From positions 1 through 64,000 of the forward strand of contig NZ_NFMB01000010.1 of NCBI RefSeq assembly GCF_002161215.1: a stretch of 64,000 nucleotides of DNA, in the 5' to 3' direction. A program made the translations under genes and the position numbers. This DNA comes from Flavonifractor sp. An10. GTDB lineage: Bacteria; Bacillota; Clostridia; Oscillospirales; Oscillospiraceae. Shown here one piece after another: positions 1 through 64,000 of the stretch. The notes under the pieces were generated by a model. The model was not told the origin of the DNA. It saw only the letters and a program-made list of their open reading frames with translations, and did not search any database. Positions within the stretch are counted from its first letter, which is position 1, and every line of letters begins with the position of its first letter.

Positions 1-44
1 AAAGGGAGTTTTTCTATCTTCTTTATCGCCATAGGCTTTTTTCT

Positions 45-68
45 ACCACTCGCCTAGCGAGTGGTTTT
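45..68 (+). terminator. Rho-independent terminator of an upstream gene
   Basis: Arms ACCACTCGC and GCGAGTGGT pair around a CTA loop and are followed by TTT. The polarity fits a plus-strand gene ending left of the window, of which nothing else is visible. Confidence 0.7.
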
Positions 69-75
69 GGGATAC

Positions 76-108
76 AAGAAGGACGGCTGAGGTTCAGCCG
101 TCCTTCTT
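76..108. terminator. Bidirectional hairpin after phoR
   Basis: A perfect 15-bp inverted repeat (AAGAAGGACGGCTGA and its complement) around a 3-nt loop lies 6 bp beyond the phoR stop codon. The arm ends supply short A and T runs on either side, so it could end transcripts from both directions. No long T tract follows on the minus strand. Confidence 0.6.
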
Positions 109-113
109 GGTGT

Positions 114-1847
114 TTACTTTTCCGCCAGGGGCAGGGTCACGGTAAACGTGGAGCCCTTGCCCACCTCGCTCTCCAGCCTGACGGTGCCGCCGTAGAGCTG
201 GACGATGTGCTTGACAATGGCCAGCCCCAGGCCGGTGCCGCCGTTTTTGCGGGCCCGGCCCTTGTCCACCCGGTAGAAGCGCTCGAACACCCGGCTCTGG
301 GCCTCCTCGGGGATGCCGATGCCGGTGTCGGCCACAGTGAGCACCGCCCGCCCGTCCTGGGTGCGCACCTGGACGGTGACGGAGCCGCCGGGCTCGGTGT
401 ACTTGATGCCGTTGCTGATCAGGTTGAGCATCAGCTCCTTGAGCCGTCCCTCGGGGACAGCCACCACGGCCTCCTCCCCGCTGAGGGTGAGGCGCACCTC
501 CGCCTGCTTGGCGGAGGGGGAGAGCAGCTCCACGGCGCTTTTGGCCACGGCGTTGGCGTCGGAGCGCTCCTCACACTGGTCGATGGCCACCGACTCCAGC
601 TCGGAGAGCTTGAGAATGTCGTTGATCAGGTCGATGAGCCGATCCACCTCCACGCCGATCATGGTGATGAACCGCTTCTGATCCTCCGGAGAGGCCACCA
701 TGCCGGAGGCCAGCATGTCGGTGAAGCCCTTGATGCTGGTCAGGGGGGTCTTGAGCTCGTGGGACACGTTGGCGGTGAACTCGCTGCGGATGCCCTCGGC
801 CTTTTTCAGCTCGGTGACGTCGGAGATCAGGATGGAGGTGCCCACGTCCTGGCCCTCATACTGGCGGCCCACCACCGGGGAGATGAACAGGCGCAGGCTG
901 CGGGCGTCGTCGGTGAGGGCGTCCACGTCCAGCACCACGGCGGTGCGGGTGTCCCTGGACTGCTGGATGGCCTCCCGCAGGCGGCGGCTGCGGGTGAAGA
1001 GCAGGGCGCCGTCCACCTCCTCCCCCTCGGGGAAGCCGAAGAGGTTCCGGGCCGCCCGGTTGATGGCCAGCACGTTCCCCTCGTCGTCCAGGAGAATCAG
1101 GCCCTCAGCCATGCAGTCCAGAATCAGGCCCACCTTGTCCCGCTCGGCGGTGATGGACTGGATGTACCCCCGCAGCCGCTCCACCAGCTTGTCGATGGTG
1201 CGCAGCAGCGGCCGCAGCTCGTCATACGCCCTGTCCGGATTCAGACCGGCGGGAGGCTCCTTGCCGTCCAGCACCCCCTGGAGGGCGGCGCCCACCGCAT
1301 CCAGAGGCGCGGCCGCCCGGTTGGCGGTGCGGCTGGCCAGGAGCAGAGTGAGGATCAGCGCGGCCGCGGCGGCCAGGGTGAAGCCGCCCACACTGCCCAG
1401 CGCCAGGCTGTTGATGGAGGACACGGGCATGGCCGCCCGTCCCACCATGTTGTCGGCAAACCGCTTGGCCACATAGAGCATGGAGGTGCCCACCGTATCG
1501 GACTGGCGCACCGCCTCGCCCCAGCCGGTGGCTTCGGCCTCCATCACCTCGGGCCGATCCTCGTGATCCTCCATGGCGGACACGTCGGCCTCGGAATCGG
1601 CCAGGACGGTGCCGTCGGTGTCGATGATGGTCAGGCGCTTGTCCGGCGCGGCCTGGCTGAACTGGCGGAGCAGCTCCTCCGGCTCGGTGATGGCGCTCTG
1701 GGCGTCCATCAGGGTGAGCAGCTCCTGTAGGGTATTCCGGGCCGCATCCATCTCCCGGCTGCGGAACATGAGGACGCCCACCACATTGGAAATGAGCAGG
1801 GCACACACCACGGTAAACAGGGTGGCGCCGATGATACGTTTTTTCAC
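114..1847 (-). CDS. phoR: PhoR-type sensor histidine kinase
   Basis: Membrane sensor kinase expected to phosphorylate the PhoP-type regulator encoded just upstream under phosphate limitation. The 577-residue protein has an N-terminal membrane helix (about 5-27), an extracytoplasmic region, a second helix near 150-172, a PAS-like segment (about 245-330), the phospho-acceptor box SHELKTPLTS with His near 363, and a C-terminal ATPase domain with N and G boxes (GTGLGLAIV). I chose the GTG start because GGGAGG lies 8 nt upstream; a longer frame reaches further back but has no ribosome site. It is the last gene of the pst-pho cluster, separated from phoP by about 280 bp holding a structured repeat that could reduce its expression. 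Assignment rests on architecture and context. Confidence 0.9.
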   Translation of the reverse strand: MKKRIIGATLFTVVCALLISNVVGVLMFRSREMDAARNTLQELLTLMDAQSAITEPEELLRQFSQAAPDKRLTIIDTDGTVLADSEADVSAMEDHEDRPEVMEAEATGWGEAVRQSDTVGTSMLYVAKRFADNMVGRAAMPVSSINSLALGSVGGFTLAAAAALILTLLLASRTANRAAAPLDAVGAALQGVLDGKEPPAGLNPDRAYDELRPLLRTIDKLVERLRGYIQSITAERDKVGLILDCMAEGLILLDDEGNVLAINRAARNLFGFPEGEEVDGALLFTRSRRLREAIQQSRDTRTAVVLDVDALTDDARSLRLFISPVVGRQYEGQDVGTSILISDVTELKKAEGIRSEFTANVSHELKTPLTSIKGFTDMLASGMVASPEDQKRFITMIGVEVDRLIDLINDILKLSELESVAIDQCEERSDANAVAKSAVELLSPSAKQAEVRLTLSGEEAVVAVPEGRLKELMLNLISNGIKYTEPGGSVTVQVRTQDGRAVLTVADTGIGIPEEAQSRVFERFYRVDKGRARKNGGTGLGLAIVKHIVQLYGGTVRLESEVGKGSTFTVTLPLAEK

Positions 1848-1872
1848 GAGCAAAGCCTCCCATCCAAAGGCG

Positions 1873-1940
1873 CAGGGGGAAGTCCCCCTCATCCGTCACG
1901 GCTTCGCCGTGCCACCTTCCCCCCGGCGGGGGAAGGTTCC
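1873..1940. repeat. Palindromic intergenic repeat (CATCCGTCACGGC type)
   Basis: Contains CATCCGTCACGGCTTCGCC and CCACCTTCCCCC with arms GGGGGAAG/CTTCCCCC and CACGGC/GCCGTG. From memory this resembles an interspersed palindrome seen in gut Oscillospiraceae genomes; I could not search for it. It abuts the phoR ribosome site and encodes no protein. Confidence 0.5.
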
Positions 1941-1949
1941 ATCGCCTCA

Positions 1950-2128
1950 CAGAGTCTGCCGGCCCCGCCGGCAAGAGAGAATCATAAATGTTTTTGGGGG
2001 AATTCATTTTCCCCAAAAACACCCCGACCCGCGCCGCGGGGCGCGAAACCAGGGGTATCGAGCCAAGTCGCCGGCGTTTCGCCGGCACGCAGGCTCGTAT
2101 CCAGGGGGCCTGGGGCCCCCTGGACTTT
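1950..2128 (+). repeat. Structured repeat, family A, copy 1 (B-type 3' module)
   Basis: Begins GCCTCACAGAGT, close to the GCCTCGCAGAGT of the other copies. Then follow stem I (TGCCGGC/GCCGGCA), linker AATCATAAAT, stem II (GTTTTTGGGG/CCCCAAAAAC), a GC-rich stretch, GGGGTATCG with a nested stem (CGAGCC/GGCTCG around CGCCGGCG/CGCCGGC), and a terminal hairpin CCAGGGGGCC/GGCCCCCTGG. The end ACTTTA runs into the phoP stop codon. It lies antisense inside the phoP-phoR operon. The 3' half matches 39483-39584 with paired changes. Its stem II loop is not ACATGYG. Confidence 0.7.
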
Positions 2129-2795
2129 ACGTCATCTTGTACCCCACGCCCCGAACCGTGGTGATCACGTCCTCCCCCAGCTTCTGGCGCAGGGCCTTGA
2201 CGTGCATGTCCACGGTGCGGGTCTCGCCGGTGTAGTCGTAGTCCCAGACGGCCTGGAGGATCTCGTCCCGGGTGAGGGCCACCCCCCGGCGGGTACACAG
2301 CAGCTTGAGCAGCTCAAACTCCTTGTAGGTCAGCTCCACCACCCGGCCGGCCTTTCGCACCTCCCGGGCGGCGGGGTCGATCTCCAGATCCCCCCAGGTG
2401 AGCAGCCGGTCGCTCCTGCGCTCGGTGCGGCGGAGCACCGCCTTCACCCGGGCCTGGAGCTCCATGATGCCGAAGGGCTTGACCACGTAGTCGTCCGCCC
2501 CGTTCTCCAGCCCGGCCACCCGATCCATCTCGGCGGTGCGGGCGGTGAGCATGATTACCGGCACGTCGGCGGTGTCCCTCCCCTCCCGCAGGCGGCGGAG
2601 GATCTCCAGCCCGTCCATGCCGGGGAGCATGATGTCCAGGATGTACAGGGCGGGCAGGCTCTGCCCCTCCTCCCCGGCGAAGAGGGCCTCGCCGGACTCA
2701 TAGGCCCGGACGGCATAACCCACCGATTGAAAATAGTAGCGGAGCATCTCCCGGATGCTCTCGTCGTCCTCCACGACCGCGATGGCCCTGGCCAT
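2127..2795 (-). CDS. phoP: PhoP-type response regulator (OmpR family)
   Basis: DNA-binding response regulator of 222 residues, expected to bind Pho boxes such as those upstream of pstS. The receiver domain (about 1-120) shows the acidic pocket EDD at 9-11, the phospho-acceptor D54 in LDIMLPGMDG, and the Thr and Lys switch residues (LTAR and VVKPFG). The C-terminal winged helix (about 130-222) includes LTYKEFELL and VRGVGYKM, typical of OmpR/PhoB. The ATG follows AGGAGGG by 7 nt and sits 12 bp after phoU, so translation is probably coupled. The 3' end touches a structured repeat. Confidence 0.93.
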   Translation of the reverse strand: MARAIAVVEDDESIREMLRYYFQSVGYAVRAYESGEALFAGEEGQSLPALYILDIMLPGMDGLEILRRLREGRDTADVPVIMLTARTAEMDRVAGLENGADDYVVKPFGIMELQARVKAVLRRTERRSDRLLTWGDLEIDPAAREVRKAGRVVELTYKEFELLKLLCTRRGVALTRDEILQAVWDYDYTGETRTVDMHVKALRQKLGEDVITTVRGVGYKMT

Positions 2796-2807
2796 GGCAG
2801 TCCCTCC

Positions 2808-3452
2808 TTACCCGAGAATTTCGCCGGTGACGCAGAAGATGGCCCACTGGGCGATGTTCACCGCGTGGTCGGCGGTACGCTCCAGGTACTTGGCGATGAT
2901 GATCAGGTCGATGGCCTGGTCGGCCTCCTCCCGGTTGTCCACAATGAGCTCCACCAGCTCGCTCTTGATGGTGCGGAAGTACTCGTCCACCTCGTCGTCC
3001 AGAGCGATGACGGCCTGGGCGGCCTCGGTGTCCCGGTTGACATAGGCGAAGATGGCCCGCTTGACCATCACGCCGGCCTTCTGGCTCATGGAGCGGATGT
3101 CGGCCAGGGTCTGGGTCTGCTTCTGGCCCTTGAGCAGCAGGGCAATCTCGGCGATGTTGGCGCACTGGTCGCCGATGCGCTGCAGGTCGGTGACCATCTT
3201 GAGGGCGGCGGAGATGGTGCGCAGATCCCGTGCCACGGGCTGCTGCTGCAGCAGCAGGCGCAGGCAGCGGTTCTCGATGTCCCGCTCCATCTGATCCATG
3301 GTCTTGGTCATCTCCACGGCGGACTTGGCGGCCGCCTCGTCGCCGGTGGTCAGGGACTCAATGACCACGTCGATGCAGTCCTCGGCCGCGGCGGCCATGT
3401 CGATCATCTCATAGTTGAGCTCCTGGAGCTCGGCGTCAAAGGTTTTTCTCAT
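2808..3452 (-). CDS. phoU: PhoU phosphate signalling protein
   Basis: Peripheral cytoplasmic protein that links the Pst transporter to the PhoR kinase and damps the Pho response when phosphate is plentiful. The 214-residue, mostly helical protein contains two copies of the PhoU three-helix bundle; the motif RDLRTISAALK in the first and ERTADHAVNIAQW in the second carry the metal-binding acidic/His pattern of the family. Length matches known PhoU. It lies between pstB and phoP, its usual place in Firmicutes, but a 186-bp structured repeat separates it from pstB. Confidence 0.95.
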   Translation of the reverse strand: MRKTFDAELQELNYEMIDMAAAAEDCIDVVIESLTTGDEAAAKSAVEMTKTMDQMERDIENRCLRLLLQQQPVARDLRTISAALKMVTDLQRIGDQCANIAEIALLLKGQKQTQTLADIRSMSQKAGVMVKRAIFAYVNRDTEAAQAVIALDDEVDEYFRTIKSELVELIVDNREEADQAIDLIIIAKYLERTADHAVNIAQWAIFCVTGEILG

Positions 3453-3476
3453 TGCGACCTCCTGATAATAGCTGGT

Positions 3477-3662
3477 TGAAAAGCCTCGCAGAGTTCGCGC
3501 CTATGGGCGCGAATCAAATACAAACCGGTTTTCCCGGCGACATGTGCGTCGGGGAAACCACCTCTCAGCCTGCAAGTGTGGAATTTGTCCGCAGCAGGCG
3601 GACAAATTCTGCGCGCGGCAGGCTGTATCTTTCTCAAAAAATCGGCTACGCCGATTTTTTGA
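3477..3662 (+). repeat. Structured repeat, family A, copy 2
   Basis: Starts AGCCTCGCAGAGTT (3482). Stem I is TTCGCGCC/GGCGCGAA, linker TCAAATACAAACC, stem II GGTTTTCCC/GGGGAAACC with inner CG/CG closing the loop ACATGTG (3540-3546). Stem III is GCCTGC/GCAGGC enclosing GTCCGC/GCGGAC. The terminal hairpin AAAAAATCGGC/GCCGATTTTTT is followed by GAC and the TTA that is the pstB stop codon read on the other strand. Stem sequences differ from the other copies but pairing is kept. It lacks the TGTCGAAAAA left end present in copies 3 and 6. Confidence 0.75.
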
Positions 3663-3663
3663 C

Positions 3664-4425
3664 TTATCCGAACCGGCCGGTGATATAGTCCTCGGTGCGC
3701 TTGTCCTTGGGCACGGAGAAGAGCTGGGTGGTGTCGCCGAACTCGATGAGCTGGCCCAGCAGGAAGAAGGCGCACTTGTCGGAGACGCGGGTGGCCTGCT
3801 GCATGTTGTGGGTGACGATGACGATGGTGTACTGGTTTTTCAGATCGGCGATCAGATCCTCAATCTTGGAGGTGGAGATGGGATCCAGGGCGGAGGTGGC
3901 CTCGTCCATCAGCAGGATGTCGGGCTCCACCGCCAGGGCCCGGGCGATGCACAGGCGCTGCTGCTGGCCGCCGGACAGGCCCAGGGCGGACTTTTTCAGG
4001 CGATCCTTCACCTCGTCCCAGATGGCCGCGCCCTGGAGGGACTTCTCCACAATGTCGTCCAGCTTGCTCTTGCTCTTGATGCCGTGGGTGCGGGGGCCGT
4101 AGGCCACGTTGTCATAGATGGACATGGGGAAGGGATTTGGCTTCTGGAACACCATGCCGATCTGCTTGCGCAGCCACGTCACGTCCACGCTGGGGTCGTA
4201 GATCTCGATGCCCCGGTACTGGATGGAGCCGGTGATCTTGATGCCGGGCACCAGGTCGTTCATGCGATCCAGGGTCTTGAGGAAGGTGGACTTGCCGCAG
4301 CCGGAGGGGCCGATGAGGGCCGTCACCTGCTTCTCGGGGATGTCCATGCTCACGTCCTTGAGGGCCTGCGTCGTGCCGTACCAGAGGTCCAGCCCCTTGG
4401 TTGACAGGATAATATTCTCGTCCAT
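3664..4425 (-). CDS. pstB: Phosphate ABC transporter ATP-binding protein
   Basis: ATPase that drives phosphate import through PstA/PstC. The 253-residue protein shows Walker [10 protein letters not shown] at 39-47, ABC signature LSGGQQQR near 145, Walker [12 protein letters not shown] near 170, and the His switch (IVTHNM) near 205. Length is that of a single-domain PstB. The ATG has AAGGAG upstream and lies 13 bp after pstA. The stop codon abuts the terminal hairpin of a structured repeat, so readthrough to phoU may be attenuated. Confidence 0.97.
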
Positions 4426-4438
4426 AAATCAGGGCTCC

Positions 4439-5320
4439 TTACTTTTTCTTTAGTTTCGCGCCCACCAGCTTGGCGGCCAGGTTGATGACCAGGGTGAGCA
4501 GCATCAGGATGGCGGCGATGGCGAAGGCCACGTCAAACTCGGCCCGCTCCCGGGCGTACACATACAGGGCCACGGTGAGGGAGGCGCCGGAGGAGTGGAT
4601 GAAGTTGTCGAAGGAGGCGAAGAAGTTGTTCAGGCTCATACCCATGCCGGCGGTAAAGAGCAGGGCGGCGGACTCGCCCACGATGCGGCCGATGGCCAGG
4701 ATGCAGCCGGTGACGATGCCGTCGATGGAGGAGGGCAGCACCACGGTGCGGATCATGTGCCACTTGCCCGCGCCCAGGCCCAGGGCGGCCTCCCGGTAGG
4801 ACTGGGGGACGGTTTTCAGGGACTCCTGGGTGGTGCGGATGATGGTGGGGATGGTGACGATCACCAGGGTGAGGGCGCCGGCCAGCAGGGAGGCCTGGAG
4901 GCCCAGCAGCTGGCAGAAGAACAGCATGCCCACCAGGCCGAAGATGATGGAGGGGATGCCGGTGAGGGTCTCGGTGGCGAACTCGATGGCGGCCACCAGC
5001 TTCCGGTTGCGGGCGTACTCGGTCAGGTACACCGCCGCCCCCACGCCCAGGGGGAGGATGATGATCAGGGTGATGACCACCAGGTAGACGGTGTTGAGGA
5101 TGTTGGGCAGGATGCCGATGGTGTCCTGGATGAAGCTGGGCTCCGTGGAGAGGAAAGACCAGCTGATGTGGGGCAGGCCCTGGATGAAGATATACCCGAT
5201 GATGAAGATCAGCAGGGCGCAGGTCAGGGCCGCGCAGAAATACAGCAGGAAGCGGAGCACCCGGTCATAGGCCTTCCGCCTGCCGGAGAGGGGCTGCATG
5301 GTAATCTTTTTGTCTTCCAT
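4439..5320 (-). CDS. pstA: Phosphate ABC transporter permease PstA
   Basis: One of two membrane subunits of the high-affinity phosphate importer. The 293-residue protein has about six hydrophobic helices, beginning at residue 20 or so, and the EAA-type loop (SYREAALGLGAGKWHMIRTV) that contacts PstB. The start is preceded by a weak GGGGTGAT site and lies 9 bp after pstC, consistent with coupling. Paralogous to the next gene; order pstS-C-A-B fixes the identity. Confidence 0.95.
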   Translation of the reverse strand: MEDKKITMQPLSGRRKAYDRVLRFLLYFCAALTCALLIFIIGYIFIQGLPHISWSFLSTEPSFIQDTIGILPNILNTVYLVVITLIIILPLGVGAAVYLTEYARNRKLVAAIEFATETLTGIPSIIFGLVGMLFFCQLLGLQASLLAGALTLVIVTIPTIIRTTQESLKTVPQSYREAALGLGAGKWHMIRTVVLPSSIDGIVTGCILAIGRIVGESAALLFTAGMGMSLNNFFASFDNFIHSSGASLTVALYVYARERAEFDVAFAIAAILMLLTLVINLAAKLVGAKLKKK

Positions 5321-5329
5321 ATCAGTATA

Positions 5330-6196
5330 TCACCCCTTCTTCCGTTTGAGAAGCGTGTTGAGAACCACATTGATAAGCATAATGAAGAGAAAGAGAACCA
5401 GAGCGATGGAGAACAGGGCCTGCCGCTGGAGGCCGGAGGCATAGGACATCTCGCTGGCCACGGCGGTGGTGAGGAAGCGGACGGACTTGAACAGCCCGGG
5501 CATGTTGGCCACGTTGCCGGCCACCATGATGATGGCCATGGCCTCGCCGATGGCCCGGCCGATGCCCAGCACGATGGAGGCGGCGATGCCGCTGGAGGCC
5601 GCGGGGACGGACACCCGGAACACGGTCTCGATGTGGGTGGCGCCCAGAGCCAGGGAGGCCTCCTCATACTCCTTGGGCACCGCCTTGAGGGCGGTTTCGG
5701 ACACGGAGATGATGGAGGGGAGGATCATGACGGCCAGCACGATGATGGCACAGAACAGGCTGGCGCCGTCGGGCAGGTTGAAGGCCACCCGCACCGCGGG
5801 CACCAGCACCATCATGCCGATGAGGCCGTACACCACCGACGGGATGCCGGCCAGCAGATCCACCGCCGGGCGCACCACGGCGGCCAGCCTGGGGGGCGCC
5901 ACCTTGGCCAGGAACACGGCGGTCATGAAGCCCACGGGCACGCCCAGCACAATGGCGCCGGCGGTGCCGTAGATGGAGGTGAGGATGAAGGGCAGAATGC
6001 CGAACTTGGGCTCTGCGGCGGTGGAGGCCCACTCGGTGCCGAAGAGGAAGTCGATCAGACCGATCTCCCGGATGGCTGGGATGCCGGAGATGATCAGATA
6101 GACGCTGATGAAGAGCACGAACACGATGGCGATGAAGCCGCAGGCGAAAAACACCAGGTTCATGATGGTCTCCATCGGTCGGAGCTTTTGTTTCAT
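5330..6196 (-). CDS. pstC: Phosphate ABC transporter permease PstC
   Basis: Second membrane subunit of the phosphate importer. The 288-residue protein has about six membrane helices (first near 10-35) and the permease signature EYEEASLALGATHIETV near residue 180. It follows pstS after a 188-bp spacer that contains a strong hairpin, an arrangement that lets the binding protein be made in excess of the permeases. Confidence 0.95.
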   Translation of the reverse strand: MKQKLRPMETIMNLVFFACGFIAIVFVLFISVYLIISGIPAIREIGLIDFLFGTEWASTAAEPKFGILPFILTSIYGTAGAIVLGVPVGFMTAVFLAKVAPPRLAAVVRPAVDLLAGIPSVVYGLIGMMVLVPAVRVAFNLPDGASLFCAIIVLAVMILPSIISVSETALKAVPKEYEEASLALGATHIETVFRVSVPAASSGIAASIVLGIGRAIGEAMAIIMVAGNVANMPGLFKSVRFLTTAVASEMSYASGLQRQALFSIALVLFLFIMLINVVLNTLLKRKKG

Positions 6197-6384
6197 GGCA
6201 GATTACCGGCCTTTCGTAGAATAACGCGTACAGAACAAAGGCGAAAGCCCTGAAAGCCGGGGCTTTCACAGCCCGTTGGCTTTGTCAGATGCGGGGATTT
6301 GGGGCTGATCACGCCGAAGGCCCCCTCGAAGCGAAGCCCGAGGGGGCAGATCCGGCATAAAGAGCAGGGTGTAATTGGTGGGGC
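6197..6384 (-). promoter_or_regulatory. pstS-pstC spacer with attenuating hairpins
   Basis: The 188-bp spacer holds an inverted repeat GCCCCCTCG/CGAGGGGGC (6320-6347) just after pstS, and a smaller hairpin GAAAGCC/GGCTTTC near 6255-6270. There is no long U tract, so partial termination or an mRNA processing/stability site is more likely than full termination. No small ORF is convincing here. Confidence 0.6.
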
Positions 6385-7284
6385 TTACTCGGCCACGGGC
6401 ACGGCGCCGGCGGAGGCGATCAGGTCGGCGGCATCGGTGGAGGTGGCCCAGTCCACGAACGCCTGGGCGGCGGGGGACAGCTCGGTGCTCTCGTTGATGA
6501 TGAAGTTGAAGTTACGCTGGATGGCGTAGGTGCCGTCCAGGACGGTCTCCTCGGTGGGAGCCACACCGCCCACGGTGAGGGCCTTCACGGTCTCGTCCAC
6601 GGCGGACAGGGAGGCGTAGCCGATGGCGTTGGGGTTGGAGGCCACGTTGGCGATCACCTCGCCGGTGGAGGTCAGCTCGTTCTGGTACACGCAGGTATCC
6701 TCGGTGCCGGTGATGGACTCAAAGCCGTCGCGGGTGCCGGAGCCGGCCTCACGGCCGATGGGCACGATCTGGCCGTCCTCGCCGCCCAGCTCAGACCAGT
6801 TGGTGATCTCGCCGGTGAAGATCTGGGCGATCTGCTCGATGCTCAGGTCGGCCACGGGGTTGTTGGGGTTGACAATGATGGCGATGCCGTCCTTGGCCAC
6901 GGTGATCTGTGTCACGCCGGTCTCGTCGTCGTGGAGGTCGCGGGAGGCCAGGCCGATGTCGCAGGTGCCGTCCTGGGCGCCGGTGACGCCGGCGCCGGAG
7001 CCGGAACCGGTGTAGTTGACGGTGATGCCGGGCTGCACCTCGGCAAAGCCCTCGGTCAGGTAGCCCATGACGCTCTCCATGGAGGTGGAGCCGTTGGTGT
7101 TGACGGTGCCGGTGAGCTGCTCAGCGGCGGGGGACTCGCTCTCGGGAGCCTCGGAAGCGGGAGCCTGGGACTCGGTGTTGGCGGCGGGGGACTCGGTAGT
7201 AGTGGTGGTGCCGCCGCCGCAGCCGGCCAGCATGCCCACGCACAGAGCGGCGGACAGCATCAGAGCAAGAGTTCTCTTCTTCAT
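6385..7284 (-). CDS. pstS: Phosphate-binding lipoprotein PstS
   Basis: Extracellular lipid-anchored receptor that delivers phosphate to PstCA. From the chosen ATG the signal peptide MKKRTLALMLSAALCVGMLAGC ends in the lipobox LAGC with Cys at 22, followed by a Ser/Pro/Glu linker of about 35 residues. The PBP-like fold shows the phosphate loops SGSGAGVTG and GREAGSGTRDGFE. A TTG nine bases upstream is in frame, but GGAG is spaced properly (10 nt) only for this ATG. First gene of the pst-pho cluster, with Pho-box-like sites upstream. Confidence 0.95.
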   Translation of the reverse strand: MKKRTLALMLSAALCVGMLAGCGGGTTTTTESPAANTESQAPASEAPESESPAAEQLTGTVNTNGSTSMESVMGYLTEGFAEVQPGITVNYTGSGSGAGVTGAQDGTCDIGLASRDLHDDETGVTQITVAKDGIAIIVNPNNPVADLSIEQIAQIFTGEITNWSELGGEDGQIVPIGREAGSGTRDGFESITGTEDTCVYQNELTSTGEVIANVASNPNAIGYASLSAVDETVKALTVGGVAPTEETVLDGTYAIQRNFNFIINESTELSPAAQAFVDWATSTDAADLIASAGAVPVAE

Positions 7285-7337
7285 GTCGTTCAATCTCCAA
7301 TCATGTAATGGTTTTGTTTCTCCTTGGAACGCTATTC

Positions 7338-7392
7338 AGTATATCGGCCGATTGTAAAGTTGTCCCCCATCAAATTGTAAAGATCATGTAAA
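7338..7392 (-). promoter_or_regulatory. Pho-box promoter of the pst operon
   Basis: On the minus strand two TTTACA hexamers are spaced exactly 5 nt (plus-strand TGTAAA at 7387-7392 and 7376-7381), with a third at 7353-7358, two helical turns further. This is the B. subtilis PhoP pattern of TT(A/T)ACA repeats with 11-bp period. A -10-like TATACT (plus 7338-7343) follows the last hexamer; no good -35 is present, as expected for an activated promoter. Confidence 0.75.
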
Positions 7393-7426
7393 GTCCTTCT
7401 GCCCCATAGCTTTCCCGTCTTTACAC

Positions 7427-7457
7427 AAAAAATTCGCCCCCGGAATGGGGGCGAATT
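7427..7457 (-). terminator. Terminator of the SLH metalloprotease gene
   Basis: Arms AAATTCGCCCCC and GGGGGCGAATTT pair, and on the minus strand a run of six T follows. It lies 39 bp beyond the stop codon of the gene ending at 7496 and insulates it from the pst promoter. Confidence 0.85.
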
Positions 7458-7495
7458 TAGGGGAATTGAATAAAGCGGCTCCGGGCCCTCCGGCA

Positions 7496-9139
7496 CTAGC
7501 CGGCCAGGCCGCTCCAGGGCAGGCTGGCCCGGGTGGCGGCGGAGTACTGCCTGGTAAGCACGTCGGTGAGGAAGCGGATCTTGCTGCGCAGGCCCTCCGA
7601 CTGGCCGGAGGAGAGCTGGGCGGCCACCTTGTCCGGATAGTGCCACAGGTAGGCCCAGGTCTCGGCGAAGTCCTCCGGCCGGCTGGCCATGGCGTAGGAG
7701 GAGACGAAGTCGGCGGAGGAGGCGCTGTAGCTCACCCACTGGTTGCAGGAGGCAGTCCAGCCGTTGGCGATCATGGCGGAGGACACCACCATGTGGCCCA
7801 TCTCGTGGCTGTAGTGGTAGGGGGAGCCGGTGCCGGTGTAGTAGATGCGGTCGATGCGCAGGCCCGACTCGTCGTACACGTGCTGGCCGGAGAAGCCGCC
7901 GGTGTTGGAGAAGGAGCCGGTGGTCATGACACTGACGGGGGTGCCGTCAAAGAAGATCATGTCCGCCGGGAAGAGGATGATCTCGGTGGTGCGGTTCCCC
8001 TTCTTGGCGATCACCTGCTTGAGGAGGCCGTCGGGATAGAGGTCGAAGGCCTCCTTCATCTTCACCAGCTCATTGTACACCGACTGGAAGTAGGCGCTGT
8101 CCAGGGTCACGTAGTCAAAGGTGGCGTGGGTCACCTGGGCGCCGGGCACATTGTCGTTGAACTCGGGCAGGTAGTAGATCTGGATGCCGATGTCGTTCTC
8201 GATCTGGCGGCACAGCTCCCAGGCCACGTCGTTGGAGTAGCGGATGCGGCTCTTGCCTGTGAAGTCGGTTCCGGTGGAGGTGGTGGCCTGGGCCACGGTG
8301 ACTGTGGCGGTCATCTGGAAGTCGCCGCTGGCGCAGGTGACGGAGGCGGTGCCGGGGCCCACGGCCTTCAGGGTTACCGCCCCGTTGCCCGGGTCGGCGG
8401 CAATGGCCACCACGGCGGGGTTGCTGGAGCTCCAGGAGGCGGTGGACGCCCCGGTGGAGTAATAGCACCCCGTGTCCACGCTCTCGCCGGGCTGGAGGGT
8501 GTAGGAGTAGGACTCCATCTGCATGTACACGCTGCTGAGGAGGCGGTACATGGTGACGTAGGCCTGCTGCCGGGAGTAGGAGCCCTGGGGGGAGAAGGCC
8601 CCGCCGCCGGTGCCGTTCATCACGCCCCAGCCCACCATGGCGGTCACCGGCTCGGCGGCCCAGGAGGCGATGGCGGACTGGTCGGTAAAGGCGGCCCCCT
8701 TGGAGGCCACGGGCGCGCCCATCACCTTTAAGGTGTTGTAGAGCATGACGGCGGCCTCCTGCCGGGTGATGCCCTTGTCGGGGAGGAAGGAGCCCTGCCC
8801 GTTGCCGCTGACGATGCCCAGTCCGGCGGCGGTGAGCACGTCGGGGTCGCTGGTGTCGTCAAAGGTGACGGTCTCCGGGGTGAATGTCCAGCCGTTGACG
8901 GCGGCGGCCTCATCCAGGCAGATCACCGCCAGGCGGCAGAACTCCGCCCGGGTGATGTCGGCGGTGTAATTGCTCTGGAGGTCGCCGGGCACCAGGCCCA
9001 GGGAGACGGCCCGCTCCACCTCCCCGGCGGCCCAGGCGTCGGGGGTATCGGCGGCGGAGGCGGGAGCGGTGAGCAGGCCCGTCAGCAGGGCCAGGGTGCA
9101 GAGGAGGGAGAGCGCGCGGAATTGGAGTCGGTTTCGCAT
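7496..9139 (-). CDS. Surface SLH protein with HExxH metallopeptidase motif
   Basis: Exported protein of 547 residues with an Ala/Leu-rich signal peptide ending near ASAAD (about 30). SLH-type repeats fill about 30-200 (TRAEFCRLAVICLDEAA, TRQEAAVMLYNTL, SRQQAYVTMYRLL), then an Ig-like segment (about 205-285; WSSSNPAVVAIAAD), then a C-terminal domain with SHEMGHMVVSSAM, a zinc-protease HExxH. A Glu in FAETWAYLWHYPDK about 60 residues later could be the third ligand, but that is inference. The SLH domains should bind wall polymer, putting a protease on the cell surface. ATG at 9137-9139 is preferred over ATG at 9148 because GGAAAGGG is spaced only for the former. Substrate unknown. Confidence 0.75.
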   Translation of the reverse strand: MRNRLQFRALSLLCTLALLTGLLTAPASAADTPDAWAAGEVERAVSLGLVPGDLQSNYTADITRAEFCRLAVICLDEAAAVNGWTFTPETVTFDDTSDPDVLTAAGLGIVSGNGQGSFLPDKGITRQEAAVMLYNTLKVMGAPVASKGAAFTDQSAIASWAAEPVTAMVGWGVMNGTGGGAFSPQGSYSRQQAYVTMYRLLSSVYMQMESYSYTLQPGESVDTGCYYSTGASTASWSSSNPAVVAIAADPGNGAVTLKAVGPGTASVTCASGDFQMTATVTVAQATTSTGTDFTGKSRIRYSNDVAWELCRQIENDIGIQIYYLPEFNDNVPGAQVTHATFDYVTLDSAYFQSVYNELVKMKEAFDLYPDGLLKQVIAKKGNRTTEIILFPADMIFFDGTPVSVMTTGSFSNTGGFSGQHVYDESGLRIDRIYYTGTGSPYHYSHEMGHMVVSSAMIANGWTASCNQWVSYSASSADFVSSYAMASRPEDFAETWAYLWHYPDKVAAQLSSGQSEGLRSKIRFLTDVLTRQYSAATRASLPWSGLAG

Positions 9140-9189
9140 CGGTGTCATCCCTTTCCAGTTTATTGAGCAGGAATTATTTCGCTATGGAA

Positions 9190-9218
9190 AGGATACCACG
9201 AAACCGCCGTCCCTGCAA
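9190..9218 (-). promoter_or_regulatory. Sigma-A-like promoter of the SLH metalloprotease gene
   Basis: On the minus strand TTGCAG and TATCCT are separated by 17 bp, about 50 bp before the start codon. It lies just after the anti-sigma gene, so this gene can be transcribed independently of the sigma/anti-sigma operon. Confidence 0.5.
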
Positions 9219-9223
9219 GGGTT

Positions 9224-10627
9224 TTACGGCTCTGCCGCCGGCAGCTCCAGCCGGACATCCCCGAACAGGACGTGATCCACCTGCTCCAGGGGGACGGGCG
9301 CGTCAAAGTAGGCGGTGCCCTGGATGGAGTCGGAGGTCAGGAAGCCGGTGCCGCAGTCCACGGACACCCTGCTGCCGTCGGCCAGCACCAGGCGGATGCC
9401 CAGGTCGGACAGGTTCACGGCCTCCGGATTGTCATAGGTGATGCGGTAGTCCAGGCTCAGGGAGGAGAAGGACAGCGCCTCCAGCGCCAGGGTGCCCTGG
9501 CTTTCCTCGTCGTGCCAAACCGCCCCGGCGGTGTCCACCTCCACCGTCTGCCTGGGGGCGTCGGGCAATTCCAGCCGGTACTCGCCGAACCGGATGTATG
9601 CCAGCTGGGTCAGATCCAGGGGGGTGTCAAAGGAGTGGACGCCGGTGAAGTAAACCACCCCGCCATCTCCGTCGGGGCCGGGACTGGTGCCTCCGTTACC
9701 GCCGTCGATGATCACGGTGGAGCCGTCCTGGAACACCAGCTCGATCTCCAGGTTGGTGAACACCCCCCACTCATCCCCCCACGTGGGGTAAGAGGTGGTG
9801 AAGGCGGCGGATAGCGGGGAGAGGGTCAGCCCCTCCAGGGTGACCATCCGCTCTGTGGTCTCGTCCCAGCGGGCGGCCCCGGTGGTGTCCACCTCCACCG
9901 CCTTGCTGGGGTAGAAGCCGTCCAGGGAGAAGCTCCACTCCCCCTCCAGGTGCATACTCTCTCCGTCACTTGCGAAAAGCTCCAGGCCGGTGATGGTCAG
10001 GGTCTTGGGGATGCCGTCGATCCAGTTGGCCCCCCTGGGGAAGCCCAGGAGCATGAACACCAGCTCCAGAGAGTTGTCCCCCGGCGTGTCGTCGGGGAGG
10101 AACCGGGCCTTCTGAAAGCCCCAGTTGAGCTGCTCCCCGGTTTCCGTGTCCACCAGCTGGATGTCGTGGGCGATGTGGCCCTCCTGCTCCCCCATGTCGG
10201 GCAGCGCCGTGCCCTCCGGGGCCTCCAGCCGCAGGCGGAGGTAGAGGGTGTGCTCGTCGGTGATGGCCGCCAGGGGGGTGAGGGTGGTGCCGCCGCTGGT
10301 GACGGGGGGCAGGTCGGTGGTGCCGATCTCGTCCAGCAGGGCCTTCTGCCCGTCGTTGAGGGGGGCGCTCTCGATGGCAAAGAAGGGGTCGAAGAGCTCC
10401 CCCGGCCCCCAGATCTGATAGGCCGCCATGGCCGACACGGTGAACATCGCCGCCAGTCCGGCGCAGGCCAGCAGCCGGAGGCCCATCCGCCGGCGGGGCC
10501 GCCCGCTCTCTTTGACTTTTTTCATGGTCATCTCCCGTATCCTTTCCGGGGACATCCCGGCGGGGACGGGCAGCTCCGCAGAGCCGTCCTCCCAGCCGTC
10601 CAGCAGGTCAGAAATCCGCGTATGCAC
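9224..10627 (-). CDS. Membrane anti-sigma factor-like protein
   Basis: Probable partner of the adjacent ECF-type sigma factor. The 467-residue protein begins with a charged cytoplasmic segment (about 1-47, RIREMTMKKVKESGRPRRR), has one membrane helix (about 50-70), and a long extracytoplasmic region with DUF4179-like strands followed by two or three similar beta-rich repeats (each with VEVDTTGA or VEVDTAGA and an LTQLAYI/LEQVDHV motif). The start is GTG with GAAGGGGG 7 nt upstream and overlaps the sigma gene by 20 bp, so translation is coupled. Ligand and release mechanism cannot be read from the sequence. Confidence 0.65.
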   Translation of the reverse strand: MHTRISDLLDGWEDGSAELPVPAGMSPERIREMTMKKVKESGRPRRRMGLRLLACAGLAAMFTVSAMAAYQIWGPGELFDPFFAIESAPLNDGQKALLDEIGTTDLPPVTSGGTTLTPLAAITDEHTLYLRLRLEAPEGTALPDMGEQEGHIAHDIQLVDTETGEQLNWGFQKARFLPDDTPGDNSLELVFMLLGFPRGANWIDGIPKTLTITGLELFASDGESMHLEGEWSFSLDGFYPSKAVEVDTTGAARWDETTERMVTLEGLTLSPLSAAFTTSYPTWGDEWGVFTNLEIELVFQDGSTVIIDGGNGGTSPGPDGDGGVVYFTGVHSFDTPLDLTQLAYIRFGEYRLELPDAPRQTVEVDTAGAVWHDEESQGTLALEALSFSSLSLDYRITYDNPEAVNLSDLGIRLVLADGSRVSVDCGTGFLTSDSIQGTAYFDAPVPLEQVDHVLFGDVRLELPAAEP

Positions 10628-11168
10628 AGGGATACCCCCTTCCCGATAAGAGTTCCTTTAATTTTTTCCGCCCCCGGTGCAGGCGCACCTTCACCGTGGA
10701 CGGGCGCATGGACAGGGCCCCGCCGATTTCGGCGGTGGTCTGGCCGTAGTAGTAGTGGCGCAGGAAGATGGCCCGGTCCTGGGGGGAGAGCTCGTTCAGC
10801 AGGGCCCGCACCAGCTCCCGCCGCTGTTCCTGCTCCAGCAGCTCCGCCGGGCCTGGCGCTTCGTCGGGGGTCAGCGCCAGCATGTCATCCTCCAGAGGCA
10901 GCTCCCCGCCCAGCGCCCGCAGGCGGTTGAGTGCCTTGTTGCGCACCACCCGGCCCAGCCAGGGCCGCAGCCTGCCCGGCTGGATCTGCCCGGCGTGCTC
11001 CCACAGGGCCAGGAAGGCGTCGGACACCACCTCCTCCGCGTCCCGGGGATATCCCCGCAGGACGGAGCCCGCCAGGCCGCAGGCGAAGGCCATGTGCCTG
11101 TCCATGGCCTCCTCCAGGGCCGCCGTGTCCCCCCGCCCCATGCGGCGGAGCAGCTCCCGTTCCTCCAA
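10608..11168 (-). CDS. ECF-type RNA polymerase sigma factor
   Basis: Sigma-70 family factor of 186 residues with region 2 (about 5-75, EVVSDAFLALWEHAGQI) and region 4 (about 115-175, LSPQDRAIFLRHYYYGQTTA then a helix-turn-helix ending VKVRLHRGRKKLK). The TTG start is chosen because AGGAGGTG precedes it by 6 nt; earlier in-frame codons extend the frame 33 residues without a ribosome site or homology-like sequence. It forms an operon with the overlapping membrane anti-sigma gene. Expected to direct a small stress or envelope regulon; the signal is unknown. Confidence 0.85.
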   Translation of the reverse strand: MEERELLRRMGRGDTAALEEAMDRHMAFACGLAGSVLRGYPRDAEEVVSDAFLALWEHAGQIQPGRLRPWLGRVVRNKALNRLRALGGELPLEDDMLALTPDEAPGPAELLEQEQRRELVRALLNELSPQDRAIFLRHYYYGQTTAEIGGALSMRPSTVKVRLHRGRKKLKELLSGRGYPCAYADF

Positions 11169-11229
11169 CCGTCCCACCTCCTGACGCTGTGTGCTCGAAA
11201 GGACTTTCACCAATCTTAACACAAAAGTA

Positions 11230-11253
11230 GTCCCGGCGGTTTCACGCCGGGAC
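11230..11253. repeat. Inverted repeat upstream of the sigma gene
   Basis: Perfect 9-bp arms GTCCCGGCG/CGCCGGGAC around a 6-nt loop, 62 bp before the sigma start and 135 bp before spoIIE in a divergent intergenic region. No T tract follows, so an operator or 5'-UTR stem is as likely as a terminator. Confidence 0.4.
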
Positions 11254-11388
11254 AAAATCCGCCGCAATTTACGGGGGCGGCTCCTTTTTTCTTCTCTGTC
11301 GGGTTCCGACCAGTTTTTTCCAATTTATGGCTTATACTGTCTCTGACACACTGGGCGGACAAGCCCGGAGGCAAAGGAGACGGAAGCC

Positions 11389-13743
11389 ATGGCTACCAAG
11401 GAGAAGTGGAGAACAAAGGCGGCCCGGATGCGGGAGGAGGCCCGGGAGACGGGGAAGGTGATCCTCCGGGCGCCGGCCCTGGTGCGCACGGCGGAGTGCG
11501 CCATCCGCTTCCTGCTGGGGGCCCTGCTCTCCGGCGCGGAGATTTTCGGCGGATACGCCCCCTTCGGCCTGGGGCTGGTGGCGGCCTCCGGCTCGGGCAT
11601 CGACGGGTTCTGCGCCCTGGTGGGGGCCTGCTTCGGCTATCTGTCCTTCCAGGGCTTTGCCGAGGGGCTCCGCTACGCCGCCGCCTGCATCCTGGCCTTC
11701 TCCCTGGCCTTCGCCTTCTTCGACGTGAAGGCCTACCGCAAGAGCTGGTTCATGCCCCTGGCGGCGGCGGGGATGGATGGGATCACCGGCTTTGTGTACT
11801 TATCCGACCGGGGCTGGTCGCCGGAGAGCCTGATCTTCTTCGGCACCGAGCTGCTGCTGTGCGGGGCGTCGGCCTACTTCTACCGCGTCGCCTTCACCCC
11901 CTGGACGGAGAAGCGGGAGGAGGAGGCCCTCACCCCCCGGCAGACGGTGAGCCTGCTGATTTTGGGGGGCACCCTGCTGCTCACCCTGTCCAGGCTCACC
12001 CTCCTCTGGGGTCTGTCCGCCGGGCGGCTGGCCGCCGCGGTGGCGGTGATGGCCGCCGCCTACGCCGGGGGCATCGGCGTGGGGGCCACGGTGGGGGTGG
12101 CCGCAGGGCTGGGGATGGATCTCTCCGCCGGGGGTCTGCCCTTCTACTCCATGGCCTACGCCCTGTCGGGGGTGATGGCCGGGGTGTTCCACCGGCAGGG
12201 GCGGCTGGCCGCCGCGGTGGCCTACGTGCTGTCCAACGCCCTGGCGGTGCTGTGGACGTGGGAGGACGGGCTCCACATCGCCCTGCTCTACGAGGTATTC
12301 ATCGCCTCGGTGGTCTTTATGCTCCTCCCCCAGCGCGCCCTGCGGCAGGTGGGGGCCCTGGTGGCCCGGCAGCCCCGGCACGAGACCCAGGAGCGGGCCC
12401 GCGCCTACGTCTCCACCCGGCTGGAGGCCACCGCCGCCGCCTTCAAGAACCTGTACGAGTCCATGCGGGGGGTGTTCCACACCCCCAGGCCCAACGACAA
12501 CGACGCCGCCTCTGTCTTTGACCGGACGGCCCAGCGGGTGTGCAAAACCTGCCCCCTCCAGACCGCCTGCTGGCAGCGGGACTACGTGTCCACCTTCAAC
12601 GCCCTCAACGACGCCCTCCCCGCCATGGTGGAGCGGGGCAAGGGGGAGGGGGGCGACTTCCCCGCCTACTTCGCCAACCGGTGCCTCCACTTTAACGACT
12701 TCCTCTCCGCCGCCAACGAGGAGCTGTCCGCCCTGCTCTACCGGCGGCAGCTCCAGAGCCGCCTCCGGGACAACCGGGCGGCGGTGTGCCGCCAGTACGC
12801 CGAGCTGGCCGGGGTGCTGGGGGAGGCGGCGGCGGAGCTGTCCGCCGAGCTGGTGCCCGACCCGGTGCGGGAGAAGCGCCTGCGGCAGCACCTGACCGCC
12901 CAGGGCATCGAGTGCCGCCTGGCGGCCTACTACGACCAGGCGGGCCATCTGCGCATCGAGCTGGAGGGGGCGGGGCTGGCCCCCCTGCGCAAGCCGGAGG
13001 CGGTGGACAGGCTGTCCAAACTGATGAACTTCCCCCTGCGCCCCCTGGACGAGGCCCGGCGGGATCAGCTGGTGCTGGTGCAGAGCGAACCCCTCATGGC
13101 CGTGGCCGGGGCGGCGGCCCAGAAGAAGGACGGCCAGGCGGTGAGCGGCGACACCGGCGCCTGGTTCAAGCACGACGACGGCTCCCTCTACGTGCTGCTG
13201 TGCGACGGCATGGGCTCCGGCGCGCCGGCCCAGCGGGAGAGCTCCCTGGCCGTCCGCCTGCTGGAGCAGTTCCTCCGGGCCGGCGTCCGGCCGGAGAACG
13301 CCCTGCGCACCCTCAACTCCGCCCTGGCCCTGCGCAACGACGAGGCCGCCGGCGGCTTCACCACCATCGATCTGCTGCGGGTGGATCTGTTCACCGGCGA
13401 GGCGTGGGTGTACAAGTACGGCGCGGCCCCCACCTACGTGAAGAAGGGGGCGGCGGTGAGCCGCATCACCGGCGCGGCCCTCCCCGCCGGGCTCGCCTCC
13501 GGCGACGGGGCCGCCCCTGACACCACCTCCCTGCATCTGGAGAGCGGCGACTGCGTCCTGCTGGTCACCGACGGGGTGGCCGGAGGGGAGGGGGATCAGT
13601 GGATTCGGGACAAGCTGGCCGCCTTTGACGGCGGCAGCCCCCGGGAGCTGGCCCAGGCCGTCCTGGACACCAGCACCCAGCAGGTGGGCGCGGCCGCCGA
13701 CGACCGCACCGTCCTGGCCCTCAAGCTGACCAAACGGGCATGA
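11389..13743 (+). CDS. spoIIE: Stage II sporulation protein E (PP2C phosphatase)
   Basis: Membrane serine phosphatase that dephosphorylates SpoIIAA to release sigma-F in the forespore and also acts with FtsZ at the polar septum. The 784-residue protein has about ten hydrophobic helices over 45-330, a central region with a Cys pair (VCKTCPLQTACW near 385), and a C-terminal PP2C domain with CDGMGSG at 605-611 and LVTDGVAGGE near 725, which carry metal-binding Asp residues. The ATG follows AAGGAG by 9 nt. Upstream are a TATACT -10 (11333-11338) without a matching -35 and TGTCGGG (11297), loosely like a Spo0A box; both are tentative. A strong terminator follows. Confidence 0.95.
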   Translation: MATKEKWRTKAARMREEARETGKVILRAPALVRTAECAIRFLLGALLSGAEIFGGYAPFGLGLVAASGSGIDGFCALVGACFGYLSFQGFAEGLRYAAACILAFSLAFAFFDVKAYRKSWFMPLAAAGMDGITGFVYLSDRGWSPESLIFFGTELLLCGASAYFYRVAFTPWTEKREEEALTPRQTVSLLILGGTLLLTLSRLTLLWGLSAGRLAAAVAVMAAAYAGGIGVGATVGVAAGLGMDLSAGGLPFYSMAYALSGVMAGVFHRQGRLAAAVAYVLSNALAVLWTWEDGLHIALLYEVFIASVVFMLLPQRALRQVGALVARQPRHETQERARAYVSTRLEATAAAFKNLYESMRGVFHTPRPNDNDAASVFDRTAQRVCKTCPLQTACWQRDYVSTFNALNDALPAMVERGKGEGGDFPAYFANRCLHFNDFLSAANEELSALLYRRQLQSRLRDNRAAVCRQYAELAGVLGEAAAELSAELVPDPVREKRLRQHLTAQGIECRLAAYYDQAGHLRIELEGAGLAPLRKPEAVDRLSKLMNFPLRPLDEARRDQLVLVQSEPLMAVAGAAAQKKDGQAVSGDTGAWFKHDDGSLYVLLCDGMGSGAPAQRESSLAVRLLEQFLRAGVRPENALRTLNSALALRNDEAAGGFTTIDLLRVDLFTGEAWVYKYGAAPTYVKKGAAVSRITGAALPAGLASGDGAAPDTTSLHLESGDCVLLVTDGVAGGEGDQWIRDKLAAFDGGSPRELAQAVLDTSTQQVGAAADDRTVLALKLTKRA

Positions 13744-13748
13744 GAGAA

Positions 13749-13789
13749 CCCCCGGCCCCGGAACCAAAGTTCCGGGGCCGGGGGCTTTT
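13749..13789 (+). terminator. spoIIE terminator
   Basis: A 15-bp GC-rich stem (arms CCCCCGGCCCCGGAA and complement) around a 6-nt loop, followed by CTTTT, starts 5 bp after the spoIIE stop codon. It separates convergent spoIIE and the large SLH gene. Confidence 0.9.
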
Positions 13790-13816
13790 CCGCGCCGTCT
13801 GGGGCGCATGGCTGTG

Positions 13817-16800
13817 TTACATCTGGGCGAAGCGGGCCAGGATCTGGGCCAGCTCGGCGCGGGAGGCGGTGCCGGTGGGATCCAGCCGTCCGCCGTCCTT
13901 GCCGGTCAGCAGGCCCTCGCCCACCGCCCAGCGCAGGGCGTCCACCGCGTAGTCGGACGCGGACGCGGCGTCCGCGAAGCTGTCCAGGGTGCCGGCGGGC
14001 GCGGGGGAGCCGGCGTAGCGGTACAGGATCACCGCCAGCTGCTCCCGGGTCAGGCTGTCCTCCGGGCCGTAGCTGCCGTTGTCGTAGCCGGTGACGTAGC
14101 CGTTGGCCGCCGCCCAGTTCACCGCGTCGGCGTACCAGGCGGAAGCCGCCACGTCGGGGAAGCCCGCAACAGTGGAGGCCGTGCCGTCGGCCAGGTTGTA
14201 GAGCACCTGGGCCATCATGGCCCGGGTGAGGATCATGTTGGGCGCAAACGCGGTGCCGCTGGTGCCGTCCATGATGCCGTTCTCCCAGCAGTACGCCACC
14301 GCGTCGTGGTACCAGTCGCCCTCGGACACGTCGGTGAAGGGCAGGGCGGGGGTCTGGGGCTCCTCCGGCTCGGTCACGATCTGCCGGAAGGTGACGGAGA
14401 TGGTGTGGTCGGTGCGCACGTTCTCGAAGGTGTAGCGCTCCACCGCGCCCACGCTCTCGCCGTCCACCTCCACGTCGGCAATCTCCCAGCCGTCGTCGGC
14501 GGTGATGCGGAAGGTCTGGTTCTCGCCCCGGCGCACCCGCACCCGGCCGTCCGGGCTGATGTCGCCGCCCCGGCCCGCGTCGGCCTCGATGTTGTACCGC
14601 CGCACACTGCTGGAGCTGCCGGAGGAACTGGAGCCGTGGTCGTCGTCCTTGTAATCCCACTCCGCAGTCAGAGTGACCGTCTTTGTCACGTTGTAAGGAT
14701 CGCTCACGCGGGTGTTTCCGTCATACCAGCCCTCAAAGGTGTAGCCGGAGCGCCTGGGGGTGGGAAGGTCGATCGCTGTATCCTCGCTGACTTTGTAAGT
14801 GAGATCATCCGTCCTGCCGTCGTTGAACTTCAGGGTAACAGTATATGTTGTCTTGCCGGGCTCGGTGTTCACCGCAGTCACCGTATCACCAGGCTTGGCC
14901 GCGGCGATGGCATCCTCCACGCTGGGGTAGTAGCTGTAGGGGGCTTCGGGGTTGGAGGCGCTCTCCAGCCGGGCCTTGACGCTGTCCGCCAAATAGTCCT
15001 CGTTGACAGGCTCGGCAAAGTGTCCGCTGGTGACCTCGATGCCAGCCTTTGCGGCGTTTTCGGCCCCGTTGGCCGCCTCAATGGTGCCGAAGGTGCCGTC
15101 GCCCTGGATCACCAACTTGTGCGTGTCTGCGTTGGTGCTGTCATACACGATCCTGCCGTTAACAGTACCGGTGTAGCTCTCATCAAATGTGACGCTGGCA
15201 GAGAGATAGCTGGCAAATTTGCAGACATCAAACGCAATTGTCTCATCGCTGGTGGTAATCACATCCGTATCGCCCTTGAAGGTGATATTGCCGTTGTTGA
15301 AGCTCAGGGCATAATTCTCATCCGGCACCTGGTTTTCCGCATAGATGTGCATATCCTCCAAGGTCAGATTGGCGTAGTTCTGGATGATTCGTTTGATGTC
15401 GTTTGCGTTCTCCGCAATGCGGATAGTACCATTTTTGAAGGTAATGGTGGAGCCTTTCAGGAGCTGGAAGCCATTGGTTTCTGTACCGGAAGAGCCAGCC
15501 CCGGGACCGATCAGCGTATAGGTGTGACCTCCGAAATCAATGGTAAAGTTCTTGCTGGAGGGCACGGCAATGCCAACCGCGTCCGGAATGTCCTTCAGAA
15601 CATAGATAGTCTGGCCATCGCCCACCGCTTCGATCGCCTTGGCCATGGTGTCATAGGTCTTGCCGCCCACCACAATTGCCTTGTCGCGGGTATTGGTGGT
15701 CAGCACATTGTCCACATAGCTGTTGACAATGACAATCGAATCCGAAGTAGTATCCTGGGGCACGCTGCCGACGGTGCTGTTGACCACGCTCATGGTGCCG
15801 TTGGTGTCGTTGGACACCTGTCCGCTCACGGTGGCGCCGTCGGTGATGGCCACGTCCGCTTTGCCTCTGTTGGTCACGTTGCCGTTGATTTTGGCGTCCT
15901 GGGTAATGGTCAGCTGGGCGCCGCCCTTGTTGTCTGTGAGGACAATGGAGCCGTTCAGCGTACCGCCGGTGATCTCAATGTCGCCGCTGTGCGCGCCGTT
16001 CATCGTGGCAATCACAGCATTTTGTTCCCCGGCATTGAAGGTGCCGCCGTTGATGGTCAGCTCACCCTGATCCATGCTGTCGTCGAGGTAGCCGTTCAGG
16101 ATCACACCGCTGGAGGCGCTTTCAGCGTTAAAGGTACCGCCGTTGACGGTAGCGATATTCCAGTTCAGGAACGCTGCCTGGGACATGCTGGTAAAGGTAC
16201 CGTCATTGATGGTCAGTTCACCGTAGTCGTCGTTCTTGATGGTGTTCAGGCCGCCGGAGAAGGTACCGCCGTTGATGGTCAGAACGGAGTTCTGCCCGCC
16301 AGTATTCTCGCTGCCTTTATACCAGCCGTTCTCGATCATGCTGGAGAAGTGGCCGGTCTGTGTGACGGAAACACCATTGTTGATCTCCATGGTGCCGTGA
16401 TTCACGATGTTGTAGTAGGAATTTCCGCCGCTGTCCGCATCGTCATTTCCGTTTTCCTTACTGCGGGTATACGCGCCTCCGTTAAGCACCACTATGCCGC
16501 CGGGCTCATTCTGGATTGCCGCCTTGCCGTGGGTCACATTGTCCACGGTGCCGTCGCCGGTGATGATCAGCGTGCCGTTGTTGGTGATGGTATGGCCGCT
16601 TACATTGGTCAGAGTTTTGCCGTTCAGATCCAGGGTCAGCGCCGCTTCTTTGGGGATTACAGCGTCCTCGTTGGTCAGAGCTCTGCTGTTCAGATCTAGG
16701 GCCAACTCCGCATCCTTGGGGATTACAATATCCTCTTTGGTGCCTTTCAGCAGCGTCACCGTGTCGCCCGCTTCAGCATCATTGACTGCGGCCTGGAGGG

Positions 16801-17767
16801 TGGGATAATACCGCTCGTCAATTTGGGCGGCTACGTCATCCTCCGCAGTATAAGGTCTAATTGTGGTAGTACCGCCTTGCTCTTCATTAGCAAGAGAACT
16901 GCTGGCTACATAGGAAGTTCCTTCGCCTTCCGGGTTATCAGCAGGATTAAACCCGATAAAGGTTCCTCCGTTAACTTCGATTTCTGCCTCTTCACTTTTG
17001 TATGCGTCATCAATGCAGTTGATCACATAATTGACTTGACTCTCATTATTTTCAATATTCGACTTTGCAAGGCCAAATTGGCCGCCATTGATAGTTAAGC
17101 TTCCTTTTTCAACCTGAATTGCAGTGGGAGCGCCATAAAAATTACCGCTTTCTACAATGACTTCGCCACCAAAAACATCAATTCCGTAGGCACCATTTTC
17201 CCCACACTCAGCGTTGATAGTTCCATCTCCAATAATCCGAAGTATGCCGCCTGCATTCACCGAGAATAGGAGTGGATAGTACGGAATATTATTTGAATGA
17301 ACGCTTTCATCAAAACCAATCGTATATTTATTTAAATCCAAGGTGATACTCTTAGAAATCCTCATCTGTGGCTCCAGGTGTTTTCCTTCCTCACCTGCTG
17401 GTATAATCATTATGTCAGCTATAAGCCTTACAGTATCGCCCTCCCCGGCCTCATCAATTGCGTCCTGAAGGGTCGTGAACGTCTTACCGTTCACTTCCGC
17501 GACATAATTCTCCGCCTGCGGCTCGGTTTCCGCGTCAGAAACCTCTGCCGTCTCGGTGAGCCCCGTCCATTCCACCGTGTCGTCCACAGCCTCAGGCCCA
17601 TCAGGTTCATCAGCGGTATTATCCAGCGTATCCCCGCCGGAATCCTTCGTAGCCTCCGTGAGCTCAGACCACTCCACCGGGCTGCCCTCATCGGCCAGCG
17701 CGGCTGCGGGCAGCAGCGTCAGTACCAGGCACAGCGCCAGAAAGCTGGCCAGCAATCGCTTTTTCAT
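13817..17767 (-). CDS. Large SLH-anchored beta-helix surface protein
   Basis: Secreted protein of 1316 residues, the longest here. A signal peptide (1-25, ending ALADE) is followed by two near repeats (VEWSELTEATKDS and VEWTGLTETAEVS, about 30-75). A very long Asn/Gly-rich region with repeating LTINGGTF-like rungs (about 90-1000) predicts a right-handed beta-helix. Then come a Listeria-Bacteroides-type repeat (GYTFEGWYDG, near 1040-1065), a Ser-rich linker, and three SLH domains over about 1140-1316 (TRAMMAQVLYNLA, TREQLAVILYRYA, SRAELAQILARFA). The SLH domains should bind cell-wall polymer. GAGGAGG precedes the ATG. The N-terminal third is visibly less GC-rich than the SLH part, which suggests a mosaic origin. 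Adhesin or polysaccharide-binding roles are only inferred. Confidence 0.85.
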   Translation of the reverse strand: MKKRLLASFLALCLVLTLLPAAALADEGSPVEWSELTEATKDSGGDTLDNTADEPDGPEAVDDTVEWTGLTETAEVSDAETEPQAENYVAEVNGKTFTTLQDAIDEAGEGDTVRLIADIMIIPAGEEGKHLEPQMRISKSITLDLNKYTIGFDESVHSNNIPYYPLLFSVNAGGILRIIGDGTINAECGENGAYGIDVFGGEVIVESGNFYGAPTAIQVEKGSLTINGGQFGLAKSNIENNESQVNYVINCIDDAYKSEEAEIEVNGGTFIGFNPADNPEGEGTSYVASSSLANEEQGGTTTIRPYTAEDDVAAQIDERYYPTLQAAVNDAEAGDTVTLLKGTKEDIVIPKDAELALDLNSRALTNEDAVIPKEAALTLDLNGKTLTNVSGHTITNNGTLIITGDGTVDNVTHGKAAIQNEPGGIVVLNGGAYTRSKENGNDDADSGGNSYYNIVNHGTMEINNGVSVTQTGHFSSMIENGWYKGSENTGGQNSVLTINGGTFSGGLNTIKNDDYGELTINDGTFTSMSQAAFLNWNIATVNGGTFNAESASSGVILNGYLDDSMDQGELTINGGTFNAGEQNAVIATMNGAHSGDIEITGGTLNGSIVLTDNKGGAQLTITQDAKINGNVTNRGKADVAITDGATVSGQVSNDTNGTMSVVNSTVGSVPQDTTSDSIVIVNSYVDNVLTTNTRDKAIVVGGKTYDTMAKAIEAVGDGQTIYVLKDIPDAVGIAVPSSKNFTIDFGGHTYTLIGPGAGSSGTETNGFQLLKGSTITFKNGTIRIAENANDIKRIIQNYANLTLEDMHIYAENQVPDENYALSFNNGNITFKGDTDVITTSDETIAFDVCKFASYLSASVTFDESYTGTVNGRIVYDSTNADTHKLVIQGDGTFGTIEAANGAENAAKAGIEVTSGHFAEPVNEDYLADSVKARLESASNPEAPYSYYPSVEDAIAAAKPGDTVTAVNTEPGKTTYTVTLKFNDGRTDDLTYKVSEDTAIDLPTPRRSGYTFEGWYDGNTRVSDPYNVTKTVTLTAEWDYKDDDHGSSSSGSSSSVRRYNIEADAGRGGDISPDGRVRVRRGENQTFRITADDGWEIADVEVDGESVGAVERYTFENVRTDHTISVTFRQIVTEPEEPQTPALPFTDVSEGDWYHDAVAYCWENGIMDGTSGTAFAPNMILTRAMMAQVLYNLADGTASTVAGFPDVAASAWYADAVNWAAANGYVTGYDNGSYGPEDSLTREQLAVILYRYAGSPAPAGTLDSFADAASASDYAVDALRWAVGEGLLTGKDGGRLDPTGTASRAELAQILARFAQM

Positions 17768-17819
17768 AGGTTATCTCCTCCTCAAACAGTTTGGGCGGCT
17801 CCCCGCCCTGACCACATTT

Positions 17820-17840
17820 GCCAAAAGGTATACTTTTGGC
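17820..17840. promoter_or_regulatory. Palindromic operator-like site, downstream copy
   Basis: Arms GCCAAAAG and CTTTTGGC flank GTATA, a near-perfect 21-bp palindrome in the predicted 5' UTR of the large SLH gene, roughly 12-32 nt past the expected transcription start. A related copy lies upstream of the same promoter. A protein operator or an RNA stem would both fit. Confidence 0.5.
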
Positions 17841-17858
17841 ATCTGTTTAAGCGTCTTG

Positions 17859-17887
17859 ATTTTACCACGATAGTTCAGTGATATCAA
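17859..17887 (-). promoter_or_regulatory. Sigma-A-like promoter of the large SLH gene
   Basis: On the minus strand TTGATA and TAAAAT are separated by 17 bp, placing a start near 17852 and a leader of about 85 nt. It sits between two copies of the GCCAAAA palindrome. Confidence 0.65.
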
Positions 17888-17946
17888 CCACTTTAGCCGC
17901 AAATTTACATCAGAATAAATATTTTGTCATTTTCCCGGGGGCTCAT

Positions 17947-17978
17947 ACCACATTTGCCAAAAAGTATACCTTCCGGCA
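17947..17978. promoter_or_regulatory. Palindromic operator-like site, upstream copy
   Basis: ACCACATTTGCCAAAA followed by AGTATACC and TTCCGGCA repeats the first 16 bases of the downstream site (17811-17841) exactly, with an imperfect right arm. It lies 136 bp from the first copy, about 60 bp upstream of the -35 box, and just before the Nudix operon terminator. Confidence 0.4.
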
Positions 17979-17981
17979 GAC

Positions 17982-18015
17982 AAAAAATCCCCGCTTTCGC
18001 AGTGCGAAAGCGGGG
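17982..18015 (-). terminator. Terminator of the thyA-folA-Nudix operon
   Basis: Arms CCCCGCTTTCGC and GCGAAAGCGGGG around AGT, followed on the minus strand by ATTTTTTG, beginning 10 bp after the Nudix stop codon. Confidence 0.9.
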
Positions 18016-18024
18016 CGCTTTTGT

Positions 18025-18597
18025 CTATCCGTCCCGGCCCAGCAGGGCGCAGGCCCGGGCCAGCAGCTTGGTATAGATGCCGTCCATCTCCCACTCGTTG
18101 GTGTACGCCAGCAGGCCCTCGGCGGGCAGCCAGCCCACCTTGGTGTTCTCCCCCTCCCGGAAATGGAGGGGGTCGCGGTCGTCGGCGGTCAGCAGGTAGG
18201 TGACGTTCAGGTGCTGGTGGGAGGGCACCCATTCCCCCCGCTTCACATGGCCCCACACGGGCAGGATGTCCAGGGAGGCGATGGCGGTGCTCAGGGGCCG
18301 GATGTGCTCCACCCCGGTCTCCTCCCTGGCCTCCCGCAGGGCCACGGAGAGCAGATCCCCGTCCCCGTCGGCATGGCCCCCCGTCCAGGCCCACACCCGG
18401 TACAGGTTGTGGTGGGCCATGAGCACGCGGGTGCCGTCGCCGTTGACCACGAAGCCGGAGGCGGTCAGGTGGGCGATTTTGTTCTCCCGGGTGAGGATGG
18501 TGTCGGGAAAGAGGCGGAGGTACTCCAGAAACATGGCCTTGTCCCCCGCCTCCGCCTCATCCCGGGGCTCGTAGGCCAGAATGTCATCCAGGTACAT
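18025..18597 (-). CDS. Nudix hydrolase
   Basis: Cytoplasmic hydrolase of a nucleoside diphosphate linked to another moiety. The 190-residue protein has a Nudix box from about residue 77, TGGHADGD followed by ALREAREETGV, with the REXXEE core intact; the usual Glu early in the box is Asp or Gly here. Third gene of an operon with folA and thyA, suggesting nucleotide clean-up, but substrate cannot be told. ATG is chosen over a GTG nine bases earlier because GGAGG lies 10 nt from the ATG and only 1 nt from the GTG. It overlaps the folA end by 14 bp. Confidence 0.85.
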   Translation of the reverse strand: MYLDDILAYEPRDEAEAGDKAMFLEYLRLFPDTILTRENKIAHLTASGFVVNGDGTRVLMAHHNLYRVWAWTGGHADGDGDLLSVALREAREETGVEHIRPLSTAIASLDILPVWGHVKRGEWVPSHQHLNVTYLLTADDRDPLHFREGENTKVGWLPAEGLLAYTNEWEMDGIYTKLLARACALLGRDG

Positions 18598-19081
18598 GTC
18601 CGTCACGCCTCCGATAGGTCACATAGCGGAAGGGGATGCCCTCATGCTCCAGGGGCTCCCCCTCCTCCGCAATAAACCAGGACGGGTCGCCGTCCAGATT
18701 GGGGAAAAAGGCGTCCGCCCCTTCCCACGCCCTGCCGATTTTGGTGATATAGGCCGTGTCGCACCCGTCCAGCAGGGCGGCGTAGACACTGGCTCCGCCG
18801 ATGACGAAGGAATCCGCCGGGGCGGCGGCGCGCAGCGCCTCCAGCGACCGGAACACCTCCGCCCCCTGGGGGGCGAAGGCCGGATCCCGGGACAGGATCA
18901 GGTTCCGCCGGTTTTTCAGGGGCCGCCCGCCGGGGAAGGTAGCCAGGGTCTTGCGGCCCAGGATCACCGGGTGCCCGGTGGTGAGGGCCTGAAAGCGCCT
19001 GAGATCGGCGGGGAGATAGCACAGCTGATCCCCCCCCTTTCCGATGGCCCAGTTCTGATCCACCGCCGCGATCACATACAT
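18584..19081 (-). CDS. folA: Dihydrofolate reductase
   Basis: NADPH-dependent reduction of dihydrofolate to tetrahydrofolate, regenerating the cofactor oxidised by thymidylate synthase next door. The 165-residue protein shows the family pattern: IAAVDQNWAIGK at the N terminus, LPADLRRFQALTTGHPVILG (the substrate helix, with Asp in the active-site position), the loop GRPLKNRRN, and the NADPH-binding IGGASVYAALL. Length is typical. It lies 13 bp after thyA and overlaps the Nudix gene. Confidence 0.95.
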   Translation of the reverse strand: MYVIAAVDQNWAIGKGGDQLCYLPADLRRFQALTTGHPVILGRKTLATFPGGRPLKNRRNLILSRDPAFAPQGAEVFRSLEALRAAAPADSFVIGGASVYAALLDGCDTAYITKIGRAWEGADAFFPNLDGDPSWFIAEEGEPLEHEGIPFRYVTYRRRDGHVPG

Positions 19082-19094
19082 GCCGCCGCCCCCC

Positions 19095-19925
19095 TTACAC
19101 CGCCACCGGGATGGGCGTGTCCAGGGGGTGGAACCGGTAGCCCTCCAGGCGGAAGCTGTCCCTGGTGAAGGCGTAGAAGTCGGTGACGTCCGGGTCGATC
19201 CACAGCGCCGGGGCGTCGCAGGGCTCCCGGGCGATGATCTCCTCCACCACCGGCACGTGGCGGTCGTAGATGTGGGCGTCGGCGATCACGTGGAGCAGCT
19301 CCCCCGCCTCCAGCCCCGACACCCGGGCCAGCATGTGCACCAGGGCGGCGTACTGCATCACGTTCCAGCCGTTGGCGGTGAGCATGTCCTGGCTGCGCTG
19401 GTTGAGCACGGCGTTGAGGGTTTTCCCCGACACGTTGAAGGTCACCGACCAGGCGCAGGGGTAGAGGGCCATCTCGTGGAGGTCGTGGTGGTTGTACAGG
19501 CTGGTGAGAATCCGCCGGGAGGCCGGGTTGTGCTTCAGATCGTAGAGCACCCGATCCACCTGATCCATCTCCCCCTCGGGATAGACGTGCTTCACCCCCA
19601 GCTGGTAGCCGTAGGCCTTGCCGATGGAGCCGCTCTCGTCCGCCCAGGCGTCCCAGATGTGGGAGTTCAGATCGCGGATGTTGTTGGACTTCTTCTGCCA
19701 GATCCACAGCAGCTCGTCCACCGCGCTCTTGAAGGCCATCCTCCGGATGGTCTGCACCGGGAACTCCTCCCGCAGGTCGTAGCGGTTGACGATGCCGAAC
19801 TTCTTCACCGTGTGGGCAGGGGTTCCGTCCTCCCACCGGGGGCGCACCTCCTGCTCCGTGTCCCACACCCCGTGGGCCAGGATGTCCTTACAGTTCTGGA
19901 TAAACAGCTCGTCGGCGCGGCTCAT
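19095..19925 (-). CDS. thyA: Thymidylate synthase (ThyA)
   Basis: Methylates dUMP to dTMP with methylene-tetrahydrofolate, producing dihydrofolate for FolA. The 276-residue protein has the catalytic Cys in LYPCAWSVTFNV, where most ThyA proteins read PPCH, followed by LNQRSQDM (phosphate-binding Arg) and the dUMP-contacting NGWNVMQYAAL, AHIYDRHVPVV. The first part (KFGIVNRYDLREEFPVQTIR, LLWIW) is also family-like. It belongs to a divergent subgroup judged by the PCAW active site. The ATG is chosen because GGAGGA lies 6 nt upstream. First gene of the operon. Confidence 0.93.
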   Translation of the reverse strand: MSRADELFIQNCKDILAHGVWDTEQEVRPRWEDGTPAHTVKKFGIVNRYDLREEFPVQTIRRMAFKSAVDELLWIWQKKSNNIRDLNSHIWDAWADESGSIGKAYGYQLGVKHVYPEGEMDQVDRVLYDLKHNPASRRILTSLYNHHDLHEMALYPCAWSVTFNVSGKTLNAVLNQRSQDMLTANGWNVMQYAALVHMLARVSGLEAGELLHVIADAHIYDRHVPVVEEIIAREPCDAPALWIDPDVTDFYAFTRDSFRLEGYRFHPLDTPIPVAV

Positions 19926-19954
19926 GGCGTTCCTCCTCCATCTGCGTTTTGCCC

Positions 19955-19983
19955 AGCATACCACATTTTCCGGCAAAAGGCAA
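19955..19983 (-). promoter_or_regulatory. Promoter of the thyA operon
   Basis: On the minus strand TTGCCT and TATGCT are separated by 17 bp, with TGTGG just before the -10. The -10 lies about 30 bp from the thyA ATG. Confidence 0.55.
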
Positions 19984-20066
19984 ACCCTGCGGTTTCGTCA
20001 TTTTCTGTGGAAAAATCCCCCAGATCATGGTACACTGTAGGGGATCAAAGGAAGGAGTTGTCCGCC

Positions 20067-20597
20067 ATGAAGCAGCCTCTCCCCGTCCACGTGGGCCAGC
20101 GCAACGTGAAAACCGCCCTCTCCGCCTCCCTGTGCGCCCTGATCTACTACTTTCTGGGCCGCAACCCGGCCTTTGCCTGCATCGGCGCCATCTTCGGCAT
20201 GGGGGCCGACATGGAGCACTCCAGGCTCCACGGCGGCAACCGCCTGTTCGGCACCATCATCGGCGGATTTCTGGGGATCTTCCTCTACCGCATCTATCTG
20301 ATCTTCTACCCCGATGGCGGGCACCACCTGCTGCTGGTGCCCCTGCTCTTCGGGGGGATCGTGGTGCTCATCATTCTGGCCCAGTTCTTCTGGGTGGGGG
20401 CGGTGCAGCCCGGCGGGGTGGTGCTGTGCCTGCTGCTGTTCTCCATCGGGCCGGACAACTATGTCTCCTACTCCCTCAACCGCATGCTGGACACCGGCGT
20501 GGGGGTGGCCATGTCCCTGCTGATCAACTGGGCCCTCCCCCGGGAGCGGCTGGAGCGCTGGCTGGCCCCCTTCTACCGCCGCTCCCGGGGGGAATAG
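20067..20597 (+). CDS. Aromatic acid exporter-family membrane protein
   Basis: Small integral membrane protein (176 residues) with four or five hydrophobic helices and the N-terminal pattern RNVKTALSASLCALIYYFLG followed by PAFACIGAIFGMG, typical of the ArAE_1/FUSC-type exporters of Firmicutes. It lacks the C-terminal cytoplasmic domain of longer family members. AAGGAAGGAG lies upstream of the ATG, and a weak TGGAAA/TACACT promoter precedes it. Transcribed alone between divergent thyA and convergent S41 genes. Substrate unknown. Confidence 0.65.
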   Translation: MKQPLPVHVGQRNVKTALSASLCALIYYFLGRNPAFACIGAIFGMGADMEHSRLHGGNRLFGTIIGGFLGIFLYRIYLIFYPDGGHHLLLVPLLFGGIVVLIILAQFFWVGAVQPGGVVLCLLLFSIGPDNYVSYSLNRMLDTGVGVAMSLLINWALPRERLERWLAPFYRRSRGE

Positions 20598-20605
20598 CTG
20601 CGCGC

Positions 20606-22009
20606 TCACCCCCGCAGGCCGTAGTATTCACACATCCGGGCCACCGCCACCGGGGCCTCGGCGGGGTTGACCCACAGATCGGGGAGATAGCCCACCCCGT
20701 CCCGGTTCTCCATGGTCTCATGAAAGCTCAGGCCAGTGCCGAAAAAGAGCCACACCCCTGTGCGGGGGAGATAGATATCCATATTATTGGAAACCAGCGC
20801 GCATCCGCCGGTGGGGAGGCCCACCGCCAGGGTGTTCTCCACCGTGCGGAGGAACTCCACCGCGGTCTCCCCGGAGGAGGCGGTGCCCCCGTCGGTCAGC
20901 AGGAAGGTATAGCCCTCCCGCTCCACCCAGTTGCCCTCCTCCGTCCCGATCCCCCAGGTCCCCATCCAATCCGGCGGATAGTAGGATCCGTGAACCTCGC
21001 AGCCCAGCTGGCTGTACCGATGCCCGTCAACTCTGTGGGGCTGGGCGGGCTGGCCCGTCCACCCCTCGAACCAGCTCATGAGCCACCGGTCGCTGCCGCC
21101 GGGGTTTCCCCGCACGTCGAAGATCAGCAGGGGCGCGTCGGCGTACTCCCCGCCGCAGGAGGCAAACCGCTCCAGCTGGGCCTCCTCCTCCGGCGTGCGG
21201 GAGGACATGCGCCGGGATTGCAGCGTGGGGATGCCCCGGTATTCACTCTCCGCGAACACGAAATTGCCGCGGCCCACGGGTTCGCACAGCGTCCAGTCCA
21301 GCTCGTACCCGCCCAGGCTGTCCGGCAGGTCGCTCCCGTCGTGGCTCAGGGCGTAAAAGCCGTAGGTGATGGCCCCGTCCGGGCCGATGGTGGGCTTGAT
21401 ATAATCTTCATCCAGCCCTGTGGGGTCGTCGATGTACACGCCGGGGACATAATAGGGGGAAAGCTCATACGCCTCAATCAGGCGGCGGTTGTCAACGACG
21501 AAATGCCCGTCTCGCACCACCGGGGACAGCACGGCATACAGGGCGTCCGCCACCGCGTCCGCCAGGGGGAGGGCGGGGTCGGCCTCCTCCAGCCGGGCCA
21601 GGGCGTCCTCCCGCAGGCCGTCAAACACCTCATCGCCGCCGAAGTACTCGTAGGCCCCGTAGGTGGTGCGCAGGAGGGTGAAGGCGGTCTCCACGTCCTC
21701 TCTGGCCTGCTCCAGGGTCAGATTTTCCGCCGGGTCATGGGGCGTCAGCAGTACCTCCATCTCCTCATCGGTGAAGGTGTGGTTCTGGTCGGTGAAGTCC
21801 GGCGTCCAGGCGGAGATGTCCAGGGGCTCCCCGTCCTCGATGACGGCCCGCCTTGTCTCGTTGACCTCGTCCAGAAAGGCGTGGAAGTCCACCGCCGCGG
21901 CGGGGTTGGGGTGGGCGAAGGGTCGCCTCCGCCGTGGGGACGGCGCCGGGGCCGGGTACAGGCGGCCAGCAGGGCCAGGACAGGGCCAGGGCAGGAGCTT
22001 CCTTTTCAT
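20606..22009 (-). CDS. S41 family peptidase, probably a lipoprotein with a garbled signal peptide
   Basis: Predicted extracytoplasmic serine peptidase. The 467-residue frame carries two S41 hallmarks: FDVRGNPGGSDRW (the D-R-G-N-P-G-G loop) near residue 300 and LLTDGGTASSGETAVEF near 375, with the nucleophile Ser in TASSGE. It has no clear PDZ domain. The ATG overlaps the mtaB stop in an ATGA. The N terminus reads MKRKLLPWPCPGPAGRLYPA, which is not a signal peptide, but another frame of the same bases reads VLALLAACT, a perfect lipobox, so at least two compensating indels have occurred here or in the sequencing. Annotate the first 40 residues with caution. Confidence 0.7.
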   Translation of the reverse strand: MKRKLLPWPCPGPAGRLYPAPAPSPRRRRPFAHPNPAAAVDFHAFLDEVNETRRAVIEDGEPLDISAWTPDFTDQNHTFTDEEMEVLLTPHDPAENLTLEQAREDVETAFTLLRTTYGAYEYFGGDEVFDGLREDALARLEEADPALPLADAVADALYAVLSPVVRDGHFVVDNRRLIEAYELSPYYVPGVYIDDPTGLDEDYIKPTIGPDGAITYGFYALSHDGSDLPDSLGGYELDWTLCEPVGRGNFVFAESEYRGIPTLQSRRMSSRTPEEEAQLERFASCGGEYADAPLLIFDVRGNPGGSDRWLMSWFEGWTGQPAQPHRVDGHRYSQLGCEVHGSYYPPDWMGTWGIGTEEGNWVEREGYTFLLTDGGTASSGETAVEFLRTVENTLAVGLPTGGCALVSNNMDIYLPRTGVWLFFGTGLSFHETMENRDGVGYLPDLWVNPAEAPVAVARMCEYYGLRG

Positions 22010-23298
22010 TTCACGACGCTTCCTCTCCATCCATCTCCATGTATTCCTGTAATTTCGACCTCTTTTATCACGTTGTGTAATCCCACGCCCTCGGCGTACA
22101 CCTCGGTGTAGTCGGGGGCGTGGCCCCGCCACAGGCCGTCCTTCTCCTCCTCGAAGAGCACCGGCGCGGTGCGGCCGATCCCCCCGGTCAGCCAGGCGGC
22201 CCGCAGCTCCGCCGCCACCTCTGCGGCCCGATGGGCCCGCTCCTCCTTTTCCGTCCGGGGCACCTGACCGGGCATGGAGGCCGCCGGGGTGCCGGTGCGG
22301 CGGGAGTAGGGGAAGATGTGCAGGGCGGAGAAGGCGCACTTACGCACAAAGTCCAGGGTCTGGGCAAACTCCGCCTCGGTCTCCCCGGGGAAGCCCACAA
22401 TCAGGTCGGTGGTGATCCCTGGCCGGTCAAAGTGGCCTCTCAGTAATTTTACACTCTCATAATACCGTTCGGAATCATATTTCCGGTTCATCCGCTTCAA
22501 TGTGGCGTCACAGCCGCTCTGCATGGACAGGTGGAAGTGGGGGCACAGGTTGGGCAGGGCGGCGGCCCGGCGGCAGAAGTCCTCCGTGATGGTGCGGGGC
22601 TCCAGGGAGCCCAGCCGCACCCGGCAGCCCGGCGCGGCGGCGCACACCCCCTCGACAAGATCGATAAGGCCCTGGCCGTTTTTCAGATCATGGCCCCAGG
22701 AGGAGATTTCGATGCCGGTGAGCACCAGCTCCCGGTACCCCAGCCCGGCAAGGCGCTTTGCCTCACAGGCGGCCTCCTCCAGGGGCAGGGAGCGGATGGG
22801 GCCCCGGGCGTAAGGGATGATGCAGTAGGTGCAGAAGTTGACACAGCCGTCCTCCACCTTGAGCATGGCCCGGGTGCGGCCCTCCAGCCCGCCGGCGGGG
22901 AGCCGCTCGTAGGTGCGGCGGCGCAGGGCGTCGTCCACGTCCACCACCGGCTGTCCCCCGTCGGGGCTCAGGGCCTCCAGAGCGTTCAAAAAGCCCATGC
23001 GGTCATTGGTGCCCATGACCAGATCCACCCCCAGCTTCTCCACCGCCCCGGGGTCGGTCTGGGCGTAGCAGCCGCACACCGCCACCACAGCGTGGGGGGC
23101 GCGGCGGCGGGCCTGGCGGATCATCTGGCGGGACTTCTTGTCGCTCACCGCCGTGACGGTGCAGGTGTTGATGATGTAGGCGTCGGCCTCCCCGTCGAAG
23201 GGGGCCAGGGTGTGGCCCCGGCGGGTGAGCTCCGCCTCCATGGCCTGGGTCTCGTACTGGTTGACCTTGCAGCCCAGGGTATAGATAGCAACTCGCAT
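22006..23298 (-). CDS. mtaB: tRNA t6A37 methylthiotransferase MtaB
   Basis: Radical-SAM enzyme adding a methylthio group to threonylcarbamoyl-adenosine 37 of ANN-decoding tRNAs. The 430-residue protein has the MiaB-like N-terminal domain with three cluster Cys (LGCKVNQYE, NTCTVT, CGCYAQ), the radical-SAM CVNFCTYC motif, and a C-terminal TRAM-like segment (TEVYAEG). The TLGCKVNQYE start and IIPYARGPIRS loop are typical of MtaB rather than MiaB or RimO. ATG chosen with AGAGGAAAAA upstream. Divergent from the HPr-like gene and overlapping the S41 gene. Confidence 0.93.
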   Translation of the reverse strand: MRVAIYTLGCKVNQYETQAMEAELTRRGHTLAPFDGEADAYIINTCTVTAVSDKKSRQMIRQARRRAPHAVVAVCGCYAQTDPGAVEKLGVDLVMGTNDRMGFLNALEALSPDGGQPVVDVDDALRRRTYERLPAGGLEGRTRAMLKVEDGCVNFCTYCIIPYARGPIRSLPLEEAACEAKRLAGLGYRELVLTGIEISSWGHDLKNGQGLIDLVEGVCAAAPGCRVRLGSLEPRTITEDFCRRAAALPNLCPHFHLSMQSGCDATLKRMNRKYDSERYYESVKLLRGHFDRPGITTDLIVGFPGETEAEFAQTLDFVRKCAFSALHIFPYSRRTGTPAASMPGQVPRTEKEERAHRAAEVAAELRAAWLTGGIGRTAPVLFEEEKDGLWRGHAPDYTEVYAEGVGLHNVIKEVEITGIHGDGWRGSVVK

Positions 23299-23370
23299 GG
23301 TTTTTCCTCTCGTGCCGCCGGGGCCCTTTGTGCAATCAAACAGAATTTCTTTCTTTTCTCCGGCGAACCA

Positions 23371-23398
23371 TTGAAATTTTGATTTCATCGACTATAAT
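23371..23398 (+). promoter_or_regulatory. Sigma-A promoter of the HPr-like gene
   Basis: TTGAAA and TATAAT are separated by 16 bp, giving a leader of about 70 nt before the HPr-like ATG at 23477. Confidence 0.8.
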
Positions 23399-23476
23399 GT
23401 GGGCATCCCTATTATAAGGCAAACCCGAATTCTTGTATAGGTCTTTCTCAAAGTGCGATTATGGAGGTGTTTTCAC

Positions 23477-23722
23477 ATGTCTGAATTTCTGGTCTCCCTG
23501 ACCTCGATTGATGATGTGCGCCAGTTCGTCAAGGCCGCCACCCACTGCGCCTGCGACGTGGACGTGCTCTCCGGCCGCTATGTGGTGGACGCCAAGTCCA
23601 TCATGGGCCTGTTCTCCCTGGATCTGTCCCAGCCGGTTCAGGTGAAGGTGCACGGCTCCGACGCCGACCGGGCGGCCTTTGAGCAGAGTGTGGCCGCCTT
23701 TGAGGTGAAGGAGGAGCAGTAA
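23477..23722 (+). CDS. HPr-like protein lacking the phospho-histidine
   Basis: 81-residue protein with the HPr fold length and the regulatory-serine site AKSIMGLFSLDL (Ser near 41), which in HPr is phosphorylated by HPr kinase. The segment that should carry the PEP-phosphorylated His (GLHARPA in HPr) is replaced by IDDVRQFVKAATH. It therefore cannot act as a standard sugar-phosphotransferase carrier. A Crh-like regulatory role is possible; this is inference. TGGAGG precedes the ATG, and it is monocistronic between a good promoter and terminator. Confidence 0.8.
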   Translation: MSEFLVSLTSIDDVRQFVKAATHCACDVDVLSGRYVVDAKSIMGLFSLDLSQPVQVKVHGSDADRAAFEQSVAAFEVKEEQ

Positions 23723-23736
23723 GTCTCCCGATGACA

Positions 23737-23767
23737 AGCGGACGGCCCGGGCGCCGTCCGCTTTTTT
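23737..23767 (+). terminator. Terminator of the HPr-like gene
   Basis: Arms AGCGGACGGC and GCCGTCCGCT around CCGGGC, followed by TTTTT, 15 bp after the stop codon. Confidence 0.92.
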
Positions 23768-23833
23768 GACGGTTTTCGTTTACAAGCCGCCCCTGCTGTG
23801 GTAAAATAATGTGTTTTTACAGGAGGAATCGCC

Positions 23834-24418
23834 ATGGCAGACCAGTACCCCTTCTTCGCCTATCTCTCCCGCATGCGGTACATCAACCGCTGGGGGCTGA
23901 TGCGCAACACGGTTCAGGAGAATATCCAGGAGCACTCCCACATGGTGGCTGTGCTGGCCCACGCCCTGGCGGTGATCCGGCGGGACGTGCTGGGCGGGGA
24001 AGCCGACCCGGGGCTGGCCGCCGCCGCCGCCCTGTACCACGACGCGCCGGAGATCCTCACCGGCGACCTGCCCACCCCCATCAAGTACTACAACCCGGAC
24101 ATCCGGGACGCCTACAAGGAGGTGGAGCAGTTCTCCGCCCGCAAGCTGCTGGACATGCTGCCGGAATCCCTGCGCCCCGCCTTCGACCCCCTGCTGCGGG
24201 AGGACTACGACCCCGAGCTCCGGAGGCTGGTGAAGGCCGCCGACAAGCTCTCCGCCTACATCAAGTGCGTGGAGGAGCTCAAGGCGGGCAACGGCGAGTT
24301 CCGGCAGGCCGCGGAGCAGACCCTGGAGGCCCTGAAGGGCTATGAGCTGCCCGAGCTGGACTATTTCATGGAGCACTTCCTGCCCGCCTTCGGGCTGACC
24401 CTGGACGAACTGCAATAG
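23834..24418 (+). CDS. yfbR: YfbR-like 5'-deoxynucleotidase (HD domain)
   Basis: Dephosphorylates deoxyribonucleoside 5'-monophosphates, contributing to nucleotide-pool control. The 194-residue protein matches the family closely: ENIQEHSHMVAVLAHALA (metal His), LYHDAPEILTGDLPTPIKYY (HD pair), ADKLSAYIKCVEELKAGN and YFMEHFLPAF. All expected metal ligands are present. AGGAGG lies upstream of the ATG. It stands alone, followed by a 173-bp non-coding stretch. Confidence 0.93.
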   Translation: MADQYPFFAYLSRMRYINRWGLMRNTVQENIQEHSHMVAVLAHALAVIRRDVLGGEADPGLAAAAALYHDAPEILTGDLPTPIKYYNPDIRDAYKEVEQFSARKLLDMLPESLRPAFDPLLREDYDPELRRLVKAADKLSAYIKCVEELKAGNGEFRQAAEQTLEALKGYELPELDYFMEHFLPAFGLTLDELQ

Positions 24419-24591
24419 AAGCGCGGAGCCGTCGTGAGCAGCCCGGATGGACCGGAGCGAGGGCGAAAACCCAGCTCCGCACAGCGGGGCGGTTGGAGCC
24501 CGAGACGGAGGGAAGCCGGGCGTCGCGAACAGGCGCAGCGTGACAGCCCAAGCCTTACATACCGCAGAAAAAACAAAGGAGCTGTTTACTT
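24419..24591. other. Non-coding spacer rich in inverted repeats
   Basis: Between yfbR and the ACT-domain gene. Contains GGAGC/GCTCC enclosing GGG/CCC, GCTCCGC/GCGGGGC, and other GC-rich stems, but no ORF with a ribosome site and no recognisable RNA family. No T-rich terminator follows yfbR. The end (GGAGCTGTTT) supplies the ribosome site of the next gene. Confidence 0.4.
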
Positions 24592-24861
24592 ATGAGAGCC
24601 ATCGTCACCGTTCTGGGCAAAGACCGGGTGGGCATCATGTCCCTGGTGTGCGCCCTGCTGGCCCAGCACAACGTCAACATCCTGGACATCAGCCAGACCA
24701 TCCTCCAGGAGGACTTCACCATGGTCATGCTGGTGGATGCCGGCGCCTGCGACATCCCCTTCGGCCAGCTGGCCGCCCTGCTGGAGCAGGAGGGCAGGGA
24801 GCAGAACCTGGATATCCGGGCCCAGCGGGAGGATATCTTCAACGCCATGCACAGAATTTAA
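24592..24861 (+). CDS. ACT domain protein (UPF0237)
   Basis: 89-residue protein consisting of one ACT domain (VTVLGKDRVGIMSLVCALLA then INILD-type second strand), a ligand-binding module usually sensing amino acids. In many Firmicutes this small gene is directly upstream of the UPF0210 gene, as here, so the two products probably work together; the reaction is unknown. AAAGGAG precedes the ATG by 10 nt. Confidence 0.88.
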   Translation: MRAIVTVLGKDRVGIMSLVCALLAQHNVNILDISQTILQEDFTMVMLVDAGACDIPFGQLAALLEQEGREQNLDIRAQREDIFNAMHRI

Positions 24862-24872
24862 GGTGAGCACCC

Positions 24873-24959
24873 ATGATTAACACCAATGAGATTTTAGATA
24901 CCATCCACATGATCGACCAGCAGCACCTGGACATCCGCACCATTGCCCCACAGGGCTGA
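24873..24959 (+). pseudogene. Truncated 5' copy of the UPF0210 gene
   Basis: ATG and 28 codons identical to the start of the UPF0210 gene except one His/Arg change, ending at TGA inside inserted DNA. It occupies the normal position 11 bp after the ACT gene and keeps the original ATG and an AAGGTGAG site. The homology stops abruptly at 24944. It is a left-over end, not a functional gene, though a 28-residue peptide could still be translated. Confidence 0.85.
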
Positions 24960-25179
24960 CGCCCTGCGGGAACCCCGTTTTTTTACTTCCTCGGGGCAAG
25001 TGAATTGCCCCTGCGGCAAGATTTTGGCCCGGGGCCAAAATGCTTGTACGCGCCACCCGGCGCGTCCCCGCTTCGCGGGTGCCAGTTCTGTGCAGGAGGA
25101 TTTGACTTTGATTAACACCAATGAGATTTTAGATACCATCCGCATGATCGACCAGCAGCACCTGGACATCCGCACCATT
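24874..25179 (+). repeat. 71-bp direct repeat bracketing an inserted element
   Basis: 24874-24944 and 25109-25179 match at 70 of 71 positions (one A/G difference). The intervening 164 bp is a structured element. The repeat is the first part of the UPF0210 coding sequence, so the duplication keeps a complete gene downstream of the insert. Confidence 0.9.
24945..25107 (+). repeat. Structured element, family C, left copy
   Basis: Holds GGGG/CCCC around the loop CAAGTGAATTG (24997-25007), a hairpin ATTTTGGCCC/GGGCCAAAAT, the word GTACG, CGCC/GGCG, and CCCCGC/GCGGG. The right copy (26467-26623, inverted) keeps the same order with different paired bases (GGGC/GCCC and GTTTTCGC/GCGAAAAC) and the identical loop. 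Its right end provides AGGAGG for the restored UPF0210 start. No ORF. Confidence 0.75.
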
Positions 25180-26466
25180 ACTATGGGCATCTCCCTGCTG
25201 GACTGCGCCGATCCCGACCCCAAGGCCGCCTGCCAGAAGATCTACGACAAGATCACCCGCCGGGCCGAGCACCTGGTGGCCACCGGCGAGGCCATCGAGC
25301 GGGAATTCGGCATCCCTATCGTCAACAAGCGCATCTCCGTCACCCCCATGGCCCTGGTGGCCGGCGCGTCGGAGACCAGCAGCTATGTCCCCTTCGCCGT
25401 GGCCATGGACAGCGCCGCGAAAACCGCCGGCGTGGACTTCATCGGCGGCTTCTCCGCCCTGGTGCAGAAGGGGGCCACCCCGGCGGATCGGAAGCTCATC
25501 TCCTCCATCCCCGAGGCCCTGGCCATCACCGACTATGTGTGCTCCTCGGTCAACGTGGGCTCCACCAAGGCGGGCATCAACATGAACGCCGTGGGCGTCA
25601 TGGGCCGCATCATCAAGGAGACGGCGGAGCGCACCGCCGAGCGGGGCGGCTTCGGCTGCGCCAAGCTGGTGGTGTTCTGCAACGCCGTGGAGGACAACCC
25701 CTTCATGGCCGGCGCCTTCCACGGCGTGGGGGAGCCGGACTGCATCATCAACGTGGGCGTGTCCGGCCCCGGCGTGGTCTATCACGCCCTCCAGGCCGTG
25801 AAGGGCCAGTCCTTCGACGTGGTGGCCGAGACCGTGAAAAAGACCGCCTTCCGCATCACCCGCATGGGCCAGCTGGTGGCCCAGGAGGCCAGCCGCCGGC
25901 TGGGCGTGCCCTTCGGCATCGTGGATCTCTCCCTGGCCCCCACCCCCGCCGTGGGCGACTCCGTGGCCCGCATCCTGGAGGAGATGGGCCTGGAGACCTG
26001 CGGCACCCACGGCACCACCGCCGCCCTGGCCCTGCTCAACGACGCGGTGAAGAAGGGGGGCGTCATGGCCTCCTCCCATGTGGGCGGCCTGTCCGGCGCC
26101 TTCATCCCCGTCAGCGAGGACGAGGGCATGATCGCCGCCGCCCGCTCGGGGGCCCTCCACCTGGACAAGCTGGAGGCCATGACCTGCGTCTGCTCCGTGG
26201 GCCTGGACATGATCGCCGTCCCCGGCGACACCTCCGCCGCCACCCTCTCCGCCATCATCGCCGACGAGGCCGCCATCGGCATGGTCAACTCCAAAACCAC
26301 CGCCGTGCGCATCATCCCCGCCCCCGGCAAGGTGGTGGGGGACACGGTGGAGTTCGGCGGCCTGCTGGGCTCCGCCCCCGTCATGCCCGTCCATCCCGAG
26401 GGCAGCGACGCCTTCATCGCCCGCGGCGGTCGGATCCCCGCGCCGATGCAGAGCCTGAAGAACTGA
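25108..26466 (+). CDS. UPF0210 (DUF711 / PFL) family protein
   Basis: Cytoplasmic protein of 452 residues, conserved and of unknown reaction, related to the DUF711 family. It shows the family's opening [20 protein letters not shown] and internal [19 protein letters not shown] and [21 protein letters not shown], and ends [10 protein letters not shown]. The start is TTG (25108) with AGGAGG 8 nt upstream; both lie at the junction with an inserted element, replacing the ATG left behind at 24873. The 3' end is also a duplicated junction: the stop is TGA here and TAG in the distal remnant at 26657. It pairs with the ACT gene, but the insert now separates them by 246 bp. Confidence 0.9.
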
Positions 26467-26657
26467 GGCGGCCGCCGCACCCCCCGCCAGCGGCGGGGCG
26501 GCGCTTCGCGCCGTACGAGCGTTTTCGCGCAGCGAAAACCTCGGCGCAGGGCCAATTCACTTGGCCCGAGCAAGTTAAATAGGCCCTTGGGGCCCCGGCC
26601 GGGCCCGCCCGGCTGGGATTGGCCGGATTCCCGCGCCGATGCAGAGCCTGAAGAACT
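26431..26657 (+). repeat. 34-bp direct repeat bracketing a second inserted element
   Basis: 26431-26464 and 26624-26657 match at 33 of 34 positions and encode the last residues of the UPF0210 protein. The distal copy continues into TAG and the gene's old terminator-like palindrome, so it is the original 3' end. The 159 bp between is the inverted family C element. Confidence 0.85.
26467..26623 (-). repeat. Structured element, family C, right copy (inverted)
   Basis: Read on the minus strand it gives AACTTGCTC, GGGC/GCCC around CAAGTGAATTG (plus 26553-26563), TGCG, a hairpin GTTTTCGC/GCGAAAAC, GCTCGTACG, GGCGC/GCGCC, and CCCCGCC/GGCGGGG. It lies opposite to the left copy, so the two frame the UPF0210 gene like inverted repeats. 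No ORF or ribosome site. Confidence 0.75.
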
Positions 26658-26670
26658 AGAGGTGCAAAAA

Positions 26671-26695
26671 TACGCCCCGTCCGGTGGACGGAGCG
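26671..26695 (+). terminator. Imperfect terminator-like palindrome after the UPF0210 remnant
   Basis: ACGCCCCGTCC and GGACGGAGCG pair around GGT. It resembles the intact terminator at 26911-26937 on the far side of the next structured element, as if one palindrome had been duplicated around that insert. Confidence 0.5.
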
Positions 26696-26701
26696 CCAGG
26701 C

Positions 26702-26906
26702 TGTCGAAAAACCTCCCGCGAAGGAGAGCCTCGCAGAGTTCCTGCGGCCGCAGCCGCAGGAATCAAATCAAAATCCGTCATTTCCGGCGACATGTGCGTC
26801 GGAAATGACACTTCTCATGGTGGAAGGGGTGACTTTTTCGCAAGAAAACGAACCCCTTCCACCATGCAATCTTTCTCGAAAAAGCGGCTTTGCCGCTTTT
26901 TCGACA
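26702..26906 (+). repeat. Structured repeat, family A, copy 3 (full length)
   Basis: 205 bp bounded by TGTCGAAAAA and TTTTTCGACA. Order: small hairpin CTCC/GGAG, AGCCTCGCAGAGTT, stem I (TTCCTGCGGC/GCCGCAGGAA), ATCAAATCAAAATCCG, stem II (CATTTCCG/CGGAAATG, inner CG/CG, loop ACATGTG), ACACTTCT, stem III (CATGGTGGAAGGGG/CCCCTTCCACCATG, tip TTTTC-GCAA-GAAAA), then AAAAAGCGGC/GCCGCTTTTT. It lies between the convergent ends of the UPF0210 and P-type-like genes. Confidence 0.85.
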
Positions 26907-26910
26907 CGCT

Positions 26911-26941
26911 GACGCCCCGTCCATCGGACGGGGCGTCGTTT
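26911..26941. terminator. Terminator between convergent genes
   Basis: GACGCCCCGTCC and GGACGGGGCGTC pair around ATC and are followed by GTTTTT on the plus strand. It sits 9 bp from the stop codon of the P-type-like gene and may serve the plus strand mainly. Confidence 0.8.
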
Positions 26942-26945
26942 TTGC

Positions 26946-29120
26946 TCAATACTTGTTCACCATGCCGGCGATCAGCGGGGTGGGCACCAGCCACATCACC
27001 AGGAACACCAGCAGGTTGACGGCGGAGAGGGACGAGTAGGAGCACACAAAGGTGAGGTAGAAGGCCAGCAGCAGCCCCGCCAGGGCCCCCAGGCAGGCCA
27101 GCACGGCGGAGGTGCGCACCGCCCGGCGGAGCCGGGCCGCCCCCACCACCGCCTCGGAGTAGGGGGCCACCCCCTCCCGGCACAGGACGGCGGTGAGGAT
27201 GTCGCTGTGGCTCTGCTCCTCGCCGGAGAGCTCCACCCGCCGCTCCACCGGCGGGAACTCCATCTTATCCACCGGCAGCTTGAACCGCTGGCGCAGCATG
27301 GCGGGGATCAGGTTGAAGTCCCGGGTGGCCATCACCGGGGTCACCCGGTTTCGGATGAGGCTGTTGAGGGAGGGCTCCAGATTGCCGTGAAGGGTGTAGT
27401 TGAGGGCGAAGATGCCCGCAAGCTCCCCGTCAATGGCGCAGAACACGGCGTTTTTCACATGGAGCCCCTGGGGCAGGGTGATCTCCATGAGTCCCATGAA
27501 GGCCGCCGAGCCCACCAGCACCTGCTGGTTCCGGATCACGGCGGACAGGCCGCCCTCGTAGACCGTCAGCCCGGAGGCCCGGCGGTAGACGCAGCCCTGG
27601 GCCCGCAGCAGATCGTGGAAGATCTTGTCCAGGCCGCAGCCCGAGTCCCGGATCAGGGTGGCGGTGTTGGACACCACCTTGTCCACCGGGAAGTCCCCGA
27701 AGATCTTGATGCCGTTGAGGGAGACGCAGCCCGGCGGGAAGAAGTCGGTGTCGGTGAGCAGGATGCCGCTGCCGCCGGTGGCGGTGACCCCGTCCCAGCC
27801 CGCGATGGCCGCCCCCGACTTGCTCAGGCGGCGGGTCAGGCTCAGCCAGGGCAGGGCGTAGCACAGTCCCCCGGACAGGGAGGTGGAGGCGGTGAGCATG
27901 GCGGACAGGCACCACAGCAGCCGCTCCGGCGCGCCCCGGCCGATGGAGGCCACGACGCTCAGCAGCAGGCAGGCAATGAACAGCAGCGGGCAGATGCGGT
28001 GGAAAATCCGTTCCGCCCCGTCGGCGGCCTGCATCTGCCGGCCGAAGCCGATGGGCTCCCCCGACCACTTGGCGTAGGTGTCCCGTCCGCTCCACTTGCC
28101 CTCGTCCAGGGTCACCAGGTAGGGGTGGGCGGCGGCCGCCGCCGTGCGGCAGGCCAGCCGCTGGGCCCGGCGCTTCCGCCGGGTGCCCCGCATCAGCAGG
28201 AAGATGGCCAGGATGGCCGCCGCGCAGTAGGGCATCTGCCCCTCCCGGGGATCCAGCCGGTACATGGTCAGCGCGTCGGCCAGGGTGGCAGCGCAGGCAA
28301 ACACCAGCAGGGTGTCCATGCCGAATTCCAGCAGCACCAGGCGGAACAGCCCCCGGGCCAGCACGTCGATGCCCACCAGCATGGCCAGCCCCTGGGCCGC
28401 CGAGAGCAGCAGCACCCGCAGCTGGGGGGTGAGGGCGGCGGGATAGGGGAACACATCCACCGTCAGGTACAGGGCGGGAATGAGCAGCAGGAACACCAGC
28501 ACGAGCGGATGCCCAGGGACTTGAGCCCTTGCCGTACCGCCGGGCCAGCTCCGCCGGGGCAGGTCGGGGCGGGGCGGCTGGCGGCGGGGCGGCGCTCCGC
28601 CGGCTCTCGGCGGCTCCTCCTCGTCGGTGCCGGGGATGAACTCCTCCGCCCGGCGCACCTCCTCGTCGTCCTCCTTCCCCTCCTCCTCAAACATGTGGCC
28701 GGCGTAGTCGTCGGCCTTCTGGAGCAGGCGGTTGAGGCCCTCGGCGATGGGGTTGTCCGAGGCGGGCCCCTCCTCGCCGGGGAAGTCCACCACCTTGTCG
28801 TCCCCGTCCTCCTCCGGCGCCTCCTCCGGTTCGGACTCCTCCGGTTCCGAAGGGGGCGGCGGGGCCTTGGGCGGCGGGGCTGGCCTGGGGCCTGCCTCCC
28901 GCTTCCCGGCGGGGAAGTCCACCACCTTGCCGCCGCCCGCCGGCGGAGGCGGCGAGCCCCCTCTGGGCCGGCGCCCCTGCACCGGGAAGGGGATGGTATC
29001 CTCCTTCCAGCGGGTGGGCTTGGGCGGCCCGCCGCCGAACTCCGCCAGAATCTCCTCCAGGGAGAAGTCCTCCGGGCCGGGGGCGCCTGTATTCTGTTTG
29101 TCGTCCCGGTCGTCGGACAT
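26946..29120 (-). CDS. Degenerate P-type ATPase-like membrane protein
   Basis: 724-residue membrane protein of unknown role. The first 190 residues are Pro/Glu-rich and probably disordered. Then come about eight hydrophobic helices (two at 205-265, several at 275-420 and two at the C terminus, 660-724). Between helices the sequence tracks P-type pumps: ATGGSGILLTDTDFFPPG sits where the phosphorylation loop DKTGTLT belongs (DTD at 457-459, so the invariant Lys and TGT are gone), followed by an N-domain-like QQVLVGSAAFMGL and a P-domain-like AVFCAIDGELAGIFAL. It should not form the phospho-enzyme in the usual way. Near residues 190-205 the reading suggests missing C residues (see findings). ATG chosen with AGGTGAG upstream. 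Confidence 0.65.
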   Translation of the reverse strand: MSDDRDDKQNTGAPGPEDFSLEEILAEFGGGPPKPTRWKEDTIPFPVQGRRPRGGSPPPPAGGGKVVDFPAGKREAGPRPAPPPKAPPPPSEPEESEPEEAPEEDGDDKVVDFPGEEGPASDNPIAEGLNRLLQKADDYAGHMFEEEGKEDDEEVRRAEEFIPGTDEEEPPRAGGAPPRRQPPRPDLPRRSWPGGTARAQVPGHPLVLVFLLLIPALYLTVDVFPYPAALTPQLRVLLLSAAQGLAMLVGIDVLARGLFRLVLLEFGMDTLLVFACAATLADALTMYRLDPREGQMPYCAAAILAIFLLMRGTRRKRRAQRLACRTAAAAAHPYLVTLDEGKWSGRDTYAKWSGEPIGFGRQMQAADGAERIFHRICPLLFIACLLLSVVASIGRGAPERLLWCLSAMLTASTSLSGGLCYALPWLSLTRRLSKSGAAIAGWDGVTATGGSGILLTDTDFFPPGCVSLNGIKIFGDFPVDKVVSNTATLIRDSGCGLDKIFHDLLRAQGCVYRRASGLTVYEGGLSAVIRNQQVLVGSAAFMGLMEITLPQGLHVKNAVFCAIDGELAGIFALNYTLHGNLEPSLNSLIRNRVTPVMATRDFNLIPAMLRQRFKLPVDKMEFPPVERRVELSGEEQSHSDILTAVLCREGVAPYSEAVVGAARLRRAVRTSAVLACLGALAGLLLAFYLTFVCSYSSLSAVNLLVFLVMWLVPTPLIAGMVNKY

Positions 29121-29159
29121 GATGCTCACCTGCTTTGCGTGGTGGAATCGGTGGATGAT

Positions 29160-29315
29160 GGGTCGGCCCCTACAGAAGGTACGGAAGCGGTGCTGCAGGG
29201 GCCGCCGCCCTCGGCGGCCCGCCCCGATATGGGGCGCCCGGGCGGCCGCGATTTATCGCGGCCCTACGCCCAGCTTCGTTTGCCGCCTGTAGGGCCGCCA
29301 TACATGGCGGCCGCT
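29160..29315. repeat. Cluster of GTAGGG palindromes
   Basis: Upstream of the P-type-like gene. Includes TGTAGGGCCGCC/GGCGGCCGC (29289-29314), GCGGCCGCGATTTATCGCGG followed by CCCTACG, and GGGGCCGCCG/CGGCGGCCC. The same GTAGGG-stem pattern recurs at 39343, 55203, 55553 and 60167. No promoter could be placed with confidence. Confidence 0.65.
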
Positions 29316-29317
29316 GT

Positions 29318-30085
29318 TCACCCCATTCTTTGCCGGACGGCCTCGTACATCAAAATCGCCGCCGCGGCGGAGGCGTTGAGGGAGTTGAGCCTGCCCTTCA
29401 TGGGTATGCGCACCTTGAAGTCGCACTTCTCCGCCACCAGGCGGCCCATGCCGGTGCCCTCGCTGCCGATGACGATGGCGGCGGGGCCCTTGAGATCCGC
29501 GTCGTAGAGCAGCTGGTCTCCGTCGGCGGCGGTGCCGAACACCCACACCCCCGCCTCCTTCAGCTCGTCCAGCAGGGCGGGCAGATTGGGCACCCGGGCC
29601 ACGGGCACGTGGCTCACCGCGCCGGCGGAGGTCTTTGCCACCACGGCGGTGAGGCCGGCGGAGCGCCGCTTGGGGATGATCACCCCGTGGGCCCCGGCGC
29701 ACTCGGCGGTTCGGATCACCGCCCCCAGGTTGTGGGGGTCGGAGAGCTCGTCGCACACCACGATCAGGGGGGGCTCCCCCTTCTCCCTCGCGGCGTTGAG
29801 GATGTCGTCCACGCTGGCGTACTCCCGCACCGCCGCCAGGGCGATCACCCCCTGGTGGGAGTGGGTGCGGCTCATGCCGTCCAGCTTGCGCCGGTCGCAC
29901 TCCACCACCACGATGCCCCTGGAGCGGGCCGTGGAGGCGATGTGCCCCAGGGCGGAGTCGGTCTCCCCCCTGGCCAGATAGATCTTGTCCACGGGCGTCC
30001 CCGCCCGCAGGGCCTCGATCACCGCATTGCGGCCCTCGATGATGCCGTCGGCCTCCGCCTCCAGATTGGGCCTGCGCTCCTTCAT
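29318..30085 (-). CDS. rlmB: 23S rRNA/tRNA 2'-O-methyltransferase (RlmB/TrmH type)
   Basis: SPOUT-fold methyltransferase expected to methylate a 2'-OH in 23S rRNA. The 255-residue protein has an N-terminal substrate-binding domain (IIEGRNAVIEALRAG, residues 14-28) and the three SpoU motifs: DPHNLGAVIRTAECAG, VIGSEGTGMGRLV and IPMKGRLNSLNASAAAAILMYE, the last carrying the SAM knot. The ATG has GAGGAAG upstream; a longer frame reaches back 30 codons without a ribosome site. In other Firmicutes this gene follows cysS and mrnC; here it is alone and divergent from ftsH. Confidence 0.92.
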   Translation of the reverse strand: MKERRPNLEAEADGIIEGRNAVIEALRAGTPVDKIYLARGETDSALGHIASTARSRGIVVVECDRRKLDGMSRTHSHQGVIALAAVREYASVDDILNAAREKGEPPLIVVCDELSDPHNLGAVIRTAECAGAHGVIIPKRRSAGLTAVVAKTSAGAVSHVPVARVPNLPALLDELKEAGVWVFGTAADGDQLLYDADLKGPAAIVIGSEGTGMGRLVAEKCDFKVRIPMKGRLNSLNASAAAAILMYEAVRQRMG

Positions 30086-30239
30086 GCTTCCTCTTCCTTC
30101 CTCTTGTCCGTTTATCTCCTTCAGTATACCACAACCGCCCGGATCAAAAAAGCCAAAATTGCCGGAAATCCGCAAAAAGCGGCCGTCGGTTTCCGTCGGC
30201 TTTTCATAGAAAGTTTACAGGTTTTGCCCACCCCCTTTC

Positions 30240-30268
30240 TTGTTTTTTCCCCCGCCTTGTGCTATAAC
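30240..30268 (+). promoter_or_regulatory. ftsH promoter
   Basis: TTGTTT and TATAAC are separated by 17 bp, about 45 bp ahead of the ftsH start codon in an AT-richer intergenic stretch. Confidence 0.65.
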
Positions 30269-30318
30269 TATATTATTACTTCGGACGAAACTGTTTCCCA
30301 TCAAGGAGGAACTCTACC

Positions 30319-32547
30319 TTGAACCCCAATCAGAACAACAACCGGGGAAACGGCGGCAACAAGCGCAACGTGACCGCCATTGTCTCGGTTCTGCTGTGGG
30401 CCCTGGTGCTCACCCTGCTGGTCAACGTGGCCACCTCCCGGTTCCAGCAGGCCAACTCCGTGGAGGTGCTCTACGGCCAGTTCCGCGACCTGGTCATGGA
30501 CGGCGTGGTGGACTCGGTGCTCATGGAGAGCGACCGGTACACCTTCACCCTCAAGGAGGGGTACACCCTCCAGTTTGACGACGATGGCAACGTGGAGGCG
30601 GTGAAGGAGGACGGCCAGACCAGCTCCGCCGATACCTCCGGTGGAGAAAGCGGCGGCACCGGCGGCGAGACCACCGGAGGCCAGCTGGATCTCCCCGTGC
30701 TGGAGGGGCTCACCCCCATCCAGGGCGGCGCCTCCGGGCAGAGCGTCGGCGGCACGTCGTCCTCCTCCTCCGTGGTCTACTTCTGCGCCCCCCTGAATGA
30801 CTCCAGCCTGCTCACCCTGCTGGAGGAGCAGGGCATCACCCAGTACGGCACCGAATATGTGGAGCCCATGAATCCCATCATCTCCCTGCTGGTGTCCTGG
30901 GTGCTGCCCATGGTGATCATCATGGTGGCCTTCTCCCTGCTCATGCGGGGCATGGCCGGCAAGATGGGCGGCGGCATCGGCAACCTGGGCAAGTCCAACG
31001 CCAAGGTGTACGTGGAGAAAAAGACCGGCGTCACCTTCCGGGATGTGGCCGGTCAGGACGAGGCCAAGGAGTCCCTGGTGGAGATCATCGACTTCCTCCA
31101 CAACCCCCAGAAGTACACCGAGATCGGCGCCAAGCTGCCCAAGGGCGCCCTGCTGGTGGGCCCGCCGGGCACCGGCAAGACCCTGCTTGCCAAGGCCGTG
31201 GCCGGCGAGGCCAACGTGCCCTTCTTCTCCATCTCCGGCTCCGACTTCGTGGAGATGTTCGTGGGCATGGGCGCGGCCCGCGTCCGCGACCTGTTCAAGG
31301 AGGCCAGCAAGATGGCCCCCTGCATCGTGTTCATCGACGAGATCGACACCATCGGCAAGTCCCGCGACAACCGCATGGGCGGCAACGACGAGCGGGAGCA
31401 GACCCTGAATCAGCTGCTGGCCGAGATGGACGGCTTCGACCCCACCAAGGGCGTCATTCTGCTGGCCGCCACCAACCGGCCGGAGGTGCTGGATCAGGCC
31501 CTGCTGCGGCCCGGCCGCTTCGACCGGCGCATCACGGTGGATCGGCCCAACCTGGCCGGCCGCCTGGCCACCCTCCAGGTGCACACCCGCAACATCCGCC
31601 TGGCCGACGACGTGGATCTGAAAAAGGTGGCCCTGGCCACCGCCGGCGCCGTGGGCGCCGATCTGGCCAACCTGGTGAACGAGGCCGCCCTCCGGGCCGT
31701 GCGCCTGGGCCGCAAGGCGGTGAACCAGGAGGATCTGCTCACCGCCTTCGAGCTGGTCATCGCCGGCGCGGAGAAGAAGGGCAGCGTCCTCAGTGAGTTT
31801 GAGAAGAAGCTGGTGGCCTATCACGAGGTGGGCCACGCCATGGTGGCCTACAAGCAGAAGCACGCCGAGCCGGTGAGCAAGATCACCATCGTGCCCCACA
31901 CCCAGGGGGCCCTGGGCTACACCCTCCACCTGCCGGAGGAGGACAAGCACCTGCACACCAAGGACGAGCTGCTGGCCCAGATCACCGTCTCCATGGGCGG
32001 CCGCGTGGCTGAGGAGCTGGTGCTGCACACCATGACCAACGGCGCGGCCCAGGACATCCAGGACGCCACCAGCATCGCCCGCAACATGGTGGCCATGTTC
32101 GGCATGAGCGACGAGTTCGGCATGATGGCCCTGGCCTCCCGCCGCAACCAGTACCTGGACGGCGGCTACGGCATCGACTGCGCCCAGGACACCGCCGCCG
32201 CCATGGACAGGGCGGTGCGGGATCTGATCGACTCCTGCTACAAAAAGGCCACCGAAATCCTCTCGGCCAGCCGGGAGGACATGGACAAGGTGGTGGCCTA
32301 CCTGCTGGAGAAGGAGACCATCACCGGCCCCGAGATGGTTGCCATTCTGGAGGGCCGGGATCCCGCCCTGGCGGACAACTTCCCCGACCGGGAGAGCAAA
32401 AAGGAGGAGCCCAAGCCGGCCTCCCAGCCCGCCGCCCCCATTCCTCTGGGCGGCGACACCCAGCCCGGGCAGGAGGAGCCCCCTAAGACGGAGCCCCCTC
32501 AGGAGAACGGAACCGACTTCGGCCCCGAGGGCAAGCCCAAGGAATAA
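30319..32547 (+). CDS. ftsH: ATP-dependent zinc metalloprotease FtsH
   Basis: Membrane-bound hexameric AAA+ protease that degrades misassembled membrane and regulatory proteins. The 742-residue protein has an N-terminal membrane helix (16-38), an extracytoplasmic domain with a Ser/Gly-rich insert (about 95-140), a second helix (about 190-213), Walker A GPPGTGKT at 281-288, Walker [10 protein letters not shown], the arginine-finger helix RPGRFDR, and the zinc site HEVGH at 502-506 where most FtsH have HEAGH. The C-terminal tail is Pro/Glu-rich. The TTG start has AAGGAGGA at the right distance. A strong terminator follows. Confidence 0.96.
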
Positions 32548-32553
32548 ACGTAA

Positions 32554-32589
32554 AGCACCCCGTGGAGCGGCGCTCCACGGGGTGCTTTA
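32554..32589 (+). terminator. ftsH terminator
   Basis: A 15-bp stem AGCACCCCGTGGAGC with its complement around GGC, followed by TTATTCTT. The T-rich end overlaps the stop codon of the convergent HTH gene. Confidence 0.92.
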
Positions 32590-33273
32590 TTCTTGTGATG
32601 GAATCAGCCGGCCAAACTCATCGAGAATCTGGAGGCGCTCCCGGCCATTTGTCCGGAAGCCGATCAATATGCACCCCGCCTCGTTGGGCACTGTCAGCAT
32701 GGCCGAGCAGCTGACCCCGTACAGGGATTCCCGCCGATTCACCGGCTCTGCCCGGATGGTCTCCCCGCCGGCGGATTCTGCCTGGAAAAACACCTCTGTG
32801 TCCTCCAGCATTTCGGAGTCCTCCAGGGTCACCCCCACATAGAGATTCACAACCTCCCGCCCATCCAGTTCATAAGCGAACGGGGCTGCGCGTAAGCTCC
32901 ACTCTGTAATCCATTCCTTCGGCTCCGGCGGCCCCAGCCGGGCGGCGATGTCCGGAGCCCGGCCCACAGCCAGCCCGGCCAGGAAGCACCCCGCCGCCAG
33001 CAGGAGGAGTTTCCACCGGACGGGGCGCCGCTTTTCCGCCGGTTCCTCCACAGGGGCGGGCATTTGCTCCGGCGGGTTCTCCACCTGGAGCAGCTCGTTC
33101 AGAGTGAGTCCGAAAAGTTTGGACAGGGCGATGAGCTTATCCGTGTCGGGCACCGCCCCGTCGGCCTCCCACCGGCTCACCGCCTGGCGGGACACCCCCA
33201 GCTTCTCCCCCAATCCGGCCTGGGACAGGCCCAGCCGGAGCCGGTGCTCCTGAATCCGCTGACCCAGCGTCAT
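32587..33273 (-). CDS. Membrane-anchored XRE-family regulator
   Basis: 228-residue protein with an N-terminal helix-turn-helix (about 4-58: IQEHRLRLGLSQAGLGEKLG then VSRQAVSRWEADGAVPD), a Pro/Glu linker, one membrane helix (about 86-104) and an extracytoplasmic domain of about 120 residues without a family I recognise. The layout suggests a regulator that senses an envelope signal and binds DNA from the membrane. ATG chosen with GGGGGGAG upstream. It follows the LTA-synthase-like gene on the same strand, about 100 bp downstream of nothing else, so target genes may be nearby. Confidence 0.8.
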   Translation of the reverse strand: MTLGQRIQEHRLRLGLSQAGLGEKLGVSRQAVSRWEADGAVPDTDKLIALSKLFGLTLNELLQVENPPEQMPAPVEEPAEKRRPVRWKLLLLAAGCFLAGLAVGRAPDIAARLGPPEPKEWITEWSLRAAPFAYELDGREVVNLYVGVTLEDSEMLEDTEVFFQAESAGGETIRAEPVNRRESLYGVSCSAMLTVPNEAGCILIGFRTNGRERLQILDEFGRLIPSQE

Positions 33274-33344
33274 GGCGACTCCCCCCTTTTCTGCCTCTAT
33301 CCTACCCCACCGGCGGGACTTTGGCAAGGGGCCGCCCCTTCCAC

Positions 33345-33367
33345 CCTGTCAAACGGCGGTTGACAGG
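33345..33367. promoter_or_regulatory. Inverted repeat upstream of the HTH gene
   Basis: Perfect 8-bp arms CCTGTCAA/TTGACAGG separated by 7 bp in the 98-bp gap between the LTA-synthase-like stop codon and the HTH start. There is no T tract. An autoregulatory operator for the XRE protein is possible but unproven. Confidence 0.45.
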
Positions 33368-33371
33368 CCGA

Positions 33372-35168
33372 CTACGGGTCAAACAGGGCCGTCAGCCGCT
33401 CCTTTCCGCCGAAGAGGTTGTTGTACTGCACCCGCTGGTAGTCCTCGATCACGGGGGTGAAGCCGTTGGTCTCCAGGTGGCTGTAGGCCCTCCCGTCCGC
33501 ATCCACATAGCCCACGAAGGTGACGGCGGGCAGTTGGGTCTGGAGCTGCCACAGGTAGTTGTCGTAGGCCGTCCCGCCGATGCCCGCGTAGCGCAGGAGG
33601 TACTGGCCCAGGAAGTTGAGGCTGGTGACCTCCGGCCCGGACTCGGGCAGGGGGTAGTTGGCCCAGATCACGAAGGGGACATAGAACCTGCCCATGTACT
33701 GCTCCATGGTCATCTGATCCTGGGTGACGCCGTAGGCCCTGTCCAGGAAGCCCTGCTCCACCGAGGGCTGGTGATCCCCGAACATGACCACGATGGTGGG
33801 CTCGTCGAAGTCCTCCAGATACTCCACCAGGGTGCGGAAGGCCTGGTCGGTCTTGTTTGCCAGGGTGAGGTACTGCTCCGCCATGGGGTACTCCCCCGGC
33901 ACGTCGGTGAGGGTTACCTGGGCCGGGTAGTCCGCCGCGGTGTAGCCGCCGTGGTTCTGAATGGTCACATTGAAGAGGAAGAGGGGCTGCCCCGCCTCCT
34001 TGTGCTCCAATTCCCAGATGAGCTGCCGGAAATCCGACTCGTCGCTGACATAGCCGTGCTCAAAGGTCTGGGGCACGTCCATGTCGTCGCCGCACTTGTA
34101 GGCGTCAAAGCCCAGCCGGGGGTAGGCCCGGTCCCGCTGCCAAGAGGTGCGCTCCCCGGGGTGGAAGGCCAGGGTGTCGTAGCCTTTGGCCCGGAGCAGG
34201 GAGGCCAGGGAGGCGGTATCCCCCAGCACATACTGCTGATAGGGGATGCTGCCCGAGGGCAGAAAGGCCATGGAGCTGCCGGTGAGGAACTCGAACTCGC
34301 TGGCGCTGGTGCCCGCGCCGAACACGGAGGTGTAGGCGTGGCCGAACACCGCGTTGTCCAGGGAGCGGACGTAGTCGGTGACGCTCTCGCTGAGGCGGAG
34401 ATTGCCGCAGGCCTCGAAATCGGCCCAGGACTCGTTCATGATGGCCACGATGTTGGGCCGCTCCACGGGCACCGCCGCCGGCTCCGGCGCCTCCGCCCCG
34501 GCCAGGATCTGCTCCACCCGCTCCGGGGTGCTGTCCGGCGGCTCCTCCACCTTCAAAAACTCCGTATTGCGCAGGAAGACCGCCAGGCATCCGCCGGTGC
34601 GGTAGGAGCCGGACGGATCCCACACGTCGGTGTTCACGCCCAGCAGGCCCAGCCGCCGGGTGGGCACCAGGAACAGCAGGCAGGCCAGCCCCGCCCCCAG
34701 ACAGGCCAGCCGCAGGGGCAGGCGCCCGGTGAGGCGCAGGCGGGCCTTGCGCTTCTCCGGGTGGAGGAACACGATCAGCGCCGCCGCCAGGGCGATGGCC
34801 GCCAGCATCTGCCAGGTGGGGATGGGGCGGTAATTCCCCGCTACGGCGGCGGCGGTGCCCAGGGCGGAGAGATCCCAGGGCAGGATGGGGGTGCCCCGGA
34901 AGGAGCTGACAAACCAGTTGGCCGTGCCCCAGGCCCCGGCGGCGATGTGCACGCCGATGCAGCAGGGGGCCGCCCGCCCGGTCAGGGCGCACAGGGGCCA
35001 GTAGAGCAGGGCGATGCACAGGGCGTTGGCCAGGGCGGCCGGGAGGGGCATCTGCCAGGGCAGCACGCCGTAGGTGAACTGCATGAGCCAGGCGGCGGTG
35101 AGGGGCGTCAGCAGCAGAAAGCCCGCCAGCCACAGCGCCTCTTTCGTTGGAATCAGATTCTGTTTCAT
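33372..35168 (-). CDS. LTA synthase family sulfatase
   Basis: Polytopic membrane enzyme of 598 residues that probably transfers glycerol-phosphate (or another phospho-group) to a surface polymer. About five helices fill residues 10-190; the extracellular sulfatase-fold domain has VAIMNESWADFE (metal Glu), the nucleophile Thr287 in GAGTSASEFEF, HPGERTSWQRDRAY, TIQNHGGY, and the metal pair in FGDHQPSVE. These match LtaS-type catalytic sites. ATG chosen with AGGAGA upstream. Whether the product is lipoteichoic acid in this organism cannot be told. Confidence 0.88.
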   Translation of the reverse strand: MKQNLIPTKEALWLAGFLLLTPLTAAWLMQFTYGVLPWQMPLPAALANALCIALLYWPLCALTGRAAPCCIGVHIAAGAWGTANWFVSSFRGTPILPWDLSALGTAAAVAGNYRPIPTWQMLAAIALAAALIVFLHPEKRKARLRLTGRLPLRLACLGAGLACLLFLVPTRRLGLLGVNTDVWDPSGSYRTGGCLAVFLRNTEFLKVEEPPDSTPERVEQILAGAEAPEPAAVPVERPNIVAIMNESWADFEACGNLRLSESVTDYVRSLDNAVFGHAYTSVFGAGTSASEFEFLTGSSMAFLPSGSIPYQQYVLGDTASLASLLRAKGYDTLAFHPGERTSWQRDRAYPRLGFDAYKCGDDMDVPQTFEHGYVSDESDFRQLIWELEHKEAGQPLFLFNVTIQNHGGYTAADYPAQVTLTDVPGEYPMAEQYLTLANKTDQAFRTLVEYLEDFDEPTIVVMFGDHQPSVEQGFLDRAYGVTQDQMTMEQYMGRFYVPFVIWANYPLPESGPEVTSLNFLGQYLLRYAGIGGTAYDNYLWQLQTQLPAVTFVGYVDADGRAYSHLETNGFTPVIEDYQRVQYNNLFGGKERLTALFDP

Positions 35169-35280
35169 AGGGGTTCTCCTGATGCAGAGGGATAGGGTGT
35201 GATTATACCGCAGAATCCGCCGCATGTCAAAACGGGGGAGGCTCATGGGCGTTCGGCACGCCGCGGGCATGGAGTTTTGC

Positions 35281-35320
35281 GCAGCAAAACAGGCGGCCGT
35301 CCGGTGGGACGGCCGCCTGT
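35281..35320 (-). terminator. Terminator of the ntp operon
   Basis: A 14-bp stem ACAGGCGGCCGTCC/GGACGGCCGCCTGT around GGTG, followed on the minus strand by TTTTG and a second small hairpin GTTTTGC/GCAAAAC. It lies 19 bp after ntpD. Confidence 0.88.
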
Positions 35321-35338
35321 CTGGCGGATGGTTTACGC

Positions 35339-36055
35339 TTACAGCTCGCCCATGGGCTCGGCCAGATGGCCGCCGAAGGCCTCCACGGCCTGGGCGTCGG
35401 CCTGGCGCTTCTCCTCAATGGACTCCTGGAGCAGCATATCCTTGACTTTCATCAGGCGGATGGTGTTGGCCCGCTCGTTTTCGTCCAGCTTCATGGTGAT
35501 ATACTGGATGGCCTCCTCCATCTGGGGGATCTTCACGTATTCCAGGGCGTTGACCCGGCGGCGGGTCTTTTCGATCTCCTCGGCCAGCAGCTGGGAGGTC
35601 TTTTCGATCTCCGCCAGCTTGAGCATATCCTGGAACACGCCGGACAGGGCCTCCACCGCGCCGTCCAGCTCGCCGGAGGTGGTGGCGAAGCCGTAGGGAT
35701 AGATCTCCCCGGCGTCGTCGCTCCTGGTCTTGAACTGGTAGACGGGCACGTTGACGCTCATCACGTTCTGGAAGGTCATGTCCAGCTCCACACTCTGCTT
35801 GGGGTAGAGCAGGGCCTGCTCCAGCATCTCGGTGGACATGAGGGCGGAGGCCACGGTGAAGGAGCCGTGGGCCTTCATGAGGCCCTCCTCCACCTTTTTC
35901 CGCAGGGCCCGGTTCTCCCGCACCACGTCCATGAACTGCTTCATCAGCTCATCCCGCTTGTCCTTGAGCAGCTTGTGGCCCCGGACGGAGGTGCGCAGCC
36001 GGGTTTTCAGCCGGGTCAGCTCCTGCCGGGTGGGGTTTACGTTAATGGCCGGCAT
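35339..36055 (-). CDS. ntpD: V-type ATPase subunit D (central stalk)
   Basis: Rotor subunit linking the catalytic head to the membrane ring. The 238-residue protein is mainly two long helices forming a coiled coil (about 1-75 and 120-215), with the family opening NVNPTRQELTRLKTRLRT and the basic KDKRDELMKQF. Last gene of the operon, 3 bp after ntpB. Length slightly exceeds the usual 200-220 owing to a charged C-terminal tail. Confidence 0.95.
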   Translation of the reverse strand: MPAINVNPTRQELTRLKTRLRTSVRGHKLLKDKRDELMKQFMDVVRENRALRKKVEEGLMKAHGSFTVASALMSTEMLEQALLYPKQSVELDMTFQNVMSVNVPVYQFKTRSDDAGEIYPYGFATTSGELDGAVEALSGVFQDMLKLAEIEKTSQLLAEEIEKTRRRVNALEYVKIPQMEEAIQYITMKLDENERANTIRLMKVKDMLLQESIEEKRQADAQAVEAFGGHLAEPMGEL

Positions 36056-36058
36056 GGA

Positions 36059-37441
36059 TCACCCCTCCTTTTTCGGGAGGTATTTCTCGATAAACTCCGG
36101 CTTGATGCGCTTGAGCTCGCTCTTGGGCAGGATGCTCAGCAGCTCCCAGCCCAGATCCAGGGTCTCCTCAATGGAGCGGTTCTCCTCGCTGCCCTGGGCC
36201 ACATAGCGCTTCTCAAACTCGTCGGCAAACTTGGCGTACAGCAGGTCGGTGGGGGACAGGGCGGCCTCACCCAGGATGGACATGAGCTCCTTGTTCTCCT
36301 TGCCGGTGGCGTAGGCGGCGAAGAGCTGGTTCATGGTGCCCGCGTGATCCTCCCGGGTGCGGCCCACGCCGATGCCCTTGTCCTTCAGACGGGACAGGGA
36401 GGGCAGCACGTCCACGGGGGGATTGATGCCCTTGCGGAACAGCTCCCGGCTCAGGATGATCTGCCCCTCGGTGATATAGCCGGTCAGGTCGGGGATGGGG
36501 TGGGTCTTGTCGTCCTCGGGCATGGTCAGGATGGGGATCAGGGTGATGGAGCCCTTCTTGCCCATCTGGCGGCCGGCCCGCTCGTAGATGGTGGCCAGGT
36601 TGGTGTACAGGTAGCCCGGATAGCCCCGGCGGCCCGGCACCTCCTTCTTGGCGGCCGACACCTCCCGGAGGGCCTCGGCGTAGTTGGTGATGTCGGTGAG
36701 GATGACCAGCACGTGCATATCCTTCTCAAAGGCCAGGTACTCCGCGGCGGTGAGGGCCATGCGGGGGGTGGCGATACGCTCCACGGCGGGGTCGTTGGCC
36801 AGGTTGGTGAACAGCACCGTCCGGTCGATGGCGCCGGTGCGGCGGAACTCCTGGACGAAGAAGTCGGACTCCTCAAAGGTGATGCCGATGGCGGCGAACA
36901 CCACGGCGAAGTTGCCCGCGTCGTCCCCCAGCACCTTGGCCTGCCGGGCGATCTGGGCGGCCAGGGCCGCGTGGGGCAGGCCGGAGCCGGAGAAGATGGG
37001 CAGCTTCTGGCCGCGCACCAGGGTGTTCAGGCCGTCGATGGTAGAGATGCCGGTCTGGATGAACTCGTTGGGGTAGTCTCGGGCGGCGGGGTTCATGGGC
37101 AGGCCGTTGATGTCCCGGTACTCCTCGGCCAAAATCTCCGGGCCGCCGTCGATGGGCTTGCCCATGCCGTTGAACACCCGGCCCAGCATATCGCCGGACA
37201 CGCCCAGCTGGAGGGGGTGGCCCAGGAAGCGCACCTTGGACTCCTTCAGGTTGATGCCGGCGGAGGACTCGAACAGCTGCACCACGGCGTTGTCGCCGTT
37301 GACCTCCAGCACCTGGCAGCGGCGGACGGTGCCGTCGGGCAGCTCGATCTCGCCCAGCTCGTCATAGGTGACGCCGGACACGCGGCGCACCACCATCAGG
37401 GGGCCGTTGATCTCCTGAATGGTACGGTATTCCTTGATCAT
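36059..37441 (-). CDS. ntpB: V-type ATPase subunit B
   Basis: Non-catalytic nucleotide-site subunit alternating with A in the V1 hexamer. The 460-residue protein lacks a Walker A P-loop, as expected for B, and shows [41 protein letters not shown] and [19 protein letters not shown] (the Arg-rich interface). The ATG overlaps the ntpA stop in an ATGA, a strong coupling signal that fits the 1:1 stoichiometry of A and B. Confidence 0.97.
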
Positions 37442-39216
37442 TCGTCAGCACCTCCCCTGGCCGCGGCGGCCTCGATCTCTTCCTCCATCTCCCGGGCCAT
37501 GTCGGCGTAGACGGCGGGATACTGGTCGTCGGGCACGCTCTTGGCCCGGCCCATCTTCTCCCGGAAGGGGATGGCAAACAGGTCGGCGGCCGCGGCGCCC
37601 TTGTCGATGGCGGCCCGGCACAGCCGGTCGTAGTCCAGGATCATGGACAGCATCTTGTCCTGCCGGTCGTAGCTGGAGTACCAGTCCACCTCCATGAAGC
37701 CGTTCTGCTGGAGGAAGTCCTCCCGCAGCATCTTGGCGGTCTCCAGGGTGAGCTGATCCCCGGCGGACAGGGAGTCCTTGCCCACCAGCTGGACGATCTC
37801 GTTGAGGCTGGCCTCCTCCTGGAGGATGGACATGGCCTGCTCCCGGTGCGCCATGAACTGGGGCCCCAGGTTCTCGTCATACCAGGGCTTGAGGGAGTCC
37901 AGGTACAGGGAGTAGGAGTTGAGCCAGTTGATGGCCGGGAAGTGGCGGCGGTAGGCCAGGGAGGAGTCCAGGGCCCAGAACACCTTGACGATGCGCATGG
38001 TGGCCTGGGAGACGGGCTCGGACAGGTCGCCGCCGGGGGGCGACACGGCGCCCACGGCGGTGAGGGAGCCCCGGCGCTCGGCATCGGAGCCGATGCACTC
38101 CACCATGCCGGCCCGCTCGTAGAACTGGGCCAGGCGGGAGGACAGGTAGGCGGGGTAGCCCTCCTCGCCGGGCATCTCCTCCAGGCGGCCGGACATCTCG
38201 CGCAGGGCCTCGGCCCAGCGGGAGGTGGAGTCGGCGATGACGGCCACGTCGTAGCCCATGTCCCGGAAGTACTCGGCGATGGTGATGCCGGTGTAGATGG
38301 ACGCCTCACGGGCGGCCACCGGCATGTCGGAGGTGTTGGCGATGAGCACCGTCCGCTTCATCAGGGACTCGCCGGTGCGGGGATCCACCAGCTCGGGGAA
38401 CTCCCGCAGCACGTCGGTCATCTCGTTGCCCCGCTCGCCGCAGCCGATGTAGACCACGATGTCCACATCCGACCACTTGGCCAGCTGGTGCTGCATGACG
38501 GTCTTGCCCGAGCCGAAGGGGCCGGGGATGGCGGCGGTGCCGCCCTTGGCCACGGGGAACAGGGCGTCCACGATGCGCTGGCCGGAGAGCAGGGGGGTGC
38601 GGGGGGCGTACTTGTGCTTGTAGGGCCGGCCCACGCGGACGGGCCACTTCTGCACCATGGTCAGCTCGTGCTTCTCCCCCTTCTCGTCCACCACCACGGC
38701 CACCGTGTCCAGCACGGTGAAGGAGCCGGACTGGATGGACTCCACGGTGCCCTTCAGGGTGGGGGGCACCATGATTTTGTGGAGCACCACGCTGGTCTCC
38801 TGGACGGTGCCCAGCACATCGCCGCCGATGACCTTGTCGTCGGGCTTGGCCACGGCGGTAAAGTCCCACTTCTTCTCCCGATCCAGGGCGGGCACCTCCA
38901 CGCCACGGGGGAGGTTGTTGCTGCCGGCCTTTTTCAGAATCCCCTCCAGGGGGCGCTGGATGCCGTCGTAGATGTTCTCAATCAGGCCGGGGCCCAGCTC
39001 CACGCTCATGGGGGCGCCGGTGGTCTCCACCACCGCGCCGGGGCCCAGGCCGGAGGTCTCCTCGTACACCTGGATGGAGGCGGCATCGCCGTTCATGTTC
39101 AGGATCTCGCCGATGAGCCGCTGCTCGCCCACCCGAACCACGTCGGCCATGTTGGCGTCCTTCAGTCCGGTGGCCACCACCAGCGGGCCGGAGACCTTGA
39201 CAATTTTACCGCTCAA
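37438..39216 (-). CDS. ntpA: V-type ATPase catalytic subunit A
   Basis: Catalytic ATPase subunit of the V1 head. The 592-residue protein has a beta-barrel start ([14 protein letters not shown]), the long non-homologous insert typical of A (about 110-200), the P-loop GPFGSGKT near 232, catalytic-Glu region [13 protein letters not shown], and [17 protein letters not shown]. The TTG at 39214-39216 is chosen because AGAAGG lies 9 nt upstream; another TTG nine bases earlier is too close. It follows a 366-bp non-coding gap after ntpG, unusual inside this tightly packed operon. Confidence 0.95.
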
Positions 39217-39370
39217 TAAGCTCAACCTTCTTTCTCGTCGGGACAAGCTTTGTATCCTTCGCCCCGGCGCAAGCGCCAGGGCTCACTCACTCCGCTGTCC
39301 CTCCTCCTCCCCGCCGAACCCGCTTCGCTGGGCTCCGGCGGGGGTGCGGGCGACCGCAGGCCGCCCCTAC
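39217..39370. other. Non-coding palindromes inside the ntp operon
   Basis: Between ntpA and a structured repeat. Contains GGCGC/GCGCC, a hairpin CCCCGCCG/CGGCGGGG with CCC/GGG inside, and a GTAGGG-type palindrome (GGGCGACCGCAGGCCGCCC then CTACA, 39343-39371). No gene or promoter is recognisable. Confidence 0.55.
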
Positions 39371-39584
39371 AGCCTCGCAGAGTTTCCGGCGCGGCGCGCC
39401 GGAAAGTAAATCAAAATCCGTGCGGAGCAGGACATGTGCCTGCGCAGCACACCGATGCTTGCTCCGCCACCGGCGGGCAACCACCCGCGCGGGCGCGGGT
39501 GAGGGGGGTATCGCGGTCATTGTGCCGCCCAAAGGGCGGCGCGGTGACCGCGTATCTAGGGGGGATGAAATCCCCCCTGGACTT
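39371..39584 (+). repeat. Structured repeat, family A, copy 4 (B-type 3' module)
   Basis: Starts AGCCTCGCAGAGTT, stem I TTTCCGGCGC/GCGCCGGAAA, then AAATCAAAATCCG, stem II GTGC-GCAGG/CCTGC-GCAC closing the loop ACATGTG. Its 3' half matches copy 1: ACCCGCGC/GCGCGGGT, GGGGTATCG, GCGGTCA/TGACCGC around GCCGCCC/GGGCGGC, CGTATC, and TAGGGGGGAT/ATCCCCCCTGG. The end ACTTA is the ntpG stop codon read backwards. Antisense to the ntp operon. Confidence 0.75.
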
Positions 39585-39897
39585 ACAGGATATCCGCGCC
39601 CACGGCCCGCTCCACCGCTCTTTTGACATTGGCCATGCCGATGCCCAGGGAGCCGTCCTTGCCGGGGATCAGGATGATGGCGGGGGTGAGGGCATCCTTG
39701 TATTTCTCCACATCGGCCGCCATGGCGGCGGCGTACCCCTCGGTGAGGTAGATCACCGCCACATTCTCCCTGGCCAGGGCGTGGAGGGTGCGTCTGGCCT
39801 CCTCCACGTTCTCCGCCGGGTACACGTCCAGCCCCAGGGCCTTGAAGCCCAGGACGCTGTCCTTGTCGCCCAATACGGCAATCCGATAATTAGACAT
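39583..39897 (-). CDS. ntpG: V-type ATPase subunit F (NtpG)
   Basis: Small central-stalk subunit that binds D. The 104-residue protein begins YRIAVLGDKDSVLGFKALGL, the canonical F-subunit opening, and has the ILIPGKDGSLGIGM loop. Length is normal. It follows ntpC after 116 bp and precedes ntpA. Its stop codon coincides with the terminal hairpin of a structured repeat, so ntpA expression might be lowered relative to upstream genes. Confidence 0.94.
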   Translation of the reverse strand: MSNYRIAVLGDKDSVLGFKALGLDVYPAENVEEARRTLHALARENVAVIYLTEGYAAAMAADVEKYKDALTPAIILIPGKDGSLGIGMANVKRAVERAVGADIL

Positions 39898-40013
39898 TTG
39901 GCCGCTCCTTTCTCCGCGCCCCAGTACACCGACAAGCCGCCGGAGCGGTCAAATGTGTGCGCATGTGCCGCGCGCCGCCGCGGCACGCGCTGGTATCAAA
40001 TGTTTGAACTTGT

Positions 40014-41012
40014 TCAAACATAGGCCTCACGCAGCCTTTCCCGAATGGTATCGCTGTCCAGCCCGGCCATGCGGCCGGAGAGGATGGTGCGGATGGCGGT
40101 GAACTCGCTCTCCCGGGCGTACAGGTAGCCGATCACCGACTGCTCGCCGAAGGGGATCAGCCGGGCCCCCTCCAGGTAGTGCATCACCGCGTCGTCGCAC
40201 ATCCGCTCAAAGGCGGTGAGCTCCCCGCTGCCGGGGCTGGTGAGGGCCGCGCCGGCGGCGGCCGCCTCCCCCAGGGGCCCGGCCCGGAACACGGCGGCCA
40301 GATCCGCCCCCCGGCCGGAGGAGAGCACCGACACATCCACATTCCCGCCGGGCAGGAGCACCTGCCGCAGGAAATCCGGCCCCTTGCCGATGCGGGCGGC
40401 CCGCACGGCGGAGCGCAGGTTGGCCGCGTCGATGAGCAGCCGCACATAGCCCTGGAGGAAGGGGCTGCCCACGGCTTTGGCCGTGTCCGCCATCTCGGCA
40501 AAGTAGGCCCGATCCAGCACGAAGTCGGCCCGCTGGGGGTCGTTCCCGGCGTTGAGGGTCTCCCGGGCGCGGAGCACCGCCTGGCGGAAGGGCTCGGAAA
40601 AGTCCCCCAGGCTGTCCCGCTGGAAGGCGTCCCGGAGCCTGGCGGGGCTCCACCGGCCGCCCTCCATGAGCATCCGATCCGGCTCGGCCCCGATGGCGGC
40701 GGCCTTCACCAGCACCTTGGCGTTGTGGTAGTCGTATTTCATCTGGAAGAGCTCCACCACCCGCCTGTCGGGGGCGGCGGTGGACAGCTCCCGGTACAGG
40801 GCCGCCCGTGCCTTGGACAGCAGGTCGTCCAGTCCGGCGTTGGTGAGGGCGGGCAGCTCCTCATAGCCGCACTCGGTGAGGATCTTGACGGCCTCCTCGT
40901 CGGTGCGGGCGTCCAGCATCCGCTCCATCCGCTCCCGGGTCACCAGCCGGGTCTCCATGGCCCGCACCCGGGTGGACAGGGTCAGATAATCGGTATCTCG
41001 AATCTTAGACAA
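40014..41012 (-). CDS. ntpC: V-type ATPase subunit C
   Basis: Funnel-shaped helical subunit that connects the central stalk to the membrane ring. The 332-residue protein matches the AC39 family in length and pattern (LSTRVRAMETRLVTRERME, FFQMKYDYHNAKVLVKA-like KYDYHNAKVLVKA, FGEQSVIGYLYARESEFTAI). It sits between ntpE and ntpG as in Enterococcus. Confidence 0.94.
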   Translation of the reverse strand: MSKIRDTDYLTLSTRVRAMETRLVTRERMERMLDARTDEEAVKILTECGYEELPALTNAGLDDLLSKARAALYRELSTAAPDRRVVELFQMKYDYHNAKVLVKAAAIGAEPDRMLMEGGRWSPARLRDAFQRDSLGDFSEPFRQAVLRARETLNAGNDPQRADFVLDRAYFAEMADTAKAVGSPFLQGYVRLLIDAANLRSAVRAARIGKGPDFLRQVLLPGGNVDVSVLSSGRGADLAAVFRAGPLGEAAAAGAALTSPGSGELTAFERMCDDAVMHYLEGARLIPFGEQSVIGYLYARESEFTAIRTILSGRMAGLDSDTIRERLREAYV

Positions 41013-41044
41013 GCTTCCGCCTCCTTACTTCTGGAAGGAGCGCG

Positions 41045-41632
41045 TCAGTCAAAGAGCACCTTGGCCACCTCACGGTCGGTCTCGCCCCGTATCAGGCGCA
41101 CCAGGGTTTCAAAGCTGCAATTGACCTCCACGTCCCCGTCGCTGAGGATCAGTCCCCCCTGGATGGGGCGGGTCTGCTCCGACAGGGTCAGGTGCCCGTC
41201 GCCCAGCTTCTCGTTGGCCCGGGTGACCGCCGCCTTGCCGTAGCGGGCCCGGTCCTTGGGGGAGAGGATCACCGCCTCCCGCCCGGTGGAGGAGGCCTCC
41301 ACCGCCAGCTGGGCCAGCAGATCTGTGTACGCGCCGTCCGGCAGGCCGGTCAGCTTCTCCAGCGCCCGGTCGTAGGCCCTGGCGAGCATCTCCTGCTTGG
41401 CGGAGAGCTCCAGCTTGCGGGCGTCCAGCTGGGCCACGCTGGCCAGCCGCTCCACCCGCTCGTCGGCGGCGCGGCGGCCCCGGGCCAGGATGTCCTCGCG
41501 CTCCCGCCGGGCCTGGGCCTCATAGCGCCCGGCAATCTCGTCGGCCTGGCGCCGGGCCTCGGCCTGGATGGCCGCGATCTCCTGGGAGGCGTCGGCGGCG
41601 ATGCGCCCGGTGATTTTTTCAATTCCGTCCAT
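41045..41632 (-). CDS. ntpE: V-type ATPase subunit E (peripheral stalk)
   Basis: Peripheral-stalk subunit that holds the V1 head still. The 195-residue protein has an N-terminal Ala/Arg/Glu coiled coil (about 1-85) and a globular C-terminal part (about 95-195) with GGLILSDGDVEVNCSFETL, the family signature. It pairs with the NtpF product. The gene lies 12 bp after ntpK. Confidence 0.93.
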   Translation of the reverse strand: MDGIEKITGRIAADASQEIAAIQAEARRQADEIAGRYEAQARREREDILARGRRAADERVERLASVAQLDARKLELSAKQEMLARAYDRALEKLTGLPDGAYTDLLAQLAVEASSTGREAVILSPKDRARYGKAAVTRANEKLGDGHLTLSEQTRPIQGGLILSDGDVEVNCSFETLVRLIRGETDREVAKVLFD

Positions 41633-41644
41633 ACGCGCCTCCGC

Positions 41645-44151
<2,507 letters not shown>

Positions 44152-44165
<14 letters not shown>

Positions 44166-44478
44166 CCGTTTTCACTACCCTTCCTACTATGGTGTCCGCG
44201 GCCTGATCCAGACGCTCCTCCGCCCGCTTCCGCAGCGCGGCGCAGGCCTGCTCGGCCTGGGCCATGACCTCGGCCGCGTGGCCGGCCGCCCGATCCTCCG
44301 CCTGGCGCAGCAGCTCCTTGACCTGGGCCTCCGCGTCGGCGCGGGCCTGGGCCAGCGCGGCCTTCCCGTCCCGCTCCGCCTCGGCCACCAGGCGCTTGGC
44401 CTGGGCCTCCGCCTCCGCCTTCTGGGCCCGGGTGGTCTGCTCGGCCTCGGTTACCTGCTTCATTGCCTCCAGGGACAT
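44152..44478 (-). CDS. ntpF: V-type ATPase peripheral-stalk subunit G/H (NtpF)
   Basis: First gene of the operon. The 108-residue product is almost entirely a charged Ala/Glu/Arg coiled coil (VTEAEQTTRAQKAEAEAQA onward), as expected for the partner of subunit E in the peripheral stalk. The ATG is chosen with GGCGGTGAGAG upstream; sequence before it is not protein-like. Function is assigned by position and composition, since the family is poorly conserved. Confidence 0.88.
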
Positions 44479-44549
44479 GCTCTCACCGCCTTTCCTTCCT
44501 CGCCAGTGATTGGGACGTATCTCACACAAATTTTCCCGACGATATATGA

Positions 44550-44578
44550 ATCATACTCCATTTTCACGAGAATTTCAA
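44550..44578 (-). promoter_or_regulatory. ntp operon promoter
   Basis: On the minus strand TTGAAA and TATGAT are separated by 17 bp, about 70 bp ahead of ntpF, in an AT-rich region that contrasts with its surroundings. Confidence 0.75.
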
Positions 44579-44636
44579 GTTTAATCTAGTAAGTTTAATT
44601 TTTAACATATTCAGTTTTCCTTTTCGGCAAAAAGGC

Positions 44637-44663
44637 GCACCGCGGAGGGCTGCTCCGCGGTGC
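44637..44663 (-). terminator. Terminator of the glycoside-hydrolase-like gene
   Basis: Arms GCACCGCGGAG/CTCCGCGGTGC around a short loop, followed on the minus strand by GCCTTTTTG, 20 bp after the stop codon at 44684. Confidence 0.9.
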
Positions 44664-44683
44664 GCCTGTGTGTTTCTGTCTGT

Positions 44684-45721
44684 CTACGGCTGTGCCGTCA
44701 GCACGGCCCAGCTGTCCGCCGCCTCCCCCGCCTGAGCCAGGATGGGGATCACGGAGGGGCCGTCCAGCTGGGGCAGGGTCTCCCCCTCCCCCAGGCTGAC
44801 CAGCACCCGGTCGGCCCGCTCCAGCAGGGCGGCGGTCTGCCCGGTCTCGGGGGCCTCCCCGGCGGCGGCCGCCGAAGTGGTCACCAGGGAGACGCGCACC
44901 TCCGGATAGCCGGCCAGGGCCTCCTCCACCTGATCCAGAAAGCCCTCCAGCACGGCGGTGCGGCCGTCGGCGGCGGGGTAGTTGTCGTCCGCCAGGATGC
45001 CCTCCCCGCCGGCGGGGAAGGCCCAGTTGTCCAGCAGGATCTCGTCAAAGCCCAGTCCGGCCAGCTCCCGGCACACGTCCGCCGCATACTGCCGGGCCTC
45101 GGCGCTGGCGGGGCTGAGCCAGCGGGAGCCGCCGCCGTCCCGCCAGTTGCCCCCGCTGGCGTGGAGGGCCAGGGAGTTCCGGTAGTAGGGCACGGAGTTG
45201 TCCCGGAAGCAGGACACCCGGGCCACAGTGGTGATGTCCCCGTCGTTGAGCAGCTGGATGGCCGCGTTGAGGGCGGGGTCGGCGGCGCTGACCTCCGCCT
45301 GGGCCGCCAGGGCCAGCTCGGAGATATAGCCCAGGGTGCCGTCGTCGGCCTTCATGTCAAAGACCGCCGTGTTGGCCCCGGCTGCCTGGAGCTGCTCCGC
45401 CGCCGTGCCGTCATAGAGGGCGGTGTTGGGCAGCAGCACGGCCCGGAAGTCCGCCTGCTCCTCCGGCGTGGGGGCCGGGGTGGGGAGCACCTCCGGCGTG
45501 GTCACCACCACGGGTGCGCCGCCGGTCTCCTCCGGCTGCTCCCGCCGGAAAAAGGGCAGATTGATGCGGATGCCCCCGGCGGAGTAGCCGAGATAGGGCT
45601 CCAGCCAGATCAGGGCCGCCACCGCCAGCACCAGCACCACCAGCAGCACGCCGATGAGTACCTTCATCACGGTGCGGAAGCGGCTGCGCCCCCGATAGGA
45701 ATCGTATCCGTTGCGCCTCAC
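44684..45721 (-). CDS. DUF4015-type putative glycoside hydrolase
   Basis: Membrane-anchored extracytoplasmic protein of 345 residues: an Arg-rich start, one helix (about 18-41), a Pro/Thr linker (about 70-90), then a TIM-barrel-like domain. AVFDMKADDGTLGYISE resembles the FDVKDxxG motif and LGFDEILLDNWAFPAGG the FDEIQFDYIRFP motif of the COG1306/DUF4015 family, where the Asp pair is thought catalytic. The start is GTG with GGGGGGAGG upstream. It probably acts on a wall or exopolysaccharide; substrate unknown. Confidence 0.75.
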   Translation of the reverse strand: MRRNGYDSYRGRSRFRTVMKVLIGVLLVVLVLAVAALIWLEPYLGYSAGGIRINLPFFRREQPEETGGAPVVVTTPEVLPTPAPTPEEQADFRAVLLPNTALYDGTAAEQLQAAGANTAVFDMKADDGTLGYISELALAAQAEVSAADPALNAAIQLLNDGDITTVARVSCFRDNSVPYYRNSLALHASGGNWRDGGGSRWLSPASAEARQYAADVCRELAGLGFDEILLDNWAFPAGGEGILADDNYPAADGRTAVLEGFLDQVEEALAGYPEVRVSLVTTSAAAAGEAPETGQTAALLERADRVLVSLGEGETLPQLDGPSVIPILAQAGEAADSWAVLTAQP

Positions 45722-45751
45722 CGGCGCCTCCCCCCTCTCTGTGGGCCGGGG

Positions 45752-46183
45752 CTACCGCCCGGACTGCTGCTCCAGGGCCTCGTCCAGCTTGCGGAAGGCC
45801 GTGGCCAGCAGGGTGCGCTCCTCCTCACTCATGCCGCTGAGCAGGGAGGAGAAATAGCCGGTGACGTCGGTGGCCGTCTTGTCCCGCAGGGCGCGGTACT
45901 TGTCGGTGGCGGACACGTAGATCACCCGGCGGTCGGTCTCGCTGCGCTGCCGCTGGGCCAGGCCCAGCTTCTCCAGCCGGTCTACGATGCCGGAGACGGT
46001 GCTGTTGGCGCTGCCGGTGCGCTCGGCCAGGGCGCTGATGGGCACCGGCCCCTCCTCCCCCAGCACGCTGAGCACCAGGGCCTGGGGAAAGGTGAGATCC
46101 ATCCGGCCGAAATGGCTGCGGAACTGCTGGGACATGTGCTGTGTCACCCGCAGGTAGGTCATGAAAATATCGGACTGCTCCAT
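45752..46183 (-). CDS. MarR family transcriptional regulator
   Basis: 143-residue winged-helix regulator. The DNA-binding core spans about 45-105 (ISALAERTGSANSTVSGIVDRL then RSETDRRVIYVS wing with the conserved Asp-Arg-Arg). Helices at both ends would form the dimer interface. It lies 30 bp before the glycoside-hydrolase-like gene on the same strand and 34 bp after an SLH gene, so the three may be one operon. Ligand unknown. Confidence 0.9.
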   Translation of the reverse strand: MEQSDIFMTYLRVTQHMSQQFRSHFGRMDLTFPQALVLSVLGEEGPVPISALAERTGSANSTVSGIVDRLEKLGLAQRQRSETDRRVIYVSATDKYRALRDKTATDVTGYFSSLLSGMSEEERTLLATAFRKLDEALEQQSGR

Positions 46184-46217
46184 CCGTCCGCGCTCCTTTC
46201 TGTCTGCTGCGCCCCGG

Positions 46218-46829
46218 CTATCCCACGGCCTGGGTGGTCAGCCGCTGGAGGATCACCGCCAGCTGGGCCCGGGTGGCCGAGGCGGTGGGGGACAGCTTCC
46301 CCCCGGAGCCCTCCAGCAGGCCCATGCCCACGGCGTGGGCCATGCTCTCCTCGGCCCACGCGCTGATCTCCCCGGCATCGCTGTAGAGGCCCAGGGTGCC
46401 CTCCGCCAGCTCCGACCCGCGGTAGGCGTCATAGCGGGTGAGGAAGGCGGCCAGCTCCTGCCGGGTGACAAACTGCTCCGGCTTGAAGTCCCCCCGGGTG
46501 TCGCCGTTGGCGATGCCGTTCTCCTTGGCCCAGGCCGCCGCCTGCCCGTACCAGGCGGAGGGATTCACGTCGCCGAAGGAGACCGTGGCGGCCGGGAGCG
46601 GGGAGCCCTCCATGCGCCAGAGCACGGTGACCACCGTGGCCCGGGTCACGTAGGCGTCGGGGGCGAACTGGGTGTCGCTGACCCCCTCCATGTAGCCCTG
46701 CTCCGTCACCTGATTGACCGCCGCCTCGTACCAGGAGCCGGGGGCCACGTCGGCGTACGCCGCCCCGGCGGGCAGCGCCAGGGCCGCGCAGACGCCCAGG
46801 GTGCAGGCCAGGGCCATCAGCCGTCTTTT
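46218..46829 (-). CDS. Small SLH-domain surface protein
   Basis: 203-residue exported protein that is little more than a signal peptide (1-27, ending AGAAYA) and three SLH domains (VAPGSWYEAAVNQVTEQGYM; VNPSAWYGQAAAWAKENGIA; a third ending TRAQLAVILQRLTTQ). With no other domain it may act as an S-layer or wall-binding spacer. The start is GTG at 46829 with GGAAGGA about 10 nt upstream; a TTG 36 bases earlier also fits the frame but lacks a site. Confidence 0.85.
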   Translation of the reverse strand, partial: KRRLMALACTLGVCAALALPAGAAYADVAPGSWYEAAVNQVTEQGYMEGVSDTQFAPDAYVTRATVVTVLWRMEGSPLPAATVSFGDVNPSAWYGQAAAWAKENGIANGDTRGDFKPEQFVTRQELAAFLTRYDAYRGSELAEGTLGLYSDAGEISAWAEESMAHAVGMGLLEGSGGKLSPTASATRAQLAVILQRLTTQAVG

Positions 46830-46921
46830 CACTGGAGCCACTTCCTTCCCGTTTGATTGTCCCAATTTTACGATACGGATTTTAAGAAACTATGAACATT
46901 CTATAAAGGAATCTGCACAAA

Positions 46922-46945
46922 GGGGGAGGGCTTCCGCCCTCCCCC
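46922..46945. terminator. GC-rich palindrome, left member of a pair
   Basis: GGGGGAGGGC and GCCCTCCCCC pair around TTCC. The same palindrome recurs at 47162-47184, so the two flank the structured repeat between them. On the minus strand CTTTG follows, a weak terminator in front of the SLH gene's leader. Confidence 0.6.
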
Positions 46946-46950
46946 GAGCG

Positions 46951-47155
46951 TGTCGAAAAAGCGGCAAAGCCGCTTTTTCGAGAAAGATCACATGGCGGAA
47001 GGGGTTCGTTTTCTTGCGAAAAAGTCACCCCTTCCGCCATGAGAAGTGTCATTTCCGAGGCGCATGTCCCCGGAAATGACGGATTTTGATTTTATTCCTG
47101 CGGCTGCGACCGCAGGAACTCTGCGAGGCTTTTCCTCACGGAGGGTTTATCGGCA
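46951..47155 (-). repeat. Structured repeat, family A, copy 5 (full length)
   Basis: 205 bp from TGTCGAAAAA to TTTATCGGCA on the plus strand. Read on the minus strand: CCTCC/GG remnant, AGCCTCGCAGAGTT, stem I TTCCTGCGG/CCGCAGGAA, ATAAAATCAAAATCCG, stem II CATTTCCG/CGGAAATG with inner GG/CC and loop ACATGCG, stem III CATGGCGGAAGGGG/CCCCTTCCGCCATG with tip GCAA, and AAAAAGCGGC/GCCGCTTTTT. Compared with copy 3, one pair in stem III is C-G in place of T-A, and the inner stem II pairs are GG/CC in place of CG/CG. Confidence 0.85.
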
Positions 47156-47161
47156 GCCTGA

Positions 47162-47184
47162 GGGGAGGGCTTCCGCCCTCCCCC
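47162..47184. terminator. GC-rich palindrome, right member of a pair
   Basis: GGGGAGGGC/GCCCTCCCC around TTCC, almost identical to 46922-46945. It lies 27 bp after the bofA stop codon and could end the yaaL-bofA transcript. Confidence 0.55.
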
Positions 47185-47210
47185 GCCGCAGGCCGCTTTT
47201 CCGCCCCGGT

Positions 47211-47477
47211 TCAGGCCAGCGCCCAGTTGAGCATCAGCAGCAGGCCGAAGCCGGGGGCCCCCAGCACGCCCAGCACCAGGGCGTTGACCAGGTTGACCCC
47301 CAGGTGGACACCCACCAGGTGGCCCACGCCGCTGAACAGCCACAGCACCGCCAGGCCCGCCCCCGTCCGGGCCGCCAGGGCGGCCAGCCATTGCAGGGGC
47401 CGCCGCAGGGCCGCCAGCAGCAGGATGAGCATGAGCCCGCCCACAATCCAGGGCAGGGCGTTGAGCAGGGCTTCCAC
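47211..47477 (-). CDS. bofA: BofA family protein
   Basis: 88-residue membrane protein with three hydrophobic stretches. In Bacillus, BofA restrains the SpoIVFB protease that activates pro-sigma-K during sporulation. The C-terminal GVNLVNALVLGVLGAPGFGL is the family signature. GTG at 47477 is preferred because GGGAGG is 8 nt upstream; a GTG 9 bases earlier overlaps that site. It follows yaaL, the same order as the B. subtilis recR-yaaL-bofA locus, but recR is not present. Confidence 0.88.
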   Translation of the reverse strand: MEALLNALPWIVGGLMLILLLAALRRPLQWLAALAARTGAGLAVLWLFSGVGHLVGVHLGVNLVNALVLGVLGAPGFGLLLMLNWALA

Positions 47478-47531
47478 CGCCGCCACCTCCCAGCGCAGAT
47501 TGCCAGTCCCTTGGCGGCGGGCTCCCCCGCG

Positions 47532-47786
47532 TTATCCCAGCCGTGCCTGTGTGTCCGCCTCCAGCTCCTTCACCCGCCGCAGCAGGTAGGAGTACCGGGC
47601 CTGGAGGGCGTTGATCTCAAAGACGTAGGACTCGATCAGATCCGGATCCCCGGCGGCGTTGAAGCCGGCGTAGGCCTGGGCGATCAGCGCCCGGGTCTGC
47701 CCCAGCCCCTCCAGCAGCGCCCGCCGCTCGGGATCCTCCGCCGTCCGCCGCCTGCGAAAGGAAAACACTCTGGCCTCATCCGTCAT
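47532..47786 (-). CDS. yaaL: YaaL family protein (DUF2508)
   Basis: 84-residue soluble protein of unknown function, found beside recR and bofA in Bacilli and Clostridia. The pattern LLEGLGQTRALIAQAYAGFN then DLIESYVFEINALQARYSYLLRRVKE fits the family. The ATG is preceded by GAGGAGGGG; an upstream in-frame codon has no site. Followed by bofA after 54 bp. Confidence 0.85.
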   Translation of the reverse strand: MTDEARVFSFRRRRTAEDPERRALLEGLGQTRALIAQAYAGFNAAGDPDLIESYVFEINALQARYSYLLRRVKELEADTQARLG

Positions 47787-48059
47787 ACCGGCCCCTCCTC
47801 GGTTGGTTTTATTCCACATTCATGGTATGTCCAGTGTGGACAAATATGACGGCGGTTAAACCAAAATTTTCCGCGCATGCCCCCGCAGAAGCTGCACATA
47901 CTAGGGCTGGACAGGAAAAGAGGCCTGTTCCTCCTTGCATCTCCTTTTAAGCCGGTGCCGGGTGAGCTCACCCTCTGGCGAAAGGCGAAAGGAGAAAACG
48001 CAAGCTGTCCAAAGCGGGCCGGATCACCCGCGGCGGAGCGGGAGACACGGCACGCAGAA
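47787..48059 (+). other. Intergenic region with nested pairing, possible RNA
   Basis: No ORF. Between about 47910 and 48013 complementary segments nest: GGACAG/CTGTCC outermost, then CTTGC/GCAAG, CTCCTTT/AAAGGAG, GCC/GGC and a GGGTGA/TCACCC tip. A strong hairpin follows at 48060. This could be a small RNA or a leader, but no known riboswitch consensus (TPP, SAM, c-di-GMP, cobalamin) fits and SRP RNA motifs are absent. Orientation is uncertain. Confidence 0.4.
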
Positions 48060-48093
48060 GGGCCGCCGGGCGACAACGCCCGGCGGCCCTTTG
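48060..48093. terminator. Strong hairpin between yaaL region and SLH gene
   Basis: Arms GGGCCGCCGGGCG/CGCCCGGCGGCCC around ACAA, with TTTGTC after it on the plus strand and TTCTG on the minus strand. It lies 27 bp beyond the stop codon of the SLH gene at 48116 and may serve both strands. Confidence 0.7.
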
Positions 48094-48115
48094 TCTCATA
48101 CGGGGAGCTGAGTGA

Positions 48116-49348
48116 TTAGTCGTTGTAACTGAGGCAGCCGGTCTCAAGCCACCCGGCACGCCACAGGATGGCAGCCAGCTGGCCGCGGGTCAGCGGGTTG
48201 TACGGGCTGAAGGTGCCGGAGGTATCCGTGCCGGTAATCATGCCCAGGTTGTAGGCCCGGCAGATGGCGTCCTCACAGGCCTTGACGATGACATCCTTGC
48301 TCTCCTGAATGAGCAGGACCTTGCCCATCAGCTGCCAGTGCTCCTCAATCCACTGATGGATTGCGGCAGCGTCGGGCAGGTCGTCGACAGACGAGATATA
48401 GGTGCTGGGGTCTTTGCCGCCGTCCAGACTGGCACGCCAATTGTCGTATACGGCCTGCCACATGGAACCGAACCGGCCACTGGAAGAGATGCTGTAGGCA
48501 AGACCGCCTGCGTTTCTCACAAGAGAGGTCTCATATTCGGTCAGAGAGTGGCCACCGCCTTTACGGGTCAGGTTGCCGGCAAGCCACATGGTTGCAAAAG
48601 CACGGTCTGCGGTTGCATTATCCTGATAGGATTTGTAGCCGAGCATATCACCGGAGCCTTCAACTTCGTTGCCAATCAGTCTGGTGTAGATGAATGCCAC
48701 CTGAGCACGGGTCAGGCTGTCATTGGGGCCGAACTTACCGTTGCCGTAGCCGTTCAGAAGGCCGCCTTCGGTGAGGGTCATGATGGCGTCATAGCACCAC
48801 ATGTCCGAGGGTACATCGGTGTAGGAGTTGTCATAAAAGTCAGACTTGACGCCGGAGACGAAGGATTTGTTGACCTCGCCCCAATCCTCGCTGATGGAGC
48901 TGCCGGAGCTGCTGGAACTGCTGGAACTGGAGTTGGAGCTGCCGGAGCCAATGGTCACGGGATTGCCGTCGGTGGTGTCGAAGTGGCCCAGCAGGGTGTA
49001 AACCGGCTCGGTCATGCCCGCGGATTGATAATATTTATAAATATCAACGACCAGACCGGCGGGGATGGTAATCCCTATGCAATTCGGCTCACTTCCGGTT
49101 AAGGTATAAGTGGAACTGGATACTTTCAGCAGTACGGTGCCGCTGGCGGGCCACTCAAATCCATTCACATGGGCATTTTTGACCGTACTGATGAATGTGA
49201 CCGTATCGTACATACTTTCATCAAAATCAGCCCACTTTCCGCTCTCGCCGTTCAGCCCGCCCGTACCGGCCGCAAGAGCCGGGACAGCGCCCACCAGCAG
49301 GATAACGGCCAGCAGGGCGCCCAAAAGACGCTACAGGTTCTTCTTCAT
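48116..49348 (-). pseudogene. SLH surface protein with an in-frame amber codon in the signal peptide
   Basis: From ATG 49346-49348 the frame reads MKKNL, then TAG (49331-49333), then RLLGALLAVILLVGAVPALA, i.e. a normal signal peptide broken at codon 6, where CAG would be natural. The rest is open for about 405 codons: an N-terminal beta-rich domain (about 30-130), a Ser-rich linker, and SLH segments (SLTRAQVAFIYTRLIG; PLTRGQLAAILWRAG) around a helical middle. A TTG three codons after the stop could act as start but has no ribosome site. The coding part looks intact, so the lesion is recent, suppressed, or an error. Confidence 0.75.
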
Positions 49349-49442
49349 GGGTCTCTCTCCTCCTTCTTTATTTATCTCGGCGGCACCATTTTATCCCATC
49401 GCCGGGAAGATTGCAAGGGGACGCGCCGCGCCCCGGCATTTC

Positions 49443-49472
49443 TTGACACTTTGGGCGGGTTTGGGGTAATAT
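49443..49472 (+). promoter_or_regulatory. parE promoter
   Basis: TTGACA and TAATAT are separated by 18 bp, with a second TATAAT at 49475-49480. The distance to the parE ATG is about 45 bp. The area is AT-rich compared with its surroundings. Confidence 0.7.
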
Positions 49473-49517
49473 ACTATAATGTAATATTGTGAGATTGGAA
49501 CGAGTGAGGAGAATTTC

Positions 49518-51509
49518 ATGGCCAAGCGTACCACCAACCAGAGCTACGGCAACGACTCCATCTCCGCCCTGAAGGGGGCCGACCGGGTGCGCAAGCGCCC
49601 GGCGGTGATCTTCGGCTCCGACGGGCTGGAGGGCTGCGAGCACGCCGTATTTGAGATCCTGTCCAACGCCATCGACGAGGCCCGGGAGGGCCACGGCTCC
49701 CTGATCACCGTCACCCGCTACGCCGACCAGTCCATCGAGGTGGAGGACTTTGGCCGGGGCTGCCCGGTGGACTGGAACGAGAAGGAGGGCCGGTACAACT
49801 GGGAGCTGGTGTTCTGCGAGCTCTACGCCGGCGGCAAGTACAACAACAACGACGGGGACAACTACGAGTACTCCTTAGGGTTGAACGGCCTGGGCTCCTG
49901 CGCCACCCAGTACGCCAGCGAGTACTTCGACGCGGTGATCCACCGGGACGGCTTCGAGTACACCCTCCACTTCGAGAAGGGCGAGAACGTGGGCGGCCTG
50001 AAAAAGGAGCCCTACTCCGGCCGCAAGACCGGCTCCAAGTTCCGCTGGAAGCCGGATCTGGACGTGTTCACCGACATCAGCATCCCGGTGGAGTACTACC
50101 TGGACGTGCTCAAGCGGCAGGCGGTGGTCAACGCCGGGGTCACCTTCCGCTTCCGCAACGAGGTGGGGGGAAAGTTCGAGACCACCGACTTCAAATATGA
50201 AAACGGCATCGAGGACTATGTGAAGGAGCTGGCGGGGGAGAACTCCCTGACCCAGCCGGTGTTCTGGCAGACCGAGCGGCGGGGCCGCGATCGGGCGGAC
50301 AAGCCCGAGTACAAGGTGAAGCTGTCCGTGTCCTTCTGCTTCTCCAACACGGTGCAGGTCATCGAGCACTACCACAACTCCTCCTGGCTGGAGCACGGCG
50401 GCTCCCCGGAGAAGGCGGTGAAGTCCGCTTTTGTCAACGGCATCGACGCCTATCTGAAAGCCCAGGGCAAGTACCAGAAGAGCGAGAGCAAGATCACCTG
50501 GGCCGACGTGGAGGACTGCCTGGTGCTGGTGAGCAACAACTTCTCCACCCAGACCTCCTACGAGAACCAGACCAAGAAGGCCATCAACAACAAGTTCGTC
50601 CAGGAGGCTATGACCGAGTTCCTCCGCGCCCAGCTGGAGGTATACTTCATCGAGAACCCCCTGGACGCGGGGAAGATCGCCGAGCAGGTGCTCATCAACA
50701 AGCGCAGCCGGGAGAACGCCGAGCGCACCCGGCTGAATATCAAAAAGAAGCTGTCCGGCAGCGTGGACATCGCCAACCGGGTGCAGAAGTTTGTGGACTG
50801 CCGGACGAAGGACACCACCCGGCGGGAGCTCTACATCGTGGAGGGCGACTCCGCCCTGGGCAGCGTCAAGCTGAGCCGGGACGCGGAGTTCCAGGGCATC
50901 ATGCCCGTCCGGGGCAAAATCCTCAACTGCCTCAAGGCCGACTACGCCAAAATCTTCAAGAGCGAGATCATCACCGACCTGCTCAAGGTGCTGGGCTGCG
51001 GCGTGGAGGTTCACGACAAGCACGCCAAGGACATGGCCGCCTTTGATCTCATGAACCTGCGGTGGAGCAAGATCGTCATCTGCACCGATGCCGACGTGGA
51101 CGGCTTCCAGATCCGCACCCTGATCCTCACCATGCTCTACCGCCTCACCCCCACCCTCATTCAGCGGGGGTACGTATATATCGCCGAGTCCCCCCTGTAT
51201 GAGATCACCTGCAAGGAAAAGACCTGGTTCGCCTACTCCGACGCGGAGAAAAATGAGATCGTCAACGGGGAGCTTGCCGGCAAGAAGTGCACCATCAACC
51301 GCTCCAAGGGCCTGGGTGAGAACGAGCCGGACATGATGTGGCTCACCACCATGAACCCGGAGACCCGCCGCCTCATCAAGGTCATGCCCGAGGACGTGGA
51401 GCGCACCGCCCAGGTGTTCGACCTCCTGCTGGGGGACAACCTCCAGGGCCGGAAGGATCACATCGCCGAGAACGGGTATAAATATCTGGAGCTGGCGGAT
51501 ATCTCGTAA
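49518..51509 (+). CDS. parE: Divergent type IIA topoisomerase subunit B (ParE-like)
   Basis: ATPase subunit of a topoisomerase IV- or gyrase-like enzyme. The 663-residue protein has the GHKL ATPase domain (about 20-230: EILSNAIDEAREG, VEDFGRGCPVDW, GLNGLGSCATQYAS), a transducer, and a TOPRIM domain (EGDSALGSVKLSRDAEFQGI and DADVDGFQIRTLILTMLYR). EGDSALG and DADVDGF differ from the usual EGDSAGG and DADVDGxH, so this is probably a second, clostridial-type paralogue and not the main gyrase. AGGAG lies upstream of the ATG. Its partner parC follows after an inserted cassette. Confidence 0.88.
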   Translation: MAKRTTNQSYGNDSISALKGADRVRKRPAVIFGSDGLEGCEHAVFEILSNAIDEAREGHGSLITVTRYADQSIEVEDFGRGCPVDWNEKEGRYNWELVFCELYAGGKYNNNDGDNYEYSLGLNGLGSCATQYASEYFDAVIHRDGFEYTLHFEKGENVGGLKKEPYSGRKTGSKFRWKPDLDVFTDISIPVEYYLDVLKRQAVVNAGVTFRFRNEVGGKFETTDFKYENGIEDYVKELAGENSLTQPVFWQTERRGRDRADKPEYKVKLSVSFCFSNTVQVIEHYHNSSWLEHGGSPEKAVKSAFVNGIDAYLKAQGKYQKSESKITWADVEDCLVLVSNNFSTQTSYENQTKKAINNKFVQEAMTEFLRAQLEVYFIENPLDAGKIAEQVLINKRSRENAERTRLNIKKKLSGSVDIANRVQKFVDCRTKDTTRRELYIVEGDSALGSVKLSRDAEFQGIMPVRGKILNCLKADYAKIFKSEIITDLLKVLGCGVEVHDKHAKDMAAFDLMNLRWSKIVICTDADVDGFQIRTLILTMLYRLTPTLIQRGYVYIAESPLYEITCKEKTWFAYSDAEKNEIVNGELAGKKCTINRSKGLGENEPDMMWLTTMNPETRRLIKVMPEDVERTAQVFDLLLGDNLQGRKDHIAENGYKYLELADIS

Positions 51510-51511
51510 GA

Positions 51512-52028
51512 AATTGATAATTGACAATGGATAATGGATAATTTTTATCCCGCCAACCTGGGTGGTAAGTGCAGGACAGGGCTGGTAAGCGTAAATTCTA
51601 ATTATCAATTATCCGCTCTGAAAGAGAGGTAGGGCGGTTGCGCGAAAACGTGGTATTGGAAAAGAGCAAGGCGTTTGCCATTCGGATTATCCGGCTGTAT
51701 CAATTTTTAGGGGACAGCAAGCGGGAGTTTGTCCTGTCCAAGCAGCTTCTGCGCTCCGGTACGAGTATTGGGGCCAATATTCGAGAAGCTGTCCAGGGGT
51801 TCAGCCGAAATGATTTCCTCTATAAAATGAATCTCGCCATCAAAGAATGCAGCGAAACCTGTTATTGGCTGGAACTGCTCTATGAAACCGACTATCTCTC
51901 AGCCGCACAGTACGAGAGCATCTACGCAGACGCACAGGAACTGTTAAAACTCCTGACCGCGATCATCAAAACCACCAAGTCTCCTTCCACGCCTTAATTA
52001 TCAATTCTCAATTATCCATTATCAATTC
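51512..52028. repeat. AT-rich cassette with inverted flanking repeats
   Basis: Just after the parE stop lies ATTGATAATTGACAATGG plus further GATAATGG units; AATTATCAATTATCC occurs before the internal gene; and AATTATCAATTCTCAATT with TATCCATTATCAATT follows it. The left and right blocks are inverted relative to each other. The whole 517-bp block is much richer in A and T than parE and parC, indicating later insertion. Confidence 0.8.
51638..51997 (+). CDS. Four-helix-bundle protein (S23/Avd-like)
   Basis: 119-residue helical protein of the family first found in intervening sequences of 23S rRNA genes and related to the Avd accessory protein of diversity-generating retroelements. Motifs: KSKAFAIRIIRLYQFL, LSKQLLRSGTSIGANIREAV and MNLAIKECSETCYWLELLYE. 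Function is unknown; such genes often occur as solitary mobile cassettes with AATTATC-type repeats, as here. The start is TTG with GAGAGGTAGGG upstream. Base composition is unlike its neighbours. No reverse transcriptase or rRNA is nearby. Confidence 0.85.
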   Translation: MRENVVLEKSKAFAIRIIRLYQFLGDSKREFVLSKQLLRSGTSIGANIREAVQGFSRNDFLYKMNLAIKECSETCYWLELLYETDYLSAAQYESIYADAQELLKLLTAIIKTTKSPSTP

Positions 52029-52046
52029 CTCAAAGGACTGATACCA

Positions 52047-54296
52047 TTGGCTAAAAAGAAGGCCCCCGAGGAGGGGGCGAAGAAGGTCAACAACCCCAAC
52101 GTCATGGGCCTGCGGCCCGAGGTGCTGGAGCAGCCCATCACCGAGACGCTGGAATTAAACTACATGCCCTACGCCATGAGCGTGATCGTCTCCCGGGCCA
52201 TCCCGGAGATCGACGGGTTCAAGCCCTCCCACCGCAAGCTGCTGTACACCATGTACCAGATGCACCTGCTGGGGGGCGCCCGCACCAAGAGCGCCAACGT
52301 GGTGGGGGCCACCATGAAATTAAACCCCCACGGCGACGCGGCCATCTACGACACCATGGTGCGCCTCTCCCGGGGCTACGGGGCCCTGCTCCACCCCCTG
52401 GTGGACTCCAAGGGCAACTTCGGCAAGGTGTACTCCCGGGACATGGCCTGGGCGGCCAGCCGGTACACCGAGGTGCGGCTGGATCCCATCTGTGCCGAGC
52501 TGTTCCGGGACATCGACCAGGACACGGTGGACTTTGTGGACAACTACGACGGCTCCATGAAGGAGCCCACACTCCTGCCCACCACCTTCCCCAACGTGCT
52601 GGTCAGCGCCAACCAGGGCATCGCCGTGGGCATGGCCTCCAACCTGTGCGGCTTCAACCTGGGGGAGGTGTGCGACGCCACGGTGGCCTATCTGAAGCAC
52701 CCCAATGTCAGCCTGCTGGACTATCTGAAGGCCCCCGACTTCCCCACCGGCGGGGAGCTGCTCTACGACGAGGCCGCCCTGTCCCAGATCTATGAGACCG
52801 GCCGGGGCTCCTTCCAGGTGCGGGCCAGGTGGCGCTACCTGAAAAGCGAGAACCTGATCGAGATCTACGAGATCCCCTACACCACCACGGTGGAGGCCAT
52901 CATGGACAAGGTGGCCGAGCTGGTGAAGGCCGGCAAGGTGAAGGAGATCTCCGACATGCGGGACGAGACCGACCTGAACGGCCTGAAGATCACCATCGAC
53001 CTGAAGCGGGGGGCCGATCCGGACAAGCTGATGGCCCGGCTGTTCCGCTCCACCACCCTGCAGGACTCCTTCTCCTGCAACTTCAACATCCTCATCGCCG
53101 GCATGCCCCGGGTCATGGGGGTGCGGCAGATCCTGGAGGAGTGGACTGCCTGGCGGATGGAGGGGGTGCGGCGGCGCACCTACTTCGTCATGAAGAAGAA
53201 GCAGGACAAGCTGCACCTGCTGAAGGGCCTGAAAAAGATCCTGCTGGACATCGACAAGGCCATCCAGATCATCCGGGAGACGGAAGAGGACGCCGAGGTG
53301 GTGCCCAACCTGATGATCGGCTTCGGCATCGACGACGTGCAGGCCGAGTACGTGGCGGACATCAAGCTGCGCAACATCAACAAGGAGTACATCCTCAAGC
53401 GCCTTGATGAGGTGGAGCAGCTGGAGGCGGAGATCGCCGACCTCCAGGACATTGTCAACAACCCCAGCCGGGTGAAGAAGCTGATCGTGGACGAGCTCCA
53501 GGCGGTGAAGAAGAAGTACGCCCTCCCCCGCCGGACGGAGATCGTCTATGAGGCGGCGGACGCCGCCGCGGAGGAGCCGGAGGACGAGACCCCCGACTAC
53601 CCGGTGCATGTGTTCTGCTCCCGGGAGGGATACTTCAAGAAGATCACCCCCCAGTCCCTGCGCATGAGCGGCGAGCAGAAGTACAAGGAGGGGGACGGCC
53701 CCTACCTCCAGTGGGAGGCGTCCAACCGGGACGAGCTGCTGGTGTTCACCGACAGGCAGCAGTGCTACAAGGCCCGCCTCAGCGACTTCGACGACGCCAA
53801 GGCCAGCGTGCTGGGCGACTTTCTGCCCACCAAACTGGGCATGGAGCCCGACGAGGGCTTCGTGTGGGCCTGCGTCACGGCCGACTACACCGGCGATGTG
53901 CTGTTCTTCTTCGCCAACGGCAAGGTGGCCCGGGTGGCCCTGTCCGCCTACCAGACCCAGACCCGCCGCAAGCGCCTCACCGGCGCCTACTCGGACAAGT
54001 CCCCCCTGGCGGCGGCAGTCCACCTGCGGGAGGACACGGAGATGGCGGTGACCTCCACCGAGGGCCGCTGCGTGGTGTTCCACACCGCCGCCCTCAACCC
54101 CAAGACCACCCGCTCCACCCAGGGGGTCAACGTGATGACCCTCAAGCCCAGGTACCAGGTGGCCGACGCCCGGCCCCTGGCCGACACCCCCATCGTCAAC
54201 GCCGCCCGCTACCGGGCCCGCTCCCTGCCCATCGCGGGGATGCTCCTCAAGGACGAGGATCGGGAGGAAAAGCAGATGACCCTGCTGGATGAATAA
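52047..54296 (+). CDS. parC: Divergent type IIA topoisomerase subunit A (ParC-like)
   Basis: DNA-cleaving subunit. The 749-residue protein has the winged-helix domain with catalytic Tyr140 in SRYTEVRL, the tower and coiled coil (about 330-480), and a C-terminal beta-propeller-like part (from about 515) without a visible GyrA box, so topoisomerase IV-like. The quinolone region reads [13 protein letters not shown] at 95-107: Ala98 replaces the Ser commonly found at GyrA position 83, while Asp102 matches position 87. The start is TTG with AAAGGA upstream, next to the inserted cassette. Pairs with parE. Confidence 0.88.
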
Positions 54297-54309
54297 AGGG
54301 AGAGTATGT

Positions 54310-55179
54310 ATGAAGCAAATCTGCAAGCGCTACCTGCTGCCCTATCTGTGGATCACCCTGGCCTCGGCGGTGTACGCCTTCGGCTTCAACTGGTGCTATG
54401 AGCCCAACCAGATCGGCTTCGGCGGCATCACCGGCATCGGCCAGATCATCAACCACTTCCTGCCCTGGGTTCCCATCGGCACGGTGGTAATCATCCTCAA
54501 CGTGCCCCTGTTTATCCTGGGCTGGCGGCTGCTGGGCGGCCACCTGCTGGTGTCCTCCCTGTACTCCATGTTCATCTCGTCGGTGTTCATCGACCTGCTC
54601 CACATGCTCTGCACCTTTGAGCCCATGGAGCCCTTCCTGGCCTGCGTGTTCGGCGGGGTGCTCATGGGGGCCTCCCTGGGGGTGGTGTTCCTGCAGGGGG
54701 CCACGACGGGCGGCACGGATCTGGTGGCCCGGCTGCTCAAGCTCAAGCTGTCCTGGCTGCCCATGGGCCGGGTGCTGCTGGTGGTGGATCTGCTGGTGAT
54801 CCTGGCGGTGGCCGCCGCCTTCCGCAGCATCTACAGCGCCCTTTACGGCATTATCGCCCTGTATCTGTCCTCCTTCGTCATGGATCAGGTGCTCTACGGC
54901 ATAGACAACGCCAAGGTGGCCTATATCATCAGCGACGAGTATGAGAAGATCGCCAGCGCCATCATCCACGACATCGACCGGGGCGTCACCATTCTCCACG
55001 GCCAGGGCGGCTGGTCGGGGGCGGAGAAAAAGGTGCTGATGGTGGCCTTCAAGCAGAAGCAGATCGTTGCCATCAAGCGCATGGTCAAGGAGCTGGATCC
55101 CTCCGCCTTCCTCATCGTCTGCGACGCCCACGAGGTGCTGGGCGACGGGTTCCGGGAGTATAAACAGAACGATTTATGA
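54310..55179 (+). CDS. YitT family membrane protein
   Basis: 289-residue membrane protein with five or six helices (about 8-30, 45-75, 78-100, 105-130, 145-190) and a C-terminal cytoplasmic DUF2179 domain (about 200-285: IHDIDRGVTILHGQGGWSGA). The opening FGFNWCYEPNQIGFGGITGI and GATTGGTDLVARLL are typical. Transport is suspected for the family but not shown. The second ATG is chosen because GGGAGAG is spaced for it; the first overlaps the parC end. Confidence 0.9.
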   Translation: MKQICKRYLLPYLWITLASAVYAFGFNWCYEPNQIGFGGITGIGQIINHFLPWVPIGTVVIILNVPLFILGWRLLGGHLLVSSLYSMFISSVFIDLLHMLCTFEPMEPFLACVFGGVLMGASLGVVFLQGATTGGTDLVARLLKLKLSWLPMGRVLLVVDLLVILAVAAAFRSIYSALYGIIALYLSSFVMDQVLYGIDNAKVAYIISDEYEKIASAIIHDIDRGVTILHGQGGWSGAEKKVLMVAFKQKQIVAIKRMVKELDPSAFLIVCDAHEVLGDGFREYKQNDL

Positions 55180-55621
55180 TACCGCATTCCACCGCTCTCC
55201 ACGTAGGGCCGCCATATATGGCGGCCGCCCGGTGGAGGCCCGGCCTCCGGCGAGGCGCCTACGCGGCGGGCGCCCCCATTTCTTCCCGAAGAAATGGGGG
55301 CAAAGAAGGGGCGGGGGAGGGATTTCGATTCCACGGGTTAAGGTGGCTTCGCCTGAATTGCTTTTGGGCTAAAACGTGCCACCGGCACGTTTCTTGACGC
55401 CCAAACCCCCTGCACCCCCTCCTTGAAACGACCAATCAGGGGGGAACTGCGGTTCCCCCCTATTGGATGTACCCCCCAGGCTGCTCTATCGGGGGATTTC
55501 CGGCGGCATGCCCTTACTTCGTAACGGCCCCGCCGCTCGTATGCGTCCATCCTGTAGGGCGGGGGCTTGCCCCCGCCATCCCCCAATGATCTGTTATTTA
55601 AGTTGGAAAGGAGCCCTGTAC
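55180..55621. other. Intergenic palindrome cluster
   Basis: 442 bp without a gene. Holds two GTAGGG palindromes (55203-55229 and 55553-55577), a hairpin CCCCCATTTCTTC/GAAATGGGGG, a nested structure TTTGGGC/GCCCAAA enclosing AAACGTGCC/GGCACGTTT (near 55365-55410), and GGGGGGAAC/GTTCCCCCC near 55439-55460. No ribosome site or promoter stands out until AAAGGAG before the LUD gene. Probably an accumulation of several repeat types. Confidence 0.55.
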
Positions 55622-56212
55622 ATGCCCGACTATGAGAAACTGCGCAAGAATCTGGAAGCCCGCGGATTTGACGTGACCTATTTCGACACCGCGGCGGAGG
55701 CCGTGGACTACTTAGACCGGAAGCTGGATGGGAAAGCGGTGGGCCACGGCGGCTCCATCACCCTGCGGGACATGGGGCTTATCGAGCGGCTCCAGCGCCA
55801 CGCCACGGTGCGCAGCCACTGGCTGGGGGACAGCTTTGCCGACGCGGCGGCCTCCTCCGTCTACCTGACCTCGGTGAACGGCCTGGCGGAGACCGGGGAG
55901 CTCATCAACATCGACGGCACGGGCAACCGGGTGGCCTCCACCATCTTCGGCCACGAGGAGGTCTACTTCCTGGTGGGCTCCAACAAGATCGCCCCCGACT
56001 ACGACGCCGCCCTGTGGCGGGCCCGCAACGTGGCCTCCCCCAAGAACGCCCAGCGGCTGGGCAAAAAGACCCCCTGCGCCGTCAGGGGGGACAAGTGCTA
56101 CGACTGCAAGAGCCCCGAGCGCATCTGCCGGGCCCTGGCGGTGCTGTGGGAGAAGCCCACGGGCATCGGACGGGCCGAGGTGGTGCTGATCGACGAGCCC
56201 CTGGGCTACTGA
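55622..56212 (+). CDS. LUD domain protein (LutC/YkgG-like)
   Basis: 196-residue protein with the LUD fold (about 1-185), related to the LutC subunit of lactate utilisation and to stand-alone DUF1121 proteins. Motifs: AVGHGGSITLRDMGL, TSVNGLAETGELINIDGTGN, VGSNKIAPDYDAALWRARN, and a Cys-containing tail (CAVRGDKCYDCKSPERIC) that might bind a metal or cluster. No lutA/lutB lies beside it, so a lactate role is not supported. AAAGGAG precedes the ATG. Confidence 0.82.
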   Translation: MPDYEKLRKNLEARGFDVTYFDTAAEAVDYLDRKLDGKAVGHGGSITLRDMGLIERLQRHATVRSHWLGDSFADAAASSVYLTSVNGLAETGELINIDGTGNRVASTIFGHEEVYFLVGSNKIAPDYDAALWRARNVASPKNAQRLGKKTPCAVRGDKCYDCKSPERICRALAVLWEKPTGIGRAEVVLIDEPLGY

Positions 56213-56229
56213 GCGGGAGGAGGCGCGGC

Positions 56230-57306
56230 ATGCGACGAGCTCTTCTGGCGCTGGCCCTGTGCTGCGCCCTGTCCCTGACGGGCTGCTCCGCCCTGCTGGA
56301 GCGGCCCTACGCCGTGGTGGAGTCCCACACCGAGCAGCCCGCCGCCGGGGACGGCTCCTCCATCCAGGTCGGCACCTACTCCGAGCTGGTCAACGCGGTG
56401 CTCTTCTTCGTCTCCCAGGGGACGGAGGTGGGGGAGCTCCAGCTGGTGGAGTACACCGGCGACGTGGAGGAGGATCTGAACCGGGCCTGCCTGGAGGTAG
56501 CCACGGAGGATCCCCTGGGCGCCTACGCGGTGGACTTCATCAAGAACCAGTACACCCGGGTGCTCACCACCTACGAGGCCACCATCACCATCTCCTACCG
56601 CCGCACCAGGGAGCAGATCAACAGCCTGGTCAACGTCACCGGCACCAGCGCCATCCGCAACGAGGTGGCGGAGGCCCTGGCCGACTACCGCAGCGAGGCA
56701 GTCCTGCGGGTGGGGTACTTCACCGCCGACGCCGACGCCATCGCCCAGCTGGTGCGGCAGGCCTACTATGACGCGCCCGCCTCCGCCATGGGCATGCCGG
56801 AGTTCACCGTCTCCCTCTACCCCGAGTCGGGCAGCCAGCGGATTGTGGAGATCCTCTTCACCTACCCCGGGGAGGCCTCCGCCCTCCGCCAGAAGCGGGA
56901 CGCCCTGCAGGCCGAGGTGGACGCCCTGATGCTCCCCCTGCGGCCCCAGCAGCAGTCCGCCTCCGCCCGCCGGGCCACCCTGTTCGCCGTGGCCCAGGAG
57001 CGGATCCAGTCCGCCCCCGGCGGCGGCCCCTCCGCCTGGGACGCCCTGCTGGGCGACGGTGCGGACAGCGAGGGCACGGCCCTGGCCTTCCAGCTGCTCA
57101 GCGGGGAGCTCCTGGTGGGCTCCACCCTGGTGGAGGGCACCCTGAACGGGGAGCCCCACTTCTGGAACCAGCTCACCGAGGACGACGGCGCCCACTACGT
57201 GGATCTCACCCGCAGCGGCGGCGGCCTCACCTATTCCGCCGCCGATCTGGCGGAGCTGGGCTATGTGTGGGAGGGTATGCCGGTTTCTGCGGAAAACCCG
57301 CAGTAA
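56230..57306 (+). CDS. Lipoprotein with a transglutaminase-like C-terminal region
   Basis: 358-residue exported lipoprotein: signal peptide MRRALLALALCCALSLTGC with the lipobox LTGC (Cys 19), then a mixed domain (about 45-240) and a C-terminal part (about 265-350) that follows the transglutaminase-like pattern AWDALLG, EGTALAFQLL, HFWNQL, HYVDLT. The catalytic Cys position seems to be Ser280 while His310 and a following Asp are kept, so it is probably inactive; the alignment is by eye. GGGAGGAGG lies upstream, 17 bp after the LUD gene, suggesting cotranscription. Confidence 0.6.
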   Translation: MRRALLALALCCALSLTGCSALLERPYAVVESHTEQPAAGDGSSIQVGTYSELVNAVLFFVSQGTEVGELQLVEYTGDVEEDLNRACLEVATEDPLGAYAVDFIKNQYTRVLTTYEATITISYRRTREQINSLVNVTGTSAIRNEVAEALADYRSEAVLRVGYFTADADAIAQLVRQAYYDAPASAMGMPEFTVSLYPESGSQRIVEILFTYPGEASALRQKRDALQAEVDALMLPLRPQQQSASARRATLFAVAQERIQSAPGGGPSAWDALLGDGADSEGTALAFQLLSGELLVGSTLVEGTLNGEPHFWNQLTEDDGAHYVDLTRSGGGLTYSAADLAELGYVWEGMPVSAENPQ

Positions 57307-57332
57307 TCCGCTCAAAATCGCCGCAAAAAGCC

Positions 57333-57361
57333 TTGACTTTTCCAGAGCCCGCTGATATAAT
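57333..57361 (+). promoter_or_regulatory. rplU operon promoter
   Basis: TTGACT and TATAAT are separated by 17 bp, giving a leader of about 210 nt before rplU. Confidence 0.88.
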
Positions 57362-57369
57362 GCTAGAGC

Positions 57370-57577
57370 CGCTTTGAATGGGAACCAAAGTGAAGCACGG
57401 CGTGATGTCACGCTCGGCACGCTCGCGGCCGGGTCGCTAAGTGCGTACTCCGCGAAAAATGCCGCTGGCCTGCGGCCAGCCTGTTTTTTCGTCTGCGTAC
57501 TCCCTTAGCTCCCCTGCTCACGGCCTGCGCGCTTCCTCCCCCGACAGCGAGCCCGTCATGAAGGAGTTGAAAGAAAC
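57370..57577 (+). ncRNA. rplU (L21) leader with an attenuator
   Basis: The long leader contains paired GC-rich segments (GCGTGA/TCACGC), the sequence TGCGTACTCC twice (57442 and 57495 areas), and a hairpin GCTGGCC/GGCCAGC followed by CTGTTTTTT (57464-57489), a clear intrinsic terminator well before the coding region. This fits the Firmicutes L21 leader type that allows ribosomal protein autoregulation, though I cannot check the covariance model. Confidence 0.7.
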
Positions 57578-57889
57578 ATGCATGCGATCATTGAGACCGG
57601 CGGCAAGCAGTACAAGGTGGCCGAGGGCGACACCCTGTTCATCGAGAAGCTGCCCGTGGAGGCCGGCGAGGCCGTGACCTTCGACAAGGTGCTGGCCGTC
57701 ATCGACGGTGAGAACGTCACCGTGGGCACCCCCGTGGTGGAGGGCGCCAAGGTGGACGCCTCCGTGGTGAAGAACGGCAAGGGCAAGAAGATCATCGTCT
57801 TCAAGTACAAGCCCAAGAAGGGCTACCGCCGCAAGCAGGGCCACCGTCAGCCCTACACCAAAGTCACCATCGGCAAGATCTCTGTGTAA
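57578..57889 (+). CDS. rplU: Ribosomal protein bL21
   Basis: 103-residue 50S subunit protein that binds 23S rRNA. It begins [20 protein letters not shown] and ends with the basic [19 protein letters not shown], both canonical. AAGGAG precedes the ATG. First gene of the rplU-prp-rpmA cluster. Confidence 0.98.
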
Positions 57890-57890
57890 G

Positions 57891-58223
57891 ATGACCACGG
57901 TTCGCTTTCAGATGGAGGGCGAGCGCATTGTGGGCTTCACCGTCCAGGGCCACAGCGGCTATGGGGAGGCGGGCTCGGACATCGTCTGCGCCGCCGTCAC
58001 CAGCGCCGTCCGCCTGACCGAGTGCGCCGTCAACGACGTGCTGGGCCTGGGGGCCTCGGTGAAGATCCGGGAAAAGGACGCGTCCATCCATCTGCGCATA
58101 CCCGGCGGGCTGAGCGCGGAGAACGAGTCGGTGTGCCAGACCCTTCTGGCCGCCCTGATGGTTCACTTTGCCAGCCTGCACGAGGAGTATCCCGAAAACC
58201 TGACCGTGCTGGAGGAGGATTGA
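57891..58223 (+). CDS. prp: Ribosomal-processing cysteine protease Prp
   Basis: 110-residue protease that removes the N-terminal extension of ribosomal protein L27, an essential step in Firmicutes. Catalytic His21 (QGHSGYGE) and Cys33 (DIVCAAVT) are both present. It starts 1 bp after rplU and lies between rplU and rpmA as usual; the neighbouring L27 has the matching cleavage motif. Confidence 0.96.
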   Translation: MTTVRFQMEGERIVGFTVQGHSGYGEAGSDIVCAAVTSAVRLTECAVNDVLGLGASVKIREKDASIHLRIPGGLSAENESVCQTLLAALMVHFASLHEEYPENLTVLEED

Positions 58224-58269
58224 CCTCCGCACGACATGATTTACACACAAGTTTGGAGGTGTGAATACC

Positions 58270-58554
58270 ATGCTGAACATCGGTCTGCAGTTTTTCGCCC
58301 ACAAGAAGGGCGTCGGCTCCACCCGCAACGGCCGTGATTCCGAGGCCAAGCGCCTGGGCGTGAAGCGGGGCGACGGCCAGTTCGTCCTGGCCGGCAACAT
58401 CTTGGTTCGCCAGCGGGGCACCCATATCCATCCCGGCGTCAACGTGGGCAAGGGCAGCGACGACACCCTGTTCGCCCTCAAGAGCGGCAAGGTGAAGTTT
58501 GAGCGCCTGGGCAAGGATCGCAAGCAGGTCTCCATTGTCGAGATCGCTCAGTAA
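58270..58554 (+). CDS. rpmA: Ribosomal protein bL27 with cleavable extension
   Basis: 94-residue 50S protein. The N terminus [18 protein letters not shown] has the Prp cleavage site after FF, so mature L27 starts at Ala10. The ATG at 58270 has GGAGGTG 8 nt upstream; a GTG nine bases earlier overlaps that site. Confidence 0.97.
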
Positions 58555-58563
58555 TTGCGCACA

Positions 58564-58597
58564 AATCGCCCCGAACTCCGGAGTTCGGGGCGATTTT
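58564..58597 (+). terminator. Terminator after rpmA
   Basis: AATCGCCCCGAACT/AGTTCGGGGCGATT around CCGG, followed by TT. It lies 10 bp after rpmA and just before obgE, whose ribosome site follows directly, so obgE is probably expressed by partial readthrough. Confidence 0.85.
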
Positions 58598-58617
58598 CTG
58601 TATAAAGGAGAGAATGT

Positions 58618-59898
58618 ATGGCAGCACCCTTTGTGGACACCGCCCGCATCACCGTGCGGGCGGGCAATGGCGGCAACGGCGCGGTGGCCTTCCACCGGGA
58701 GAAGTACGTGGCCGCCGGCGGCCCCGACGGCGGCGACGGCGGCCGGGGGGGCAGCGTGATTCTGGAGATCAACGAGCACATGTCCACCCTGATGGACTTC
58801 CGGTACAAGCGCAAGTACGTGGCGGCCAACGGCATGGACGGCCAGGGCAAGCGCTGCTCCGGCAAGGACGGGGAGGATCTGATCATCAAGGTTCCCCGGG
58901 GCACGGTGGTGCGGGACGCCGAGACGAAGGAGATCATCTGCGACATGTCCCAGACCGACCGCTTCGTGCTGGCCCGCGGCGGCAACGGCGGCTGGGGCAA
59001 CAAGCACTTCGCCACCCCCACCCGGCAGGTGCCCCGCTTCGCCAAGGCGGGCCTGCCCGGCCAGAGCCGGGACGTGATCCTGGAGCTCAAGCTCCTGGCC
59101 GACGTGGGCCTGGTGGGCTTCCCCAACGTGGGCAAGTCCACCCTGCTCTCTGTGGTGAGCAAGGCCCGGCCCAAGATCGCCAACTACCACTTCACCACCC
59201 TGTTCCCCAACCTGGGGGTGGTGTACGTGGAGGAGGGGGTGTCCTTCGTCCTGGCCGACATCCCCGGCATCATCGAGGGGGCCGCCGAGGGCGCCGGCCT
59301 GGGCCACGACTTTTTGCGGCACATCGACCGGTGCCGCCTGCTCATCCACGTGGTGGACGTGTCCGGCTCCGAGGGGCGGGATCCGGTGGCCGACTTTGAG
59401 GCCATCCAGGCCGAGCTGAAGGAGTACGGCTCCGGGCTGGAGAACCGGCCCATGCTGGTGGCGGGCAACAAGGTGGACATTGCCGCCGACCGGAGCGGGC
59501 TGGAGGCCCTGAAGGCCCACGTGGAGGCCAAGGGGCTCCCCTTCTTCGAGATCTCCGCCGCCGCCCAGCTGGGCACCCGGGAGCTGATGTACGCCGCCGC
59601 CCGGGAGCTGGAGCACCTGCCCCCCATAACGGTGTACGAGCCCACCTATGTGGAGCGGCCGCCGGAGGTGGATATGTCCCAGCCCCTCAACATCATCCAC
59701 GAGGACGACACCTGGATCGTGGAGGGCCCCTGGCTCCAGCGGCTCATGTCCAACGTCAACTTCGGGGACTACGAGTCCCGCAACTGGTTCGACAAGATGC
59801 TCCGCCAGTCCGGCCTGTTCGACCGGCTGGAGGAGATGGGCATCAAGGACGGGGACATCGTGTCCCTGTACAACCTGGAATTTGAATACCAGCGGTAA
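58618..59898 (+). CDS. obgE: GTPase ObgE
   Basis: Essential GTPase acting in 50S subunit assembly and stress control. The 426-residue protein has the Gly-rich Obg fold (1-158; RAGNGGNGAVAFHREKYV), the G domain (G1 GFPNVGKST at 167-175, G3 DIPGIIEGA, G4 NKVD), and the C-terminal OCT domain (about 355-426, EDDTWIVEGPWLQRLM). AAGGAGAG precedes the ATG. Its TAA stop is followed immediately by the terminal hairpin of a structured repeat, which probably serves as the terminator. Confidence 0.97.
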   Translation: MAAPFVDTARITVRAGNGGNGAVAFHREKYVAAGGPDGGDGGRGGSVILEINEHMSTLMDFRYKRKYVAANGMDGQGKRCSGKDGEDLIIKVPRGTVVRDAETKEIICDMSQTDRFVLARGGNGGWGNKHFATPTRQVPRFAKAGLPGQSRDVILELKLLADVGLVGFPNVGKSTLLSVVSKARPKIANYHFTTLFPNLGVVYVEEGVSFVLADIPGIIEGAAEGAGLGHDFLRHIDRCRLLIHVVDVSGSEGRDPVADFEAIQAELKEYGSGLENRPMLVAGNKVDIAADRSGLEALKAHVEAKGLPFFEISAAAQLGTRELMYAAARELEHLPPITVYEPTYVERPPEVDMSQPLNIIHEDDTWIVEGPWLQRLMSNVNFGDYESRNWFDKMLRQSGLFDRLEEMGIKDGDIVSLYNLEFEYQR

Positions 59899-60102
59899 GT
59901 CAAAAAAGCGGCAAAGCCGCTTTTTTGAGAAAGGATGCATGGCGGAAGGGGTTCGATTTCTTGCGAAATTGTCACCCCTTCCGCCATGAGAAGTGTCATT
60001 TCCGAGGCGCATGTCCCCGGAAATGACGGATTTTCAATTTATTCCTGCGGCTGCGGCCGCAGGAACTCTGCGAGGCTCTCCTTTGCGGGAGATTTTTCGA
60101 CA
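59899..60102 (-). repeat. Structured repeat, family A, copy 6 (full length)
   Basis: 204 bp. Read on the minus strand: TGTCGAAAAA, CTCC/GGAG hairpin, AGCCTCGCAGAGTT, stem I TTCCTGCGGC/GCCGCAGGAA, ATAAATTGAAAATCCG, stem II CATTTCCG/CGGAAATG with inner GG/CC and loop ACATGCG, stem III CATGGCGGAAGGGG/CCCCTTCCGCCATG with tip ATTTC-GCAA-GAAAT, and AAAAAAGCGGC/GCCGCTTTTTT, then GAC at the obgE TAA. The tip pairs differ from copy 3 in a compensatory way. Confidence 0.85.
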
Positions 60103-60145
60103 AGCAGAGCGCTCCGCCTCGTCCGAGGCGGAGCGCTTGTCTTTT
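60100..60145 (+). terminator. Strong terminator downstream of obgE region
   Basis: Arms GCGCTCCGCCTC/GAGGCGGAGCGC around GTCC, extended by ACAAGC/GCTTGT, followed by CTTTT. It lies immediately outside the structured repeat. Confidence 0.9.
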
Positions 60146-60166
60146 ATGGTGAAATCCCCACTTTTT

Positions 60167-60192
60167 TGTAGGGGCGGCTATTAGCCGCCCGC
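60167..60192. repeat. GTAGGG palindrome forming a gene end
   Basis: TGTAGGGGCGGCTA then TTAGCCGCCCGC. The centre provides the TAA stop of the anti-sigma-like gene on the minus strand, so the last two or three codons of that protein come from the repeat. Same type as at 29289, 39343, 55203 and 55553. Confidence 0.7.
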
Positions 60193-61260
60193 GCTTACCG
60201 GGAGGACGATGTCCCCCACAGTGACGGAGGACACCTCGTCCAGGGGCCGGATGGTGTCGAACACCAGGCCTATGCTGCACTTGGCGCGGCCGCTGCCGGA
60301 GCCGATGTGGGTGTTGCCGCTGTCAATCTCCAGGGTAGTGCCGTCGGTGTAGGTGATCACAATGGGCAGGTCGCGGAAGGGGGCGTAAGGGTCGTTTTCC
60401 CCATCCTCCAGGCCGTTTTCCCGCTCCGCCTGGGGCACCTCCTGATGGACGGTATACTCTACCATGATGGACAGGGGGGAGAGAGTGACCGCGTCCAGGG
60501 TGGCGTCCATGCCGTTGAGGGTGAAGTCCTGCCCCGCGGGCAGGGAGACGGAGGAATCCTCAAAGGCCATGTGGAACTCCAGCTTCCAGGGGCCTTCCGC
60601 CAGCAGCTCCTTGTCCAGATAGTCCTCAGAGGCCTCATAGAGGCCCTGGAAGGTGGCGGTAACCTTTCCGGGGCGGATGGGGCTGCTGAAAGTCCAGACC
60701 TCCATAAACTGGATGGCGTTGTCGTTGGGATCGGCGTCGTAGAAGCGGGAGTAGCCGCCTCCACCGCCGCCCAAAAGGACGGCCAGGGGGTTGCCGGGCG
60801 TCACATCATGGCTGTCGAAGGTGAGGGGCAGGGCGTTATCCCCGCTCTCCAGCACCTCCTGGCTCACCAGGGGCTCCCCGTCGTCCCGCCGGATGGAGTA
60901 GACGATGGCGTAGCTGTAGGTGTCGCCCACGATGGCGTCGGCGGTGATGGTGACGCCGTTGGAGGTGGCGCTGGCCCCGATGGGGTAGCCGATCTGGTCG
61001 ATGATCTCTGTCTCGGCGGCCCCGCCGCCGAACAGGCCGGCAAAGGCCTCCCCGGCGCTGTCCAGGGCGCCGGTGGCCCCGGCCACCCCCAGGCTGAGCA
61101 CCAGGGCGGCCGCCGCGGCCGCCGCGGCGAAGCGGCGGAAGCGGAGGGGGCGCACCACCTTCCCCGCCGCGGGGGCGGAGAGCAGGTGTTCCACCATATC
61201 GGCCTTCTGCTCCGGGGTGAAGCGGAGAGCATCCATGGCGTCCCGATAGCTGTTTTTCAT
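60181..61260 (-). CDS. DUF4179-like anti-sigma factor
   Basis: Membrane protein of 359 residues, probable inhibitor of the sigma factor encoded upstream. A short cytoplasmic part (1-44, RFTPEQKADMVEHLLSA) is followed by one helix (about 45-65), a small-residue-rich stretch, and an extracytoplasmic domain with DUF4179-like IGYPIGASATSNGVTITADA and TYSYAIVYSIRRDDG (about 85-150) plus a beta-rich remainder. The ATG overlaps the sigma stop codon in an ATGA, so translation is coupled. Similar in design to the 9.2-11.2 kb pair but not obviously its recent duplicate. Confidence 0.75.
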   Translation of the reverse strand: MKNSYRDAMDALRFTPEQKADMVEHLLSAPAAGKVVRPLRFRRFAAAAAAAALVLSLGVAGATGALDSAGEAFAGLFGGGAAETEIIDQIGYPIGASATSNGVTITADAIVGDTYSYAIVYSIRRDDGEPLVSQEVLESGDNALPLTFDSHDVTPGNPLAVLLGGGGGGYSRFYDADPNDNAIQFMEVWTFSSPIRPGKVTATFQGLYEASEDYLDKELLAEGPWKLEFHMAFEDSSVSLPAGQDFTLNGMDATLDAVTLSPLSIMVEYTVHQEVPQAERENGLEDGENDPYAPFRDLPIVITYTDGTTLEIDSGNTHIGSGSGRAKCSIGLVFDTIRPLDEVSSVTVGDIVLPVSAGG

Positions 61261-61754
61261 GTCAATCCCTCGCTTTCTAGCAGTGCGCGGAGCTGCTGGC
61301 GGCCCCGGCTGAGCTGGGTGGAGACGGTGGCGGGCTTCTCGCCCAGCAGCTCCGCGATCTCCTTGGCCGCGTAGCCCTCGTAGTAGTAGAGGTAGATCAC
61401 CGCCCGGTACTTGGGGGGCAGCAGGTTGACGGCGGCCAGGAGGCCCCCCTCCTCCTCCTCTGGGGCGGGCACCGCCGCCGCGGCCTCCAGGGCCACGGTG
61501 GTGCGCCGCCAGTGGCTTTTCAGGTGATCCTTGCACAGGTTGGCCGCCGTGCGGATGATCCAGGCCTTCTCATGCTCCGGGGAGGCAAACTCCCGGGGCT
61601 TCTGGAGCAGCTTGAGGAACACCGTCTGGCAGATGTCCTGGGCGTCGTCGGTGCTTTTCAGATAGGTATAGCTCAGGCGGAGGATCAGATCCGAGTAGCT
61701 GTGCACCAGCCGCTCGGCCTCCGCCCGGTTCAACGGGGCGGGCAAGCGCACCAC
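61257..61754 (-). CDS. ECF-type RNA polymerase sigma factor
   Basis: 165-residue sigma-70 family protein: region 2 (about 10-80, DLILRLSYTYLKSTDDAQDI then CQTVFLKLL and EKAWIIRTAANLCKDHLKS) and region 4 (about 108-160, LPPKYRAVIYLYYYEGYAAK, EIAELLGEKPATVSTQLSRG). The start is one of two tandem GTG codons preceded by GAAAGGAT. It shares an operon with the overlapping anti-sigma gene. Likely controls a small envelope-stress regulon. Confidence 0.87.
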   Translation of the reverse strand: MVRLPAPLNRAEAERLVHSYSDLILRLSYTYLKSTDDAQDICQTVFLKLLQKPREFASPEHEKAWIIRTAANLCKDHLKSHWRRTTVALEAAAAVPAPEEEEGGLLAAVNLLPPKYRAVIYLYYYEGYAAKEIAELLGEKPATVSTQLSRGRQQLRALLESEGLT

Positions 61755-61829
61755 ATCCTTTCTCTGGCAGGCTCAAAAGCGCTTTCACCAACAATACGAC
61801 TGAGGGGAGGGAAATCTTTCACCCAGGGC

Positions 61830-61860
61830 AAAAAAATACCGCAGGCCGGCCGGCCTGCGG
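61830..61860 (-). terminator. Terminator of the small membrane protein gene
   Basis: CCGCAGGCC/GGCCTGCGG palindrome followed on the minus strand by TATTTTTTTG, 9 bp after the stop codon at 61870. Confidence 0.9.
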
Positions 61861-61869
61861 CTCTTCGGT

Positions 61870-62283
61870 TCAGTGGGCGGGCGTCTCCGGCGGGCGCTTC
61901 CCGGCGGCGGCGCCGTCGTCCTCCTCGGTGTGGAGGAACTTCTTGATGATAAAGATCAGGGCCACCGCCGCCACCCCCAGCAGGGTGTCCACCGAGCTGG
62001 AGTGGCTCACCACCAGCTGCCGGGCAATGGCGAAGAGGAGCACGTCGGTCACCGCCCGCGGTGTGTGGAGCAGCAGCATCTTCACAAACTCGATACCCAC
62101 CACGATGGTCATGGCCGAGACAAAAAAGCCGTCCAGATCGAACTGTCCGGCCAGCAGCTCGTTCAGGGTTGTCTGCCCTACCAGGAACAGCTGCACCAGG
62201 GTGACGGCCAGAATCACCACCGCCACCACCAGCTCCAGTCCCCACGCCGCCCGCAGCAGGCCGCGCACCCATTTTGACCGCAT
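61870..62283 (-). CDS. PsiE-like small membrane protein
   Basis: 137-residue protein with four hydrophobic helices (about 12-34, 50-75, 80-95, 100-118) and a charged tail. GIEFVKMLLLHTPRAVTDVL then LLFAIARQLVV resembles the PsiE family (phosphate-starvation-inducible membrane protein), but I am not certain. The ATG is chosen because GGGGGGAG lies just upstream. Single gene with its own terminator, divergent from the Mn2+-riboswitch ATPase. Confidence 0.55.
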   Translation of the reverse strand: MRSKWVRGLLRAAWGLELVVAVVILAVTLVQLFLVGQTTLNELLAGQFDLDGFFVSAMTIVVGIEFVKMLLLHTPRAVTDVLLFAIARQLVVSHSSSVDTLLGVAAVALIFIIKKFLHTEEDDGAAAGKRPPETPAH

Positions 62284-62399
62284 GGCGTCTCCCCCCTTGC
62301 TCTGTTTGATGGATCCATCCAAGTATACCGGAATCCGCCCCTGCCGTCAACGGTCTGTGGAATCGGCGGGCGGAAACCGGGGCATACTGGAAAATTAGA

Positions 62400-62428
62400 T
62401 TGACAAAACAGGTCGGCTGTGCTACAAT
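62400..62428 (+). promoter_or_regulatory. Consensus sigma-A promoter of the riboswitch transcript
   Basis: TTGACA and TACAAT are separated by exactly 17 bp. Transcription should begin near 62435, at the start of the aptamer. Confidence 0.92.
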
Positions 62429-62435
62429 ACCGGCA

Positions 62436-62573
62436 GTTGAAAAGGGAGTAGTTTGAAAGTCATGCCGTCAACACCACGGCCCGGTTCTCCGGCCTGGCGG
62501 TATGCGCCCGGTGCGGTAACAAGACTTTTCGACAACTGCTGTGTCATGCAGCGGTTGGCGGAAGGTCTTTTTT
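62436..62573 (+). ncRNA. yybP-ykoY (Mn2+) riboswitch with terminator
   Basis: GTTGAAAAG (62436) can pair with CTTTTCGAC (62525) as P1. Inside are AAAGGGAGTAG, the element GCCGTCAACACCACGGC, and GCGGTAACAAGAC, which match the conserved yybP-ykoY core. The 3' strand of P1 is shared with a terminator: AAGACTTTTCG and AACTGCTG pair with CAGCGGTT and CGGAAGGTCTT, followed by TTTTTT (62568-62573). Ligand binding should stabilise P1 and prevent termination, an ON switch. The gene downstream is a P-type cation pump, a known target class. Confidence 0.87.
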
Positions 62574-62616
62574 GTTGCCCTCCGCCCATTCCAGAAGAAC
62601 GAAAGGAAGGAATGTC

Positions 62617-64000
62617 ATGAGCGAGCAGCCCTACTACAGGCAGACCGCCCAGCAGGCGCTGGAGAGCCAGCAGGCCGACCTCCGCGGCCTGTCGGAGGCG
62701 GAGGTGCGCAGGCGCGCCGAGCAGTACGGCCCCAACAAGCTGTCCGAGGGCAAGAAAAAGAGCACCCTGCAGGTGTTCCTGGAGCAGTTCAAGGATCTGC
62801 TGGTGATCATCCTGATCATCGCCGCCCTGATCTCCGCCGTGTCAGAGAATGTGGAGAGCACCATCGTCATCTTCGCCGTGCTCATCCTCAACGCCATCCT
62901 GGGCACCGTCCAGTATGTGAAGGCGGAAAAGTCCCTGGAGAGCCTGAAGGCCATGTCCTCCCCCACCGCCAAGGTGCTGCGGGGCGGCGCCCGGGTGGAG
63001 ATCCCCTCCGCCGACGTGGTGCCCGGCGACATCGTGCTGCTGGAGGCCGGCGACATGGTGGTGGCCGACGGCCGCATTTTGGAGAACTTCTCTTTGAAGG
63101 TCAATGAGTCCTCCCTCACCGGCGAGAGCGAGGGCGTGGACAAGAGCGCTGACGCCATCGACGCCGAGCAGGTGGCCCTGGGCGACCAGAAGAACATGGT
63201 GTTCTCCGGCTCCCTGGTGACCTACGGCCGGGCCACCGTGCTGGTCACCGGCACCGGCATGAACACCGAGCTGGGCAAGATCGCCGCCCTCATGAACCAG
63301 ACCCAGCAGCGCAAGACCCCCCTGCAGGAGAGCCTGGACAACTTCTCCGCCAAGCTGGCCATCGTCATCATGGTCATCTGCGCGGCGGTGTTCGTCCTGT
63401 CCATCTTCCGCACCGGCATGGGCGTGCTGGACTCCCTCATGTTCGCCGTGGCCCTGGCCGTGGCCGCCATCCCCGAGGCCCTCAGCTCCATCGTCACCAT
63501 CGTGCTGGCCATGGGCACCCAGAAGATGGCCCGGCAGAACGCCATCATCAAGGATCTCAAGGCCGTGGAGAGCCTGGGCTCCGTGTCCGTCATCTGCTCC
63601 GACAAGACGGGCACCCTGACCCAGAACAAGATGACCCCCCAGAAGGTGTACGCCGACGGCTCCCTGCTGGAGGGGGACGACCTGGATCTGGTCAACGACG
63701 TGCAGCGGCTGCTGCTCAAGGCCGCCCTGCTGGCCAGCGACGCCACCAACAACGCCGAGACCGGCGCCTCCATCGGCGATCCCACCGAGGTGGCCCTGGT
63801 CATGCTGGGGGAGCGGTTCGGCGTGGACGAGGAGACCTACCGGGAGCAGCACCCCCGCCTGGGCGAGCTGGCCTTTGACTCCGACCGCAAGCTGATGAGC
63901 ACCCTCCACGACATCGACGGCACCCCCACCCTGTTCACCAAGGGCGCCATCGACGTGCTGCTGAACCGCTCCAAGTGGCTCCTCACCCGGGAGGGCAAGG
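62617..64000 (+). CDS. P-type cation-transporting ATPase (partial)
   Basis: First 461 codons of a P2-type pump; the gene continues past the window. Visible parts: the N-terminal cation-ATPase domain (about 10-60), helices 1-2 (about 60-105), the actuator with VNESSLTGES (near 165), helices 3-4 with VAAIPEALSSIVTIVLAMG (near 285), the phosphorylation motif CSDKTGTLTQNKM (near 328) and the start of the nucleotide domain (FTKGAIDVLL). PEAL in helix 4 resembles PMCA/SPCA-type Ca2+ or Mn2+ pumps. The Mn2+ riboswitch upstream makes Mn2+ export likely. AAGGAAGG precedes the ATG. Confidence 0.93.
   Translation, partial: MSEQPYYRQTAQQALESQQADLRGLSEAEVRRRAEQYGPNKLSEGKKKSTLQVFLEQFKDLLVIILIIAALISAVSENVESTIVIFAVLILNAILGTVQYVKAEKSLESLKAMSSPTAKVLRGGARVEIPSADVVPGDIVLLEAGDMVVADGRILENFSLKVNESSLTGESEGVDKSADAIDAEQVALGDQKNMVFSGSLVTYGRATVLVTGTGMNTELGKIAALMNQTQQRKTPLQESLDNFSAKLAIVIMVICAAVFVLSIFRTGMGVLDSLMFAVALAVAAIPEALSSIVTIVLAMGTQKMARQNAIIKDLKAVESLGSVSVICSDKTGTLTQNKMTPQKVYADGSLLEGDDLDLVNDVQRLLLKAALLASDATNNAETGASIGDPTEVALVMLGERFGVDEETYREQHPRLGELAFDSDRKLMSTLHDIDGTPTLFTKGAIDVLLNRSKWLLTREGK

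Follow-up and report, generated by a model that had tools for sequence, protein, structure and literature searches.

A family of hairpin-rich intergenic repeats in Oscillospiraceae, probably a modular miniature transposable element with IS1182-type ends

Six intergenic repeats in a stretch of Flavonifractor sp. An10 DNA (the first 64,000 nucleotides of contig NZ_NFMB01000010.1, called here the window) belong to a family that we regard, with fair confidence, as a modular, hairpin-rich miniature transposable element, whose form with terminal inverted repeats (TIR+) is probably moved by an IS1182 transposase. An initial annotation of the window had seen in these repeats selection on a folded RNA rather than on DNA alone. 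This wording is not supported by our analysis, since terminal inverted repeats (TIRs) of insertion sequence type, frequent duplication of the target hairpin, and ends and a target shared with an IS1182 element indicate that the element is at least partly a DNA transposable element.

The repeat family

The conserved core consists of the box GCCTCGCAGAGT, hairpin I (HP-I), an A-rich linker and hairpin II (HP-II) with a GACATGYGC tip; behind it come hairpins III and IV (HP-III, HP-IV), which are exchangeable. A model of the core has 88 matches in the 3.88-Mb genome, in line with the many copies per genome that the initial annotation had thought worth looking for, and the core of this intergenic repeat family is found in 51 of 394 genomes of the order. 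Genome-wide, the box with up to one mismatch occurs at 98 sites, as against 26 for a reversed-pattern control. The 86 copies studied here are those left after 8 of 94 box sites were dropped as chance or truncated, while the set from elsewhere comprises at least 108 copies, from 121 loci (113 genome, 8 viral) after edge and duplicate filters.

The family had not been recognised as a known RNA, and there are no Rfam matches at gathering score in the window. With permissive thresholds copies 1 and 2 have no match and those of copy 3 all fall below threshold (the best has E 0.001 and 20 bits, the gathering score being 56), and at 15 other loci only two T-box matches and one TPP match were found, away from the core positions. 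We therefore rejected a known Rfam RNA, there being no Rfam match to the core at gathering score. No description of the element in Oscillospiraceae was found among the listed matches in open-licence PMC text.

Six copies in the window

All six copies are present, in the order and on the strands first annotated; copy 1 starts at 1944 rather than 1950, as the box matches exactly there. The common box, GCCTCRCAGAGT, is exact at 1944, 3483, 26728 and 39372 (+) and at 47118-47129 and 60065-60076 (-), and these six are all its exact matches in the window; with two mismatches allowed the box alone occurs 11 times, against 12.9 in shuffles, which is not above chance. The stem I arms and the pairs closing stem II were likewise found as described, as were the loops: ACATGYG in five of six copies (copy 1 has TTCAT instead) and GCAA in three. 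Four copies were folded and are 6 to 10 s.d. more stable than shuffles (200 each), none of which was equally stable. Two features had been missed, namely the TIRs and duplicated flanking hairpins at copies 3 and 5, and the stop codons that adjoin copies 1, 2, 4 and 6.

Copy 3 (26697-26911, +; 215 bp), between convergent predicted genes, is a complete mobile form, with a left TIR at 26697-26711, box at 26728-26739, HP-I at 26739-26762, HP-II at 26777-26809, HP-III at 26816-26866, HP-IV at 26876-26904 and right TIR at 26897-26911. The target hairpin lies both to its left (26672-26695, +) and to its right (26912-26935, +), where a T run follows it. Copy 5 (46946-47160, -) also has both TIRs, the left at 47146-47160 and the right at 46946-46960, with the box at 47118-47129, and in element orientation its left (47162-47184, -) and right (46923-46945, -) hairpins are identical over 23 bp. 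In copy 6 (59899-60107, -; box 60065-60076) the TIRs are degenerate, and the last hairpin adjoins the stop codon of an Obg-GTPase gene (58618-59898, +).

The other three copies are TIR-less. Copy 1 (1944-2124, +), with the box at 1944-1955 followed by hairpins and a variant interior, lies between a histidine kinase gene (114-1892, -) and a response-regulator gene (2127-2795, -); 2 nt separate its last hairpin from the latter gene's stop codon. Copy 2 (3477-3662, +) lies between phoU (2808-3452, -) and an ABC ATPase gene (3664-4425, -), named pstB-like from its position next to phoU, with HP-IV 1 nt from the stop codon. The pstB-phoU gap is 12-17 bp in 15 of the 18 congeners with both genes aligned, at sites empty of the element. 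Copy 4 (39371-39581, +), of a subfamily with a CTAGGGGGG-type last hairpin, lies between genes for the A (37438-39246, -) and F (39583-39897, -) subunits of a V-type ATPase. Effects of the copies on expression are likely, and at these natural insertions in a phosphate operon and a V-ATPase operon effects on downstream genes could be measured directly. All gene calls are approximate; the caller was trained on those 15 of 20 ORFs that had Pfam hits, and was used unchanged on other species.

Terminal repeats and duplication of the target hairpin

Inverted repeats of the form CAG..TGTCGAAAAA end 40 of the 86 copies in this genome (42 in the duplication analysis, for which the pattern was loosened) and, among the matches listed, 29 of 108 elsewhere. 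The terminal repeat CAGNNTGTCGAAAAA, with one mismatch, has 161 matches as against 10 in a reversed control. Among the matches listed, 44 of 71 TIR+ copies from here and elsewhere (23 of 42 and 21 of 29, respectively) are flanked on both sides by the same hairpin in direct orientation, mostly in full and 23-41 bp long, the cut-off being the 99% level of mismatched flank pairs; 25 of these 44 duplications are exact at both element edges and 36 are within 3 bases of them, while the other 27 TIR+ copies have no duplication above control. TIR-less copies have no long shared flank, the longest being 11 bases. TIR+ elements are 174-430 bp long, multi-copy and without a transposase gene, and a modular MITE is the reading that suits this mobile form best. 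As read from the flanks, it would insert at intrinsic-terminator hairpins, usually doubling the whole hairpin on both sides, and TIR-less copies may descend from such insertions.

An IS1182 element with the same ends

At G000:C10 the same genome encodes an intact transposase of the IS1182 family (NF033551, 370 bits; cut-off 270). Its element has the ends CAGCCTGTCGAGAAA...TTTTTCGACAGCCTG, the same as those of the mobile copies, and lies between two 36-bp hairpins that differ at 2 bases. In G006 an 85%-identical transposase is flanked by two identical hairpins of 30 bp. Among five further long transposase matches in relatives, that in G006 alone has both ends and the duplication; the match in G416 (52% identity) has the ends and lacks the left-hand hairpin, and those in G045, G419 and G018 have no convincing end pair. 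Two other long PF13751 frames in the An10 genome have no such ends. The identical ends and the target duplication make it likely that the TIR+ copies are moved in trans by an IS1182-family transposase. A second repeat family has the same ends around a different interior and is also found inside duplicated terminators, as would be expected for MITEs mobilised in trans. This is a repeat family absent from Rfam, with tens of copies in several genomes of the order, linked here to a transposase that apparently targets terminators and duplicates whole hairpins.

The IS1182 account does not explain everything. The second family lacks both the box and HP-II, which are therefore not needed for IS1182-type ends, and such ends do not account for their conservation. 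In another family of genomes of the order, f7 (G030, G054, G073, G116), core copies are many, yet the 13 read from 20 regions lack IS1182 ends on inspection by eye, and their edges carry no hairpin in duplicate (best local match 10.5). The G000 transposase is without a match in G030, so that IS1182 cannot explain the f7 copies. We suggest, tentatively and as a somewhat unlikely case, that the core (box, HP-I, and HP-II with its ACATGYG tip and kept purine-U pair) is a mobile module of its own, which some factor would recognise either as single-stranded DNA or as the folded RNA of the + strand. This module would have been hitched to IS1182 ends in Oscillospiraceae, and in a different family of this order it would multiply in their absence, by an undescribed mechanism.

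Gene context and orientation

Of the 86 copies here, 74 have a right-hand gene whose 3' end points toward the element, as do, among the matches listed, 92 of 108 elsewhere. At tandem gene pairs in this genome TIR-less copies have a single orientation (31:0), as against 12 and 7 for TIR+ copies (Fisher p 0.0005), and the + strand is antisense to both genes. Elsewhere the orientation of TIR-less tandem copies is 29:9 among the matches listed; this ratio is also compatible with an 80% strand-coding bias. TIR-less tandem copies could be scored where the right-hand gene lay at 140-300 bases from the box on the opposite strand (24 of 31 here and 25 of 29 elsewhere, among the matches listed), and 41 of these 49 are at most 7 bases from the stop codon. 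Their HP-IV is mostly without a U-tract: among the matches listed, it has a T-run of four or more in 14 of 49 TIR-less tandem copies vs 44 of 60 convergent ones (p 3e-6), a contrast that is weaker against convergent copies that are not TIR+ (14 of 27, p 0.05). We speculate that a ribosome stopping on the upstream gene covers HP-IV and prevents polar termination, and such putative masking is likely the reason for the one-sided orientation of the TIR-less copies. Replication strand was compared with orientation in four genomes, three of them with only 4 to 8 matches; in G205 (30 matches, about 20 contigs) both element strands are mixed within contigs.

Covariation, turnover of interiors and alternative explanations

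That the stems are kept while their bases change, as the initial annotation had noted, is borne out: across 32 copies, two-sided changes are seen at 18 of 23 pairs, which is above column shuffles that do not model kinship. These 32 were picked from the 86 for diversity, and six were partly misregistered by the aligner. At five sites both flanks can be aligned in relatives; at three, whole hairpins are swapped, at the fourth the same element has a nested insert of about 45 bp, and the fifth (c54 vs L377) holds a degraded remnant. Judging from these products, interiors would turn over by whole-hairpin exchange, for which recombination between copies is the probable route, and through insertions nested in loops; as an alternative to swapping, the same site may have received insertions independently. 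The whole-hairpin differences at three of five sites mean that copy-to-copy covariation overstates pair-by-pair compensation. Strong RNA-like covariation can thus arise by module exchange in a transposable element, a caution for RNA discovery from covariation alone.

A structured RNA, with the + strand transcribed, folded and read by a protein or ligand via the ACATGYG tip, and spread because it is useful or self-propagating, is in our view unlikely. The covariation speaks for it, as does the better folding of the + strand, in 73 of 86 copies here and, among the matches listed, 77 of 108 elsewhere. The + strand is also favoured by the G.T to A.C ratio in HP-III (29:8) and in pairs 2-3 of HP-II (66:0), where, among 31 distinct hairpins here, pair 3 is G.U in 19 and A-U in 10, with pairs 2 and 4 alternating between GC and CG, and GCAA, by eye, ends HP-III in many copies. 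Yet that strand is antisense to both genes at tandem sites, no conserved promoter is seen by eye before the box, and elsewhere, among the matches listed, neither strand is favoured in HP-I (G.T 7, A.C 8), where 41 of 61 tetraloops are UNCG when the other strand is read. In the stems that vary freely (HP-I, HP-IV and, pairs 2-3 excepted, HP-II) the + strand has G.T 44 times and A.C 21 times; host terminators, themselves RNA hairpins, resemble them (26:19), so that these pair statistics do not separate RNA from DNA. Low G.U content was dropped as proof of a DNA-level process, since host terminator hairpins are equally low (1.6% vs 1.2%).

The whole-hairpin differences between orthologous sites, and a share of non-Watson-Crick pairs of only about 2 to 3% in HP-I, HP-IV and the freely varying pairs of HP-II, would also suit palindromes kept perfect by template switching and inter-copy recombination with no selection on pairing, the family being a residue of past transposition. 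We think this quite improbable, given that several families of the order have retained unpaired blocks (the box and ACATGYG) and that orientation at tandem sites is one-sided. Movement of a REP-like element as single-stranded DNA by a Y1 (HuH) transposase, which would fit strand-specific folding, high copy number and the 12 Y1 matches in G000, is very improbable: the target duplications at TIR+ copies are long, and no Y1 match was found in the element-bearing genomes G030, G054, G073, G116, G205, G019 (81% complete) and G013 (85%). Y1 matches are present in G000, G008, G016 and the element-poor G017. Y1/RAYT was rejected as a general motor because several element-bearing genomes have no Y1 match.

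Relation to known elements

The IS1182 family, to which IS1272 and TnSha1 belong, shares with the IS partner found here the transposase family NF033551, and with our elements the use of hairpin and terminator targets (PMC5678879, PMC4923244). IS1272 and TnSha1 are reported to leave no target duplication, the hairpin being replaced or partly deleted, and for ISCaa15, of the same family, 4-bp direct repeats are tabulated (PMC3196728). Unlike these, as so described, the elements here usually duplicate the whole hairpin and carry no gene. REP/BIME repeats with RAYT transposases are likewise palindromic, intergenic and many-copy, but several element-rich genomes here have no Y1 match, and the elements have IS-type ends and target duplications. 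Chunjie of Geobacter uraniireducens, a 235-bp MITE, is also inserted in a phosphate-uptake operon, though the excerpt describing it mentions neither IS1182 ends nor hairpin duplication (PMC10969869). Compared by described properties only, the family resembles pneumococcal BOX, RUP and SPRITE, which are reported as short intergenic mobile repeats with strong secondary structure, BOX being modular and SPRITE terminator-like, that are enriched between convergent genes and likely to affect co-transcribed genes (PMC3049150). By that description, the family here differs from them in its whole-hairpin duplication, the presence of a same-ended IS in the genome and the one-sided orientation at tandem sites in An10.

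Element structure and distribution

Read on the strand used in the initial annotation (the + strand), the element runs from the box GCCTCGCAGAGT through hairpin I and a linker rich in A to hairpin II with the tip GACATGYGC, then CACTTCTC, and downstream of this hairpin III, which is of an exchangeable type, and a final hairpin IV. The initial annotation had described six copies in the window; all six exist as described, but their coordinates were slightly off, copy 1 beginning at its box, at 1944. The folding of four of these copies lies 6 to 10 s.d. above that of shuffles. A model of the core (box to hairpin II), comprising the first 90 positions and trained on 32 copies, identified 88 places in the 3.88-Mb window genome. 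Within the order it matched 51 of 394 genomes, spread over six families and with the window's own genome counted. In a class-wide set of 391 genomes it matched four, of which three, including the window's own genome, belong to the window's own family, while the fourth match is weak (E 6e-4) and lies outside the order. Among the matches listed, the hosts found by pattern scan are Oscillospiraceae and neighbours, for example Flavonifractor, Pseudoflavonifractor, Intestinimonas, Oscillibacter and Sporobacter termitidis. The core is also present in eight viral-contig records (L354-L361), which may be host fragments or prophages. At L281, in a bin labelled Lapin-020, three tandem copies of the box-to-hairpin II segment occur at a spacing of 71 bases (4830-5034).

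Terminal repeats, duplicated hairpins and the IS1182 transposase

Terminal inverted repeats, CAG..TGTCGAAAAA, are found on 40 of 86 copies in the window genome and, among the matches listed, on 29 of 108 copies elsewhere. With one mismatch permitted, the pattern has 161 occurrences compared with 10 in a reversed control. Outside the terminal repeats the two flanks match above threshold, defined as the 99% level of mismatched flank pairs, in 23 of 42 copies in the window genome and, among the matches listed, in 21 of 29 copies from other records. Usually the matching flank is a single whole hairpin, palindromic and 23-41 bp long; some are shorter, down to 13. Among the matches listed the matching flank reaches both element edges exactly in 25/44 cases and within 3 bases in 36/44. 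The terminal repeats of window copies 3 and 5 are flanked by matching hairpins.

An intact IS1182-family transposase is encoded in the window genome, and the ends of its insertion sequence are the terminal repeats of the element. This insertion sequence has a terminal hairpin similar to hairpin IV and is flanked by two 36-bp hairpins with 2 bases different. A close relative of the transposase in G006 has identical 30-bp hairpins on both sides; at a relative in G416 the ends are present and the left-hand hairpin is absent. No convincing end pair was found at the transposase matches in G045, G419 and G018, and no such ends at two further long, unclassified PF13751-domain frames in the window genome. 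We infer that the IS1182 transposase is likely the motor of the element, acting in trans. The same terminal repeats also bound a second repeat family of ~175 bp (L214-L216, L218-L224, L226-L229, L231 and L232; for example L216, G000:C9 ~91.6 kb, in the window genome), which has an unrelated interior made of hairpins and, in several loci, one terminator hairpin on both sides. At L213 (G000:C8 ~191.4-192.7 kb) a copy of this second family seems, by eye, to be joined to or split by an insertion of ~1 kb.

The IS1182 members IS1272 and TnSha1 use hairpins and terminators as targets and are reported to lack target duplication (PMC5678879, PMC4923244), and repeats of 4 bp are tabulated for ISCaa15 (PMC3196728). 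The element shares with IS1272 and TnSha1 the hairpin or terminator target but differs from what is reported for them in that a whole target hairpin is usually duplicated. In searches of open-licence PMC text, the nearest described systems are the IS1182 elements and the pneumococcal BOX, RUP and SPRITE repeats (PMC3049150). We regard the element as a MITE that is structured and modular, bears IS1182 ends and is associated with duplication of the entire target hairpin.

Pairing and module turnover

Across 32 copies, both sides have changed at 18 of 23 pairs, a count that ignores kinship among copies, and pairing is seen in 88.7% of cells versus 69.7% in shuffled and at most 53.8% in slid alignments. 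Both flanks could be aligned to a relative at five sites. At three of these the relative has an element with similar borders and other hairpins, at one the same element is present but has acquired a ~45 bp palindromic insert in the hairpin II loop (L371 versus copy c62), and at one all that remains is a degraded remnant. The ~45 bp insert occurs in 9/86 copies in the window genome, once reversed, and another palindromic insert lies within hairpin I in 5/86. The hairpin swaps and inserts at alignable sites therefore suggest that much of the covariation between copies may be exchange of modules. Hairpins could be replaced by recombination between copies or by repeated insertion at one site. A palindromic insert is also seen within hairpin III of L376.

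Alternative explanations

The + strand of the element may work as RNA. It is the better folder in 73/86 copies in the window genome and, among the matches listed, in 77/108 elsewhere. Of the 31 distinct forms of hairpin II in the window genome, 29 carry G.U or A-U at pair 3 while the neighbouring pairs swap, and among the matches listed elsewhere pair 3 is G.U or A-U in 70/84 and G.G in 8; in hairpin III, G.T outnumbers A.C by 29 to 8. However, freely varying stems (44:21) are close to host terminators (26:19) in this respect, no strand bias is seen for hairpin I among the matches listed elsewhere, the loops of hairpin I look UNCG-like on the opposite strand, and in tandem sites the + strand is antisense to both genes.

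The core might also be a mobile module in its own right, read by some further factor and hitched to IS1182 ends in Oscillospiraceae. In the search of 394 genomes of the order it is abundant in another family, f7 (G030, G054, G073 and G116), where the 13 copies read have neither inverted repeats nor duplicated edge hairpins. G030, the sole f7 genome in the transposase search, gave no match to the IS1182 transposase, and a Y1 transposase was not found in the four f7 genomes tested. IS1182-type ends do not require the box or hairpin II, yet both are conserved. It is this conservation, and the multiplication of the f7 core away from such ends, that leads us to raise an independent module, which we nevertheless consider rather unlikely.

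Orientation in tandem sites

Copies without terminal repeats in tandem sites have an orientation of 31:0 in the window genome and, among the matches listed, 29:9 elsewhere; an 80% coding-strand bias could by itself give 29:9, but not 31:0 (p 0.001). For tandem copies with terminal repeats the ratios are 12:7 in the window genome and 9:2 elsewhere among the matches listed. Among the matches listed, hairpin IV lies at most 7 bases from the upstream stop codon in 41 of 49 scored tandem copies without terminal repeats, and a T run of at least 4 occurs in hairpin IV in 14/49 of them versus 44/60 convergent copies, a contrast that is borderline against convergent copies not bearing terminal repeats (14/27, p 0.05). 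It may be that only the orientation placing hairpin IV beneath the terminating ribosome is tolerated.

Window copies without terminal repeats lie between response regulator and kinase genes, between V-ATPase subunit genes, and in the gap that separates phoU from an ABC ATPase gene (pstB-like). The pstB-phoU gap is element-free and 12-17 bp long in 15 of 18 congeners measured, and in the other three it measures 116 bp (L184, G019), 85 bp (L194, G009) and 108 bp, the last with an element in shortened form (L185, G008). At L095, from ~1081 onward, a truncated element adjoins, on the opposite strand, a stretch that we take from its motif to be T-box-leader-like.
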